Part shown: positions 1 through 42,795 of the stretch, piece after piece
How the letters are laid out: each line of letters begins with the position of its first letter
Position numbering within the stretch: position 1 is the first letter of the stretch
Source of the DNA: a virus
Length of the DNA: 42,795 nucleotides
IMG/VR virus record: IMGVR_UViG_3300036768_001323
Location: 1-42,795 of that record
Reading direction: 5' to 3' (one strand)
Notes under the pieces: generated by a model
What the model was told of the DNA's origin: nothing
Database searches by the model: none
Seen by the model: only the letters and a program-made list of their open reading frames with translations
Made by a program: the position numbers and the translations under genes

Positions 1-38
1 TCAACTATCCATTTTGTGGTTACATTAAGCGTCATAAC

Positions 39-3000
39 TTATTGCCGTGTTGGTGGTGGCGGAACCTGCCTGACTTTGTCACCCAAGCCGGTTCCAGCTA
101 AAACAGGTCTCATACCGAACCAGTTTGTTATTTCTACCCGCTGAACCTGCCCTGTAGCAGCATACGCCCTTTCAGCCCCTTGAGCAAGGTCAACTGTCGT
201 TAACCCTTCAAGTTTCTTCTCGAGTTCGGCTTTCTTCTTTGGATCTCTTTCAGCTTCAGCGATATCTTTCTCTGTCACCCCAGCTTGCTCGACTCCACCA
301 GCCCTTAGGTACTCTTTATACTTAGCCATATTGACGGAGTTAGGTCCACCAGCTTTATTGAAGTCGCGGGTTGCTTGATCTATGTAGTTCTGTAGATTTT
401 TAGCTGCAGGATCTATACCCTTTGCCATACCTTCTTTTTTGGCCTTATCAAGCTCTTTGGTTGCCTCTCTTTGATTCAAGACACCTCTCACTACAAGATC
501 CTGAATCACAGATTGCATTCCAGCTTCTGCACCTAAGCCAGCCATTGGGGCTATTTCCGCAGCCCTAGCTCTAAGTGTGGCCATAGCCTCATCACGCTCT
601 TTACCGGATGAGGTTTTGACTTTATTGACCGCCTCTTCGTAAGCATTTTTACCAAAGGTTACATTGAATTGGCCGCGAATTGATGTAGCAGCTGCACCTA
701 CCTGACCCTCTAGGACTTTGCGTACCTTTTCTTTGTCGTTCCCGTTCAGTCTCATCAAGTCCTGGAGCCCAGGGCTTGTGATCGTACCCTTATCTAACTC
801 CGATATCCATGACATGATTTGTTCAGTACTTTTACCTGATAGTATTCCAGCTCCACTACCAAAACCAATACCCGCACCAAAAGCGGCACGCATTTTCATC
901 GCACCGACAAATCCGCCAGTTTGACTGGTATAAGAAGCATACTCACTTACACCGCGCTTAGCAGCTTCAAGCGATAATTCATTTGCTGTTCCGGTTGCCG
1001 ACAATGCAGTGGCGGCTAAACCGAGCGATCTTCCCATGGAGCCAGTTTCGGTCACCCCTAGCGATCGAGAAAGGTCTGTTACAGCGCCAATAAACTGCTG
1101 ACCAGTCCTTGACTTGTCAAAACCCAAAGCCACCGCTTGAGACATTATCTGCTCAAGCTTTTGGGTATTATTAGCCTGACCAGTTGTTTGATTGAGTGCG
1201 CCAAGATTGCTCAGTATTTGATCCTGGCTTCCGAGCCCGGCAAACCCGAGCGAAAGCACCCTTCTGGTTCTTTCGTTAACCTCACCAACGCTCGTGCTCT
1301 TTCCTGGTCTTAGGTCGCTCATCAAATCAGTGACCTGTGCAGCTCTACCTATCCACTCAGCCTGGGACATACCAAAAGAAGCCCATACAGATGTTGGACC
1401 TTTAGTTGATATTGGCTGTTCACCGGACTTTATATTTTGAAGGCTTGGCGGGAGTCCCATAGCCAAAAGCCTTCTGCGATTCTCTTCATCCTCCGGAGTA
1501 GATCCAGGGAAAGCTCTCGCGGCTAGTTTTTCTTGCCGCTCTTGTAGAAGGCGAGCCTTACCATCACTCCTTTTCTTTTCGTACAGCGTATTGGCGTAGG
1601 ATTTGAAATTATCAGTATTGGGAGCGAATGGACCAATGTTTTCGACCTTCTCTTTTTCTCTTTGAGACTGGCTGGTAAACGCCCTTACGGATTCACCATT
1701 TTCATAAAGAGTCGGAGATCTTTTGGCGCTCTTATGGAAATCCTCAACACTTTTGTAAATCGTATTCAGTTCATTAGGAGTCAATGCGTATTGACCGACC
1801 AGCTGAACAGCTTGACGAGTAGCTGCCTTTGCTTCTAATTGCTTATCTATCAAAAATACATCTTTGGCGTGCTGCTGAACCTGAGCATTACGAAGGCTTT
1901 CGCTATAATTAGCCATCTCAAGATTATCTTCAGCAATTCTACGAGCCTGAGCCTTGGCTCTCTCCTCGGGAGACATACCAGCTAATCGAGCACCCAAACC
2001 CGCAATACCCTCAAAACCTTCTCTTGCGGAAGCGGCAGAAGTGACGTCTCCCCTTAAATCGCCAATACCGCCAACAACTTGGTTTATACCATATACTACG
2101 CCTGCGGCTCCCATCATAGCACCAACACCGGTCCACGAAGACGCAGCACCTGCGATGCCGCTTCCGATAGCTGCAGCCGCTCCGCCTATTATCTTAGTCG
2201 CTGCACTAATACGATTAGATGACCTATCTGCAGAGTCTCTCTCTTTGATGCTTTCAAAATTCAACCACGCTGCTTTGTTTGCGTTTAATAGTCCTTTTTG
2301 TCCTAAAAATTCAGAACCAGGACGGTTTCCATAAAACATATCGCCGTAGTATTTGATGATATTCTCACCACTACGCATGTCAACAGAAGCCATCTCTCTA
2401 TTAAATTGTAACTGAGCCAAATCACCGCGAGCTTTTTGCAATCCAAGCTCTTGTCCAATAACTACATTTCGGCCGGTAGCTTGAAACCCATAATACTGTT
2501 GAGCAACACCAGCCGCTAAAGCAAGTCCGGCACCAGCTAATGCACCAAATTTATTACGAAATTCATTAAATTTTTCACCAAAACCTTCTTTAGGCGGCTG
2601 ACCACCACCCCCTCCACCCCCTCCACCAAACTGCTTGGTCGCAGTCGTAGCATCTTCAACAGCCTTCTCGAGGTCGGCTAGTGCATTGATTAGGTTTTGG
2701 GTGCTGGCCTCTTTTTTCTCGGATGTGTCGGCGCGGAAGTCTGCCTTGGCTTTCTCAAGGGCTTCGTTCTTTTCGCTGATCCTATCTTGAAGGCTCTTTA
2801 GGATAGATGCGGATATTTTGGCGTTGTCGTCGTTGGATTGCTTAAGGCCATTTATAGCTTTGCTGATGCTATCGTTTATCTTCTCAATATCGGCCTGAGC
2901 CTGGAGACCGCGAGGAATATCCGCAGCAGAATACCCCAAAGCATTCCTGGTTGGCTTTACAACTGTGCCAGCTGTAATCGGCACACTATCAGGTATTTCG

Positions 3001-3458
3001 GATTGTTTTTTCTCGGCTGCTAAGAGTCTTTCTTTTTGTTGTTCTTTGAGGGTTTCGATTACACCAATATCACCATAGTTTTTGATGTAGGTACCATTCG
3101 ATGGCTGATGCTTTGGATTCTTATACCTAAGAACACCCTGGTCTTCGTAATACCCAGGCTCACCCCTTTTGTAGGCATTGTATGCGTCAATCTTGGCTTG
3201 GTTCTCAAGGGCGTTTTCTATGCTTTTTCGAGCGAAGTTCGTCTTAGCGGCTTGACCAGCTTTAGATAAAAACGTAACCCCGCCGGGATTCGACCCTACA
3301 GACGACACCTCGGCAACGGCCCTGCCGAGAGTCCCTGTTGATGCGGCCATGCTACTGAACGATGATTGGGTAGAAATTCCAAGTTTTTCAATGGCCTTGG
3401 CAAGTTCATCAACTTGCCGTATCATTGAACCTAAATCGAATTTAATCTGGTTGGCCAC
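39..3458 (-). CDS. Tape-measure-like virion protein
   Basis: Probable tail tape measure or similar large internal virion protein of 1139 residues. The N-terminal third is helical and charged, with coiled-coil character around residues 185-275. A run of nine glycines near residues 277-285 follows. Two alanine/glycine-rich hydrophobic segments, around residues 307-322 and 420-460, resemble the membrane-active segments of tape measures. The C-terminal half is rich in Ala, Gly and Lys with no recognised enzymatic motif. The start is GTG at 3458, preceded by AGGGG at good spacing. A late-type promoter motif lies at 3490-3499. It is close to the tail-tube-like genes on the same strand, which fits a tail role, but no lysozyme or peptidase domain was seen. 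The functional call rests on length, composition and context. Confidence 0.6.
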   Translation of the reverse strand: MANQIKFDLGSMIRQVDELAKAIEKLGISTQSSFSSMAASTGTLGRAVAEVSSVGSNPGGVTFLSKAGQAAKTNFARKSIENALENQAKIDAYNAYKRGEPGYYEDQGVLRYKNPKHQPSNGTYIKNYGDIGVIETLKEQQKERLLAAEKKQSEIPDSVPITAGTVVKPTRNALGYSAADIPRGLQAQADIEKINDSISKAINGLKQSNDDNAKISASILKSLQDRISEKNEALEKAKADFRADTSEKKEASTQNLINALADLEKAVEDATTATKQFGGGGGGGGGQPPKEGFGEKFNEFRNKFGALAGAGLALAAGVAQQYYGFQATGRNVVIGQELGLQKARGDLAQLQFNREMASVDMRSGENIIKYYGDMFYGNRPGSEFLGQKGLLNANKAAWLNFESIKERDSADRSSNRISAATKIIGGAAAAIGSGIAGAASSWTGVGAMMGAAGVVYGINQVVGGIGDLRGDVTSAASAREGFEGIAGLGARLAGMSPEERAKAQARRIAEDNLEMANYSESLRNAQVQQHAKDVFLIDKQLEAKAATRQAVQLVGQYALTPNELNTIYKSVEDFHKSAKRSPTLYENGESVRAFTSQSQREKEKVENIGPFAPNTDNFKSYANTLYEKKRSDGKARLLQERQEKLAARAFPGSTPEDEENRRRLLAMGLPPSLQNIKSGEQPISTKGPTSVWASFGMSQAEWIGRAAQVTDLMSDLRPGKSTSVGEVNERTRRVLSLGFAGLGSQDQILSNLGALNQTTGQANNTQKLEQIMSQAVALGFDKSRTGQQFIGAVTDLSRSLGVTETGSMGRSLGLAATALSATGTANELSLEAAKRGVSEYASYTSQTGGFVGAMKMRAAFGAGIGFGSGAGILSGKSTEQIMSWISELDKGTITSPGLQDLMRLNGNDKEKVRKVLEGQVGAAATSIRGQFNVTFGKNAYEEAVNKVKTSSGKERDEAMATLRARAAEIAPMAGLGAEAGMQSVIQDLVVRGVLNQREATKELDKAKKEGMAKGIDPAAKNLQNYIDQATRDFNKAGGPNSVNMAKYKEYLRAGGVEQAGVTEKDIAEAERDPKKKAELEKKLEGLTTVDLAQGAERAYAATGQVQRVEITNWFGMRPVLAGTGLGDKVRQVPPPPTRQ

Positions 3459-3489
3459 AAAAACCCCTAATAATTACGCTGATATAGGG

Positions 3490-3499
3490 TATTTTACCA
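3490..3499 (-). promoter_or_regulatory. Late-type promoter motif upstream of tape-measure-like gene
   Basis: On the minus strand this reads TGGTAAAATA, matching the repeated TGRTAAAATA motif in front of structural genes in this window. It lies 32-41 nt before the GTG start at 3458. No recognisable -35 box accompanies it, as with T4-type late promoters. Confidence 0.55.
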
Positions 3500-3549
3500 C
3501 TTTGAGAGTAGTAATTCAAACCCAATTATATCAGCATTTTAGGGCGCGT

Positions 3550-4308
3550 TCAACGAAGCAATCCCATTTCGGCCAGCAGGAGACCAATTGTTGTGGATTG
3601 ACCGGTACTGGTTTTGGTCCAGTCTATTGGGGTTTTTTTAGCTTCATGTTCGAGGTAGGCATTAACAGCTGAAAAATGCCCACAACCTGTAAATCCAAGA
3701 CGGGCTGAAAATGGACTTGGGTGACTTGTTACGAACGCCTTGACACCGCTTCTCGGCAAAAGCTTTGCCTGGGCTTTGGCGTATTCGCCCCAGAGCATGA
3801 ACGCTATACCATTTTGACGCTCACCAAGCTTTTTGATCACATGATCAGTGACAAACTGCCAACCAATCTGAGCATGTGATCCAGCCATCCCATGCTCTAC
3901 AGTAAGAACAGAGTTCAATAGTAAGACGCCCTGCTTAGCCCAACCGACAAGATCGGATTGGTCTTTTGGTATAGAAACACCGAATTCTCTTTCGACTTCC
4001 TTGAAGATATTCCTAAGAGAGGGTGGAATAGGTAAGCCATTTCTAACGCCAAAAGCTAACCCATTAGCCTGACCAGGGCCGTGATATGGATCTTGGCCGA
4101 CTATAACAACCTTGACCGATTCAAGTGGTGTTTCACGAAAAGCTCTGAACAGGTTGATCGAGTCGGGATAGATCTTCTTTTTGGATTTGATCTCTTCAAG
4201 CAAAAAAGAGCGTAGCTTGTTATATTCAGGGGTTTCCATGACAGGCCTGAGTATATCAAGCCAGCCTGTGTTTTTTAGTTCGTTTTCGACAAATGAGCTA
4301 ATTTTCAC
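3550..4308 (-). CDS. ung: Uracil-DNA glycosylase, family 1
   Basis: Removes uracil from DNA, leaving an abasic site for base excision repair. The family 1 signature is complete: the catalytic water-activating loop GQDPYHG followed by GQANGLAFGV, the GVLLLNSVLTVE core strand, and the DNA-intercalating HPSPFSA motif. There is a C-terminal extension of about 28 residues beyond the usual domain. The start is uncertain. GTG at 4308 has GGGG at suitable spacing and gives 252 aa, while an upstream TTG at 4323 is in frame but lacks a ribosome site. Free-standing Ung in a phage would protect cytosine-containing DNA from deamination or incorporated dUTP, and argues against a uracil-substituted genome. 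Confidence 0.95.
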   Translation of the reverse strand: MKISSFVENELKNTGWLDILRPVMETPEYNKLRSFLLEEIKSKKKIYPDSINLFRAFRETPLESVKVVIVGQDPYHGPGQANGLAFGVRNGLPIPPSLRNIFKEVEREFGVSIPKDQSDLVGWAKQGVLLLNSVLTVEHGMAGSHAQIGWQFVTDHVIKKLGERQNGIAFMLWGEYAKAQAKLLPRSGVKAFVTSHPSPFSARLGFTGCGHFSAVNAYLEHEAKKTPIDWTKTSTGQSTTIGLLLAEMGLLR

Positions 4309-4335
4309 TTGCAAACCCCACAAAAGACTTACACT

Positions 4336-4578
4336 TCACTTCTTTTTGCGAAAAATACTTATGACATTCGATGGCTTTCGTGGAACCGCAGTTAAGATAC
4401 CCCACTCATTGACCATCAGTATGGTATCTTGATCGTCACGCGAGCTAACCACAGCTTGACCAGTTGGCGTGGATGGTTTTATAGGCTCATTCCTCATTAC
4501 TCGGTTGATGTTCTCCAGCGCTGCTAGAATCCTGACCATGAACGAGTGAATTTCGTTTCTGCTGTTTTGGCTTCGCAT
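4336..4578 (-). CDS. Hypothetical protein, 80 aa
   Basis: Not recognised. It is a small basic-ended protein with a C-terminal IFRKKK tail. Its ATG at 4578 lies inside the upstream gene (overlap 92 nt). It is preceded by AGAGG at normal spacing, which favours this start over the internal ATG at 4539, which has no ribosome site. It appears translationally coupled to the 285-aa gene upstream and precedes ung by about 27 nt in the same direction, so these genes probably form one operon. Confidence 0.6.
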   Translation of the reverse strand: MRSQNSRNEIHSFMVRILAALENINRVMRNEPIKPSTPTGQAVVSSRDDQDTILMVNEWGILTAVPRKPSNVISIFRKKK

Positions 4579-5344
4579 TTTTGGCCTCTTTTTGTTTTTT
4601 AGCCTGCTTTTGCCTCTTAATCATCTTAGCCTTATCGGAGTATTCTTTATGAAGCTTTATCTGGACTTCACGACTAAATCTTTTCTTTGGAGAGGTTGCT
4701 CTTGCCATCGCATCACTTAAATAGCTATGCGTCAATTCGGCAGCCCTCTCTTCGTGATTTTTGCAAAAAACCACATCAGAGACAAAACCATAAGCATCCA
4801 TAGGAATGCCTCTAACAGGATTATCGGCAGATGTCAGCATTCCTTTAATAGAATCTTTTAACTCATCAGAAAGTAAGGCTAATTGCTCTTCAAAGGATAT
4901 TTTTGTTTGTTCACCATCACCTAACTCAAGAGCTAGCTTATATGGCAACTTGCCGGACACTAACATATGGGCGAAGACATGCTGGCGCCCTGGGGTGTCG
5001 AGTTCACTATGGATTTTGATTTCAAGTGCTGTCTCCATAGCAGTCATCAACTCTTCAAACGTCGCTGGGCGACTGTCAACCACTGTCACTTTTTTGGACA
5101 ATTGCTCTTCTGTTGGTTGAAAGCCGTATTTTTCGATAGCTTTTTCGATAGTTACGACCGTACCAGGGCGACCATCTTTGGTTTGATATTGGACGTATCT
5201 TTGTCCATCAATCTCTCTTTGTCCAGTTGCGATTTGATAGCGCGGATCATTCAGGAGTTTCACCCAACCGGTTTCAACTCCGTAGACCTTGCTTGACAGA
5301 GCATTAAGAGACTCTCTTTGAGATTTGCTGAACATCGATTTCAC
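4487..5344 (-). CDS. Hypothetical protein, 285 aa
   Basis: Not recognised. The sequence is charged, with a strongly basic Lys/Gln-rich C-terminal segment (roughly residues 240-270) that could bind nucleic acid. It starts four bases inside the stop of the HExxH gene (ATGA overlap), so the two are probably co-translated. An internal sequence near 4825-4851 happens to match the sigma-28-like promoter pattern (TAAAGGAA-N11-GCCGATAA), but it lies inside the coding sequence and far from the next start. Confidence 0.7.
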   Translation of the reverse strand: MKSMFSKSQRESLNALSSKVYGVETGWVKLLNDPRYQIATGQREIDGQRYVQYQTKDGRPGTVVTIEKAIEKYGFQPTEEQLSKKVTVVDSRPATFEELMTAMETALEIKIHSELDTPGRQHVFAHMLVSGKLPYKLALELGDGEQTKISFEEQLALLSDELKDSIKGMLTSADNPVRGIPMDAYGFVSDVVFCKNHEERAAELTHSYLSDAMARATSPKKRFSREVQIKLHKEYSDKAKMIKRQKQAKKQKEAKNAKPKQQKRNSLVHGQDSSSAGEHQPSNEE

Positions 5345-5964
5345 CTTTTTGGTTGATAAAATTGCTTTTTAATTTCAAGTAGTTCCGACTGAATGGCTTC
5401 ATCAATAACGATCCCATGCTTTTCCATTAACCACGCCCTGTCAGAAGAGCAGTAAGCATGAACCTCATCATCATGAACACTCTCATTGTAGCCAATCTTT
5501 GTCAAGAAAAGACAAAGCGCATCAAATACGTTTTTATCAATTTTTTTGACCACTTCTTGACAAAGTTCCTTATATTTTGGCTCTGTTGCCCACAAAGCGT
5601 GACAAATTTCGTGCTCAAGCGAATCGGAGCCCGGTTGAGAACCAATCACAGAGTAAGTATCGGTCCTATCCCTGAGCCACTTAACCATCTGCTCCTCGCC
5701 GGGTGTCAGTGGATCGAAAAGACCCTGAATGAATGGCGCAAAGGATCTGTTTGTAAGATTGAATCCTGACCAGTCAGTCAAGTAACTGAACGCACCAAAG
5801 GTTTCGGCATACCACTTCCGGTATTGACCAACCGTGAAGATCTTACCCTTCCATTCAGGAGACTCCTCGTACTCGGAGAATCTGAGAAAAGCCTCATTTA
5901 GCTCTTGTTGTGAGTCGGCGGTGATGTGCAGGATTTTATTGGTAATCGGCTTGATACTGAGCAT
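5341..5964 (-). CDS. Hypothetical protein with HExxH zinc-metallopeptidase motif
   Basis: A 207-residue protein with HEICH at residues 118-122, inside the helix-like context SLEHEICHALWA. This is the zinc-binding and catalytic signature of zincin metallopeptidases. A third zinc ligand is not certain; downstream acidic and histidine residues, such as the NESVHDDEVHAY stretch near residues 159-170, are candidates. There is no signal peptide, so it would act inside the cell or be packaged. It is the first gene of a coupled run (ATGA overlap) with the 285-aa gene. The motif is visible; peptidase activity is inferred. Confidence 0.6.
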   Translation of the reverse strand: MLSIKPITNKILHITADSQQELNEAFLRFSEYEESPEWKGKIFTVGQYRKWYAETFGAFSYLTDWSGFNLTNRSFAPFIQGLFDPLTPGEEQMVKWLRDRTDTYSVIGSQPGSDSLEHEICHALWATEPKYKELCQEVVKKIDKNVFDALCLFLTKIGYNESVHDDEVHAYCSSDRAWLMEKHGIVIDEAIQSELLEIKKQFYQPKR

Positions 5965-6005
5965 GCATCATCCTTTACGGTTAATTAAAGATGACAGATC
6001 ATCCC

Positions 6006-6425
6006 TTAATTCAGAAGGGTATCTTTGGGCCTGATGACCTTTTTGGTGTCGACGTCACACTTGGATTTCATACCGGTCTTGGTCTTGCCTAGATCCCAAA
6101 GCGAGTGGATGTTATCGGCGGCGAATTGAAGAGCATCTTTACCAAACGCCATAGTCTTTGAATCAACAAATTCAAAATTCTCACCAAGGACGAAGTCCAT
6201 ATTAACAAAGAAGCTTGATGCAATATAGGCTGCCGTGTTCGGCAATAACCCCGCGCGTAAGTGCATGGAGAAAAAGTCGTTTTCTTCTTTTTTCTGAAGC
6301 AAAAAAAGCATTGTGCCTTCGTGTTTTACCAACAATACAGAGTCGTTAGCAGTCAGCTCCCAGCATTTTTCACCAAACATTTGTTCAGCTAATTCTATAG
6401 CGATATCCCAATTTGGCTTACTCAT
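6006..6425 (-). CDS. Hypothetical protein, 139 aa
   Basis: Not recognised. I chose ATG at 6425, which is preceded by GGAG at about 7 nt and sits 3 nt after the stop of the upstream gene. A longer in-frame reading to 6503 would overlap that gene by 76 nt and has no ribosome site. The protein has an N-terminal amphipathic helix (IAIELAEQMFG) and a mixed alpha/beta composition. It belongs to the tight minus-strand run of small genes from 7170 to 6006. Confidence 0.65.
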   Translation of the reverse strand: MSKPNWDIAIELAEQMFGEKCWELTANDSVLLVKHEGTMLFLLQKKEENDFFSMHLRAGLLPNTAAYIASSFFVNMDFVLGENFEFVDSKTMAFGKDALQFAADNIHSLWDLGKTKTGMKSKCDVDTKKVIRPKDTLLN

Positions 6426-6427
6426 GT

Positions 6428-6775
6428 TCACTCCGTTGTTGGATCTTTGGGTTTCCCAAAGTTTGGATCTTGGATTTCGCTGAGCTTGTTTATGATAGCC
6501 CAAACAGGGGCCTCATCCAAAAGGTCGAGGCCGTTCGATGTCCACCATTTTGCATCGGTTTCGACTATATGCATAGACAAGAATGCTAAAGCCGACAAGA
6601 ACATTTTCTGATTGGTATTCTCACTGATACCACGGAAATATGTTTCTGACAAGCGCACCGCATCGGCTCTTTCACCGTTGGTTAGGTAGGGCTTCAAAGC
6701 AAAGCGACCGAAATACTTCTGCTTGGTGTGCTCGCCTATAACATCAATATCGACCCATTTTGGCGCATTAATCAT
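6428..6775 (-). CDS. Hypothetical protein, 115 aa
   Basis: Not recognised. A small soluble protein with a central mostly helical region. It overlaps the upstream 132-aa gene by four bases (ATGA type) and is followed after 2 nt by the next start, so it is part of a coupled three-gene operon. Confidence 0.7.
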   Translation of the reverse strand: MINAPKWVDIDVIGEHTKQKYFGRFALKPYLTNGERADAVRLSETYFRGISENTNQKMFLSALAFLSMHIVETDAKWWTSNGLDLLDEAPVWAIINKLSEIQDPNFGKPKDPTTE

Positions 6776-7170
6776 TTAAACTCTCCGTTTTCCATAAATT
6801 GTTGAGATATTTTAGAAAATTCATCATCGGACATAAAGTTTTGCTGAGAGACCTCGACCATATCATCCTTTGCCCAATCATCGAACAAAGAAGCAGCCTC
6901 CTCTTTGTTCTCTTTTAAGAGCTCTTGACCTCGGCTCTCAGGTGTTTTATTAAAGGCAGAGATGAGTTCTATCTCAAAGATAAGCTCATCAATAGTCCTG
7001 TTCTTGAAGTATTCGTGAAAAATAGGCATGTTGTAATGACGCGCCAAAATAGCCTGAAGGTAAATCACGTTATCTTCAAATGTGGCGTGCTGATTTGACA
7101 CGATACGATTAGCTCGTTCGCGGGCTTCTTGGATTCTTTTCTCTAAATGTAGTTCTAAAAAAGTGTCCAT
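6772..7170 (-). CDS. Hypothetical protein, 132 aa, acidic and helical
   Basis: Not recognised. Predominantly helical and acidic, with an N-terminal Arg/Glu-rich helix and a Glu/Asp-rich C-terminal half. It is the first gene of the three-gene run ending at 6006, divergent from the plus-strand gene at 7223 across a 52-nt gap that must hold both sets of upstream signals. Confidence 0.7.
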   Translation of the reverse strand: MDTFLELHLEKRIQEARERANRIVSNQHATFEDNVIYLQAILARHYNMPIFHEYFKNRTIDELIFEIELISAFNKTPESRGQELLKENKEEAASLFDDWAKDDMVEVSQQNFMSDDEFSKISQQFMENGEFK

Positions 7171-7222
7171 GGCATGAATATAACATGGAATTTATAGGCT
7201 AGCAACAGGAAATGAGGGATAT

Positions 7223-7465
7223 ATGACAAGGGAAGAGGCTGAAAAATATATAGGTAAAGTGTACTCAAATAAAAGCCACTGGAATAAAGACGGCAAAGAC
7301 TTTGTGAAAGTCATAGCTTATGACCCGATGGGTAAGCGCTTTTATGTACAAAAATGCTCATCCGGTGTTGTAGATCATGTTGATGACAGAGGGGAAGGTG
7401 AGTGGTTTGAATGCGGTGGGATTTGGCTCAAGATAGATCTGAATGATCCGGTCGAATCACTCTGA
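7223..7465 (+). CDS. Hypothetical protein, 80 aa
   Basis: Not recognised. A small soluble protein with beta-rich composition (several FVKVIAYDP- and WFECGGIWL-like strands). The ATG at 7223 follows GAGGG at good spacing. It is an isolated plus-strand gene between minus-strand blocks, and its last three codons overlap the end of the Cys-rich ORF on the opposite strand. Confidence 0.65.
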   Translation: MTREEAEKYIGKVYSNKSHWNKDGKDFVKVIAYDPMGKRFYVQKCSSGVVDHVDDRGEGEWFECGGIWLKIDLNDPVESL

Positions 7466-7582
7466 TTTGTCTTTTTGGATTTTCTTGCGCTCGCTGGGCT
7501 TTAACTTGGGCTCAAGGCCGTGCTTCCATGGCCTGCAGAGCGGGCAAGATTTTCCACAGCCATTATGACGTGAGCGACTCAA
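7457..7582 (-). CDS. Small Cys-rich basic protein, TTG start, 41 aa
   Basis: A 41-codon ORF starting at TTG 7582, whose start overlaps the stop of the upstream tail-tube-like gene (TTGA). It has an ideal GGAGG ribosome site 7 nt before the TTG. The product begins (fMet)SRSRHNGCGKSCPLCRPWKHG, with CxxxCxxC, and then has a Lys/Arg-rich tail ending in KSE. The C-P-L-C-x-P-W-K pattern resembles a class of tiny zinc-knuckle-like phage proteins of unknown role. The strong ribosome site, translational coupling and non-random composition support it as a real gene. Its function is unknown. Confidence 0.6.
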   Translation of the reverse strand: MSRSRHNGCGKSCPLCRPWKHGLEPKLKPSERKKIQKDKSE

Positions 7583-8205
7583 AATATACCTCCGGACAGG
7601 TCACTGGCAAGCTTCTTAAGGCCGTTCACAAGAGTGCCTGCGGCGTTTGCCACGCCAGTGTACGGCTTAAAAGATTGGGCAACGTAATGCTGATACGCAA
7701 CTCCGGTAAACTGACACGACCATGTGCCAACTTGACCGCGACCTATATTACCGTTCACAGCCGTGAACATTCCTCGAGCAAAGAAGATGCTGGTTCCGGA
7801 TGCGTCCAGAACCTGCATCTCTACCAATGGCTGGTGAACAGCTGCCTGCATGACAGCAAATAGATTTTCCGACTCCGGGCCTTTTGTTGGATCTATAATC
7901 TGACCGAGTGTGGCCGTAATGGTTACAGCTCCAACATCGATATCCCAAGGAAACGGTGTATCGATAGTCTGAATTGGCGTAGCATTATAGGACACAGACC
8001 ACCTAATATCCGACACAACGCCCAGTGGAACACCACCAAGCTTAACCAAAGCTCTGGCACCTGTCGAATAGAAGGGGATCTGACCAGTCTTTTTGGCGTC
8101 TTCGGAAAATGGATCAAGCTTATCAGCCAAAGCCTTAGTGGACTCCTCGAGTTTCCCCAAGGTTCCACCGGGTAAGCCAAATTTACCTGCCGTTTTTTTA
8201 GACAT
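7579..8205 (-). CDS. Tail-tube-like virion protein, paralogue 1
   Basis: A 208-residue beta-rich protein. Together with the next two genes upstream it forms a series of related virion proteins with the layout: short N-terminal arm, a strand of the type VKLGGVPLG, then alternating strands and the segment FFARGMFTAVNGNIGRGQVG. The layout suits a tail tube, tail terminator or baseplate-tube protein, and it follows its paralogues with gaps of only 3-12 nt. The relation to the two neighbours is weaker than theirs to each other. No database comparison was possible. Confidence 0.5.
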   Translation of the reverse strand: MSKKTAGKFGLPGGTLGKLEESTKALADKLDPFSEDAKKTGQIPFYSTGARALVKLGGVPLGVVSDIRWSVSYNATPIQTIDTPFPWDIDVGAVTITATLGQIIDPTKGPESENLFAVMQAAVHQPLVEMQVLDASGTSIFFARGMFTAVNGNIGRGQVGTWSCQFTGVAYQHYVAQSFKPYTGVANAAGTLVNGLKKLASDLSGGIF

Positions 8206-8208
8206 TTA

Positions 8209-8853
8209 TTATGGACCTACGAATTGCTTAACTGCGCCGTCAAGCTCAAACACGTCAGCATTGTCGCCTTCATGAGTCAAGAGAAGGCCTTGGAACGACA
8301 AGGGCTCATTGACAAGCTGACCCTGAGCAATATTGGTGTTTCGACTGGTGATACGGCAGTTCTTGACTGTCAGCCACTGCTTTTCTACCAGGCCAGTGTT
8401 ATTTGCGTTTGGAACTTTCATGTAAAGTTTCACATCAAACGACTCAGAGAGCAAAAGCTTAGATGGATCAAGGTGAAGGAATAAATCTTTCTGAGCCAAC
8501 GGACTGTTGGTTGGTGTTGGGCCACCAACCGAATTCTTTAGTTCGCCGCCAAAAGACAAACCGCTTGAGTTTGATGTTTGTTGTAGAGCACCCTCTAAGC
8601 CGACCTGGTTCGTAGCAGCATCAGATGCTGCTGTACGGCTCTGAGCAGAAAGACGCACAATCTGCATAGTACCAGTGACGATATTGTACATGGTTGGTTC
8701 AAGAGACACTGGGGCAAATTGGCCGAGTACAAACACAGGCTGAACTTCAACAGAAACATTCAGGTTAAAGCCTACAGCATAGGCCACAACCTTATCTTGA
8801 ATATACACTTTAATGCGTGGAGCAGTAGCAAAAAGCGGTTTTAAATTAGCCAT
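8209..8853 (-). CDS. Tail-tube-like virion protein, paralogue 2
   Basis: A 214-residue protein that clearly resembles the next upstream gene. Both have a strand of the type I-V-Q/Y-I-x-V-A-Y-A followed about 30 residues later by (V/D)SLEPTxY and a strand ending in G(T/S)MQxxR(L/Y)S. The pattern implies gene duplication. The conserved beta-rich core in a myovirus structural operon suggests a tail tube or tube-initiator role. The start at 8853 has AAGGAGTGA just upstream. Confidence 0.5.
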   Translation of the reverse strand: MANLKPLFATAPRIKVYIQDKVVAYAVGFNLNVSVEVQPVFVLGQFAPVSLEPTMYNIVTGTMQIVRLSAQSRTAASDAATNQVGLEGALQQTSNSSGLSFGGELKNSVGGPTPTNSPLAQKDLFLHLDPSKLLLSESFDVKLYMKVPNANNTGLVEKQWLTVKNCRITSRNTNIAQGQLVNEPLSFQGLLLTHEGDNADVFELDGAVKQFVGP

Positions 8854-8865
8854 TTATATCACTCC

Positions 8866-9438
8866 TTAAAGTGTAACTTGGTTGGCGGATGGTAGATCGG
8901 TACTGGTGTCCCGAGTGACGATATTGTCCTGGATCAGGATAGCCATGAAGTTCAGATTCTCTGAAACGGTTTGACCAGGGGTAAAGCTGATCGAATATCC
9001 AGTCAGGCGACAATCCTTGATTGTAAATAATGGATCATCCATGTAGGTTCCGTTTGTAGACTTCTCATAAACCAAGATATCAAACGTCTTGCCAAGCAAG
9101 AGGCCTGATGGATTAAACTGCGAACCCCAAAGCATACTGTTGCCGTCTGGTACACCAGCAGAAACAGAAGATCGTGCAGGATTTTGATTGCCTTTGTTTG
9201 TATCGGTTGATACATTGGCATCATAAGCAGGCTTGGAGTAGCGCTGCATAGTGAAGCTACCACGTGCCAAATACTGAGTTGGTTCTAACGAGTCGTACGA
9301 ATAAGACCCGATTCCACCGATTGGTGCATGGGTCACATCATCGACAAAGGTGAGGTTTGTAGCGTAAGCAACACGGGTTTTTCCAACTTGAATAACCAAT
9401 GTTGAGCCAGAGGCAAAACTAGGAATTAAACCAGCCAT
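8866..9438 (-). CDS. Tail-tube-like virion protein, paralogue 3
   Basis: A 190-residue protein, first of three tandem paralogous structural genes. It shares the VAYATNL strand, the SLEPTQY motif and the GSFTMQRYS strand with the 214-residue neighbour. The start codon follows AAGGAG, and a late-type promoter motif lies at 9475-9484. It may be the main tail tube protein because it is first in the operon, but which paralogue forms the tube cannot be decided here. Confidence 0.5.
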   Translation of the reverse strand: MAGLIPSFASGSTLVIQVGKTRVAYATNLTFVDDVTHAPIGGIGSYSYDSLEPTQYLARGSFTMQRYSKPAYDANVSTDTNKGNQNPARSSVSAGVPDGNSMLWGSQFNPSGLLLGKTFDILVYEKSTNGTYMDDPLFTIKDCRLTGYSISFTPGQTVSENLNFMAILIQDNIVTRDTSTDLPSANQVTL

Positions 9439-9474
9439 TAAAGCTCCTTGAGGCGAGGTTATACATCTCGTGGC

Positions 9475-9484
9475 TATTTTAGCA
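9475..9484 (-). promoter_or_regulatory. Late-type promoter motif upstream of tail-tube-like operon
   Basis: Minus-strand reading TGCTAAAATA, followed by GCCA, as in several other copies of the TGRTAAAATA motif here. It lies 37-46 nt before the start at 9438. It adjoins the divergent sigma-28-like promoter for the plus-strand gene at 9537. Confidence 0.5.
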
Positions 9485-9485
9485 C

Positions 9486-9512
9486 TAAAGACGGTATGAT
9501 TAATTCCGATAC
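9486..9512 (+). promoter_or_regulatory. Sigma-28-like promoter upstream of MazG-like gene
   Basis: TAAAGACG, an 11-nt spacer, then TCCGATAC. The FliA consensus is TAAAGTTT-N11-GCCGATAA, so the -35 matches at 5/8 and the -10 at 6/8 with the exact spacer. The start codon is 25 nt downstream. It is a weaker match than the other copies. Confidence 0.45.
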
Positions 9513-9536
9513 GACCTTTGATATACAGGAGGGGTT

Positions 9537-9968
9537 ATGACAGGTGTGACAGTGAATTTCTTCAAAAACATCATTAAATTCAACAACATGTACAAAATGC
9601 CTAGCCTCAAAAAGGCAACTCGCGATGAAAAACGTGAGAGGATGGTGCAATTCCTTGATATCATTAGGGAAGAGCTTGAAGAGGGTGAAGAAATCCTGGA
9701 CGCCTACGATAATGGTGACTCTGAAGATCACATCGATACTATCAAGGCTGATCTTCTGTGTGACATTATTATCTATTGCGCCTCTGAGATGGAGCGATTG
9801 GGACTTCCTACAGAGGAAGTCCTTAATATCATTATGGAATCCAATTTTTCAAAAATGGGACCAGATGGTAAGCCAATCTATGACGAAAGAGGCAAATTAC
9901 TAAAAGGTCCTGGATATTGGCGTCCAGAGGCGGCTATCAGAATCCTACTGGAGAGTAAAAAGAAATGA
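9537..9968 (+). CDS. MazG-like / phosphoribosyl-ATP pyrophosphohydrolase-fold protein
   Basis: A 143-residue protein likely to hydrolyse nucleoside triphosphates to monophosphates. The C-terminal segment (about residues 100-135) contains ESNFSKMGPDGKPIYDERGK followed by LLKGPGYWRP. This is the typical ending of phage MazG/HisE-superfamily (all-alpha NTP pyrophosphatase) proteins. The acidic EELEEGEE and DLLCDIIIY segments fit the helical metal-binding core. The ATG at 9537 follows an ideal AGGAGGGG. It is the first gene of the plus-strand operon leading to the dNMP kinase, consistent with nucleotide pool control. Its stop overlaps the next start by four bases. Confidence 0.7.
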   Translation: MTGVTVNFFKNIIKFNNMYKMPSLKKATRDEKRERMVQFLDIIREELEEGEEILDAYDNGDSEDHIDTIKADLLCDIIIYCASEMERLGLPTEEVLNIIMESNFSKMGPDGKPIYDERGKLLKGPGYWRPEAAIRILLESKKK

Positions 9969-10200
9969 ACTACGATATTGTCAACTTTCTTAATCATAAA
10001 TTCAGACAGCCTTTGTCACACAGAAAGCACTCAGAGGCTTATGAAAAGCCTACCACTATCGTGATGTCAGGCCTTCCAACTATGGAGTCACTCATCACAG
10101 ATATGGCTGGTTTGGCTATCAACATTGATACTACCTATCAGTTTCTGTTTGGCTTCTCTATCTGTCAACCCGAGGATCAGTTTATCAGCCGAGACCGTAA
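9965..10200 (+). pseudogene. 5' part of a small gene split by the TnpB element
   Basis: The gene starts at ATG 9965 overlapping the upstream stop (ATGA). It reads through a natural-looking protein up to about QPEDQFISRDRN, and then runs into non-homologous element sequence at about 10200. The matching 3' part lies at 11453-11528. Joining 10200 to 11453 restores one frame of 103 codons ending in VVGFRKN and a stop, 14 nt before the kinase start. The intact protein is unknown. The join point is accurate only to a few bases. Confidence 0.65.
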
Positions 10201-10341
10201 TACTCCAGCCATAACCTGCCCCAGGTCAGTGAGGAGAAAGACAGTTTTGGCTGTAGATACAAGGACTTCAGCTATCTCCCATAATCGGGGTTGACAGAGG
10301 TCGGGTATTCGGTTATATCTATCGAAGATACCGGAGGGAGT

Positions 10342-11436
10342 ATGTTCCTGACCTACCGCTATAGGCTCAAAGATGGCAACCAGCGAAATCAGTTAAAAAA
10401 ACTTGCTGGTCAGGTTAATTTCGTTTGGAACTTCTCGAACGAAATCATTCGTGAAAACTGGCGTCGCTCGCGAAAATACACCAGTAAAAACGATCTGCAC
10501 GCCCTGACAAAGGGCGCTTCCAAGGAACTTGATATAAATTCCCAGACTATTCAGGCGGTTGCCTATGAGGTTTTGCTCAGGACTCAGAAGGCCAAAAAGA
10601 GAATCCGCTTTCGCACTGGACGGAAAAACCTTGGCTGGGTACCATTCAATGGCCAGACGGCCAAATATTGCGGTGACTATATCACCTATAATGGTTTCAA
10701 ACTGAGGCTTTGGCAACACAGAAAACTGCCGGCAGGGTCTGTGATCAAGACCGGATCTTTTTCTGAAGACTCGCGTGGGCGCTGGTATCTGAACCTAACT
10801 ATCGAAGTGGCGGATGAAGCTCTGATGCTGCCTTTGGCTCCCAACTATGATGTCGGGATTGATCCCGGTACAAAAACGGTCCTGACAACTTCCGATGGCG
10901 AAAAATTCGAGCGCGCGAACCTGACGCGAGATTATGAGGAAAAACTGGCCAAAGCCCAGCGGCACAGAAAAAAGCGCCAGGCCAGGTCCATTCACGCAAA
11001 GATCAAGAATAAGCGTCAGGATTGGAATCATAAGGCTTCTCATAGCCTCTCCAAGCGATATAACACGATCTATTTTGGTGATGCCGATTCAAGCAAGCTG
11101 GCCCAAACCAGGATGGCCAAAGGCGTTCTGGATGCAGGCTGGTATCAGATATTCACATTCCTCCAATATAAGTCCCTGAGGCGTGGAGGGATCGTGCTCA
11201 AAGTGAGCGAAAAATTCTCGACTGTCACTTGCTCGGCTTGTCTCTCACGATGCGGCCCGAGTGGACTAAGTGGGTTGAGTATAAGAGAGTGGGCTTGTAA
11301 GACGTGTGGAGCGGTACACGATCGTGACCACAATGCTGCCAAGAACATTCTCCGTTTCGGACGTGAAACGCTGAGGGAAGAGACGGTTTCGTTTTCTCCC
11401 AAGGGAAGCTCCAGCTATAGCGCGATCAGCGTTTAG
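10342..11436 (+). CDS. tnpB: TnpB-family RNA-guided nuclease (IS605 OrfB)
   Basis: The start ATG 10342 follows GGAGGGAG, giving 364 aa; the ORF continues upstream without a better site. N-terminal helical OrfB domain, then RuvC-I VGIDPGTK (Asp174), a zinc ribbon with Cys297/Cys300 and Cys319/Cys322, and RuvC-III HDRDHNAAKNIL (Asp327/Asp329). The usual RuvC-II Glu is not where expected: the equivalent strand reads IYFGDADSSKL (residues 243-253). A conserved-looking Glu290 sits in KVSEKFST just before the zinc ribbon, which suits TnpB subgroups with a rearranged catalytic Glu. It probably cuts DNA with a guide from the element's right end. No TnpA is present, so movement would need a helper. 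Confidence 0.9.
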   Translation: MFLTYRYRLKDGNQRNQLKKLAGQVNFVWNFSNEIIRENWRRSRKYTSKNDLHALTKGASKELDINSQTIQAVAYEVLLRTQKAKKRIRFRTGRKNLGWVPFNGQTAKYCGDYITYNGFKLRLWQHRKLPAGSVIKTGSFSEDSRGRWYLNLTIEVADEALMLPLAPNYDVGIDPGTKTVLTTSDGEKFERANLTRDYEEKLAKAQRHRKKRQARSIHAKIKNKRQDWNHKASHSLSKRYNTIYFGDADSSKLAQTRMAKGVLDAGWYQIFTFLQYKSLRRGGIVLKVSEKFSTVTCSACLSRCGPSGLSGLSIREWACKTCGAVHDRDHNAAKNILRFGRETLREETVSFSPKGSSSYSAISV

Positions 11437-11452
11437 TTGGGGAGGACGTCAC
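11384..11452 (+). ncRNA. Probable 3' portion of the TnpB omega-RNA scaffold
   Basis: Overlaps the 3' end of tnpB and ends at the element's right end. The strong hairpin (CTCCAGCTA.. paired with ..TTTAGTTGGGGAG) is retained in the second copy at 24803-24871, with base changes that keep pairing (wobble to Watson-Crick). In this family such 3'-end transcripts guide TnpB. The 5' end of the RNA cannot be placed from sequence alone. Confidence 0.5.
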
Positions 11453-11528
11453 CTCTGCTGATCATACAGTCAGGATTCGATACACAGATGGAAAGAATCC
11501 GAAGGTTGTTGGATTCAGAAAAAACTAA
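11453..11528 (+). pseudogene. 3' part of the small gene split by the TnpB element
   Basis: Reads SADHTVRIRYTDGKNP then KVVGFRKN and a stop, in frame with the 5' part at 9965-10200 once the element is removed. There is no start or ribosome site of its own, so it is probably not translated now. As the sequence just outside the right end it would also be the guide region of the omega-RNA. Confidence 0.6.
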
Positions 11529-11542
11529 TACTGAGGTATTCA

Positions 11543-13174
11543 ATGTCAAAAGCAAAAGTCATCCTGATATCTGGCAAGCAAGGCTCTGGCAAGTGCCTTA
11601 AGGCTGGAACATTAGTTAAAACACCAACCGGGTCAAAAAAAATAGAAGATTTAATGATTGGCGACGAGGTTTATGGCTACAACTCAGACCAAACGGTGTC
11701 TAAGTGTGAGGTGACTGATGTTCATAAAAATGGTATTAAAAAAGTCGTAGATCTGAGTTGGTCGGATAAGACTTTGGTATCAGCTACCATCGACCACCGT
11801 TTCATGTCATACAACTTCAAAACAAAAATCAAAAAAGAAAAAGCCATTGCTGATTTTAATACTAAGGATATGCTGTTGCAGACTTTTATTAAAATACCCG
11901 GAGGAAACAAAGATGTTCCAGAAGCCTATGCCATAGGTGCCCTATTAGGGGATGGATGCTGCACCATCAACGGCGTTGTTATTTCAAGCAGTGATGAGTC
12001 GGTGGTTAAAAAAGTTGCAAATTCAATCGGTGCGGAAGGATACAAAAAACTACACGAAAAAAACTTTAACTGGAGAATACAGTCACCAAGTCGCCTTGAA
12101 TACTACAACAAGTGGTGCAAGGGGTTAAAAGCACATGAAAAAATATTAGATATCAATGAAGTAAAATCATGGAATAGACAATCTCAATTAGATCTCTTGG
12201 CTGGATTGATTGATACGGATGGGTGCGTCAGGATGAGAAAAAGAGGATTGCTAACCATATCAATCGGAATGCAAGCTAAGGTTGTTATCGACGCAGTAAA
12301 AACACTTCTTTTGGATTTATTTCAATTTGACGCTAAAATATATATTGACAATAGGCCTAAATATAAAAATGGACCTGTATATATCATAAGGATAGGTCAA
12401 AATAAATACACCCAATCTATTTTAAGAGAGCTTCCGACTGTCTGCGAAAGAAAAAAATGGAAAGATGAGTACGAAGACTTAGCTGGCCGATCTAATAAAA
12501 ACCCCAGCGGGGTTATGTTTACCGTGTCAGAAGCTTATGATGCTGAAACTTATGATATTTCAATCAACAATGATACAAATTTGTATCTTTTGGCTAATGG
12601 TTTTATAACACATAACTCTACAACAGCCAGCCAACTTCAGAAAACCATTATTGAATCTGGATTAACCCCAGTCACCCTCAAGTTCGCTGACGTGATCTAT
12701 AAAATGCACGATGCCGCTTTGGCGGTGGCAGCTGATTACGGCATACCAGTTCTCAAAAAAGAAGGAGCTATGCTTCAGTGGTTTGGTACAGAATGGGGTC
12801 GGGAAACCAAGGGTCAGGATGTTTGGGTCAACGCTGTACGCCACAAAATAATGAAGACTATTGAAACCTCAACAAAGCCCGATAGTCTCGTGTTTATCAT
12901 TGATGACTGCAGATTCGTCAATGAGTTCAGAGGGTTCGATGATCTTGAAGAAAGTGGGCTTGTTGATGTGATTCGGGTGCGGCTTGAAGCCCCTGAAGAG
13001 GAACGCAAGTCTCGTGCCGATTCTTGGCGTACCGCAACTGACCACATATCAGAGACAGATCTTGATGCATACGCTGCATCAGGATTGTTTGATCTTTACT
13101 TTCAAACCGGCAAAGATGGGCTGCAAACAAGCTACATTGTTTCAGAAATTCTTCACGCCATAGATCGCGAGTAA
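11543..13174 (+). CDS. Deoxynucleoside monophosphate kinase interrupted by an intein
   Basis: A 543-residue precursor. The exteins (residues 1-17 and 359-543) join to give a 202-residue P-loop kinase whose Walker A, GKQGSGK|STT, is split precisely before the serine. The C-extein has features of phage T4 gp1-like dNMP kinases, including FADVIYKMH, a lid-like LQWFGTEWGRE segment, FIIDDCRF and the VIRVRLEAPEEERKSR motif. The product would phosphorylate dNMPs to dNDPs, complementing the RNR and MazG-like enzymes. ATG 11543 lies 14 nt after the split gene. A strong terminator follows at 13197. The kinase can work only after splicing because the intein separates Lys from Ser in the P-loop. Confidence 0.85.
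   Translation: MSKAKVILISGKQGSGKCLKAGTLVKTPTGSKKIEDLMIGDEVYGYNSDQTVSKCEVTDVHKNGIKKVVDLSWSDKTLVSATIDHRFMSYNFKTKIKKEKAIADFNTKDMLLQTFIKIPGGNKDVPEAYAIGALLGDGCCTINGVVISSSDESVVKKVANSIGAEGYKKLHEKNFNWRIQSPSRLEYYNKWCKGLKAHEKILDINEVKSWNRQSQLDLLAGLIDTDGCVRMRKRGLLTISIGMQAKVVIDAVKTLLLDLFQFDAKIYIDNRPKYKNGPVYIIRIGQNKYTQSILRELPTVCERKKWKDEYEDLAGRSNKNPSGVMFTVSEAYDAETYDISINNDTNLYLLANGFITHNSTTASQLQKTIIESGLTPVTLKFADVIYKMHDAALAVAADYGIPVLKKEGAMLQWFGTEWGRETKGQDVWVNAVRHKIMKTIETSTKPDSLVFIIDDCRFVNEFRGFDDLEESGLVDVIRVRLEAPEEERKSRADSWRTATDHISETDLDAYAASGLFDLYFQTGKDGLQTSYIVSEILHAIDRE
11594..12616 (+). other. Intein with LAGLIDADG homing endonuclease (341 aa)
   Basis: Self-splicing insert starting with Cys (residue 18 of the precursor, CLKAGTLVKTPTG) and ending in ANGFITHN before the extein Ser. 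These are the canonical N-terminal Cys and C-terminal His-Asn of class 1 inteins. Block B is represented by SATIDHRF. Two LAGLIDADG motifs are present: YAIGALLGDGC and LLAGLIDTDGC. Both acidic catalytic residues are intact, so the endonuclease may be active. Insertion in the P-loop is a well-known favoured intein site, because it is highly conserved and essential. Confidence 0.95.
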
Positions 13175-13196
13175 ACGTCTTTCAGATTTTCCTTTG

Positions 13197-13228
13197 ATCC
13201 CCGGTAGTTAACTCTACCGGGGATTTTT
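13197..13228 (+). terminator. Rho-independent terminator after the kinase
   Basis: A perfect 11-bp stem (ATCCCCGGTAG / CTACCGGGGAT) with a TTAACT loop, followed by TTTT. It ends the 9537-13174 operon, and a sigma-28-like promoter follows immediately. Confidence 0.9.
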
Positions 13229-13231
13229 AAT

Positions 13232-13258
13232 TTAAGTTCCTGCCAAACTGGCCGATAA
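13232..13258 (+). promoter_or_regulatory. Sigma-28-like promoter upstream of lipoprotein gene
   Basis: TTAAGTTC, an 11-nt spacer, then GCCGATAA. The -10 is a perfect match to the FliA consensus and the spacer is exact. It lies between a terminator and the lipoprotein start, 48 nt before the ATG. Confidence 0.65.
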
Positions 13259-13305
13259 GTGTTTTGTAAGCCAGCACTACGCTGGCGCAAACAAAAGGAG
13301 TCAAT

Positions 13306-14370
13306 ATGTTCGGGTTGTTACGTTACTGTTTTTTCTTAGTGTTTTTGGTAAGTTGTGGGACAGGTGAGGGTACATGCGGCCTAGACGCTGAGTGCGCTGC
13401 ACAAAAGCAGGCCCAAAAAGACGCAGCGGCAGGGATGGTACAGGACTTTGTGATCCGAGGTTCAGTCAATTCTGCCTTCGCTCTTACTGTTGACGGCCAG
13501 GACTATGACGACATCGAATCGTACTTCACAGCAGAGAGTGCCCGCCTCCCTTCCAAAGTTAAAGATGCCGGGTATGAAGGTTACACTGTCCGTTTTGACG
13601 CGGCTATTGGCTTTAATGACCTAACCCAGGGCATGACGGTCTATATCGCCGGTAAGGAAAAACGTGGCTACCAAACCAAAACCCTGATTGCCAAAAACGA
13701 TACCTTTGCGGCAAAACTGCCAGCAGAAGCTGCGGGGGATGTCTATCAGATCAAAGCCAACAAGCGAATCGGGATCATCCTCACCAAAGGTTCCGAAATC
13801 AAGAAATTCTGCTATAACTTTGCAGCAGTTGACCTCGAAGTACCATACGAAATGGTTGACGACCCAATAATCCTTTCAAACTTCAAATCGAGTTTGACCA
13901 CTTATGAATGTCAGCAAGATGCTGGGTCGGACAGCCTGAAAGTTCCCGAAAACTCTGACAAACCAACCGAATATACTACCACAAAAGCGACCACAGCCAA
14001 GGTCTTTATCCACGACAGTCTCCGAAATCAAATTAAGCCGGGTATGACTGTGCTAGCTCTTAACTATATCTTGGGTGATATAGATTACAAAACAGGCGAT
14101 CCCGGTATCCACGATAGACCAGTGGGTGAAATGCACGCCTCCGAGGGATACCAAGTAGTAGGGTTCAATTACCATGAGACATCAGGTATTTGCGAAGCCG
14201 AGGTTAGCACGAGCATCGCCACTGGTGACTGCTATTACATCTACGACTGGAGCAAAACTATCATCTATCAGCAAGGCATCCGACTCGAATATTTGGCTCC
14301 AGGCGAATCATGGCCAAGTCTTGAAGAGGCTAAGGCTATAGCCAAGGAAAATCTGAAGTACAAGAAATGA
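13306..14370 (+). CDS. Phage-encoded lipoprotein, 354 aa
   Basis: Unknown function. The N-terminus has a hydrophobic signal segment ending in FLVSC (Cys at about residue 17), a lipobox, so the mature protein would be acylated and anchored in a membrane, with the rest periplasmic or on the surface. The next residues are Gly/Thr/Cys-rich, then a charged Lys/Gln stretch, then a beta-rich body with paired cysteines. Phage lipoproteins often act in superinfection exclusion or change the host envelope; here that is inference only. It is a single-gene unit: sigma-28-like promoter upstream, strong terminator at 14402 downstream. ATG 13306 follows AAAGGAG. Confidence 0.75.
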   Translation: MFGLLRYCFFLVFLVSCGTGEGTCGLDAECAAQKQAQKDAAAGMVQDFVIRGSVNSAFALTVDGQDYDDIESYFTAESARLPSKVKDAGYEGYTVRFDAAIGFNDLTQGMTVYIAGKEKRGYQTKTLIAKNDTFAAKLPAEAAGDVYQIKANKRIGIILTKGSEIKKFCYNFAAVDLEVPYEMVDDPIILSNFKSSLTTYECQQDAGSDSLKVPENSDKPTEYTTTKATTAKVFIHDSLRNQIKPGMTVLALNYILGDIDYKTGDPGIHDRPVGEMHASEGYQVVGFNYHETSGICEAEVSTSIATGDCYYIYDWSKTIIYQQGIRLEYLAPGESWPSLEEAKAIAKENLKYKK

Positions 14371-14401
14371 GCCCCATGAGTGCCTACTTTAGTATCATAA
14401 G

Positions 14402-14427
14402 GCCCAAGAGAAATCTTGGGCTTTTTT
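14402..14427 (+). terminator. Rho-independent terminator after lipoprotein gene
   Basis: A perfect 8-bp stem (GCCCAAGA / TCTTGGGC) with a GAAA tetraloop, followed by TTTTTT. Confidence 0.93.
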
Positions 14428-14429
14428 GT

Positions 14430-14457
14430 TTAAGTTTATAGAGAGCACGACCGATAA
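14430..14457 (+). promoter_or_regulatory. Sigma-28-like promoter upstream of small-gene operon
   Basis: TTAAGTTT, a 12-nt spacer, then ACCGATAA: -35 7/8 and -10 7/8 to the FliA consensus. It begins directly after the T-run of the preceding terminator and is 20 nt before the next ATG. Confidence 0.65.
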
Positions 14458-14477
14458 GATACATAACAGGAGGAATT

Positions 14478-14609
14478 ATGAGCAACATCAATCAAATAAT
14501 GATACTCGGCAAAGCAATGAACAAAGCAGAGAAAAACAGCAAAAAAAACAAAAGCGTGCCAAAGCTAACACCAGAGCAACTCAGGGCCAAATTTTATGTT
14601 GTTAGGTAA
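14478..14609 (+). CDS. Small basic protein, 43 aa
   Basis: Starts at ATG 14478 with a perfect AGGAGG ribosome site 5 nt upstream. The product MSNINQIMILGKAMNKAE.. is Lys/Asn-rich and not recognised. It sits directly behind a sigma-28-like promoter, which supports expression. Its last 14 nt overlap the following membrane-protein ORF. Confidence 0.6.
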   Translation: MSNINQIMILGKAMNKAEKNSKKNKSVPKLTPEQLRAKFYVVR

Positions 14610-14733
14610 TATTATTCAGGAAATAGGCTTGGCGTACCCACTACTTGTTATGCTGCTTCTTTTTATTACGGGAGAGGTTCCTACAACTCTCATTGCTTGT
14701 TTCATATACGATAAACTCATGTCGGAGGTTTAA
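14596..14733 (+). CDS. Small hydrophobic (membrane) protein, 45 aa
   Basis: ATG 14596 lies inside the end of the previous small gene. The product has a long hydrophobic stretch (about residues 12-39, GLAYPLLVMLLLFIT.. then TTLIACFIY), enough for one or two membrane spans, and ends SEV. It could be a holin-like or other envelope-acting peptide, but nothing specific is recognised. The ribosome site is weak, so translation probably depends on coupling to the upstream gene. Confidence 0.45.
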   Translation: MLLGNIIQEIGLAYPLLVMLLLFITGEVPTTLIACFIYDKLMSEV

Positions 14734-14736
14734 TTT

Positions 14737-15078
14737 ATGATACTGGGAGGCACCATAGGCGTGATGGCGGCAAATGTTTTTGACTTCCACATGGAGCCAA
14801 AATACACCTTCGTTGGCTATTATGACGATGACAATGGGAACGAAAAGACCTTTGCAATGAAAATGACGATACCTGACGCTGTAGACTTTTTAAATGGTTT
14901 TTTATATGATGATACGTCAATATCGACAACATGCGGTGATGGATTAAATGACGCAATATCGCTAACATCTGACCTTGGATCTGTCTATGCTGAGTGTAAG
15001 ACCAAAGGGGTGATCAAAAAGATTGAGCAAGAGATTTACCGAATAAAGAACAAATCAAACCGTGGGTATTACGGCTGA
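14737..15078 (+). CDS. Hypothetical protein, 113 aa
   Basis: Not recognised. ATG 14737 is preceded by GGAGG overlapping the end of the membrane ORF. The N-terminus is mildly hydrophobic (GGTIGVMAANVF), followed by an acidic beta-type segment and two cysteines. It is last of a three-gene operon driven by the promoter at 14430. Confidence 0.65.
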   Translation: MILGGTIGVMAANVFDFHMEPKYTFVGYYDDDNGNEKTFAMKMTIPDAVDFLNGFLYDDTSISTTCGDGLNDAISLTSDLGSVYAECKTKGVIKKIEQEIYRIKNKSNRGYYG

Positions 15079-15083
15079 AACAA

Positions 15084-15148
15084 AACCACTCAGGATTCCT
15101 GAGTGGTTTAAGTGGTTTAAATAAGAGCGGTGCAGCTTACCGCTTTTT
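15084..15148 (+). terminator. Two hairpins ending the small-gene operon
   Basis: First, a 12-bp perfect inverted repeat (AACCACTCAGGA / TCCTGAGTGGTT, 15084-15108) with no T-run. Then a 6-bp stem AGCGGT / ACCGCT (15126-15144) followed by TTTT, which is the likely intrinsic terminator. It separates the plus-strand operon from the convergent homing endonuclease gene. Confidence 0.65.
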
Positions 15149-15149
15149 G

Positions 15150-16538
15150 TTATCTTTTTCTGAATATAAACCGTATTTTGCCACAATCCCAAACTCTTGA
15201 TAACCCATCAAGGAGAGAGTGTTCATACTCAGTCATACCTTCTGGAGTATTGACCTTTTTCTTTTGCCGGGATTGTTTAGACACGACCTTGCATTGCTTA
15301 TTTGTGTCAATATAGAAATAATCAGGTGGCAAAACGGCATCCTTCTCCCATCCAGCTTTAAGATACCCATTACCCTCCGACCATCTCAGGTCACACCAAG
15401 AGATGATATCCTCATTGAAATGCTTTGATGCGTGGCGGGATAGACGAGACAAGCCGCCTACAACTGAGGTGTTAGGTAGAGTGACGAATCTCTGCAGTAC
15501 CCACCCATCCTTCCTGTGATGTCTATTGAATGCAGCCACAGAAACAAGAGTGCCCTCGAAAAATAAACCCAATGAATACGCAGGTCTCTTTTTTAGCGGC
15601 TGAATGTGAAATTTATTAATGAATTCCAAAGCTGCATCCGGTGATACTTCCGACACCTCCGTCTTTCTGGCGTGGATAATATTATCCGATCCAACAAGTA
15701 TCGATCGAATTCTACTTTTCACCTGCTCCTTACGCTCGAACCACTCATGCTCAAAAACATGAATTAGGTCTATGCCCTCGTTTTTGGCCCTAGTTGTTTT
15801 GCCGAGATGGTAGTCAGATCCTTTATCATTAGCCTCTGAGTGCCAGTAAAGCCCATTATATTCAATACCCTTACTTATATCGGGCATATAGATATCAATT
15901 TCGTAACCATTAGTTTTTCTGGTATGCCATTTTATACCTAACTCATCAATAAAAGAACTTAACTCCGCCTGTCCTATTGACGTATATTTAGGCGGAATAG
16001 CGCTCATAAGCATCATTTTTTTAATCTGCATAGTCCTCGGAGCTCCGAGGGGAGGTCTTACTATAATAGTATTTTCAGAATCAGATAAATCACCCTCTAT
16101 AGAGACGCCAAGAATCTCCGCCTTTTTTAGTATCACATCGGTAGTGTATTTTTTTCTATCTTTGTTAAATTTTGTAACACCGGCCCTAACTGACTCCCCC
16201 GTTATATGGATGAGGTTCTTAGCTTTCCAAGAATCGGAGTGGACCAGTGGCACGCCTTTTTGACTCGCAGCTAGCTCTCTGAGGTGCTCAATATGCTTTT
16301 TTTTCGCCTCCTCATCTCTTGCATCCCACGACTTTCTCTGAGAATCTCTCTGTTTATTTTTGTATTTTTCTGTCGATCTGGACGTTGGTTCGATGCCGCA
16401 TTTTGACAGGAATCTTTTGTAGGTTACTTCTGAGTATTGCGGATTCAGTTCTGCTATCTCGCGAGTAGTTAACCCAGCGGCTCTTTCAGATATTATTTTT
16501 TCTTGCAGTTCTTTGTCTTTTTTAAAACACAAATTCAC
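15150..16538 (-). CDS. Vsr-like (EDxHD-type) homing endonuclease 1
   Basis: A free-standing homing endonuclease of about 462 aa. Core at about residues 210-290: YEIDIYMPDISKGIEYNGLYWHSE, then YHLGKTTRAKNEGIDLIHVFEHEW. This Glu-Asp plus His nuclease pattern is characteristic of homing enzymes related to very-short-patch-repair (Vsr) endonucleases. The N-terminal part is helical and basic, suited to DNA binding. The C-terminal domain has SVVGGLSRLSRHASK and CDLRWSEGNGYLKAGW motifs also found in the two other copies. GTG 16538 with AAGG at 6 nt is the better start; an in-frame TTG at 16544 is possible. It sits directly after the sheath gene, so the sheath or neighbouring DNA may be its target. 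Confidence 0.85.
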   Translation of the reverse strand: MNLCFKKDKELQEKIISERAAGLTTREIAELNPQYSEVTYKRFLSKCGIEPTSRSTEKYKNKQRDSQRKSWDARDEEAKKKHIEHLRELAASQKGVPLVHSDSWKAKNLIHITGESVRAGVTKFNKDRKKYTTDVILKKAEILGVSIEGDLSDSENTIIVRPPLGAPRTMQIKKMMLMSAIPPKYTSIGQAELSSFIDELGIKWHTRKTNGYEIDIYMPDISKGIEYNGLYWHSEANDKGSDYHLGKTTRAKNEGIDLIHVFEHEWFERKEQVKSRIRSILVGSDNIIHARKTEVSEVSPDAALEFINKFHIQPLKKRPAYSLGLFFEGTLVSVAAFNRHHRKDGWVLQRFVTLPNTSVVGGLSRLSRHASKHFNEDIISWCDLRWSEGNGYLKAGWEKDAVLPPDYFYIDTNKQCKVVSKQSRQKKKVNTPEGMTEYEHSLLDGLSRVWDCGKIRFIFRKR

Positions 16539-16573
16539 ACCCAACCTTCTGTATCATGATAGGTTAAAAAGAA

Positions 16574-16604
16574 GGGAGAGTCTTTATTGACTCTCCCCTT
16601 TTTT
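16574..16604. terminator. Bidirectional terminator between sheath and homing endonuclease 1
   Basis: A perfect 9-bp stem GGGAGAGTC / GACTCTCCC with a TTTATT loop. It is flanked by T-runs in both directions (TTTTTT on the plus side, TTCTTTTT on the minus side). Its main role is probably to end the sheath transcript. Confidence 0.85.
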
Positions 16605-16610
16605 GGTGAT

Positions 16611-19433
16611 TTAAATACTTCTTTCAGCGGTAACATCAAGGGTGATTGCTTCGAGAGCTTCGGTTGGGGTGATGCTCACTTTGGCGGCGTAGGCGTTGCC
16701 AGAGCTCGTTACCGAGACAACTTTGTAAGCCAAGAGCGAGCCATTACCTGTACCGACTTTGAAGGTACTCAGTGTGTCATTGAGGGAAGATTTAACGACA
16801 GCTGTAGGTACGTCAGAAGTACGCTCACCGGTATAGTTCTCGAGAACATTGCGGCATGCGTCCAGAACTTCGTCACAGGTAAAGAGGACGTTTACGCGTT
16901 CCCACACCCATCCTTGTGGATCGTTTGTCCGGCTTCGTGTGCTCAGGTCAGGAGATTCCATACGGACTCCAAAACCTGGAACCGAGCGAAGAACAACCAA
17001 ACCATAATTGATGGCATCTTCAAGTTGACCACGATCTTCTGGATCGAAGTCTTGAGTCAATGTATCAGTATAGAGACTCATGTCGCCCACATGCGAAGCG
17101 GAAGCCAGGTTGAATGGCTTACGCAGCATTGACGTACCAAGAACTGCTTGACTACGACCAGCAGCGATTGCACAACAGGCCATCCATGGAAGGAAGGTTC
17201 GAAGCGTACCGTCACCAGCGGTGGCAGAATGGCGCTCAAAGCACATTTGCATACGCTCGTAACCAAGATCACTAGCTTTTTGCTTGGCGTCATTGAAGCT
17301 ACCGTCAAAGGAAACCATTGCAAAGCGCTCTTTTCTCATAAGCGAGCTAGAGGCTGTTGCAACGTGGGCCTTGGCTGCAGCATTGATGGAGTCGATACTG
17401 TAGGTAGAGCCGCTATCCGTCAAACCATCATCGATATCCTTTTGGGCGTCGCGAGAGAAGAGTGGAATGACGTGGCGAACGGCGATCTTAAGACCAGCAT
17501 CAAAGCCGGCTTGGATCGATGCAGAGCTCGTTGCTCCCAAAGTAGCACCAGTCAAGAAACTTGCCGTTGCTTCAGCAGCTGGCAGACCAGCCTTCAGACT
17601 CATAGAACCTTCCTGGAAGGACAAGAGTCCGAAGTTGTTAGCGAAAAAGGTCTTCCAATCGTAGTAATCTTTTTTGATCTTACCAGTGTTACTGGCCAAA
17701 GTTCCAGCCGACAACATACCGACAGAGCTAACGGCATCCAAAGCTGAGGTTGGCAAAGTTTTATTCTTTGCGTCAGGGATCTTGGCGGTGATGTTAGCCT
17801 GGGTATTCAAGAAGCTGGCCAGATCTTGCAAAGTGGCGTACTTCTTGAGGTTGACAGTCAGATCGCTCAAGCCAGGGCCGGTCACATTGATCGTCATTAC
17901 GCGAAGCGCGTCAATCGATACAGTACAAGCCGTGGCAGATGCATGGGTATAACCGATCTCAAGAGCTACATTACCACCGATGTTAGTCGACGGGAAAGAA
18001 GCTCCGTCAGAGCTACGGCTTGCATCTACAGAGACTTTACGCTCAGCAGCGCTGTCGATACGTTTTGCAGCCAACGAAGTTGTCACAAAACCTGCGGCGT
18101 AGGTGAATGGGTTGTTGGTTCCGTTCAGGCTCACCTGAGCAACCGCTTGAGTAGTCATACCCGAGAAGAGGTGGCTTGCGGTGATAGTTTGGCTTGTGGC
18201 CGACTCAACGATCATCGTACCAACATTGAGGTTACCAGCACCAGCAAGCAAGCTTCCGCGACCGATCCTGATCAGATCGCCAGCAGCTGGGATCGAGGTC
18301 CAAGAACCGGTATTAAGACTCAGCGTCAATTTGCCAGCCGACGGGACAGTTGCAGTGATTTTTGCCAAAGAGCTGGTCGAGTCAACCAGAAGGTTGCCGA
18401 AGGTAGAATCTTGGTAGATCATACCAGCGGCCAATTTATCAGAAGAGTTTTCCAGAAGCTCCATCGAAGCAGCTGCACCAGTCGCCGTAGTGGCAGATAC
18501 TGCCAAAACGACAGGGGCGTTAACAGCGAGTTCACCCGTAGCCAACACAATACCAGTCGAGGTATCGAATGCGGCGGCGTTAGCTTCTGCACTTGCAGGA
18601 GTGGCTTTGAGTTGCTTAAGGCTGACCGAAGTCGTAGACCAAGCAGTAACCAAATAAGCGCCAGCATTTTCATCAGCACCACCAGCGATAGCTACGCCAG
18701 GTCGGATATAAGCCACGTCACCGACCTGAGCGGCTGTACCGAAATCACCAGCGCCAGAAGCCTTGGTGAGTGTCAGTGTATCGCCAGAAGCGGACATATC
18801 AACAGTCAGAGATGCCACGTTGACGGTACGTACAGTTCCGCCAGTTGCGGACAAACCAGTTACACCAGCCAACGCAGTCACAAATGCATCAGCTTTGCCG
18901 TTTGCAGCAACAGTCAATGATCCAGTAACCGCGCCATTAATGCCGACTCTAAAGGTGCGGACCGCTGGACTTGGAAGATAAAGAATTGTTTTGGTCGGCT
19001 TGCTTTCAGCCTGACCGGTTTTGATTTGAGTCTTGATCTTGTTTCCGGCTTCACCATAACGGGAAGCAACAAGGCTGCCGTAGTTCGATGGAGAGCTGAT
19101 CGCCTTGCTTGCACGGGTAGACTCATTAGTCTTGTAGATGTAGAGTCTTTGGATAGCGCCAGAGAATACTTGACTTGGTTGATTACTAAAAAGTTGACGG
19201 GCGGCATCAACAATTGCACCAGACTTATAGAAGTCCTGTACCGAACTGAAATCAGTGAAGAAATTGAGCTTAAGATCTAAAAGAGAGCCTGGGACGCCTT
19301 CTTCGGCTTCGCCAAGTATGAAAACCGAGCGGCCAGCAGCAACAGCACTAGGAAGACTAGAGGCAACCGAAAAAGTTGAGTAAACCCCGGGTACTACAGT
19401 AGCTGCTCCGCCAATCTCAAAAGGTAAGGACAT
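16611..19433 (-). CDS. Contractile tail sheath protein
   Basis: A 940-residue sheath subunit that contracts around the tail tube during infection. The N-terminus GGAATVVPGVYS is the usual sheath start. The C-terminal domain has DPEDRGQLEDAINYGLVVL, then a VWERVNVLFTCDEVLDACRN segment typical of the conserved sheath core that interlocks neighbouring subunits. A large Ser/Thr/Ala-rich beta domain, about residues 150-480, is inserted as in other large phages, making it longer than T4 gp18 (about 660 aa). ATG 19433 follows AGGAG. A late-type promoter motif is at 19470-19479 and a bidirectional terminator follows the gene, so it is a single-gene late unit. Confidence 0.92.
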   Translation of the reverse strand: MSLPFEIGGAATVVPGVYSTFSVASSLPSAVAAGRSVFILGEAEEGVPGSLLDLKLNFFTDFSSVQDFYKSGAIVDAARQLFSNQPSQVFSGAIQRLYIYKTNESTRASKAISSPSNYGSLVASRYGEAGNKIKTQIKTGQAESKPTKTILYLPSPAVRTFRVGINGAVTGSLTVAANGKADAFVTALAGVTGLSATGGTVRTVNVASLTVDMSASGDTLTLTKASGAGDFGTAAQVGDVAYIRPGVAIAGGADENAGAYLVTAWSTTSVSLKQLKATPASAEANAAAFDTSTGIVLATGELAVNAPVVLAVSATTATGAAASMELLENSSDKLAAGMIYQDSTFGNLLVDSTSSLAKITATVPSAGKLTLSLNTGSWTSIPAAGDLIRIGRGSLLAGAGNLNVGTMIVESATSQTITASHLFSGMTTQAVAQVSLNGTNNPFTYAAGFVTTSLAAKRIDSAAERKVSVDASRSSDGASFPSTNIGGNVALEIGYTHASATACTVSIDALRVMTINVTGPGLSDLTVNLKKYATLQDLASFLNTQANITAKIPDAKNKTLPTSALDAVSSVGMLSAGTLASNTGKIKKDYYDWKTFFANNFGLLSFQEGSMSLKAGLPAAEATASFLTGATLGATSSASIQAGFDAGLKIAVRHVIPLFSRDAQKDIDDGLTDSGSTYSIDSINAAAKAHVATASSSLMRKERFAMVSFDGSFNDAKQKASDLGYERMQMCFERHSATAGDGTLRTFLPWMACCAIAAGRSQAVLGTSMLRKPFNLASASHVGDMSLYTDTLTQDFDPEDRGQLEDAINYGLVVLRSVPGFGVRMESPDLSTRSRTNDPQGWVWERVNVLFTCDEVLDACRNVLENYTGERTSDVPTAVVKSSLNDTLSTFKVGTGNGSLLAYKVVSVTSSGNAYAAKVSITPTEALEAITLDVTAERSI

Positions 19434-19469
19434 ATAAGTCTCCTGATTTATATAGTCGGTATACGGCTC

Positions 19470-19479
19470 TATTTTATCA
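19470..19479 (-). promoter_or_regulatory. Late-type promoter motif upstream of tail sheath
   Basis: Minus-strand TGATAAAATA, 37-46 nt before the sheath ATG, followed by AGAGCCGTAT. A near-perfect copy of the window's repeated late motif. Confidence 0.65.
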
Positions 19480-19510
19480 CGGAATGGAATTCCCTGGTAT
19501 TATAAAGAAA

Positions 19511-20080
19511 TTAGTCCCAAAGCCATTTATCTTGAATCCAATCATCACCCAAGGCATCGTAATTCCCGGCTTTTATCTGAGCTTTCGTCCAGCGACGGAA
19601 GGATCGCTCTTCCTTATTGATTATGTACTTCTTGGCGGACCTAAACCATTGGCCGTGTTTAGCCTTATCTTTCTTGTGATGGGTGTGATCCTGCCAAGCC
19701 GTATCTTTCTCTTCTTTGGGTTTGTGGTCTGTATTTTTGACGTACTTTGTGTGCCCACGGAATTCGCAATTCGTGCAATCACGTCGAGAGCGGTATGGAT
19801 TTCTGGTGCGACCATATACGAGCAGGTTTTCTATCTCGAGCAGGAACTGCTCGAAATCCATCTGAATTTTGTTCTTCAGCCTGAGTTCATAATAGGATTC
19901 AGAGAGGTGATCTATAACCTCTTGATTATCCAATGGATTTGTCTTGAGTCTTGGAATTCCTTCACATGCCCTGTTTGTGTTTTGAGTATCGATCCAGTCG
20001 GTGAGCCTGCGAACTTCATCACGCAGGTAATAGTAGCCCTGCATCCACTCGTAAAACGGAGGTTTGTTCAATGTTTCCAT
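19511..20080 (-). CDS. Hypothetical protein, 189 aa
   Basis: Not recognised. Aromatic- and charge-rich, with an N-terminal half dominated by Tyr, Trp, Asp and Glu. There is a small Cys pair (CTNCEF near residue 102), then a very basic His/Lys stretch, and a Trp-rich end WIQDKWLWD. It may bind nucleic acid through the basic region. ATG 20080 follows AAAGGGAAA at a longer spacing. Late-type motif at 20150-20159. Confidence 0.65.
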   Translation of the reverse strand: METLNKPPFYEWMQGYYYLRDEVRRLTDWIDTQNTNRACEGIPRLKTNPLDNQEVIDHLSESYYELRLKNKIQMDFEQFLLEIENLLVYGRTRNPYRSRRDCTNCEFRGHTKYVKNTDHKPKEEKDTAWQDHTHHKKDKAKHGQWFRSAKKYIINKEERSFRRWTKAQIKAGNYDALGDDWIQDKWLWD

Positions 20081-20149
20081 TGCAATTTCCCTTTCTTAGG
20101 TTACTACATTGAAAACATAGAAAACTCCTTTGATATAGGTTGTTTATAT

Positions 20150-20159
20150 GATTTTATCA
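20150..20159 (-). promoter_or_regulatory. Possible late-type promoter motif
   Basis: Minus-strand TGATAAAATC, immediately after the ClpP-like gene and 70-79 nt before the start at 20080. This is a longer leader than for the other copies, so it is less certain. Confidence 0.4.
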
Positions 20160-20720
20160 TCAATAAGAAATGGCGTCAGCCAGCCCCATATCAACGGTCT
20201 CTTTGGCACTCAGAAAGATATCCCAGTCGTGGCGATTGCGAAATTTGGTCTCAGTCATATCCGGATGCTTCTCGCGAATACGGGACAGGAGGATATCCTC
20301 CATTTGCTTGATTTGGCGCTTATAGAAGTTGTGGGCATGCTCGAGGTTTCTTGGGTGTTGCATGCCGAAACCGCCATTACCGATATGATGCATCGTATAG
20401 GCGTGAGGAGCTATAAGTCTATGATCGGCTGCCTGAAGAATAATCACTCCGGCTGAGCAGGCGTAACCTGATACTTTTATTGTTATTTCTGCATGAAAGC
20501 CTTTTATGGCATCATACATAGAGAACATTGAGTCGATATCCCCACCGTAAGTCTGCAGGATTATTGTGACCGGCTTATCTCCATCCATAAGATGTAGACC
20601 TGATATGAGTCTATCCGCCATTGTGTCATTTATTTCAGCATTGATAAAGATGTGTCTACCGGGTACATCAATACCACTATCAATCCACATCTCTTGGTAA
20701 TCTTTACTCTTTTTTGCCAT
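20160..20720 (-). CDS. ClpP-like serine protease (cytosolic), 186 aa
   Basis: A peptidase S14 (ClpP) fold protein. Catalytic Ser89 lies in SGYACSAGVIIL, the catalytic His is at 111 or 112 in YTMHHIGNGGFG, and the catalytic Asp is in the C-terminal half (near DWDIFLSAKETVDMGLAD). LQTYGGDIDS matches the oxyanion strand (SPGG in canonical ClpP). There is no signal peptide. ATG 20720 with GGAG at 8 nt is preferred; an in-frame ATG at 20744 lacks a ribosome site. Phage ClpP-like proteins may serve as prohead proteases or regulators. It is not next to the capsid gene here, so its target is open. Confidence 0.85.
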   Translation of the reverse strand: MAKKSKDYQEMWIDSGIDVPGRHIFINAEINDTMADRLISGLHLMDGDKPVTIILQTYGGDIDSMFSMYDAIKGFHAEITIKVSGYACSAGVIILQAADHRLIAPHAYTMHHIGNGGFGMQHPRNLEHAHNFYKRQIKQMEDILLSRIREKHPDMTETKFRNRHDWDIFLSAKETVDMGLADAISY

Positions 20721-20847
20721 GAGATGGCTCCATAAAAGTAACAAACTAACACAACACCTTATTATACCCTTAGGGACAATAATAGTCTAAAGTTATTTGT
20801 AGGGTTTGTGAAGAGCACGGATAGCGGCACTCTACGTCACTTTTAGC

Positions 20848-21039
20848 TCAAGGAGTGGGGACCACAGCATGTTCCTCGGATTGGCCGAGTTCGCCATTTT
20901 CCCATTTCTCTTGATTGCCATCATTCATGAGTTCTTGCGCTCGTTCTTCCAAATCCTTGTAATCCTTAGAGTTTAAAGTCTTGCTCCGCTCGATCACATC
21001 TAATGTTTCTTTTTTGATTTCGTCGATTGCCTTTGTCAT
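20848..21039 (-). CDS. Small acidic helical protein, 63 aa
   Basis: Not recognised. An N-terminal charged helix (AIDEIKKETLDVIERS) suggests a short coiled coil, with an acidic C-terminus ending VVPTP. ATG 21039 follows AGGAA. The mobile-element left end at 21068 lies just upstream of its ribosome site, so its native promoter may have been displaced; the sigma-28-like site at 21251 could now transcribe it after the structured RNA. Confidence 0.55.
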   Translation of the reverse strand: MTKAIDEIKKETLDVIERSKTLNSKDYKDLEERAQELMNDGNQEKWENGELGQSEEHAVVPTP

Positions 21040-21067
21040 TTATATTCCTGTAATTTCAGGGTTTTAC

Positions 21068-21126
21068 CAGAATTCCGCCGTAAAGCCGCTACCTTCAGGC
21101 ATGGGATATAAGGTGGCAATGCCCTA
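21068..21126 (+). mobile_element. IS608-like left end (remnant)
   Basis: About 59 bp closely matching the left end of the element at 33583, starting directly after TTAC, the left cleavage site used by IS608. It includes the imperfect hairpin GCCGCTACCTTCAGGC and GGATATAAGGTGGCAATGCC. No matching GGACGTCAA right end lies downstream; the next sequence is the structured-RNA locus. It is probably a truncated insertion. Confidence 0.6.
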
Positions 21127-21139
21127 CTTTTCTTGTGAC

Positions 21140-21247
21140 AGGTGTGCCAGCTTCACCAGACAGCATTTGCTGTCCATAACCCTCAAACGCTATCCAGGGT
21201 GACCGTTTCCGGGCCTGGTCGCTAAGGCTAGATCCCCTGGCACACCT
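21140..21247 (-). ncRNA. Structured RNA of unknown family (about 108 nt)
   Basis: Bounded by a perfect 11-bp inverted repeat (AGGTGTGCCAG / CTGGCACACCT). Inside, on the minus strand, are a stem CCAGG..CCTGG enclosing CCGGAAACGG (GAAA tetraloop), then a pairing around AUAGC..UUAU, and a perfect 6-bp hairpin GACAGC-AAAT-GCTGTC. This gives a closed multi-branch structure. A GCCGATAA -10 box at 21251-21258 would start transcription at the first base of the outer stem. It has no tRNA T-loop, SRP or RNase P signature. There is no significant ORF. Confidence 0.55.
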
Positions 21248-21250
21248 CTA

Positions 21251-21277
21251 TTATCGGCAAATTCAGGAAATAATCAA
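21251..21277 (-). promoter_or_regulatory. Sigma-28-like promoter for the structured RNA
   Basis: The minus-strand -10 GCCGATAA is perfect to the FliA consensus, with an 11-nt spacer and a poor -35 (TTGATTAT, 4/8). The predicted start, 4-7 nt after the -10, falls at the first base of the 11-bp stem of the RNA. Confidence 0.5.
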
Positions 21278-21328
21278 GGATAACGCTCCAATAATCCGTA
21301 TTCATTGGAATAATAGTAGGAAAATAGC

Positions 21329-22123
21329 TCATCTTCTTTTCTTTAATCTATTCGAGAAGTATTCCATGGACACCACTCTACTTAAGATCTCTTTAAGATC
21401 CTGAGCGGCTTGATGGTCAGATACAAGCGGCGACGCCTTCATCTGCTTGACATCAATTGGACCCGGAGCTAAAGGACACCCAGACCACGTTAAGGTGACA
21501 GTGCTAAACATCCCAGTAAGTGTCTCTTCAGAGGTTTTATTGCTTAGAGCCTCAGAGCACGATACCTCAGCCACTCCATCTGCAACACCACTTTTCACTG
21601 ATTCTTCACCAAAGAGCCACCAATCATCGCGAACTTTCTCTCTAAAGGCTTCGTAAGTCATACCAATACGCTTAGCCTGTTTTTTGTCCATAAACACGTT
21701 GATGCGATGAAGCAACTGAGCTAACTGATAATTGTTCGGCTCTTGGCCAGAAATGCTGTAGCTCATTACGTGTTGCATAAGGATGCTTTCCTCCAGTACT
21801 AGTCTTTTTTGACATGACTGAAGTATAGCGAAAGCCATGGAGGCTGCGTTAGAGGCAACACAAGTCACCTCCTTGCCACTATTCTCGATCACCTTCATAA
21901 GCTTATAGCCTGCCGTCACGGACCCACCAGGAGAATCGATAAATAAGAGGATTTTCTTGTCTTTTGAGGTAGTTATGGCGTGAATCAACTTACTGACAGA
22001 AATTTCGTCAACTTCACCACGTAGAAGTAAGTGATTTGATTCAGTTAATTCTATTTTAGAGATTCCCCCAAACAAAGGGAAGGCTACAAAAAAAGACAAA
22101 ACGGCGGCAAGAATCCTGATCAT
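21329..22123 (-). CDS. Exported ClpP/SppA-like serine protease, 264 aa
   Basis: A second ClpP-superfamily protein, unlike the first in having an N-terminal signal peptide (MIRILAAVLSFFVAFPLFGG), so it should act in the periplasm. Catalytic features are LFIDSPGGSVTAGY (residues 60-73), catalytic Ser95 in SNAASMAFAI and His118 in LMQHVMS. A C-terminal extension of about 70 residues contains cysteines. An exported ClpP-like protease is unusual for a phage; roles in envelope change, lysis or adsorption control are possible but inferred. A late-type motif lies at 22161-22170. Confidence 0.8.
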   Translation of the reverse strand: MIRILAAVLSFFVAFPLFGGISKIELTESNHLLLRGEVDEISVSKLIHAITTSKDKKILLFIDSPGGSVTAGYKLMKVIENSGKEVTCVASNAASMAFAILQSCQKRLVLEESILMQHVMSYSISGQEPNNYQLAQLLHRINVFMDKKQAKRIGMTYEAFREKVRDDWWLFGEESVKSGVADGVAEVSCSEALSNKTSEETLTGMFSTVTLTWSGCPLAPGPIDVKQMKASPLVSDHQAAQDLKEILSRVVSMEYFSNRLKKRR

Positions 22124-22160
22124 AAAAGCCTCAAAAAGAGTTAATCACCGTGACTTACGT

Positions 22161-22170
22161 CATTTTACCA
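22161..22170 (-). promoter_or_regulatory. Late-type promoter motif upstream of exported protease
   Basis: Minus-strand TGGTAAAATG, 38-47 nt before the start at 22123. Confidence 0.5.
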
Positions 22171-22262
22171 TTAGATTGGCTAAGCGGCCAAAACAAAAGG
22201 ATTGACCGGGTTTCCCCTGTGTGGGATAAAGGCAGTGGCATTAATTTCTGGTAAGAGGTTTC

Positions 22263-22694
22263 TTGATGAAAAAAATCAAAAAAGCAAAACCCTTTAGTAG
22301 CGAAAAACTGGGAGTCTACGGCCCAGTCAGTGTACAGTTCATCAAGGGCAAGGGTAGAGGCTTGGTGGCTGAGAAAAACATCAAAGCTGGAGAGATTATT
22401 CTCACAAACCCAGTCATACATCTATCTGACGTGGACTCAATGATCATCAACCAAACAATCCTGAAGGATTATGTTTTTGGCGGCATGACCGATAACGACA
22501 ACCTCCTTATTATCGGACCCATAAGCCTCTGCAATCACGCCGGCAAAAAAAGAAACTGTGAAACATACATGACTCCGCAGATGGCTGTTCTCAAGGCAAG
22601 AGTAGATATCCAAAAGGGCGAAGAGCTGACTATTGATTACGGCTACGATCCAACAAACGATGAGGATGATGATGACGATCATTGGGAACCTTAA
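22263..22694 (+). CDS. SET-domain protein (putative protein lysine methyltransferase)
   Basis: A 143-residue protein covering a compact SET domain: GKGRGLVAEKNIKAGEIIL (N-terminal SET strand and AdoMet-binding G-x-G), PISLCNHAGKKRNC (equivalent of the NHS/C motif that forms the pseudoknot and binds AdoMet), and KGEELTIDYGYD (catalytic Tyr of the GEELxxDYG motif). It would transfer a methyl group from AdoMet to lysine in a protein. The Asp-rich tail follows the post-SET position but has no Cys cluster. ATG 22263 follows AGAGG. SET proteins are common in eukaryotes and scattered in bacteria, rare in phages. Target unknown; a host or virion protein is possible. Confidence 0.85.
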   Translation: MMKKIKKAKPFSSEKLGVYGPVSVQFIKGKGRGLVAEKNIKAGEIILTNPVIHLSDVDSMIINQTILKDYVFGGMTDNDNLLIIGPISLCNHAGKKRNCETYMTPQMAVLKARVDIQKGEELTIDYGYDPTNDEDDDDDHWEP

Positions 22695-22757
22695 GAATCA
22701 GCTGGCATCGGTAGGACCTAATGGCGGCGTCGCCCTGACGCATGAAGGAGCCGCTGA

Positions 22758-23054
22758 GTGAAAAGTAAATTAAAGATGTTGGCAGCGGCACTTGCCGGTG
22801 TATTAGCAATCCCGGTATTTTTTGCGGTGCTTGGTTATTTTGCCCAATCCGCTACAAACTACCACGTAGACAAGGTAACAGAGCCAAAGTACCGTTTGAT
22901 GTGCTGGCTTCCAAACGGCACACTTTTTTATTATGGTTTTGCGTATGATATTGACCAAAACTGCAAATTCTTCAGTTTTGTTCCAGCGGAAGGTCCACAG
23001 GCGGGTCATTGGATCAGCACAACCACAGCTTGCACATGGATGGAGCTAAAGTAA
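22758..23054 (+). CDS. Membrane-anchored hypothetical protein, 98 aa
   Basis: Not recognised. GTG start at 22758 with AAGGAG at 7 nt. One N-terminal membrane span (about residues 7-29, MLAAALAGVLAIPVFFAVLG), then a 65-residue domain with three cysteines and many aromatic residues, presumably on the periplasmic side. It may be an uncleaved signal anchor. Confidence 0.65.
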   Translation: MKSKLKMLAAALAGVLAIPVFFAVLGYFAQSATNYHVDKVTEPKYRLMCWLPNGTLFYYGFAYDIDQNCKFFSFVPAEGPQAGHWISTTTACTWMELK

Positions 23055-23055
23055 T

Positions 23056-23265
23056 ATGTCAAAAAGAGTGAGACCTTTAGGCGACATTACAACCGACCTC
23101 GAGCCACTTCTCTTGGAGATGGCCGAGAATCACAAGATGCAGGTCGGTGAGATTCTGAATATCATCAGGGGGTATCTTGAAATCCACTGTCCTGACGCTC
23201 AAGAAGTGTACAAAGATGGATCCAGACCAGTTTTTTATTATGGCGTAAGAGAGGGATTAAAATGA
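23056..23265 (+). CDS. Hypothetical protein, 69 aa
   Basis: Not recognised. A mostly helical small soluble protein. It starts 1 nt after the membrane-protein stop and overlaps the next start (ATGA), so it is within a coupled operon. Confidence 0.6.
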   Translation: MSKRVRPLGDITTDLEPLLLEMAENHKMQVGEILNIIRGYLEIHCPDAQEVYKDGSRPVFYYGVREGLK

Positions 23266-23534
23266 GCTTTTTGGTTATTATACAGTCGTCGAGTTCATTC
23301 AGTTATCCAACAACTGCTCAATATCATTATGTTGTTGATTTTATTGATCAAATTAAACGACAAATGAAGATGATTGCAAAAGCAATTTCAATCTCTTTGA
23401 GCTTCCTAGTTCGATCTTTCATTTTTTCCTCAAGTTTTTCTTCAGTACACCGAAAAGAAAGACAGCATTGTGTCCCAACTTTCGGAAAACGGTCGACGGT
23501 CTATGACTGGAGTATTACCAAAATTCCGCTGTAA
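23262..23534 (+). pseudogene. ORF disrupted by a mini mobile element
   Basis: ATG 23262 overlaps the upstream stop (ATGA coupling), but the reading frame enters a mobile mini-element (23519-23567) and stops inside it. Removing the 49-bp element extends the frame to a stop at 23668-23670, giving a product of about 119 aa. The composition of the middle part (Ser/Phe-rich) is odd, and another frame from about 23410 also looks protein-like. The gene may therefore carry an additional frameshift. Function unknown. Confidence 0.35.
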
Positions 23535-23567
23535 AGTCGCTACCTTCAGTCATGGGGAGGACGTCAA
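23519..23567 (+). mobile_element. 49-bp IS608-like mini-element
   Basis: Sits between TTAC (23515-23518) and a TCAA end (23564-23567). It begins CAAAATTCCGCTGTAAAG, nearly identical to the left ends at 21068 and 33583, and ends ATGGGGAGGACGTCAA like the right end at 33901. Left and right ends are fused with no cargo. Confidence 0.6.
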
Positions 23568-23682
23568 CACCACCTTTCTGAGCATGATGCTGACCACGGT
23601 CAAGCCGAAACTGGTAGAATCGAGAAATTCCCACTGGAAGATTCCTATGGGATCAGAATCAATCTTTTGAAGTGAGGTTTTT

Positions 23683-23916
23683 ATGAACATCAAGACATCA
23701 GATCCATGCTCTGTTCTTTATCGGGACATGGCTACCGCAAAAGACAATTGTCCTGGAACTGGATACGAACTCCAGTCCGATGGTCGTCTTTGGTGGTGGC
23801 AAAGACAATTGGTTGATCCACATCAAGATCTACTCAAAAGAGTGGAAGAGCTTGAGCGTCAGGTTCGGTATCTAGAATCGAGAGCAGACATTACTTTAGG
23901 AGACAGGAGGATATGA
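23683..23916 (+). CDS. Hypothetical protein, 77 aa
   Basis: Not recognised. An N-terminal Cys pair, a Trp-rich centre (LWWWQRQL) and a C-terminal heptad-like helix (LLKRVEELERQVRYLESR) suggesting coiled-coil oligomerisation. ATG 23683 follows GAGG. Confidence 0.65.
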   Translation: MNIKTSDPCSVLYRDMATAKDNCPGTGYELQSDGRLWWWQRQLVDPHQDLLKRVEELERQVRYLESRADITLGDRRI

Positions 23917-24041
23917 TGAAACTCTGATACCGCGAACGCCAAAGCGGCGGAGCTTTCATTGGAGCTTCGGAGAGATCGCAACAAACGCAATCGGTCGCTT
24001 CGATAATCGAAAACGACATCAACCTTTTTTGGAGCAAAAAC

Positions 24042-24572
24042 ATGTCTTTAATCAACATCCCGATTCCATTCAGCAAAGTCATTCGCGCCGTCGGTTACGA
24101 TCCACAATCTGAGCGGCTGACGATCCTGTTCACCAATGGCAAGACGTACCGCTACCACCGAGTTCGCGCCAGTTTGGCAAACGGCTTCACCAGAGCCGAA
24201 TCGGCAGGCACATACTTCAATAACCTGATCTGTAACCGCTACCTCTACGAGGTTGTCGACAATCCATTCGGCCCATACAGTGGCGAGCTTGGAGCACCAA
24301 AAACTACGAAAGCTCGCGACTTCTCGGGAGTTCGCATCGAAGGGATGACTCGTAGTGAGTCCCGGATCGCAACAGTCTTGGCCGAAAATGGCTCGATGAC
24401 CGCTGGCGAAATCAAGAGCAAAACCTTCAACGAGCACGACGAAAAGCGATTGCCCGAAATGGAGCGCAAAGGTCTGGTTGTTCGTTTGGGCAAGGTGACT
24501 TGTGGTATCACGGGCAAGTATGCGACCTTATGGGGTCTGGCACCCAAGAAGAGGCGCAAGAAAGCCACCTGA
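24042..24572 (+). CDS. KTSC-domain protein, 176 aa
   Basis: The N-terminal 65 residues match the KTSC domain layout (small domain named for Lys-tRNA synthetase C-terminal context): VIRAVGYDPQSERLTILFTN, then GKTYRYHRV and SAGTYFNNLI. A linker follows and then a winged-helix-like basic domain (about residues 100-165, MTRSESRIATVLAENGSMTAGEI and a Lys/Arg-rich tail). This suggests a DNA- or RNA-binding role, but the function is unknown. A 58-bp copy of its early coding part is found at 24744-24801. ATG 24042 is preceded by TTTGGAG. Two hairpins, the second a likely terminator, follow. Confidence 0.75.
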   Translation: MSLINIPIPFSKVIRAVGYDPQSERLTILFTNGKTYRYHRVRASLANGFTRAESAGTYFNNLICNRYLYEVVDNPFGPYSGELGAPKTTKARDFSGVRIEGMTRSESRIATVLAENGSMTAGEIKSKTFNEHDEKRLPEMERKGLVVRLGKVTCGITGKYATLWGLAPKKRRKKAT

Positions 24573-24623
24573 TCTCAGGTGGACCTAACCTTTTTTCGGC
24601 CCGTTCTTTGGAGTGGGCTTTTT
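24565..24623 (+). terminator. Terminator region after KTSC gene
   Basis: A perfect 8-bp hairpin CCACCTGA/TCAGGTGG (24565-24582) overlaps the stop. A second hairpin GCCCGTTC/GAGTGGGC (24599-24618, with two wobble pairs) is directly followed by TTTTT. The second is the likely intrinsic terminator. Confidence 0.75.
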
Positions 24624-24629
24624 AAGGCT

Positions 24630-24743
24630 TTATCGACCGGGACCGTAAACAAACCTAATCTTTCCGCAATCATAGACTCTTAAAAGACCATCCAGCAAAG
24701 CGTGCTCGTGCTCTGTCATTTCGTCTGGAGTAGCAACTATACT
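24630..24743 (-). pseudogene. C-terminal fragment of a Vsr-like homing endonuclease
   Basis: Minus-strand reading ATPDEMTEHEHALLDGLL, then RVYDCGKIRFVYGPGR and stop. It is homologous to the C-terminus of homing endonuclease 1 (NTPEGMTEYEHSLLDGLS, then RVWDCGKIRFIFRKR). No start or upstream domains remain; upstream it meets the KTSC fragment. It is the relic of a further homing gene, distinct from the intact copy at 24868. Confidence 0.8.
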
Positions 24744-24801
24744 CGCCGTCGGTTACGATCCACAATCTGAACGGCTGACTATCCTGTTCACCAGTGGTAA
24801 G
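24744..24801 (+). repeat. 58-bp duplicated fragment of the KTSC gene
   Basis: Corresponds base for base (four substitutions, no gaps apparent) to 24086-24143 in the KTSC gene and encodes AVGYDPQSERLTILFTSGK. Most changes are silent, one gives Asn to Ser. This suggests divergence under selection before fragmentation rather than a very recent copy. Confidence 0.85.
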
Positions 24802-24802
24802 G

Positions 24803-24871
24803 CGGTTTCGCTTTCTCCCAAGGGAAGCTCCAGCTATAACGCGATCAGCGTTTAGCTGGGGAGGACGTCAC
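24803..24871 (+). mobile_element. Truncated right end of a TnpB element
   Basis: 69 bp corresponding to 11384-11452: the last codons of tnpB, the omega-RNA hairpin (CTCCAGCTATAACGC / GCGTTTAGCTGGGGAG) and the GGACGTCAC end. Substitutions keep or improve pairing in the stem. Its terminal TCA provides the stop codon of the convergent homing endonuclease 2. Confidence 0.85.
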
Positions 24872-26439
24872 GGTTTATATGGGTAAACAAACCTAATCTT
24901 TCCGCAATCGTAGACACGAAACCACTCCTTTTCTGGGGAGACTTCCTCCTCTTCATACAAAGCTCTACTCTTAGTACCTCGACCGTTAGTGTAAAAATAA
25001 TCAGGCCCATCTATACGATCAATCAACCAGCCAGACGAGACGTATCCACTCCCGGATGACCACCTCCTATCACACCAAGATACCAGCAATGACTTGGTCA
25101 TATTGCTTGCTTTCTTGGATAATCTAGACAAACCACCCACAACTGACACGCCGTCAGCGGCACAAAAACGCTGCACCTCAAAACGCTCTTTATCAAATCT
25201 ACCACGGCCAACTGACATGACCGCAACCAATCGGTCATTTGGGTCGTAAATACCTAAAGAGATTATAGAGCTTCTTGGAGAACCCTGAATATGATACCTA
25301 TCAAGAAAACCTTTGGCGGTTGAATGCTCAATCTCTTCTACCCTACATTGCCGAGCACCTATGATATAGGTATTTTTCATGAATTTGGATCTTAGGAATG
25401 ACTTTACCTGCTCTTCACGATCTCTCCATTCATGTTCAAAAACATGATATAGCTTGATACCACGCTCAGCAGCTAAGGTAGTTTTGTTTAGATGGTACAT
25501 AGTCTCTTTATAGAGATCAGAATGCCAATAAAGCCCATTATATTCAATACCTATACCAAGCTTCGGTATTAATATATCAATTTCATAACCACCAATCCTT
25601 GATTTTTCGGTCTGTAGATCAAGTGACTCAATCCAATTCCTCATCTGGGTTTCACCCCTTGAGGTAAAAATGCTTGGATTATTAATAAAGAACTTTTTGG
25701 CCTCCTCTGATTTCTGCCAATTATCTACTCCGTATCTTTCCATCATAGTTAGCATAGTTTTTTTCAAAGCAGCTTCAACTCTGTTTGAATCAGCCCACAT
25801 TTCTGCAAGAGCGAGGGCTCTTTTTTGATAATATTTGCCGTTAGGGTCGTTTCTTTCTTGGCGGTAACTCTCGCTTAGTAGAAGCTTTCTCTCTACACCA
25901 GCTGGTGACTTCCAGTAATTAATTGAGGCAGTTTTTAGATGTGAGTTATCTTTTGATAAGCCATTTTGCCGTGCTTTATCAATAAAAGCCTGGGTATGTA
26001 CGGCAATGTCGTGAGCAGCTCTAACACGCTCGTTGTGCATTGGATTACCGCCAAATTTTTCGTAAGCCGCAGCCATGGCGTTTTTTGCCATCTCTTTGCG
26101 CTTTTCTTCAGGAATATTTTCCAGCCGCTTTTTTTGAGCGTCACTAATTTCTTTTTTTGTTTTTTCTGAGTGGGTTTTGCCGTAGAATGGGTTCTTCTCG
26201 CCAGTTCTTTTTTTTGCCGCTTCGCTAATCTTCTTTTTTTTGCATTCGTGACAACAATATCCATAACCTTTTGTTTTTAAAGTAAAATCTGCATTTCCGA
26301 CACTCACCTCTCCGATCTGGCCACAATTACTGCAACTGACTTTGATTCTCTCAACCGATCTCAAGGGTCTTTCTGTTGTATCCAAAGCTCTTACGGAAGT
26401 AAGCCATTCTGTCGTACGAATTTTTATCTTTTGTGCCAT
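24868..26439 (-). CDS. Vsr-like (EDxHD-type) homing endonuclease 2
   Basis: A 523-residue relative of homing endonuclease 1. N-terminal zinc-finger-like segment with CSNCGQIGEV and CCHECKKKK (about residues 35-67), then Lys/Glu-rich helical repeats that suit DNA binding. The nuclease core is YEIDILIPKLGIGIEYNGLY, then YHLNKTTLAAERGIKLYHVF (about residues 283-340). The C-terminal domain has SVVGGLSRLSKKAS and SWCDRRWSSGSGY. ATG 26439 with AAGGAGG. A sigma-28-like promoter is at 26467-26494. The stop codon is made by the end of the TnpB-element remnant, so the last residues (VYPYKP) may differ from the ancestral C-terminus. Confidence 0.88.
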   Translation of the reverse strand: MAQKIKIRTTEWLTSVRALDTTERPLRSVERIKVSCSNCGQIGEVSVGNADFTLKTKGYGYCCHECKKKKISEAAKKRTGEKNPFYGKTHSEKTKKEISDAQKKRLENIPEEKRKEMAKNAMAAAYEKFGGNPMHNERVRAAHDIAVHTQAFIDKARQNGLSKDNSHLKTASINYWKSPAGVERKLLLSESYRQERNDPNGKYYQKRALALAEMWADSNRVEAALKKTMLTMMERYGVDNWQKSEEAKKFFINNPSIFTSRGETQMRNWIESLDLQTEKSRIGGYEIDILIPKLGIGIEYNGLYWHSDLYKETMYHLNKTTLAAERGIKLYHVFEHEWRDREEQVKSFLRSKFMKNTYIIGARQCRVEEIEHSTAKGFLDRYHIQGSPRSSIISLGIYDPNDRLVAVMSVGRGRFDKERFEVQRFCAADGVSVVGGLSRLSKKASNMTKSLLVSWCDRRWSSGSGYVSSGWLIDRIDGPDYFYTNGRGTKSRALYEEEEVSPEKEWFRVYDCGKIRFVYPYKP

Positions 26440-26466
26440 TTTGCGCCTCCTTACTCATAATACTAT

Positions 26467-26494
26467 ATATCGGAGTAAATGTCGATAAACTTTA
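26467..26494 (-). promoter_or_regulatory. Sigma-28-like promoter upstream of homing endonuclease 2
   Basis: Minus-strand TAAAGTTT (perfect -35), a 12-nt spacer, then TCCGATAT (-10, 6/8). The ATG is 27 nt downstream, and it lies just outside the capsid terminator. Confidence 0.65.
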
Positions 26495-26498
26495 GGCA

Positions 26499-26529
26499 CA
26501 AAAAAAGCCCAGGTCAAAAACCTGGGCTT
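26499..26529 (-). terminator. Rho-independent terminator of the capsid gene
   Basis: A perfect 9-bp stem AAGCCCAGG / CCTGGGCTT, followed on the minus strand by a run of T. It lies 27 nt past the capsid stop. Confidence 0.93.
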
Positions 26530-26556
26530 AATTTCTGAAATATCTAATTATTTCAA

Positions 26557-28062
26557 TTAGATACCTTCACGCTGCTGATACACATTATCTGCGATAGCAA
26601 AACTACGAGGACGATCTACTACACAGCCAAAATAGCTCGCGTAAACCGTTTCAAAAGACAGCCCTCTGATCCCCAATTGCAGCTTATTAAGCAAGTTGCC
26701 AAGTGTTGCCAGTTTGGCGCGATTTTTATCGCGTGGGAGAAAGAGGACGCTGTCAAGACCAGGGATATTGCGGTTAGCGTCAACGAAAGTAGTCGTTGCA
26801 CCGTTGCTTGGGATGATTTTACCGATGTACATTTCGGTTCCTGCCAAGCCCGAAGACTCAACTGGAGTACGGAATGCAAGGTAGTATTCAACGCCAGGAG
26901 CGTTTGTGATTACATGACTTACAGAGCAACCAGCGGTTGCGATCGTGGCAGACTGAGGAGCAGAAGCTGGGCTGATACCGGCCACATTGACAGCTTGGAA
27001 GCGCCATTTGTAGGTTTCGCCAACTGCAAAGCCCGAACCAACATCAGTCACGCCCAAAGAAGGAGCGGCGACGGCTGGGGTTGCAGGAGGAGTACCGACA
27101 GAGCCAACAACAGTAACTGGCTTGCTGCGATTGTATTTGAAGACAGTTGGGATGAAGTCCATAGGACCGCCAACAGTGTCAACAGAGAACTTAGCATGCT
27201 CATCGTTGGTTACAGCTGCACCACGGATGGCATAGCCTTCACCAAGGTTTGCGCGTTCGATCGGAAAGAAGGTAGCGCGGAACTCAGCAAGCTGGCTGGT
27301 TGTGCAGTGACCTTCTTTGATAGCTCCACGACTATCGCGAACAGCAGTCACGATCTTGTCGAGGAAACCTCTTTCCATTGCGCCACCCTTACGGTTGAAC
27401 ACTACAGAACGGTTGTTGCCGTATCCGATGAAGTCACCAGGGATACCGCGCTGACTTCCGTCACCTTCACGAATGTTAGCTTGGATACCGCGAACTTGAC
27501 GGAGGTTACCGTTGATGTTTGAAGCTGCATATGGATCGATTGCGCCAGAAGCGTCCATGAAAAGATCGCCACCAACATAAAGATCGCGCTCCATAGCTTC
27601 AGCCATGGCAAGAGCGGCGTTTTCGTCGTTTTCTTTTTCCAAATCAACCGAGTACCCGCCGGCATCATTGATAAACATTGCCATTTGGGTGATCGATTTA
27701 CGGATACCGTAAACCTTCAACACTTCAGCAACGCGCATGTACTGGCTCGTGTCTTCTTGTGGCAAGAAGGCTTCCCAACCAGCCAAATCGACGCCCGAAC
27801 GTACAGCCGTTTTGACGGTGTATTGGTATACCGACTGAGTAGCTTTCATGGTAGGAATGTCTTTGGTCAAGAGGAAATCGGAGTCTTGAAGGGTGATCGA
27901 ACGGATTACCGGATCAAGTTGGTCGGCGGCAAGTGCAGATACGCCAGTTCGACCGGCATTTTGGATACCTTGGTAGCCGGCTGCAAAAGACTTAGCCAGG
28001 CTTTCAAGCTTTTGTGCCAACGTTTTGGCAAGTCCACTATCAATAGGCATCATTCCAGACAT
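26557..28062 (-). CDS. Major capsid protein (HK97-type), with inserted Ig-like domain
   Basis: A 501-residue head protein. The N-terminal arm has the helical SLAKSFAAGYQGIQ segment, and the core resembles HK97-fold capsid proteins: VDLAGWEAFLPQ, the long spine helix ENAALAMAEAMERDLYVG, and a C-terminal DRPRSFAIADNVYQQ ending. Around residues 330-420 there is an extra beta-rich Pro/Thr/Val/Ala domain (GETYKWRFQAVNVAG, AFRTPVE) resembling Ig/FN3-type surface decorations. Two late-type promoter motifs precede it and a strong terminator follows, fitting abundant single-gene late expression. The call is from layout and context, without alignment. Confidence 0.75.
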   Translation of the reverse strand: MSGMMPIDSGLAKTLAQKLESLAKSFAAGYQGIQNAGRTGVSALAADQLDPVIRSITLQDSDFLLTKDIPTMKATQSVYQYTVKTAVRSGVDLAGWEAFLPQEDTSQYMRVAEVLKVYGIRKSITQMAMFINDAGGYSVDLEKENDENAALAMAEAMERDLYVGGDLFMDASGAIDPYAASNINGNLRQVRGIQANIREGDGSQRGIPGDFIGYGNNRSVVFNRKGGAMERGFLDKIVTAVRDSRGAIKEGHCTTSQLAEFRATFFPIERANLGEGYAIRGAAVTNDEHAKFSVDTVGGPMDFIPTVFKYNRSKPVTVVGSVGTPPATPAVAAPSLGVTDVGSGFAVGETYKWRFQAVNVAGISPASAPQSATIATAGCSVSHVITNAPGVEYYLAFRTPVESSGLAGTEMYIGKIIPSNGATTTFVDANRNIPGLDSVLFLPRDKNRAKLATLGNLLNKLQLGIRGLSFETVYASYFGCVVDRPRSFAIADNVYQQREGI

Positions 28063-28103
28063 GAAAAACTCCTTGAGGGTACTTAGGTACTCTATACGGT
28101 TAT

Positions 28104-28113
28104 GATTTTATCA
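28104..28113 (-). promoter_or_regulatory. Late-type promoter motif, capsid proximal
   Basis: Minus-strand TGATAAAATC, 42-51 nt before the capsid ATG, followed by ATAACCGTAT. The trailing CCGTAT also follows the sheath copy. Confidence 0.6.
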
Positions 28114-28143
28114 CAAGATTCTAATCGCTCGGAATCGTATGGC

Positions 28144-28153
28144 TATTTTATCA
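28144..28153 (-). promoter_or_regulatory. Late-type promoter motif, capsid distal
   Basis: Minus-strand TGATAAAATA followed by GCCATACG, 82-91 nt before the capsid ATG. The tandem pair may explain high capsid output. Confidence 0.6.
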
Positions 28154-28247
28154 CGCCCAAAGATTACAAAAAGACCGCCAAAAGACTATCCATTAGTGTG
28201 TTTCTATGGTATGATTAGCTTGCGTGGTATGAAATAAGGAATATAAA

Positions 28248-29675
28248 GTGACCAACAAAAAAGATACAACTATTCAAAAATATTGCAAATTTTGCAATGG
28301 TCTATTTTCCATAGAATCAGGCCACTGGAAAGTATCAAAAAATGCCTTCCTAGAGTGTAAAGCTCATGCAAAAGAAGTCAGGGCTGCATCGAGACGTGCA
28401 AAAAACCTTGAATCTTTTGGGACCGAAACTCCACTCACCGATCCCTCCTTTAAAGCTTCCGTGAAAAGCAAAAGAGAGGCTACAATGAAGGAGAGATATG
28501 GATCATCTAACGCTATGCACATAGCAGATATGAAAGACAGGCAGATGTCCACGCTAATGGAGAATTATGGCGTAACATCACCAGCAAAATCCGCAGAGAT
28601 TCGGGAAAAGATAGAGAAGACCTGCCTTGAGAAGTACGGCAAAAAGACCAACCTACAGATTCCGAGTGTCGTCAAAAAGGCTTCGGAATCAAAAAAACTC
28701 AATCTTTCTATAATCCTATCTGATGGCAGATATCTGAGAGACCTCTGCGATACCCTTGGCATATCAAAGGCGTGGGCCTACAAAGTTTATCGACACTCCG
28801 GTGAAAAAGTCTTATTCGACTATATCGAGAATTACGAAAAAAGAACATCGTACTTAGAGCTTCGGTTTATTGAGTTGATGAAGGGCTTCAAGGAGCTGAG
28901 CCTGTTCAATAGGCAGCCCTGTGACAGTGTCCAATATCGCCCCGACTTTAGAATCGAACACGAAGGGAAAGTTCTTTATGTAAATGTAGATGGTCTTTAT
29001 TGGCACGGTGAGCCTAGAGTGGGGGATATTGAATACCATCAGAAAATGAGACTTTCGTTTGAGCAGTCCGGCTTAAGACTCATGCAGTTCGGAGGTGACG
29101 AGATAACCAGCAGTCCTGAGATAGTGAAATCCATAGTCATGAATTACTTTGGATGTGTTCAAAAAGTATATGCACGAAAATGCGAAATCGTTACATTAAC
29201 AAAGAAAGAAAGTGATTCTTTTTTCAGAGATAACCACCTTATGGGGTCTTTCCCGGCAGGTAGTTGTTATGGATTAATAAATGGAACGGATCTTGCAGCG
29301 GCTATATGCGTCAGAAGCAAGGGAGATTCTCTGCACATAGAGAGATTCTGCAACAAAAAAGACATAAGTGTTGTGGGTGGGTTTAGCAGGTTACTTGCTC
29401 ATGCAATAAAAGAAAAAAGACCTCGCAGAGTTGTGTCATTTTGTGACATGAGATATGCCACAGGCGACAGTTATGTGTCGTGCGGTTTTAAGGAAGTTTC
29501 CTGTTCCTTGTCTTTTAGATGGTCGAATGGAGTAAACACCTACCCAAGATCTAGTTGCGTCGCTAATATGGATGATAGAGGACTAACAGAAACACAGCAC
29601 GCAAACGAAAAAAAATGGTTTAGGGTGTATGATGCCGGGCAAAAAAAATTCATAAAAGAGTTGACAAATGCATAA
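28248..29675 (+). CDS. Vsr-like homing endonuclease 3
   Basis: A 475-residue divergent relative of the other two. N-terminal Zn-like CKFCNGLFS pair, Lys-rich helices, repeated YGV/YGS segments typical of NUMOD-like DNA-binding modules, then the nuclease core YRPDFRIEHEG then LYVNVDGLYWHGE and EYHQKMRLSF (about residues 230-275). The C-terminal domain has SVVGGFSRLLAHA and SFCDMRYATGDSY. GTG start at 28248 with AAGGA. An extended -10 (TGGTATGAT, 28208-28216) may be its promoter. It lies next to the capsid gene, a usual position for phage homing genes. Confidence 0.85.
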   Translation: MTNKKDTTIQKYCKFCNGLFSIESGHWKVSKNAFLECKAHAKEVRAASRRAKNLESFGTETPLTDPSFKASVKSKREATMKERYGSSNAMHIADMKDRQMSTLMENYGVTSPAKSAEIREKIEKTCLEKYGKKTNLQIPSVVKKASESKKLNLSIILSDGRYLRDLCDTLGISKAWAYKVYRHSGEKVLFDYIENYEKRTSYLELRFIELMKGFKELSLFNRQPCDSVQYRPDFRIEHEGKVLYVNVDGLYWHGEPRVGDIEYHQKMRLSFEQSGLRLMQFGGDEITSSPEIVKSIVMNYFGCVQKVYARKCEIVTLTKKESDSFFRDNHLMGSFPAGSCYGLINGTDLAAAICVRSKGDSLHIERFCNKKDISVVGGFSRLLAHAIKEKRPRRVVSFCDMRYATGDSYVSCGFKEVSCSLSFRWSNGVNTYPRSSCVANMDDRGLTETQHANEKKWFRVYDAGQKKFIKELTNA

Positions 29676-29751
29676 TTGGGGTGACGATGTGGACTCGGCC
29701 GGAATCAGTAATGCTGCTTACGCTGTTGACACTGCAGATGAGACAGTGTAA
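29668..29751 (+). CDS. Possible 27-aa peptide or gene remnant after homing endonuclease 3
   Basis: ATG overlaps the endonuclease stop and reads MHNWGDDVDSAGISN then AAYAVDTADETV and stop. The composition is protein-like and acidic, and it has no good ribosome site. It may be the displaced C-terminus of a gene invaded by the endonuclease. Confidence 0.3.
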   Translation: MHNWGDDVDSAGISNAAYAVDTADETV

Positions 29752-29770
29752 AACAGACTCAGTAAACTAA

Positions 29771-29788
29771 CCCGCCATAAAAGGCGGG
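29771..29788 (+). terminator. Hairpin, possible weak terminator
   Basis: Stem CCCGCC / GGCGGG with loop ATAAAA. It is followed by GCTTGTGAG with only a short T tract, so termination is uncertain. It separates the endonuclease from the Fis-like gene. Confidence 0.4.
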
Positions 29789-29832
29789 GCTTGTGAGAGC
29801 AAGTTAGGTCGAACACACACAGGAGAATTTTT

Positions 29833-30066
29833 ATGTCATCAACAAAACCGTACCTCAAACAGAGCGAAGTGATTGCGAACAACATCCTCAAAGCTCTTGA
29901 GTACCACAATGGCAACCGCACTCACACGGCTCGTGGGCTCGGCATTGGCATCCGTACCCTTCAGCGCACCCTCAAAAAGCTTGGGCTGGAAAACCACCTC
30001 AAAGAACGAGCTGAAGCCACAACCGCAGCCAGCACGACCACACAAGAGGCTCCAGCCAGCGTCTGA
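29833..30066 (+). CDS. Fis-like helix-turn-helix DNA-binding protein, 77 aa
   Basis: Residues 20-50 (ALEYHNGNRTHTARGLGIGI then RTLQRTLKKLGL) match the Fis/NtrC C-terminal helix-turn-helix: a helix, the N-x-T-x-x-A-R-x-L-G-I turn and a recognition helix RTLxRxLKKLGL. There is no AAA+ domain. The Ala/Thr-rich tail may be flexible. It could act as a transcription regulator or nucleoid-type protein for phage genes. ATG 29833 with AGGAG. A strong terminator at 30076 shows it is a single-gene transcript. Confidence 0.8.
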   Translation: MSSTKPYLKQSEVIANNILKALEYHNGNRTHTARGLGIGIRTLQRTLKKLGLENHLKERAEATTAASTTTQEAPASV

Positions 30067-30075
30067 GTCCTCGAT

Positions 30076-30099
30076 AGGGGCTACCCCGGCCCCTCTTTT
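30076..30099 (+). terminator. Rho-independent terminator after Fis-like gene
   Basis: Stem AGGGGC / GCCCCT, loop TACCCCG, followed by CTTTT. Confidence 0.8.
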
Positions 30100-30174
30100 A
30101 AAAAATTTTTTAACTATTGACAATGACTACAGAATATAGTAGTCTTAATGATTCGGCAATCATTAGGAGTAGTT

Positions 30175-31956
30175 ATGTTTTTGTCTGGGGATTCTTACGG
30201 TAAGCTCACACTAATCAACAATATATGGATGCTTGAAGGCAAACCTGCCACAATCGACTTGTTCAAGAAAATCTTCACCAACTGGGTACACATACACCCA
30301 ACAAATCACAAAACATATCTTCAGGGTTATATCCACTCTGAGGTTTCGTATAACGAAATCAAACTGTTCAATCCCGGTATCAAACACAGTCCAGCAATTT
30401 GCAAAGATTTAGTGTGGTTTATGCAAAGATACCCGTTAGTTATGTCAACAGAAGACAAAAAAGCACTGGACGATACCGTTGCCGAAATGGGTGCAAAACA
30501 AAGAAAGATCGAACTCATATTCAATGAGTCGTTCAGTGGACCAAGATTGAATTTGGCTATTCCCCTAAGGAAATACCAAGAGCAAGCGGTCAGTTTCTTT
30601 CTTGAAACGAATAGACTGTTACTGGCTGACGATGTGGGCCTTGGCAAAACCGCTACGTCAATAGGACCTATGGCGCTACCCGAGTATCGGCCAGCGCTGG
30701 TTATTGCTCAACCGCACCTCCTTATTCAGTGGGAGCTTGAGATCAAGAGATTCCTACCAAACCTCAAAACCCATATCATCAAAGGAACCAAACCATATGA
30801 CCTACCTGATGTGGACGTGATCATCACATCATACACAAGATTGGCTGGCTGGAAGGATGTATTGGGTGGTTTTGCTCGATATGTTGTCTTTGATGAGATT
30901 CAAGAATTGCGGCACAATACCAGTCAAAAGTACGCAGCAGCTTTCAAAATCACAGAAAAAGCAACCAAAAAACTTGGACTAAGCGCAACACCGCTTTTCA
31001 ACTATGGTGTCGAGATTTTCAACGTAATGAACATAATCCATCCGGGGTGTCTTGGCGAGCTCAAAGAATTCCAAGATGCTTGGTGCGAGCCTTATGACAA
31101 AAGAGTTGTGATGGACCCGGCAAGACTTGGTGTTTATCTTCGTCAATCCCATATGATGCTCAGAAGAACAAGGGAAGATGTTAGAAAAGAGCTGCCACCT
31201 ATTAACAGGATTGTTCATGTACTTGAGCACGATGCTGCCGAGGCTGCTCGAGTCGAAAAGACTGCTATTCAGTTGGCTATCGATATGATGACAGCCAATA
31301 AAGAGGATAAGGGCGAAGCCGCTTTGAAGCTTGATGGGTTTTTGAGACAGGCAACCGGACTTATGAAAGCCAAGTCAGTGGCGGCGTGGGTCAGGGTTTT
31401 ACTCGAAGCCGGTGAAAAGGTTTTGCTCCTTGGTTGGCATCGCGAGGTTTACGATATTTGGCTGAAAGAATTGAGCCAATATGACCCGGTCATGTTTACT
31501 GGTAGCGAAACAGCCGCTCAAAAAAATCAATCGAAGGAAGCTTTTGTTGAAGGTAAATCTCCATTGATGATCATGAGTCTAAGATCAGGGGCTGGCCTGA
31601 ATGATCTTCAAAGAGTGTGTAGTCATATAGTGTTTGGTGAGCTTGACTGGAGTCCGGCAATTCATTACCAAGCTGAGGGTCGATTGAATCGCGATGAACT
31701 GATTGGGTCTGTCACGTCGGCATACCTTATCTTAAACACCGGTTCAGATCCGACCATGATGGAAGTCTTGGCTATCAAAAAAGGCCAAATGGACGGAGTA
31801 ATCAATGGTGACACCGGGTATGAAGAGCCTCAAATCAGTAATGCTGACCGTATCATGAAGATGGCACAAGATCTTATTAACAAAAGCAAAAACAGCCACA
31901 AACCAAATGTGCACAAAGAAGATAGTAATATTATTACTCTTTTCCCTCAGCCCTAA
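30175..31956 (+). CDS. SNF2-type superfamily 2 helicase/translocase
   Basis: A 593-residue ATP-dependent DNA translocase or helicase. Walker A ADDVGLGKTA at residues 151-160, motif II VVFDEIQEL (DEIQ at 240-243 rather than DEAH), motif III LSATP at 269-273. The C-terminal RecA lobe ends with motif VI YQAEGRLNRDE. The spacing and DVGLGKT sequence are typical of SNF2/RapA-like phage helicases with a roughly 130-residue N-terminal extension. ATG 30175 with AGGAG is chosen over an in-frame ATG at 30148 that lacks a ribosome site. It probably acts in DNA repair, recombination or replication restart with the DnaQ-like exonuclease downstream. Confidence 0.88.
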   Translation: MFLSGDSYGKLTLINNIWMLEGKPATIDLFKKIFTNWVHIHPTNHKTYLQGYIHSEVSYNEIKLFNPGIKHSPAICKDLVWFMQRYPLVMSTEDKKALDDTVAEMGAKQRKIELIFNESFSGPRLNLAIPLRKYQEQAVSFFLETNRLLLADDVGLGKTATSIGPMALPEYRPALVIAQPHLLIQWELEIKRFLPNLKTHIIKGTKPYDLPDVDVIITSYTRLAGWKDVLGGFARYVVFDEIQELRHNTSQKYAAAFKITEKATKKLGLSATPLFNYGVEIFNVMNIIHPGCLGELKEFQDAWCEPYDKRVVMDPARLGVYLRQSHMMLRRTREDVRKELPPINRIVHVLEHDAAEAARVEKTAIQLAIDMMTANKEDKGEAALKLDGFLRQATGLMKAKSVAAWVRVLLEAGEKVLLLGWHREVYDIWLKELSQYDPVMFTGSETAAQKNQSKEAFVEGKSPLMIMSLRSGAGLNDLQRVCSHIVFGELDWSPAIHYQAEGRLNRDELIGSVTSAYLILNTGSDPTMMEVLAIKKGQMDGVINGDTGYEEPQISNADRIMKMAQDLINKSKNSHKPNVHKEDSNIITLFPQP

Positions 31957-31980
31957 AGTTTTTTGAGGCGGCTACGATAA
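31954..31980 (+). promoter_or_regulatory. Sigma-28-like promoter upstream of 32017 gene cluster
   Basis: TAAAGTTT (perfect -35), exact 11-nt spacer, then TACGATAA (-10, 6/8). It overlaps the helicase stop codon. The first ATG is 37 nt downstream. Confidence 0.7.
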
Positions 31981-32016
31981 GGTATATGTGATTGACGCAG
32001 TATTATCGGAGCTTTA

Positions 32017-32232
32017 ATGAAAACACTTCAAGTCAACGACTCAACACTGATTAAGCAAATTGCCTACATCTGCCTTGGCGATGCAGGTCGCGTTCAATTG
32101 ACATACTCAAATTACCTTCAAAAGGAGAATAATAATGCTGCTTGGGTGGAGATGTGGATGCTGTGGCGATACATACCCAAAAGGGAACAACAGCGCCAAG
32201 CAATGGTCAGAATGTCCATACGAGTGTTATAA
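32017..32232 (+). CDS. Hypothetical protein, 71 aa
   Basis: ATG 32017 follows CGGAG and a sigma-28-like promoter. The N-terminal 40 residues (STLIKQIAYICLGDAGRVQL) have a strand pattern loosely like a KTSC domain, but this is not a firm match. The last 98 nt overlap the zinc-ribbon gene in another frame, and that part has poorer composition, so the true C-terminus may be shortened by a frameshift or be out-of-frame read-on. Confidence 0.5.
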   Translation: MKTLQVNDSTLIKQIAYICLGDAGRVQLTYSNYLQKENNNAAWVEMWMLWRYIPKREQQRQAMVRMSIRVL

Positions 32233-32395
32233 CTGCGGCAGCGATACCTTTTTGAGGGTTGAGGATGATGAACCCGAACCCACCAAACTGCCGTACAAAA
32301 CTCCCAATTCAGACGGAACTAGGTATCGATGGGGCGGTGAAGGCGATGGCAATCTTTTCTCTGCGGATTTTTTAATTAACCTTGAATCAGACTAG
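32135..32395 (+). CDS. Small zinc-ribbon protein, 86 aa
   Basis: Two Cys pairs, CGCCGDTYPKG and CPYECYNCGSD (residues 8-36), form a zinc-ribbon or rubredoxin-like knuckle. An acidic Pro-rich linker and a C-terminal segment follow. ATG 32135 has AAGGAG at ideal spacing, supporting this start inside the previous ORF. Function unknown. Confidence 0.65.
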   Translation: MLLGWRCGCCGDTYPKGNNSAKQWSECPYECYNCGSDTFLRVEDDEPEPTKLPYKTPNSDGTRYRWGGEGDGNLFSADFLINLESD

Positions 32396-32403
32396 GGGGC
32401 GTT

Positions 32404-32763
32404 ATGAAAATCGAAGCAAAAAACCAAACTGAAACAAACCGCATCATTAGCATGGTTCTCTTTCGTGTTTTTAAAGAGAAAGCCCAGGAGTCCAACCCTC
32501 TAAAAATGAGAGTCCCTGATGGTGCGATTGGCAGAATCATAGGGTTGGACCCTGCCGATACATCGCACTGGAAAAAAGGCAAGAAAACAGTTCTAAACGC
32601 TGTTCATTTGAGGCGGCTAATCAAGCAGCTTGGTGTTGACGATGCGGTGGTTAACGATATTCTTGATGGAAACATACCAGAAAGATTTGAACGAGAAGTT
32701 AATTTATGGGAATTGCGCAACAAAGGGAAGAAAACCCAAATCAAACAAAAGGAGCCAGCATGA
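32404..32763 (+). CDS. Putative helix-turn-helix DNA-binding protein, 119 aa
   Basis: Residues 40-78 (DGAIGRIIGLDPADTSHWKK then GKKTVLNAVHLRRLIKQLGV) resemble a Cro/CI-type (XRE) helix-turn-helix: helix, turn with D-x-S-x-W-K-x-G-K, then a scaffold helix. The Lys-rich C-terminus may contact DNA. It overlaps the DnaQ-like gene by four bases (ATGA), so both are made together. It could be the repressor or activator of this operon. Confidence 0.6.
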   Translation: MKIEAKNQTETNRIISMVLFRVFKEKAQESNPLKMRVPDGAIGRIIGLDPADTSHWKKGKKTVLNAVHLRRLIKQLGVDDAVVNDILDGNIPERFEREVNLWELRNKGKKTQIKQKEPA

Positions 32764-33341
32764 AATACGTCAGTTTGGACATCGAAACATCAAGTCTTGA
32801 GCCGGCTTTTGAGCACATACTTGGGTTATCCATGGTGCTCGAAGACTCTGATCACCCCGAGGTTCCAGTCGAAGAACTACCTCACATGACGGTGCTAATA
32901 CGTCAGCCAGTCATCAGAGGACAAGCTTACGCCTTAGCTATGAACGCTTGGATTCTTGACTTTATTTCTGGCAGACGAAAACCATGCCCATATCCAATAA
33001 TTCTCCCGAGTGAGCTCCGGGCTATGATAATTGGGTTTTTGTACCAAAACCTTCCACAATGTTTCAAGCCGGGTCTTAATTTACCGAGCGGCGTGGTCTT
33101 GGCTGGCAAAAATGTTGCCGGTTTTGATTACCAATTCTTACCACCAGATATCAAAAGTTTTTTTGCACACAGGGTGCTTGATCCTGGAAGTGTTTTTGTT
33201 GACTGGACCAAAGACAAACCCTTGAGTCTTGATGAGATTCTTCAATCTCAGGGATTTAGCAAAACGGTATCTCACGATATGCTTGATGACGCTCGGGATG
33301 TCATCCGTACGTTAAGGAGAAGTTATCCTACCAAAGAGTAG
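32760..33341 (+). CDS. DnaQ-like 3'-5' exonuclease (DEDDh type)
   Basis: A 193-residue exonuclease. Exo I SLDIETSSLEP (Asp7, Glu9), Exo II AGKNVAGFDYQFL (Asp in the middle), Exo III SHDMLDDARDVIRTL (His then Asp four or five residues later). This set defines DEDDh-type proofreading or single-strand exonucleases. ATG 32760 with AGGAG; a longer in-frame reading to 32706 overlaps the HTH gene and lacks a ribosome site. It may proofread for or process DNA with the SNF2-type helicase. The last 14 nt overlap the convergent gene at 33328. Confidence 0.85.
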   Translation: MKYVSLDIETSSLEPAFEHILGLSMVLEDSDHPEVPVEELPHMTVLIRQPVIRGQAYALAMNAWILDFISGRRKPCPYPIILPSELRAMIIGFLYQNLPQCFKPGLNLPSGVVLAGKNVAGFDYQFLPPDIKSFFAHRVLDPGSVFVDWTKDKPLSLDEILQSQGFSKTVSHDMLDDARDVIRTLRRSYPTKE

Positions 33342-33579
33342 CCAAAACTCTTACCTTGTGTATTGCCTCTTTACTCCCCGTCACATAGACGGGGTTTTGA
33401 GCTGGGATTTCTATGCTCATGGATGATCCTACATGTATAGGAAAGCCATTTTCTGTAGTTAAATCACTAGATGGTCCAATGTATATTCTGGATGGGCCTT
33501 CATTGAATATCTCAAGCTTGGCGTCATCGGTAGGACTTGCCGACATCAACTGCTGAACACTATTACCATCAAAACTCAT
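33328..33579 (-). pseudogene. Gene split from its start by the 33583-33901 element
   Basis: The main body of a small protein (NEGPSRIYIGPSSDLTTENG and further) of the phage type. ATG 33579 has no ribosome site and its upstream sequence is the mobile element. If the element is removed (joining 33582 to 33902), the frame extends by 14 codons and a GTA codon to ATG 33943. That start has GGGAGG at 6 nt. The restored gene codes for 98 aa. It may be a small virion protein. The copy as it stands is probably not well expressed. Confidence 0.6.
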
Positions 33580-33663
33580 TACCAAAATTTCGCCGTAAAG
33601 CCGCTACTTTCAGGCGTGGTGATATAAGGTGGCAATGCCTTAAATTCTATAAGTACTTGTATC

Positions 33664-33692
33664 TTGACATATCTATTAGAATCCTTCATATT
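33664..33692 (+). promoter_or_regulatory. Sigma-70-like promoter inside the element
   Basis: TTGACA (perfect -35), 17-nt spacer, then CATATT (-10, 4/6). It would drive the structured RNA that ends at the element's right end. Confidence 0.45.
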
Positions 33693-33697
33693 GTCTA

Positions 33698-33901
33698 AGC
33701 CCGAACGGTTTGCGATTGCGCAGTCGGGTGTTATGGCGATATTGAAAAGCCAAAGCGCTATAGGACGAGGCTAAAACCAATGACTCCTATGGTATTTAAG
33801 GGATCAGGTGCCTTTAGCTGAATGATCCCCGATTCGGGCGTGAATCGCACTAGCTGAAGGGCTGGTGGAATCTCTTGGTTTTAACCAAGGGAGGACGTCA
33901 A
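33698..33901 (+). ncRNA. Orphan omega-RNA-like scaffold
   Basis: About 204 nt with many inverted repeats: CCCGA..TCGGG near the start, GATCA..TGATC, CGATTC-GGGC-GTGAATCG and the terminal CTTGGTT-TT-AACCAAG stem. It ends with GGAGGACGTCAA as TnpB omega-RNAs do, with the guide position beginning outside the element at 33902. No nuclease gene is present in cis. The start is placed from the promoter and is approximate. Confidence 0.45.
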
Positions 33902-33943
33902 ACACGTAAAGAATCTATCCGCCGAACAAGATTCTACTTTCAT
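33902..33943 (-). pseudogene. Separated 5' coding end of the 33328 gene
   Basis: Codes MKVESCSADRFFTC with a good ribosome site (GGGAGGTATCT before the ATG) and joins in frame to the body at 33582 if the element is excised. As it stands it would read into the element. Confidence 0.5.
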
Positions 33944-33994
33944 AGATACCTCCCAATCCATTGATTATGGATTAGAAAAAACAACAATCAATGC

Positions 33995-34022
33995 TAAAGT
34001 TATTTCGCGATAGTGCCGATAA
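33995..34022 (+). promoter_or_regulatory. Sigma-28-like promoter upstream of 34058 gene
   Basis: TAAAGTTA (-35, 7/8), 12-nt spacer, GCCGATAA (perfect -10). The ATG is 35 nt downstream. Confidence 0.7.
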
Positions 34023-34057
34023 ATCAATCATCACCATTACTATTAACAAGGTTTGGT

Positions 34058-34315
34058 ATGTCAAGTAAGTATACATACGAGGCAAAAGAAGTTCTTATAG
34101 AAAACATGCCGTGCTGGAAGGTTGAGATCTTCAGGGATGGTTGCGTCGTCAAATCTACCACCCTCATGAGCGAAGGCGGGTGCATCAAGTGGGCGGGTGA
34201 GCAGATAATGAGAATGCAGCGTGAGGATGTCCAAAGGACAACCCCAAACCTGCTTTCCTGGGTAGAAGAGACCTTTGGCAAAAAAGAAGGAATGAATTGT
34301 CAAGTGCCAAGATAA
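34058..34315 (+). CDS. Hypothetical protein, 85 aa
   Basis: Not recognised. ATG 34058 follows AAGG and a sigma-28-like promoter; an upstream in-frame reading to 34013 runs through that promoter and is rejected. A small soluble mixed alpha/beta protein with Trp and Cys residues. It converges with the head-connector-like gene, overlapping it by 16 nt. Confidence 0.7.
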   Translation: MSSKYTYEAKEVLIENMPCWKVEIFRDGCVVKSTTLMSEGGCIKWAGEQIMRMQREDVQRTTPNLLSWVEETFGKKEGMNCQVPR

Positions 34316-35148
34316 GTGGTCTTGAGTGTCTTACTGAACTGCTTGGTCAGGGCGGCGGCTAATTCGGTTTTCTTCTGCTCGAGCATTTTGATGCGATTGG
34401 CCAAAGTCATGTGTATATTATAAGTAACACTTTGACTAACTCCGTCAATGGAGTCGGTCAAAGAACTTGTTGGAAACAATATTGGCATGAAATCGCAAAG
34501 CATCCTGTGTGCAGCCCAAGTTTTGATTAGATCCGCAACAGAACTTGGTAACTTGTCATGCTCAAAGCCAGCCTTATAAACCACCTCGAGAACACCCGGC
34601 TGATAAGCTCCACGCCCAAAACCAGTAATGTAGGTGAAGAGGCCGCCAGCCGTTACCATCGATGAGTTATCGGTGGATACCGTAACTGCACCAACCGCAG
34701 CAACTATATTGATCTTGTTTTTCCTGAGATACACCCAGTTGGACGGAATGGTGTAGGTCTGATAAATTGACGCAGTGTTAGTGTGAGGATATTTGAGCTT
34801 AACAGAGATAACCTCGGTTGCAGGCCAAGATTGAAGCCTGATACCCATAAAGTTTCGCTCAAAAAGACCATCAATGTGATCATCAGAATGGAAACGAACA
34901 ACCGGGGATAAAGTGCATCCAACGACCATTTCAATCTCAGCGACCGCAGACTCGAGATAGGGCGCGGCCATCTCCTCAGTTATTACTTCACCGGTCAGCG
35001 GCGATACCTTAGGCAAACCAAAAAGAGCCATCTGAAAAACTTCATGAGGCCCTGGGAAGTGAGTGAATCTTTTGAAGGCGCCTTCATGACTCATCTCTTC
35101 AGCAAAAACCGGATAAGTATGATATTGTGTACCATATGATTGCGTCAT
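34300..35148 (-). CDS. Head completion/connector-like virion protein, 282 aa
   Basis: The N-terminal half has a helical YLESAVAEIEMVVGC segment, a beta-rich middle, and a VADLIKTWAAHRMLCDF helix of the type found in phage head-tail connector (gp6-like) proteins. A C-terminal helix (LANRIKMLEQKKTEL) follows. The call is by architecture and position among head genes. Confidence 0.5.
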   Translation of the reverse strand: MTQSYGTQYHTYPVFAEEMSHEGAFKRFTHFPGPHEVFQMALFGLPKVSPLTGEVITEEMAAPYLESAVAEIEMVVGCTLSPVVRFHSDDHIDGLFERNFMGIRLQSWPATEVISVKLKYPHTNTASIYQTYTIPSNWVYLRKNKINIVAAVGAVTVSTDNSSMVTAGGLFTYITGFGRGAYQPGVLEVVYKAGFEHDKLPSSVADLIKTWAAHRMLCDFMPILFPTSSLTDSIDGVSQSVTYNIHMTLANRIKMLEQKKTELAAALTKQFSKTLKTTYLGT

Positions 35149-35169
35149 CTTAGGTAGTCCAATCTCTAA

Positions 35170-35601
35170 TTAGAATCCAGGGTCCGTCAACTTCTTAAAC
35201 ACAGACCAGTTAGCCAAAAACGTAGTACTTGTAGCACCTTCCGTGAGAACAAACTTAGCTGTTCCCGACACGATATCCTGGATGTTCTGGGAAGTCATGT
35301 CGATCCTCATAAGACTGCGATTGTTCGGGTCGATAATAGCAGTCTTAACAACATTTTTTGACGTGTTGGTCAAGGTTGGTGGCGGTGTATTGGTCAGGCT
35401 GATTAAGTCGGCTCTCTGGAAGGTCACCGTCATGGATGAGCCAGAGGCTGGGACATACGGTCGAGAACCCAATCCATCAACAATATAAAGCTGAAACCAC
35501 AAGGATTGGGCATTTGGGGACACAATCTCCCAACGGTTACTCGGAAGAACCGAGTAAAAATTTGGAGCGGAAATCATATCAATAGGAACAGCCTTGAACA
35601 T
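35170..35601 (-). CDS. Hypothetical virion protein, 143 aa
   Basis: Not recognised. A beta-rich Ser/Thr/Asn/Val composition, usual for small structural proteins, with no motif. ATG 35601 with AAGGG. It sits between connector-like and head genes on the same strand. Confidence 0.6.
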   Translation of the reverse strand: MFKAVPIDMISAPNFYSVLPSNRWEIVSPNAQSLWFQLYIVDGLGSRPYVPASGSSMTVTFQRADLISLTNTPPPTLTNTSKNVVKTAIIDPNNRSLMRIDMTSQNIQDIVSGTAKFVLTEGATSTTFLANWSVFKKLTDPGF

Positions 35602-35611
35602 CTCAATCCCT

Positions 35612-35803
35612 TTAGTATTTTAGCCCATAAGAGCGAATCACACTCTTATTTGCTTTTTCTCGCTCTTTCTTGAGTCGAGCTGCGTTCTCTGCATTACGAC
35701 GAATAGCATCTTTAAAAAAAGAATCCTGAGTTTCTTGTTTCTCTGTTTCTTGGCTGACTTCTTTGTTTTTACGGTCAATCAATTTGATTACATTGTTGCT
35801 CAT
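35612..35803 (-). CDS. Hypothetical protein, 63 aa
   Basis: Not recognised. A charged helical protein, basic at the C-terminal half (AARLKKEREKANKSVIRS). ATG 35803 with a perfect AGGAGG is preferred over a longer reading to 35836. A sigma-28-like promoter is at 35826-35852. Confidence 0.6.
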   Translation of the reverse strand: MSNNVIKLIDRKNKEVSQETEKQETQDSFFKDAIRRNAENAARLKKEREKANKSVIRSYGLKY

Positions 35804-35825
35804 AAATCCTCCTATGTTACAAAAA

Positions 35826-35852
35826 CTTATCGACAATCACACAGCAATCTTG
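35826..35852 (-). promoter_or_regulatory. Sigma-28-like promoter upstream of 35803 gene
   Basis: Minus-strand TCAAGATT (-35, 6/8), 11-nt spacer, GTCGATAA (-10, 7/8). The ATG is 23 nt downstream. Confidence 0.5.
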
Positions 35853-35855
35853 AGC

Positions 35856-37010
35856 TCAATAATCAAGTGTTGGATTCCACTTGTTTTTTTTCATTATTTC
35901 AGAGCACTTTTTCATCCAACTGGATTTTTTAGATAATTCAGGCTCTTGTCCAACCATTTGATTTTCTTTATCTCTTAGATTTTTCTTATCTTTAAGCTCT
36001 CTAAGATGAGCAAACATACTCTTCATCTTATCACTACTGGATAATACGGACAACGCATCCTTAAGACTTTGGTGCTCTTCTACTATATCATGGGCCTTAT
36101 CCTCAGGGCTGTTCGCCGGATGAGGTTGATTATCCTTCATCAGATCAGGCTTTGGCGGCATAGCAGGAGGCGGCAACGCCATATCGCCGCTTTTCTTCGC
36201 TTGATTCTCTTTAATTGTTTCAAGCGCCGTTTTTTGTTTTGGTAAAGGTGGCAAGCTGGGCTGCTTTTGGCCAGTAGCTCTTTGCTGAGCAAGCTTATTC
36301 TTTAGCTTATTCTTTTGGTCAACAGTTTTTGAGTTCCAGTCTCGCTTCCAGTTTTGAGCCGGATTTGCTTTAGAATGAATATCAATCTTATCGATACCAC
36401 TAGAGCCATACGATATTGTCGCAGCTGGTGCATTTTTAACAGGTGCGTCTTTTTCGTACACAAGATTGCCGTTTTCGTCTTTTTTGTAGCCTTTTTGAAG
36501 ACTTTCTTCGGTCTTTTTCTTTTTGGCGGCTTCCATCATCGCCTTCATCTTAGCCAAGCCATTTTGACGACCTTCAAGAGCAAGATTGTCAATGGTTGAT
36601 TGTTTTGATTTTTTGGGAAACTCAACCACATCACCTTTTTTAAGTCCTGCACCAGCTGCGTTGCAAATAGCGAACGCACTTGCCTTGTCATGACCCTTAG
36701 CCTTGACCTCTTTAACGCATCGCTCATGAGTTGCTGGATCAGCACCCTCGGGAACACCCTGAGCTTTACCAAGCTTGGCCTTCTCTTTGATTTCTTTCAT
36801 CTTGGCGATGAAATTCTTAGCATTGCTTGGGGTAGTCTGTACGCCTGCATCATAAGATATTGAAGTTGCAGGTTTATTTGCTGCTTTGTATTTCGCTTTG
36901 ATCTCTGCAGCCTTCGCCTCAGTGGCTTTGTCAGACTTTTTCAATGTTTGACCGGCTTGGGGAGCCTTGATACCCTCGCTGATATTCTTAACTTTGTCAA
37001 AAAGTCTCAT
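35856..37010 (-). CDS. Lys-rich, low-complexity virion-associated protein, 384 aa
   Basis: Lys/Ala/Pro-rich and mostly disordered, with repeated helical charged segments. One small conserved module, ATHERCVKEVKAKGHDKASA then FAICNAAGAGLKKG (about residues 92-125), has the Cys-x-x-x-V..G..-x-A-x-A-I-C-x-A pattern seen in phage head or portal-associated proteins; its function is unknown. A PP-rich linker and a Lys-rich C-terminal half follow. A packaged internal head protein or scaffold is possible. Late-type motif at 37042-37051. Confidence 0.55.
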   Translation of the reverse strand: MRLFDKVKNISEGIKAPQAGQTLKKSDKATEAKAAEIKAKYKAANKPATSISYDAGVQTTPSNAKNFIAKMKEIKEKAKLGKAQGVPEGADPATHERCVKEVKAKGHDKASAFAICNAAGAGLKKGDVVEFPKKSKQSTIDNLALEGRQNGLAKMKAMMEAAKKKKTEESLQKGYKKDENGNLVYEKDAPVKNAPAATISYGSSGIDKIDIHSKANPAQNWKRDWNSKTVDQKNKLKNKLAQQRATGQKQPSLPPLPKQKTALETIKENQAKKSGDMALPPPAMPPKPDLMKDNQPHPANSPEDKAHDIVEEHQSLKDALSVLSSSDKMKSMFAHLRELKDKKNLRDKENQMVGQEPELSKKSSWMKKCSEIMKKNKWNPTLDY

Positions 37011-37041
37011 TCTGGCATCCTAAAAGGTGTGAGATATTGAC

Positions 37042-37051
37042 CATTTTACCA
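37042..37051 (-). promoter_or_regulatory. Late-type promoter motif upstream of Lys-rich protein
   Basis: Minus-strand TGGTAAAATG, 32-41 nt before the start at 37010. Confidence 0.55.
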
Positions 37052-37067
37052 CTTTGGCCATCTTTCA

Positions 37068-37100
37068 AAAAGAAAAACCCTCCCTCGGATAGAGGGAGGG
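37068..37100 (-). terminator. Rho-independent terminator after the 37138 gene
   Basis: A perfect 9-bp stem CCCTCCCTC / GAGGGAGGG with a 5-nt loop, followed on the minus strand by TTTTTCTTTTT. The next late motif is only 17 nt further on. Confidence 0.9.
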
Positions 37101-37137
37101 CAAGCTTAAAGGTGTTCTTTAGGAACACACGGAGGGC

Positions 37138-37884
37138 TTAGAACTTAGGAAACTCAACACCTTGCTTAGCCAAGTGATCTTGGAAAGAAGCCAGCTCAGC
37201 GTCGTTACTAACATAGCCAAGATCGATCATGGTGCGGACGGTGACGTTAGGGTCTTTTTGACGCATACGGCCAAGAAGGAAGCTTTCGGTTTCGCTTTTG
37301 CTAAGACGCTTAACAGTCTTGGCAGAAGCAGAACCGGACTTCTGCATCACTTGCTGGCTGTTGGTAACAACAGCTTTTTGAACAGCAGGCTTAACGGCGG
37401 GCTTGACCTTGATTGCTTCAACTTCCTTAGTCAGCTTCTCCAAGGACTCGATCACAACAGACATCGACTTATGCATTTTGGCATACTCTTCTTTCATGGC
37501 TTTTTGAGCCTCGTCTTCAGCAGGTACTGAAGCAGGAGCCCCTTCAGCCGCAGGAGCCTGAGCAGCGTCACGAGAGTATTTTTCTTGCATTAGAAGCTGA
37601 ATCATTTGATCCAATTCTTCGTCAGACAGGGATTTAGCGTGAGCGGCAAGCTCAGCCATCTCGTCATCCTGATCTTCAGCGTCTTCAGCTTCAGAAGATT
37701 CAGATGTAGCCTCTTGATCAGCTTGATCTTCCAGACCTTCTGGAGCTGAGGCTTCTTGCTTAGGAGAGACTGCTTCAGGTGCATCAGTGTCATCGTCTTT
37801 GTGCATAGGCATAGACTTGGCTAGGAGTTCGTTGATCTCTGCCATAGTTGCCTGCACATTTGCGTACAGTTCGTTGATTTCCAT
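37138..37884 (-). CDS. Acidic scaffolding-like protein, 248 aa
   Basis: The N-terminal half is extremely acidic (Glu/Asp/Ala/Ser, about residues 30-100), the middle is a coiled-coil-like helix (MHKSMSVVIESLEKLTKEVE, residues 137-156), and a basic C-terminal domain follows. The acidic disordered plus coiled-coil plus basic tail layout is that of phage capsid scaffolds or prohead core proteins. It is not adjacent to the capsid gene at 26557, so the assignment is tentative. ATG 37884 with AGGAG; a terminator follows. Confidence 0.45.
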   Translation of the reverse strand: MEINELYANVQATMAEINELLAKSMPMHKDDDTDAPEAVSPKQEASAPEGLEDQADQEATSESSEAEDAEDQDDEMAELAAHAKSLSDEELDQMIQLLMQEKYSRDAAQAPAAEGAPASVPAEDEAQKAMKEEYAKMHKSMSVVIESLEKLTKEVEAIKVKPAVKPAVQKAVVTNSQQVMQKSGSASAKTVKRLSKSETESFLLGRMRQKDPNVTVRTMIDLGYVSNDAELASFQDHLAKQGVEFPKF

Positions 37885-37910
37885 TGTAAACTCCTAGTCT
37901 TTCTTGTTTG

Positions 37911-38435
37911 TTAGATTCCGCCTGGGTAAGCCACGCCACCGTAAGGCAACAGCATACCGGCAGATGTAAGACCGGCAGAGTCAGCACCAGCGCCGTTTAC
38001 GCCCTGAACGGTTGGTTCAACGCCGTTAGTGCCGAAGTAGAATTCGCATGGGCAAGCCAGCTGACCAACGATGTGTTGCTGAAGTTGACGAGTAAACGCA
38101 GCTTGAGCATCAGTCCAGGCCGCTGGGGTTTCCATATAAACAGCCAGCCTTACGCTACCGTCAAGGAATACGCCCGAAGCGTGGCTCTGGGTTTTCATTG
38201 CAGCGGTGTTGCCTTTATCAGAAGCAGGGGTTGCAACGATAATTGCGCGAAGGTTGCCCGCAGCCCAAGTATGTGAGGTCAAATCCAAAACGCATGCGTC
38301 TTTGCCTACATGTGTACCGGCAGTAACGCGACCTTGCCAAACGATAGCATCAGCAAGTTTGAACGTATACCCGCCCAAACGCTTCAGCTGATCTGGCATT
38401 CCTTCAAAAATCTTTTGTACTCGTGGACTAGACAT
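37911..38435 (-). CDS. Hypothetical virion protein, 174 aa
   Basis: Not recognised. Beta-rich with a Gly/Ala-rich C-terminus (GVAYPGGI). ATG 38435 with TTGGAG. Part of the structural run, probably co-transcribed with the 38957 gene. Confidence 0.6.
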   Translation of the reverse strand: MSSPRVQKIFEGMPDQLKRLGGYTFKLADAIVWQGRVTAGTHVGKDACVLDLTSHTWAAGNLRAIIVATPASDKGNTAAMKTQSHASGVFLDGSVRLAVYMETPAAWTDAQAAFTRQLQQHIVGQLACPCEFYFGTNGVEPTVQGVNGAGADSAGLTSAGMLLPYGGVAYPGGI

Positions 38436-38477
38436 TATAAAATCTCCAATAAGATTAGGAATTTATCCCCAAAGCGT

Positions 38478-38957
38478 TTATTTAGCAGGCTTAAGATAAG
38501 CCAAGCATATCCGAAGCTTACCAGCAGTCAAAGCGGCAGCAGCGATAGTCAAAGTCAATTGTCCACCGGTTGCCAATTTGATTGGAGCAGACAGGTGTTG
38601 ATCAACGCCAATATAAGAGGCATCATCAAAAGCCGTGGCTGCCTTAAGTACTTCAGCACCAGCCGACAGAGCGACAGTAGCCGATCCGCCAGACGTCATA
38701 GCGGTTTGAGCGTCGGTCCAAAGTTGGGTAACGATTGCACCCTTTGGCAAGCTCAAGCCCAAGGTAAGAGCGCCTACAGCTCCACCCAACTTGCTGAAAT
38801 CATAAGTAGCTTCAACCACTTCTTGAGAAGAAAGAGCTTCCAGGGTGTCGCCAAGGAAAATCGTGGCTGCACCAGCTGGCTTGTCTTTATCTTGAAGGGC
38901 TGGCTGAGACTGAGAAAATAAGTTCAATAATTGCCTGGCTTTAGCGCTCAAGGACAT
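38478..38957 (-). CDS. Hypothetical virion protein, 159 aa
   Basis: Ala/Thr/Leu-rich with beta-strand character, suggesting a small decoration or head protein. ATG 38957 with GGAGAG is chosen over an in-frame reading to 39029 that crosses the late promoter motif at 38997-39006. Confidence 0.6.
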   Translation of the reverse strand: MSLSAKARQLLNLFSQSQPALQDKDKPAGAATIFLGDTLEALSSQEVVEATYDFSKLGGAVGALTLGLSLPKGAIVTQLWTDAQTAMTSGGSATVALSAGAEVLKAATAFDDASYIGVDQHLSAPIKLATGGQLTLTIAAAALTAGKLRICLAYLKPAK

Positions 38958-38996
38958 TTTCGTCTCTCCAAAGGTTACAGACGTCGTTAACATGGC

Positions 38997-39006
38997 TATT
39001 TTACCA
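38997..39006 (-). promoter_or_regulatory. Late-type promoter motif upstream of 38957 gene
   Basis: Minus-strand TGGTAAAATA followed by GCCATG, 40-49 nt before the start at 38957. Confidence 0.6.
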
Positions 39007-39095
39007 CAGAAAAGCCGAGTAGATGTCAACCAATTATAGCAAAATCAGATAAGGCCTGTCGATCCAAACAAAAACTTAGTGTTTTTAGCTGCTTA

Positions 39096-40790
39096 TCAAG
39101 CCTCGCAAGCAACGCATTCGGATGCCGATCGCGATGCCAAATCGGCGCGAAGAACACTCTCGGTGCGGCAATAATACAATCCCTTCAACCCAACCTTCCA
39201 TGCTTCCAGGTGGACTTCATGAACATACTTGGGATCGCTATTCGCACCAAAGAATAAATTGACAGACTGCCCCTGATCGATCCATTTTTGTCTCTGCCCT
39301 GCTTGACGGACAATAGCAAACTGATTGATCTCACGAGCCGTGAGGAATATATCCTTTTCTTCCTTAGACAACCCCTTAACGCCAAGAACCGATCCGGCAT
39401 CTTTGTTGATCTGAGACCAAACCTCTGGAGTGTCCATATTTTTTTCGACAAGGAAGCGCTCTAAGTGTGGGTTTTTAACGATAAAAGTGCCCTTTGCTGA
39501 GTTCTGTACGTATACATTTGCAGCGATCGGCTCTATTCCGGGGGACAAGCCACCAGATATAAGGGAGTTGGACACCGTGGGTGCCAAAGCGACACAGTGA
39601 GAATTACGCCTACCAAACCCCTTGCACCACTCAGGCTCACCATACTCCTCGGCTAATGCCTTTGTGGCTTTTTCTGTTTCAGAGTGAATTCTCTTAAAGA
39701 TCAGATTATTTAAGATGCTCGACTGAAGGCAATCAAAAGGAAGCCTCAACTCCTGCAACAGGGAGTGCCAACCAAGTGCACCAAGGCCAATAGCCCTGGA
39801 CTTCTGAGCAAATCTAACCGAAGACTCGAATCCGCGCATATTCTTGGCTTTTTGAATATACTCTTCCATAACTGCATCCAAAAACCACACAGCTAGTTGG
39901 ACTGCGTCGGTATCTTTCCACTCATCCCATCGAGCTAGGTTCATGGATGACAGACAGCACACAAAGGTGTGATCCGGATCTGTATAGAGGTAGATCTCAT
40001 TGCAGATATTCGATGTTTTGATTTTAAGATTGTGAACTCTATAGCATTCAGGTTTTTGCCTTTCGACATTATCAGAGAAGAAAAAGTATGGCTCACCTGT
40101 CTCAAAACGTGCTGCCAACAATTGGCCGTGCACCTTCCTGTTTCCCTGATGACCATTTACGATAGAGTTCATGAATTCATCATCGATGCAAACTCCATGA
40201 TGAAGATTCATACATCTCTTATTAATGTCGCCAGTCGGTTTCCTAATTTGCAGAAACTCTTGAATATCTGGGTGATTGACTGGAAGGTATACCGCAGCGG
40301 CACCCCTCCTAGTCGCTCCTTGACTGACAGAAGCGATTGTACTGTCATAGATTTTTGCCCAACTCACAACGCCATCAGATGTGCCGCCAGTGCCATTAAC
40401 AGCCGAACCTCTGCCACGAAGATCTCCAAGGTAGACGCCAACGCCAGCACCATACTTAGACAACATACCTAATTCATAATTTTTCATCAGGATGCTATCA
40501 AGACTATCACCTACATGTATGGAGTTGCACGAGACCGGAAGACCTCTCTCAGTACCCATATTCGAGGCAACAGGTGAAGCAAGGCATAGCCAGTTTTTCC
40601 AAATAATGTCAAAAAACTTAGGCTCGAGCTCAGGCTTGTTCAGTCTGTTGGCCGCAGCTCTCGATACCCTCTTATACATACTCTTTGGAGTTTCGCCCTT
40701 AAGAAGATAACCCTTTGAAAGTGTAGTGAAACCTACTTCGGTCATCCACTGTGGGGCTTCGCCGCTGGCTTTGAGTTTTTCTAAGCTCAT
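39096..40790 (-). CDS. nrdA: Ribonucleotide reductase class I, large (alpha) subunit
   Basis: Reduces ribonucleoside diphosphates to deoxy forms with NrdB. PVSCNSIHVGDSL (first redox Cys), NICNEIYLY (catalytic Asn/Cys/Glu set), CCLSSMNLA (second redox Cys) and the substrate-binding APTVSNSLISGGLSPGIEP loop are all present. The C-terminus ECVACEA keeps the swinging Cys pair. At 564 aa it is short and lacks an N-terminal ATP cone, so allosteric activity control by dATP is probably lost, as in many phage enzymes. ATG 40790 lies 7 nt after the NrdB stop codon. Confidence 0.97.
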   Translation of the reverse strand: MSLEKLKASGEAPQWMTEVGFTTLSKGYLLKGETPKSMYKRVSRAAANRLNKPELEPKFFDIIWKNWLCLASPVASNMGTERGLPVSCNSIHVGDSLDSILMKNYELGMLSKYGAGVGVYLGDLRGRGSAVNGTGGTSDGVVSWAKIYDSTIASVSQGATRRGAAAVYLPVNHPDIQEFLQIRKPTGDINKRCMNLHHGVCIDDEFMNSIVNGHQGNRKVHGQLLAARFETGEPYFFFSDNVERQKPECYRVHNLKIKTSNICNEIYLYTDPDHTFVCCLSSMNLARWDEWKDTDAVQLAVWFLDAVMEEYIQKAKNMRGFESSVRFAQKSRAIGLGALGWHSLLQELRLPFDCLQSSILNNLIFKRIHSETEKATKALAEEYGEPEWCKGFGRRNSHCVALAPTVSNSLISGGLSPGIEPIAANVYVQNSAKGTFIVKNPHLERFLVEKNMDTPEVWSQINKDAGSVLGVKGLSKEEKDIFLTAREINQFAIVRQAGQRQKWIDQGQSVNLFFGANSDPKYVHEVHLEAWKVGLKGLYYCRTESVLRADLASRSASECVACEA

Positions 40791-40795
40791 TTTGT

Positions 40796-41755
40796 TTAAT
40801 CCCAAATATTCTCGAAAGTTAAATTACCTTTGGAGTAATTTGTAGACCTGACACTAAAAAAGTCAGTATGCTGCGTCCCACTCGTCATGGGCTCGAACCA
40901 AGACGTTATCCTGGATACCGATTCCATGTCGATGTTTTTCCAGTTTTTCTTTAATGTGAGGTCCGTCAATTTGGTATTAGCTCTATATCGCATATACTGC
41001 TTCAGGTCGTGAGGATCTATACCTTCAATACCGCCACCAGAAAAAGCCTGATCGATGTAATCATCTTCAAGTTGAACCGTCAATCTGGCAGCCTCATAGA
41101 TATCCTTCTTGAGATCGTCAACCCAAATATCAGGATACTCTTTAATAAATTGACGGAAAAGCCAACACCCTGCCTCAGAGTGAAGGGATTCATCTCTCAC
41201 AGACCACTCTATGATCGTACCTATACCTTTGAATTTATTAAATCTTTTGAAATTAAGGAGGATCGCAAAAGACGAAAAAAGGCTGACTCCTTCATTGAAG
41301 GCAGAAAAAATGGCGAGTGAGCGGGCGATATCTTCTTTTGATTTACCCTTAGTCGCCATCAACCTGTCGATTTTTGCTTTGGTGCTTGGGTCTGTCATAA
41401 AGGCAGAGAAATCTTCAAGACCCAAGGTTTGATTAAGGAAGGCGTAGCTTACAGTATGAATAGTCTCAAACGAAGAGAAGGCCATGGCCATCATTTGGAT
41501 TTCTGGCTTCTTGAACCACTTCGTGACACACCCAGACCAGTACTCGCCAATAAATATCTCAGATTGCGCAAAACCTTTTAGGATGTGACCTATAACTTTG
41601 CGCTCTGAATCAGTCGCGTGAATTTTCCAGTCATTCACATCAGCATTCAGCTGAAGTTCAGTATGAAGCCAGTGTGACTGTTGCTGTTTCTCCCAGTATG
41701 TGTAAGCCTCTTCGTATTCAAAAGGCGCATAAGTGACTCGTGGCGTCAATAACAT
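40796..41755 (-). CDS. nrdB: Ribonucleotide reductase class I, small (beta) subunit
   Basis: A 319-residue radical-generating subunit. Metal and radical residues are visible: SEIFIGEYW (acidic ligand), SSFETIHTVSY (Glu97, His100 and radical Tyr104), then NEGVSLFSSFA and VRDESLHSEAG (Glu and Glu/His). The C-terminal peptide ends FENIWD, which binds NrdA. ATG 41755 with AAGGT. It is co-transcribed with nrdA. Confidence 0.96.
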   Translation of the reverse strand: MLLTPRVTYAPFEYEEAYTYWEKQQQSHWLHTELQLNADVNDWKIHATDSERKVIGHILKGFAQSEIFIGEYWSGCVTKWFKKPEIQMMAMAFSSFETIHTVSYAFLNQTLGLEDFSAFMTDPSTKAKIDRLMATKGKSKEDIARSLAIFSAFNEGVSLFSSFAILLNFKRFNKFKGIGTIIEWSVRDESLHSEAGCWLFRQFIKEYPDIWVDDLKKDIYEAARLTVQLEDDYIDQAFSGGGIEGIDPHDLKQYMRYRANTKLTDLTLKKNWKNIDMESVSRITSWFEPMTSGTQHTDFFSVRSTNYSKGNLTFENIWD

Positions 41756-41769
41756 TGTCTAACCTTCTT

Positions 41770-42072
41770 TTATTTAAACTTCCCCTTAGAACCACATTCA
41801 GAGCACTTATAGTACATCCTATCCATCACCTCGAACTCAACCACATCTCGACCGCCACAACTTGGACACTCTGCCTTTTTTTTTGATTCCATGGAATGGT
41901 TTTGTTTAGCGAACTTCTGACGCTCTTTTTCTTCTAAGAAAGACTCATAATCTGCAAAATCATTCTCAATCCTGGAGTTTTTCTTCTTAAGTTGAGCATT
42001 CTCTCTTTTCAGTTTAATGATTTGCTTTTTCAGGTCCTTGATGTATCTGCTCTCTTCAGCTGAGCTACTCAT
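41770..42072 (-). CDS. Coiled-coil plus zinc-ribbon protein, 100 aa
   Basis: The N-terminal two thirds form a heptad-type coiled coil (YIKDLKKQIIKLKRENAQLK), and the C-terminus is a four-Cys zinc ribbon (CPSCGGRDVVEFEV and CSECGSKGKFK). ATG 42072 with AGGAG is preferred; the longer frame to 42186 would add a hydrophobic stretch across the late-type motif at 42103 and lacks a ribosome site. The zinc ribbon suggests nucleic-acid or RNA-polymerase contact, so a transcription factor role near the RNR genes is possible. Confidence 0.65.
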   Translation of the reverse strand: MSSSAEESRYIKDLKKQIIKLKRENAQLKKKNSRIENDFADYESFLEEKERQKFAKQNHSMESKKKAECPSCGGRDVVEFEVMDRMYYKCSECGSKGKFK

Positions 42073-42102
42073 GGCTAAACTCCTGCAACTGAACAACAAG
42101 AG

Positions 42103-42112
42103 TATTTTATCA
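42103..42112 (-). promoter_or_regulatory. Late-type promoter motif upstream of zinc-ribbon gene
   Basis: Minus-strand TGATAAAATA, 31-40 nt before ATG 42072. Confidence 0.6.
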
Positions 42113-42214
42113 TTCCGATCACTTAGCCAAGTGGCGTAAGTTACTAAAAATAAAGACACAATTAGGCACATTGCGAAAAAACGCATGGCCTAACTTAGAA
42201 TTTAATGGGGTGAA

Positions 42215-42502
42215 TTAGTCTACCGTGGCACCCCACATCCGAAGAATATGTTTGCATTCTTCTTTAGTGGCGTAAAGTGGTAGATTCTTGGATTGAGCAT
42301 GCGACAAAATACCTGGGATCCAATGTTCCTTGAATCCTTTAGCAAAGCGACGCGCTGCATCCGAAAGGTGAATAAGTTCTTGGTCAGGAGATGGTTGATC
42401 TTCTGTTGGGGAATCTTCAAGGTCAACTACGGCTTCGCCGGATTCAGACGCCATGGTTTCCGTAACTGACTCGATTGTTTGTTTTTTCTTTTTGCGCGAC
42501 AT
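42215..42502 (-). CDS. Hypothetical protein, 95 aa
   Basis: Not recognised. An acidic middle (SGEAVVDLEDSPTEDQPSPD) and a C-terminal helical segment with Trp and Cys. Start uncertain: ATG 42502 has GGTGGA upstream, ATG 42514 has nothing obvious. It overlaps the 42427 ORF. Confidence 0.55.
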   Translation of the reverse strand: MSRKKKKQTIESVTETMASESGEAVVDLEDSPTEDQPSPDQELIHLSDAARRFAKGFKEHWIPGILSHAQSKNLPLYATKEECKHILRMWGATVD

Positions 42503-42711
42503 GATTTCCACCATCTCAAGGAGATTACATTGCTCGTCATATCTATTTTATTATACACAGAGTCATCAATCAGATCAAGGTCGTTATAGGAGATCGAAAA
42601 GACCTCCTTTGAGGTGGGTTCCTGCACAAGAACCGACTCAGCAAAAAACTCAATCACATCAACAACTTTACCACCCACTTTAACAATAATTTCCACGACT
42701 TCCTTTTTCAT
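42427..42711 (-). CDS. Hypothetical protein, 94 aa
   Basis: Not recognised. The N-terminal 60 residues have regular alternating strands (VVEIIVKVGGKVVDVIEFF), and the last 28 codons overlap the next gene and are Lys/Arg/Trp-rich. A possible CATTTTGTCA-type late motif lies at 42732-42741. The C-terminal part may be read-on; only the N-terminal half is convincing. Confidence 0.5.
   Translation of the reverse strand: MKKEVVEIIVKVGGKVVDVIEFFAESVLVQEPTSKEVFSISYNDLDLIDDSVYNKIDMTSNVISLRWWKSCRAKRKNKQSSQLRKPWRLNPAKP
42544..42553 (-). promoter_or_regulatory. Possible late-type motif
   Basis: Minus-strand TAATAAAATA, 42-51 nt before ATG 42502, but inside the overlapping gene at 42427. It is similar to the others except in the second base. 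Confidence 0.3.
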
Positions 42712-42731
42712 CCTTTTTCTATAAACTGGGT

Positions 42732-42741
42732 CATTTTGTCA
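42732..42741 (-). promoter_or_regulatory. Possible late-type motif
   Basis: Minus-strand TGACAAAATG, 21-30 nt before ATG 42711. One mismatch in the TAAAAT core. Confidence 0.3.
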
Positions 42742-42795
42742 CCCCTGATATCTCAACCGTCGAATTGGCGGGGTAAACCGGTACAACACACAAAT

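Follow-up and report, generated by a model that had tools for sequence, protein, structure and literature searches.

Phages normally start transcription on the main sigma factor of their host. An original prediction, made from sequence alone, described eight sites resembling promoters of the flagellar sigma factor sigma-28 (FliA) in a stretch of viral DNA of 42,795 bases, the entire IMG/VR record IMGVR_UViG_3300036768_001323 (hereafter the window). This raises the question of whether such sites are promoters used by a phage, which genes they serve, and which sigma factor would read them.

The window is part of a large contractile-tailed phage

The window is a piece of a larger virus. Two near-identical contigs from one metagenome extend it by 4.2 kb on the right and by at least 10 kb on the left; about 57 kb of this phage has been seen so far, and it is incomplete. 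Genes for a major capsid protein, a tail sheath, ClpP-like head proteases, a class Ia ribonucleotide reductase (RNR) and a helicase are present, together with three homing-endonuclease-like genes, an intein-bearing kinase-like gene and TnpB. No tRNAs were found in the window, and an Rfam search of it was empty. A nucleotide search of 50,697 phage records gave no match to the window, and neither did tblastn with the window capsid and a 354-aa lipoprotein described below. By several proteins, the nearest named phage is Myxococcus phage Mx1 (OR576727.2), with identities of 57–68% for RNR, about 30% for the tail sheath and 25% for the capsid. The best explanation of the window is that it covers part of the genome of a large contractile-tailed phage, probably distant kin of Mx1.

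FliA-type sites exceed chance expectation

The abundance of FliA-type sites was assessed by scanning with the consensus T[A/T]AAGTTT/GCCGATAA at spacers of 11–12 nt, each site being scored out of 16 letters. We observed seven sites with at least 14/16 matches, compared with 0.17 in dinucleotide shuffles, and three with at least 15/16, compared with 0 in shuffles. The spacer is 11 or 12 nt, as originally described, although this length was itself a condition of the search; at spacers of 8–9, 14–15 and 16–17 nt the excess is gone, with 0–2 sites at or above 14/16. As a control, 1.25 Mb of DNA from other large phages having a related RNR was scanned, and it contains five sites of at least 14/16, or 0.2 per 47 kb.

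Because circularity was to be avoided, an independent weight matrix was built without the window sites, from 20 sites in other phages only (G060, G066 and L325, described below). At a threshold of at least 16 bits, this matrix identifies nine sites in 47 kb of DNA (the window plus the 4.2 kb right extension). Shuffles yield 0.2 such sites (never more than 2, in 200 shuffles), and the control phage DNA yields 0.37 per 47 kb. The corresponding Poisson probabilities are about 1e-12 for the comparison with shuffles and 3e-10 for that with the control phages. A comparison of matrix hits with shuffled sequence had been proposed as the check on the original prediction, and it comes out in favor of the sites. 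Six of these nine best sites lie 20–47 nt 5' of Shine-Dalgarno starts; the other three, which the original list did not include, are inside ORFs (4659 on the minus strand, 22469 and 23430). The boxes TAAAGTTT-N11(12)-GCCGATAA exceed chance in the window DNA, and their reading as probable sigma-28 (FliA)-type sites is well supported, both statistically and by related phages.

Genes downstream of the FliA-type sites

Only six sites in the window precede genes, and no downstream gene of these six is recognizably a virion gene. On the plus strand, the site at 13232..13258 (TTAAGTTC-N11-GCCGATAA; 15/16; 22.7 bits) lies 3' of a terminator-like hairpin and 47 nt 5' of a Shine-Dalgarno sequence with ATG at 13306. 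The gene that follows (13306..14370, plus) encodes a putative lipoprotein of 354 aa, with a signal peptide and an LVSC-G lipobox in its translation; it has no Pfam or PHROGs match, and a PDB search was likewise empty. The best-scoring site in the window, at 14430..14457 (plus; TTAAGTTT-N12-ACCGATAA; 15/16; 26.0 bits), lies 20 nt 5' of an AGGAGG-ATG start at 14478, where a 43-aa ORF with a Shine-Dalgarno start (14478..14609, plus) opens a run of small ORFs. The site at 31954..31980 (plus; TAAAGTTT-N11-TACGATAA; 14/16; 18.7 bits) is 36 nt 5' of the ATG at 32017 and is followed by small ORFs of 71 and 119 aa and then an exonuclease-like gene (32017..33341, plus), the latter resembling a DNA polymerase exonuclease subunit (32706–33341, plus). 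The site at 33995..34022 (plus; TAAAGTTA-N12-GCCGATAA; 15/16; 21.9 bits) is 35 nt 5' of the ATG at 34058 of an 85-aa ORF (34058..34315, plus).

Minus-strand sites are named here by their high ends (26494, 35853 and 21277); their low ends had originally been given as 26467, 35826 and 21251. The site at 26467..26494 (minus; TAAAGTTT-N12-TCCGATAT; 14/16; 19.0 bits) lies downstream of the terminator-like hairpin of the capsid gene and 27 nt 5' of the ATG at 26439 of a homing-endonuclease-like gene (24868..26439, minus; phrog_3339, NUMOD3). A moderate site at 35827..35853 (minus; TCAAGATT-N11-GTCGATAA; 13/16; 16.6 bits) lies 23 nt 5' of the ATG at 35803 of a 63-aa ORF (35612..35803, minus; MSNNVIKLIDRK...); TCAAG is a frequent variant in the arrays of relatives. 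By eye, the start of this ORF resembles that of a FliA-preceded ORF of the relative G060 (MSQSNVIKLNDRR). Terminator-like hairpins are found directly 5' of the sites at 13232, 14430 and 26494, in line with the original remark that terminators often lie just upstream.

Two further sites were rejected as sigma-28 promoters. The weak candidate at 21251..21277 (minus) has a perfect −10 box and a poor −35 box (TTGATTAT), and its score of 10.3 bits is one that chance alone would produce several times. Directly 3' of it lies a predicted structured RNA (21141..21246, minus) closed by GGTGTGCCAG/CTGGCACACC; this segment has a fold z of −3.5, none of 200 shuffles is as stable, and it has no Rfam match. 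The site at 9486..9512 (plus) matches only 11/16 letters, scores below 6 bits on the independent matrix and overlaps an opposite-strand motif of the late type at 9485 (minus). Thus, of the eight sites first claimed, six hold, with the 13–15/16 matches and a start 20–47 nt downstream (within the 20–50 nt described), and these two are at chance level and unsupported as promoters.

A separate motif precedes virion genes

The motif RTGNTAAAAT occurs in 12 copies on the minus strand and 0 on the plus strand, compared with about 1 (0.9) per strand in shuffles. Two copies (GTGATAAAATAG, GTGATAAAATCA) at 28105..28154 lie 5' of the major capsid gene (26557–28062), one at 19469..19480 (GTGATAAAATAG) lies 5' of the tail sheath gene (16611–19433), one at 22160..22171 (ATGGTAAAATGA) lies 5' of a ClpP-like head protease gene (21329–22123), and one at 3489..3500 (GTGGTAAAATAC) lies 5' of a gene for a 1139-aa protein (39–3458), all on the minus strand. 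Further copies are found at 9485, 37052, 39007 and 42113, again all on the minus strand. Two distant relatives, G066 and G060, each have an RTGNTAAAAT-type copy upstream of the sheath region. This motif, short, AT-rich and placed before virion genes, appears to be T4-late-like in kind.

In the 10 kb of tail genes left of the window, no FliA-type site of at least 12 bits is present. With the late-type motif at virion genes and no FliA-type sites among these tail genes, the sigma-28-type sites appear to be confined to one gene class. Since the virion genes use a separate motif, the sigma-28 set would be one arm of a two-class programme. The original prediction of a phage regulon on this factor was largely right on the sigma-28 set and missed the separate late-type motif on the virion genes.

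Phage T4 offers a comparison, as it uses the host sigma factor for early genes and gp55 for its late TATAAATA promoters; its early genes include rIIA and rIIB. The window phage resembles T4 in having a separate motif at virion genes, and in its relatives rIIA and rIIB belong to the early-type set. It differs in that the host factor would be the flagellar sigma rather than sigma-70, and in the sequence of its late motif, RTGNTAAAAT. A homologue of gp55 was not seen in the window.

Arrays of FliA-type sites are found in some relatives

IMG/VR was scanned for the exact 16-letter consensus, and the contigs described here come from among the matches listed. Some of these contigs have several sites, the maximum being 12 at 14/16 or better within 11 kb; no known phage is closely related to the contig with this maximum (L208). 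The window phage is distantly related to G066 (117,954 bp) and G060 (78,422 bp), with identities of 27–35% for the tail sheath and about 25% for the ClpP-like protease, and a 69-aa protein common to the window and G066 is 73% identical. G066 has an exact 122-bp repeat at its ends and is therefore probably complete. FliA-type sites form one-strand arrays in both, with eight sites in G066 and ten in G060. Sites precede Shine-Dalgarno starts in 10/10 cases in G060 and in 9/9 cases in G066, compared with about 25% of random positions. The genes of the arrays include rIIA, rIIB and small genes. The rIIA proteins of G066 and G060 are 72% identical, and that of a third contig, L325, is 57% identical to the G066 protein. 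Across these three, the promoters before rIIA/rIIB keep 15–16 of the 16 box letters, while their spacers differ.

The promoter sets are not found throughout the wider group. L326 and L327, which are farther relatives (rIIA identities of 34–36%, with sheath homologues present), have no such sets, and neither do Mx1 and the phage contig C54. Unlike the window, Mx1 does not contain a single FliA-type site at 14/16 or above, and it encodes a sigma-like protein. C54, a phage contig in a genome of the putative host class, had been anticipated to carry the same promoters but lacks them. The same goes for Bdellovibrio phage phi1422 (NC_019525), whose host bacterium has a large FliA regulon; this unrelated small myovirus has a single site at 14/16 or better and carries no array. 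The lack of promoters in L326, L327, C54 and Mx1 marks the trait as lineage-specific, and with phi1422 also lacking a set, neither host group nor clade implies it.

Host evidence points to the Bdellovibrionota

One host link is a TnpB (IS605 OrfB) element at 10291..11461 (plus), whose 3' part is common to an Oligoflexaceae metagenome-assembled genome (MAG). The nucleotide identity is 83.4% over 361 bp (window 11101–11461) and the protein identity is 78%. In a TnpB scan of 85,000 species genomes this MAG was the one close match, the next best being at 43%. By eye, the neighbors of TnpB in the MAG look cellular. The MAG also has flagellins and a FliA-like gene that is truncated at a contig end. 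A relative of the capsid protein (E 2.5e-27, 26% identity) was found in one of 58 Bdellovibrionota genomes, in the same class and on a phage contig, and no convincing capsid relative was found in 399 Pseudomonadota genomes; the contrast between the two samples is no more than suggestive.

For Bdellovibrio bacteriovorus, TTAAG-N16-CCGATA is reported at 66% of the attack-phase promoters that were mapped (PMC3627812), and the window sites at 13232 (with N15) and 14430 (N16) match this consensus. The FliA regulon published there is chromosomal, with no use by phages reported in the literature consulted. Exact copies of the motif number 16–44 in some genomes of the class to which the MAG belongs, with 0 or 1 copies of a reversed control; in the genome with 44 copies, a member of the Bdellovibrionota, the reversed control gives 0. 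Among motif-linked genes in the Oligoflexia class, 11 of about 25 begin with a lipoprotein signal by eye; in the window, the site at 13232 also precedes a lipoprotein-like gene (13306). The flagellin genes checked in this class have no motif upstream on the plus strand of their loci.

These observations point to a likely host in or near the Bdellovibrionota, where FliA is a global attack-phase regulator; the host link stands on a single piece of a mobile element and a single distant match to the capsid, both in MAGs. This lead fits the original suggestion of a host in which sigma-28 is always or globally active.

Which sigma factor may read the sites

The FliA class 3 promoters (TAAAGTTT-N11-GCCGATAA) have the same boxes as the window sites, the same spacer of 11–12 nt and the same position 20–50 nt before Shine-Dalgarno starts. 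They serve motility genes, whereas the window sites precede phage genes in phage DNA. The original prediction left open whether the phage depends on the sigma-28 of its host or carries its own. A search of the window for a sigma-28 gene found none, and neither G066 nor G060 has a match to the FliA family (TIGR02479) or to Sigma70_r2 (PF04542). The lack of a sigma-28 gene in the window and G066 makes dependence on a host factor the better reading. Host sigma-28 would be the simplest reader, as consensus, spacer and placement all fit, and the best reading of the sites is that the host sigma-28 holoenzyme may use them for early or middle transcription.

Several alternatives have to be weighed against this. 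That the sites are a product of chance or composition can be practically dismissed for the set as a whole, given the probabilities obtained against shuffles (about 1e-12) and other phages (3e-10) and the lack of excess at other spacers, even though two of the eight original sites score no better than chance and ORFs contain three of the high-scoring ones. A phage-encoded sigma-28-like factor, located in the unsequenced part of the genome and reading the sites as a middle class, is improbable but the more serious rival. The window is a fragment of an incomplete phage, so such a gene could lie in the missing part; moreover, the relative Mx1 encodes a divergent sigma70 region-2 protein, and because a factor of this kind is divergent, the profile search could have missed one in G066. 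However, G066 is probably complete and has eight array promoters with neither profile matched, Mx1 for its part lacks FliA-type sites at 14/16 or better, and a phage sigma factor would already have a possible target in the late motif.

Somewhat more doubtful still is the idea that a handful of host-type promoters were acquired together with single cargo genes, such as those for the lipoprotein, the homing endonuclease and the small ORFs, and have no role at the level of a regulon. The window has just six good sites, one of them before a homing endonuclease and another before a lipoprotein gene, the type of gene that is frequent among motif-linked genes of the Oligoflexia class. Against this, the arrays of 8–10 sites in relatives stand before the core genes rIIA/rIIB and are conserved over protein identities of 57–72%.

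We therefore favor, with a probability of roughly 0.7, an Mx1-related phage with two promoter classes. Its structural genes would lie behind the phage-specific, T4-late-like motif RTGNTAAAAT, and several non-structural genes would lie behind sigma-28-consensus promoters that are read by the host sigma-28 holoenzyme. The latter would act as early or middle promoters, a timing suggested by the array genes of relatives. The host would be in or near the Bdellovibrionota, with FliA running a broad programme, which would tie infection to the motile (attack) phase. The original observation is correct for the most part, and the evidence supports its main interpretation; two sites drop out and a late class is added.

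Implications

Among openly licensed papers, screened by their titles and abstracts, none on a phage sigma-28 regulon was found, an absence that is not proof of novelty. We tentatively propose, at somewhat less than even odds, that a group of large tailed phages of predatory or related bacteria has shifted its early transcription to the flagellar sigma factor of the host, with the motile attack phase permitting or timing infection. If this is true, early-type genes behind flagellar sigma promoters would couple infection to a differentiated state of the host cell, and arrays of sigma-28 promoters would be a signature by which phages of motile or predatory bacteria may be recognized in metagenomes.

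Mobile elements and head protease genes

Three homing-endonuclease-like genes assigned to phrog_3339 are found in the window, at 15150-16544 (-), 24868-26439 (-) and 28248-29675 (+). They are related to one another and all lie inside 15 kb, adjoining the sheath and capsid genes. The right end of the TnpB element occurs a second time at 24802-24871, where no TnpB gene adjoins it; this copy has 84% identity to the Oligoflexaceae fragment across 70 bp. Within the kinase-like gene at 11543-13174 (+) there seems to be an intein that contains a LAGLIDADG endonuclease.

Two differing ClpP-like head-protease genes are located near each other (20160-20744 and 21329-22123, both -). A structured RNA (fold z = -3.5) closed by a 10-bp stem is predicted at 21141-21246 (-), flanked by a small ORF and a ClpP-like protease gene; it matched no Rfam family.

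Promoter classes

FliA-type sites, which match the flagellar sigma-28 promoter consensus, were also observed in other viral contigs. L208 (IMGVR_UViG_3300010392_003462), which shows hardly any similarity to known phages, has 12 sites matching at least 14 of 16 box letters within 11 kb, each with a small ORF downstream and many with GCCGATAT as the -10 box. In L152 (IMGVR_UViG_3300044691_000458), an unrelated-looking viral contig, a FliA-type site at 10665 (+) has a lipoprotein-like gene downstream. Within the window, sigma-70-like promoters are found before the helicase gene (30148, +; TTGACA...TATAGT) and before a homing endonuclease (28248, +). These possibly constitute a third promoter class.
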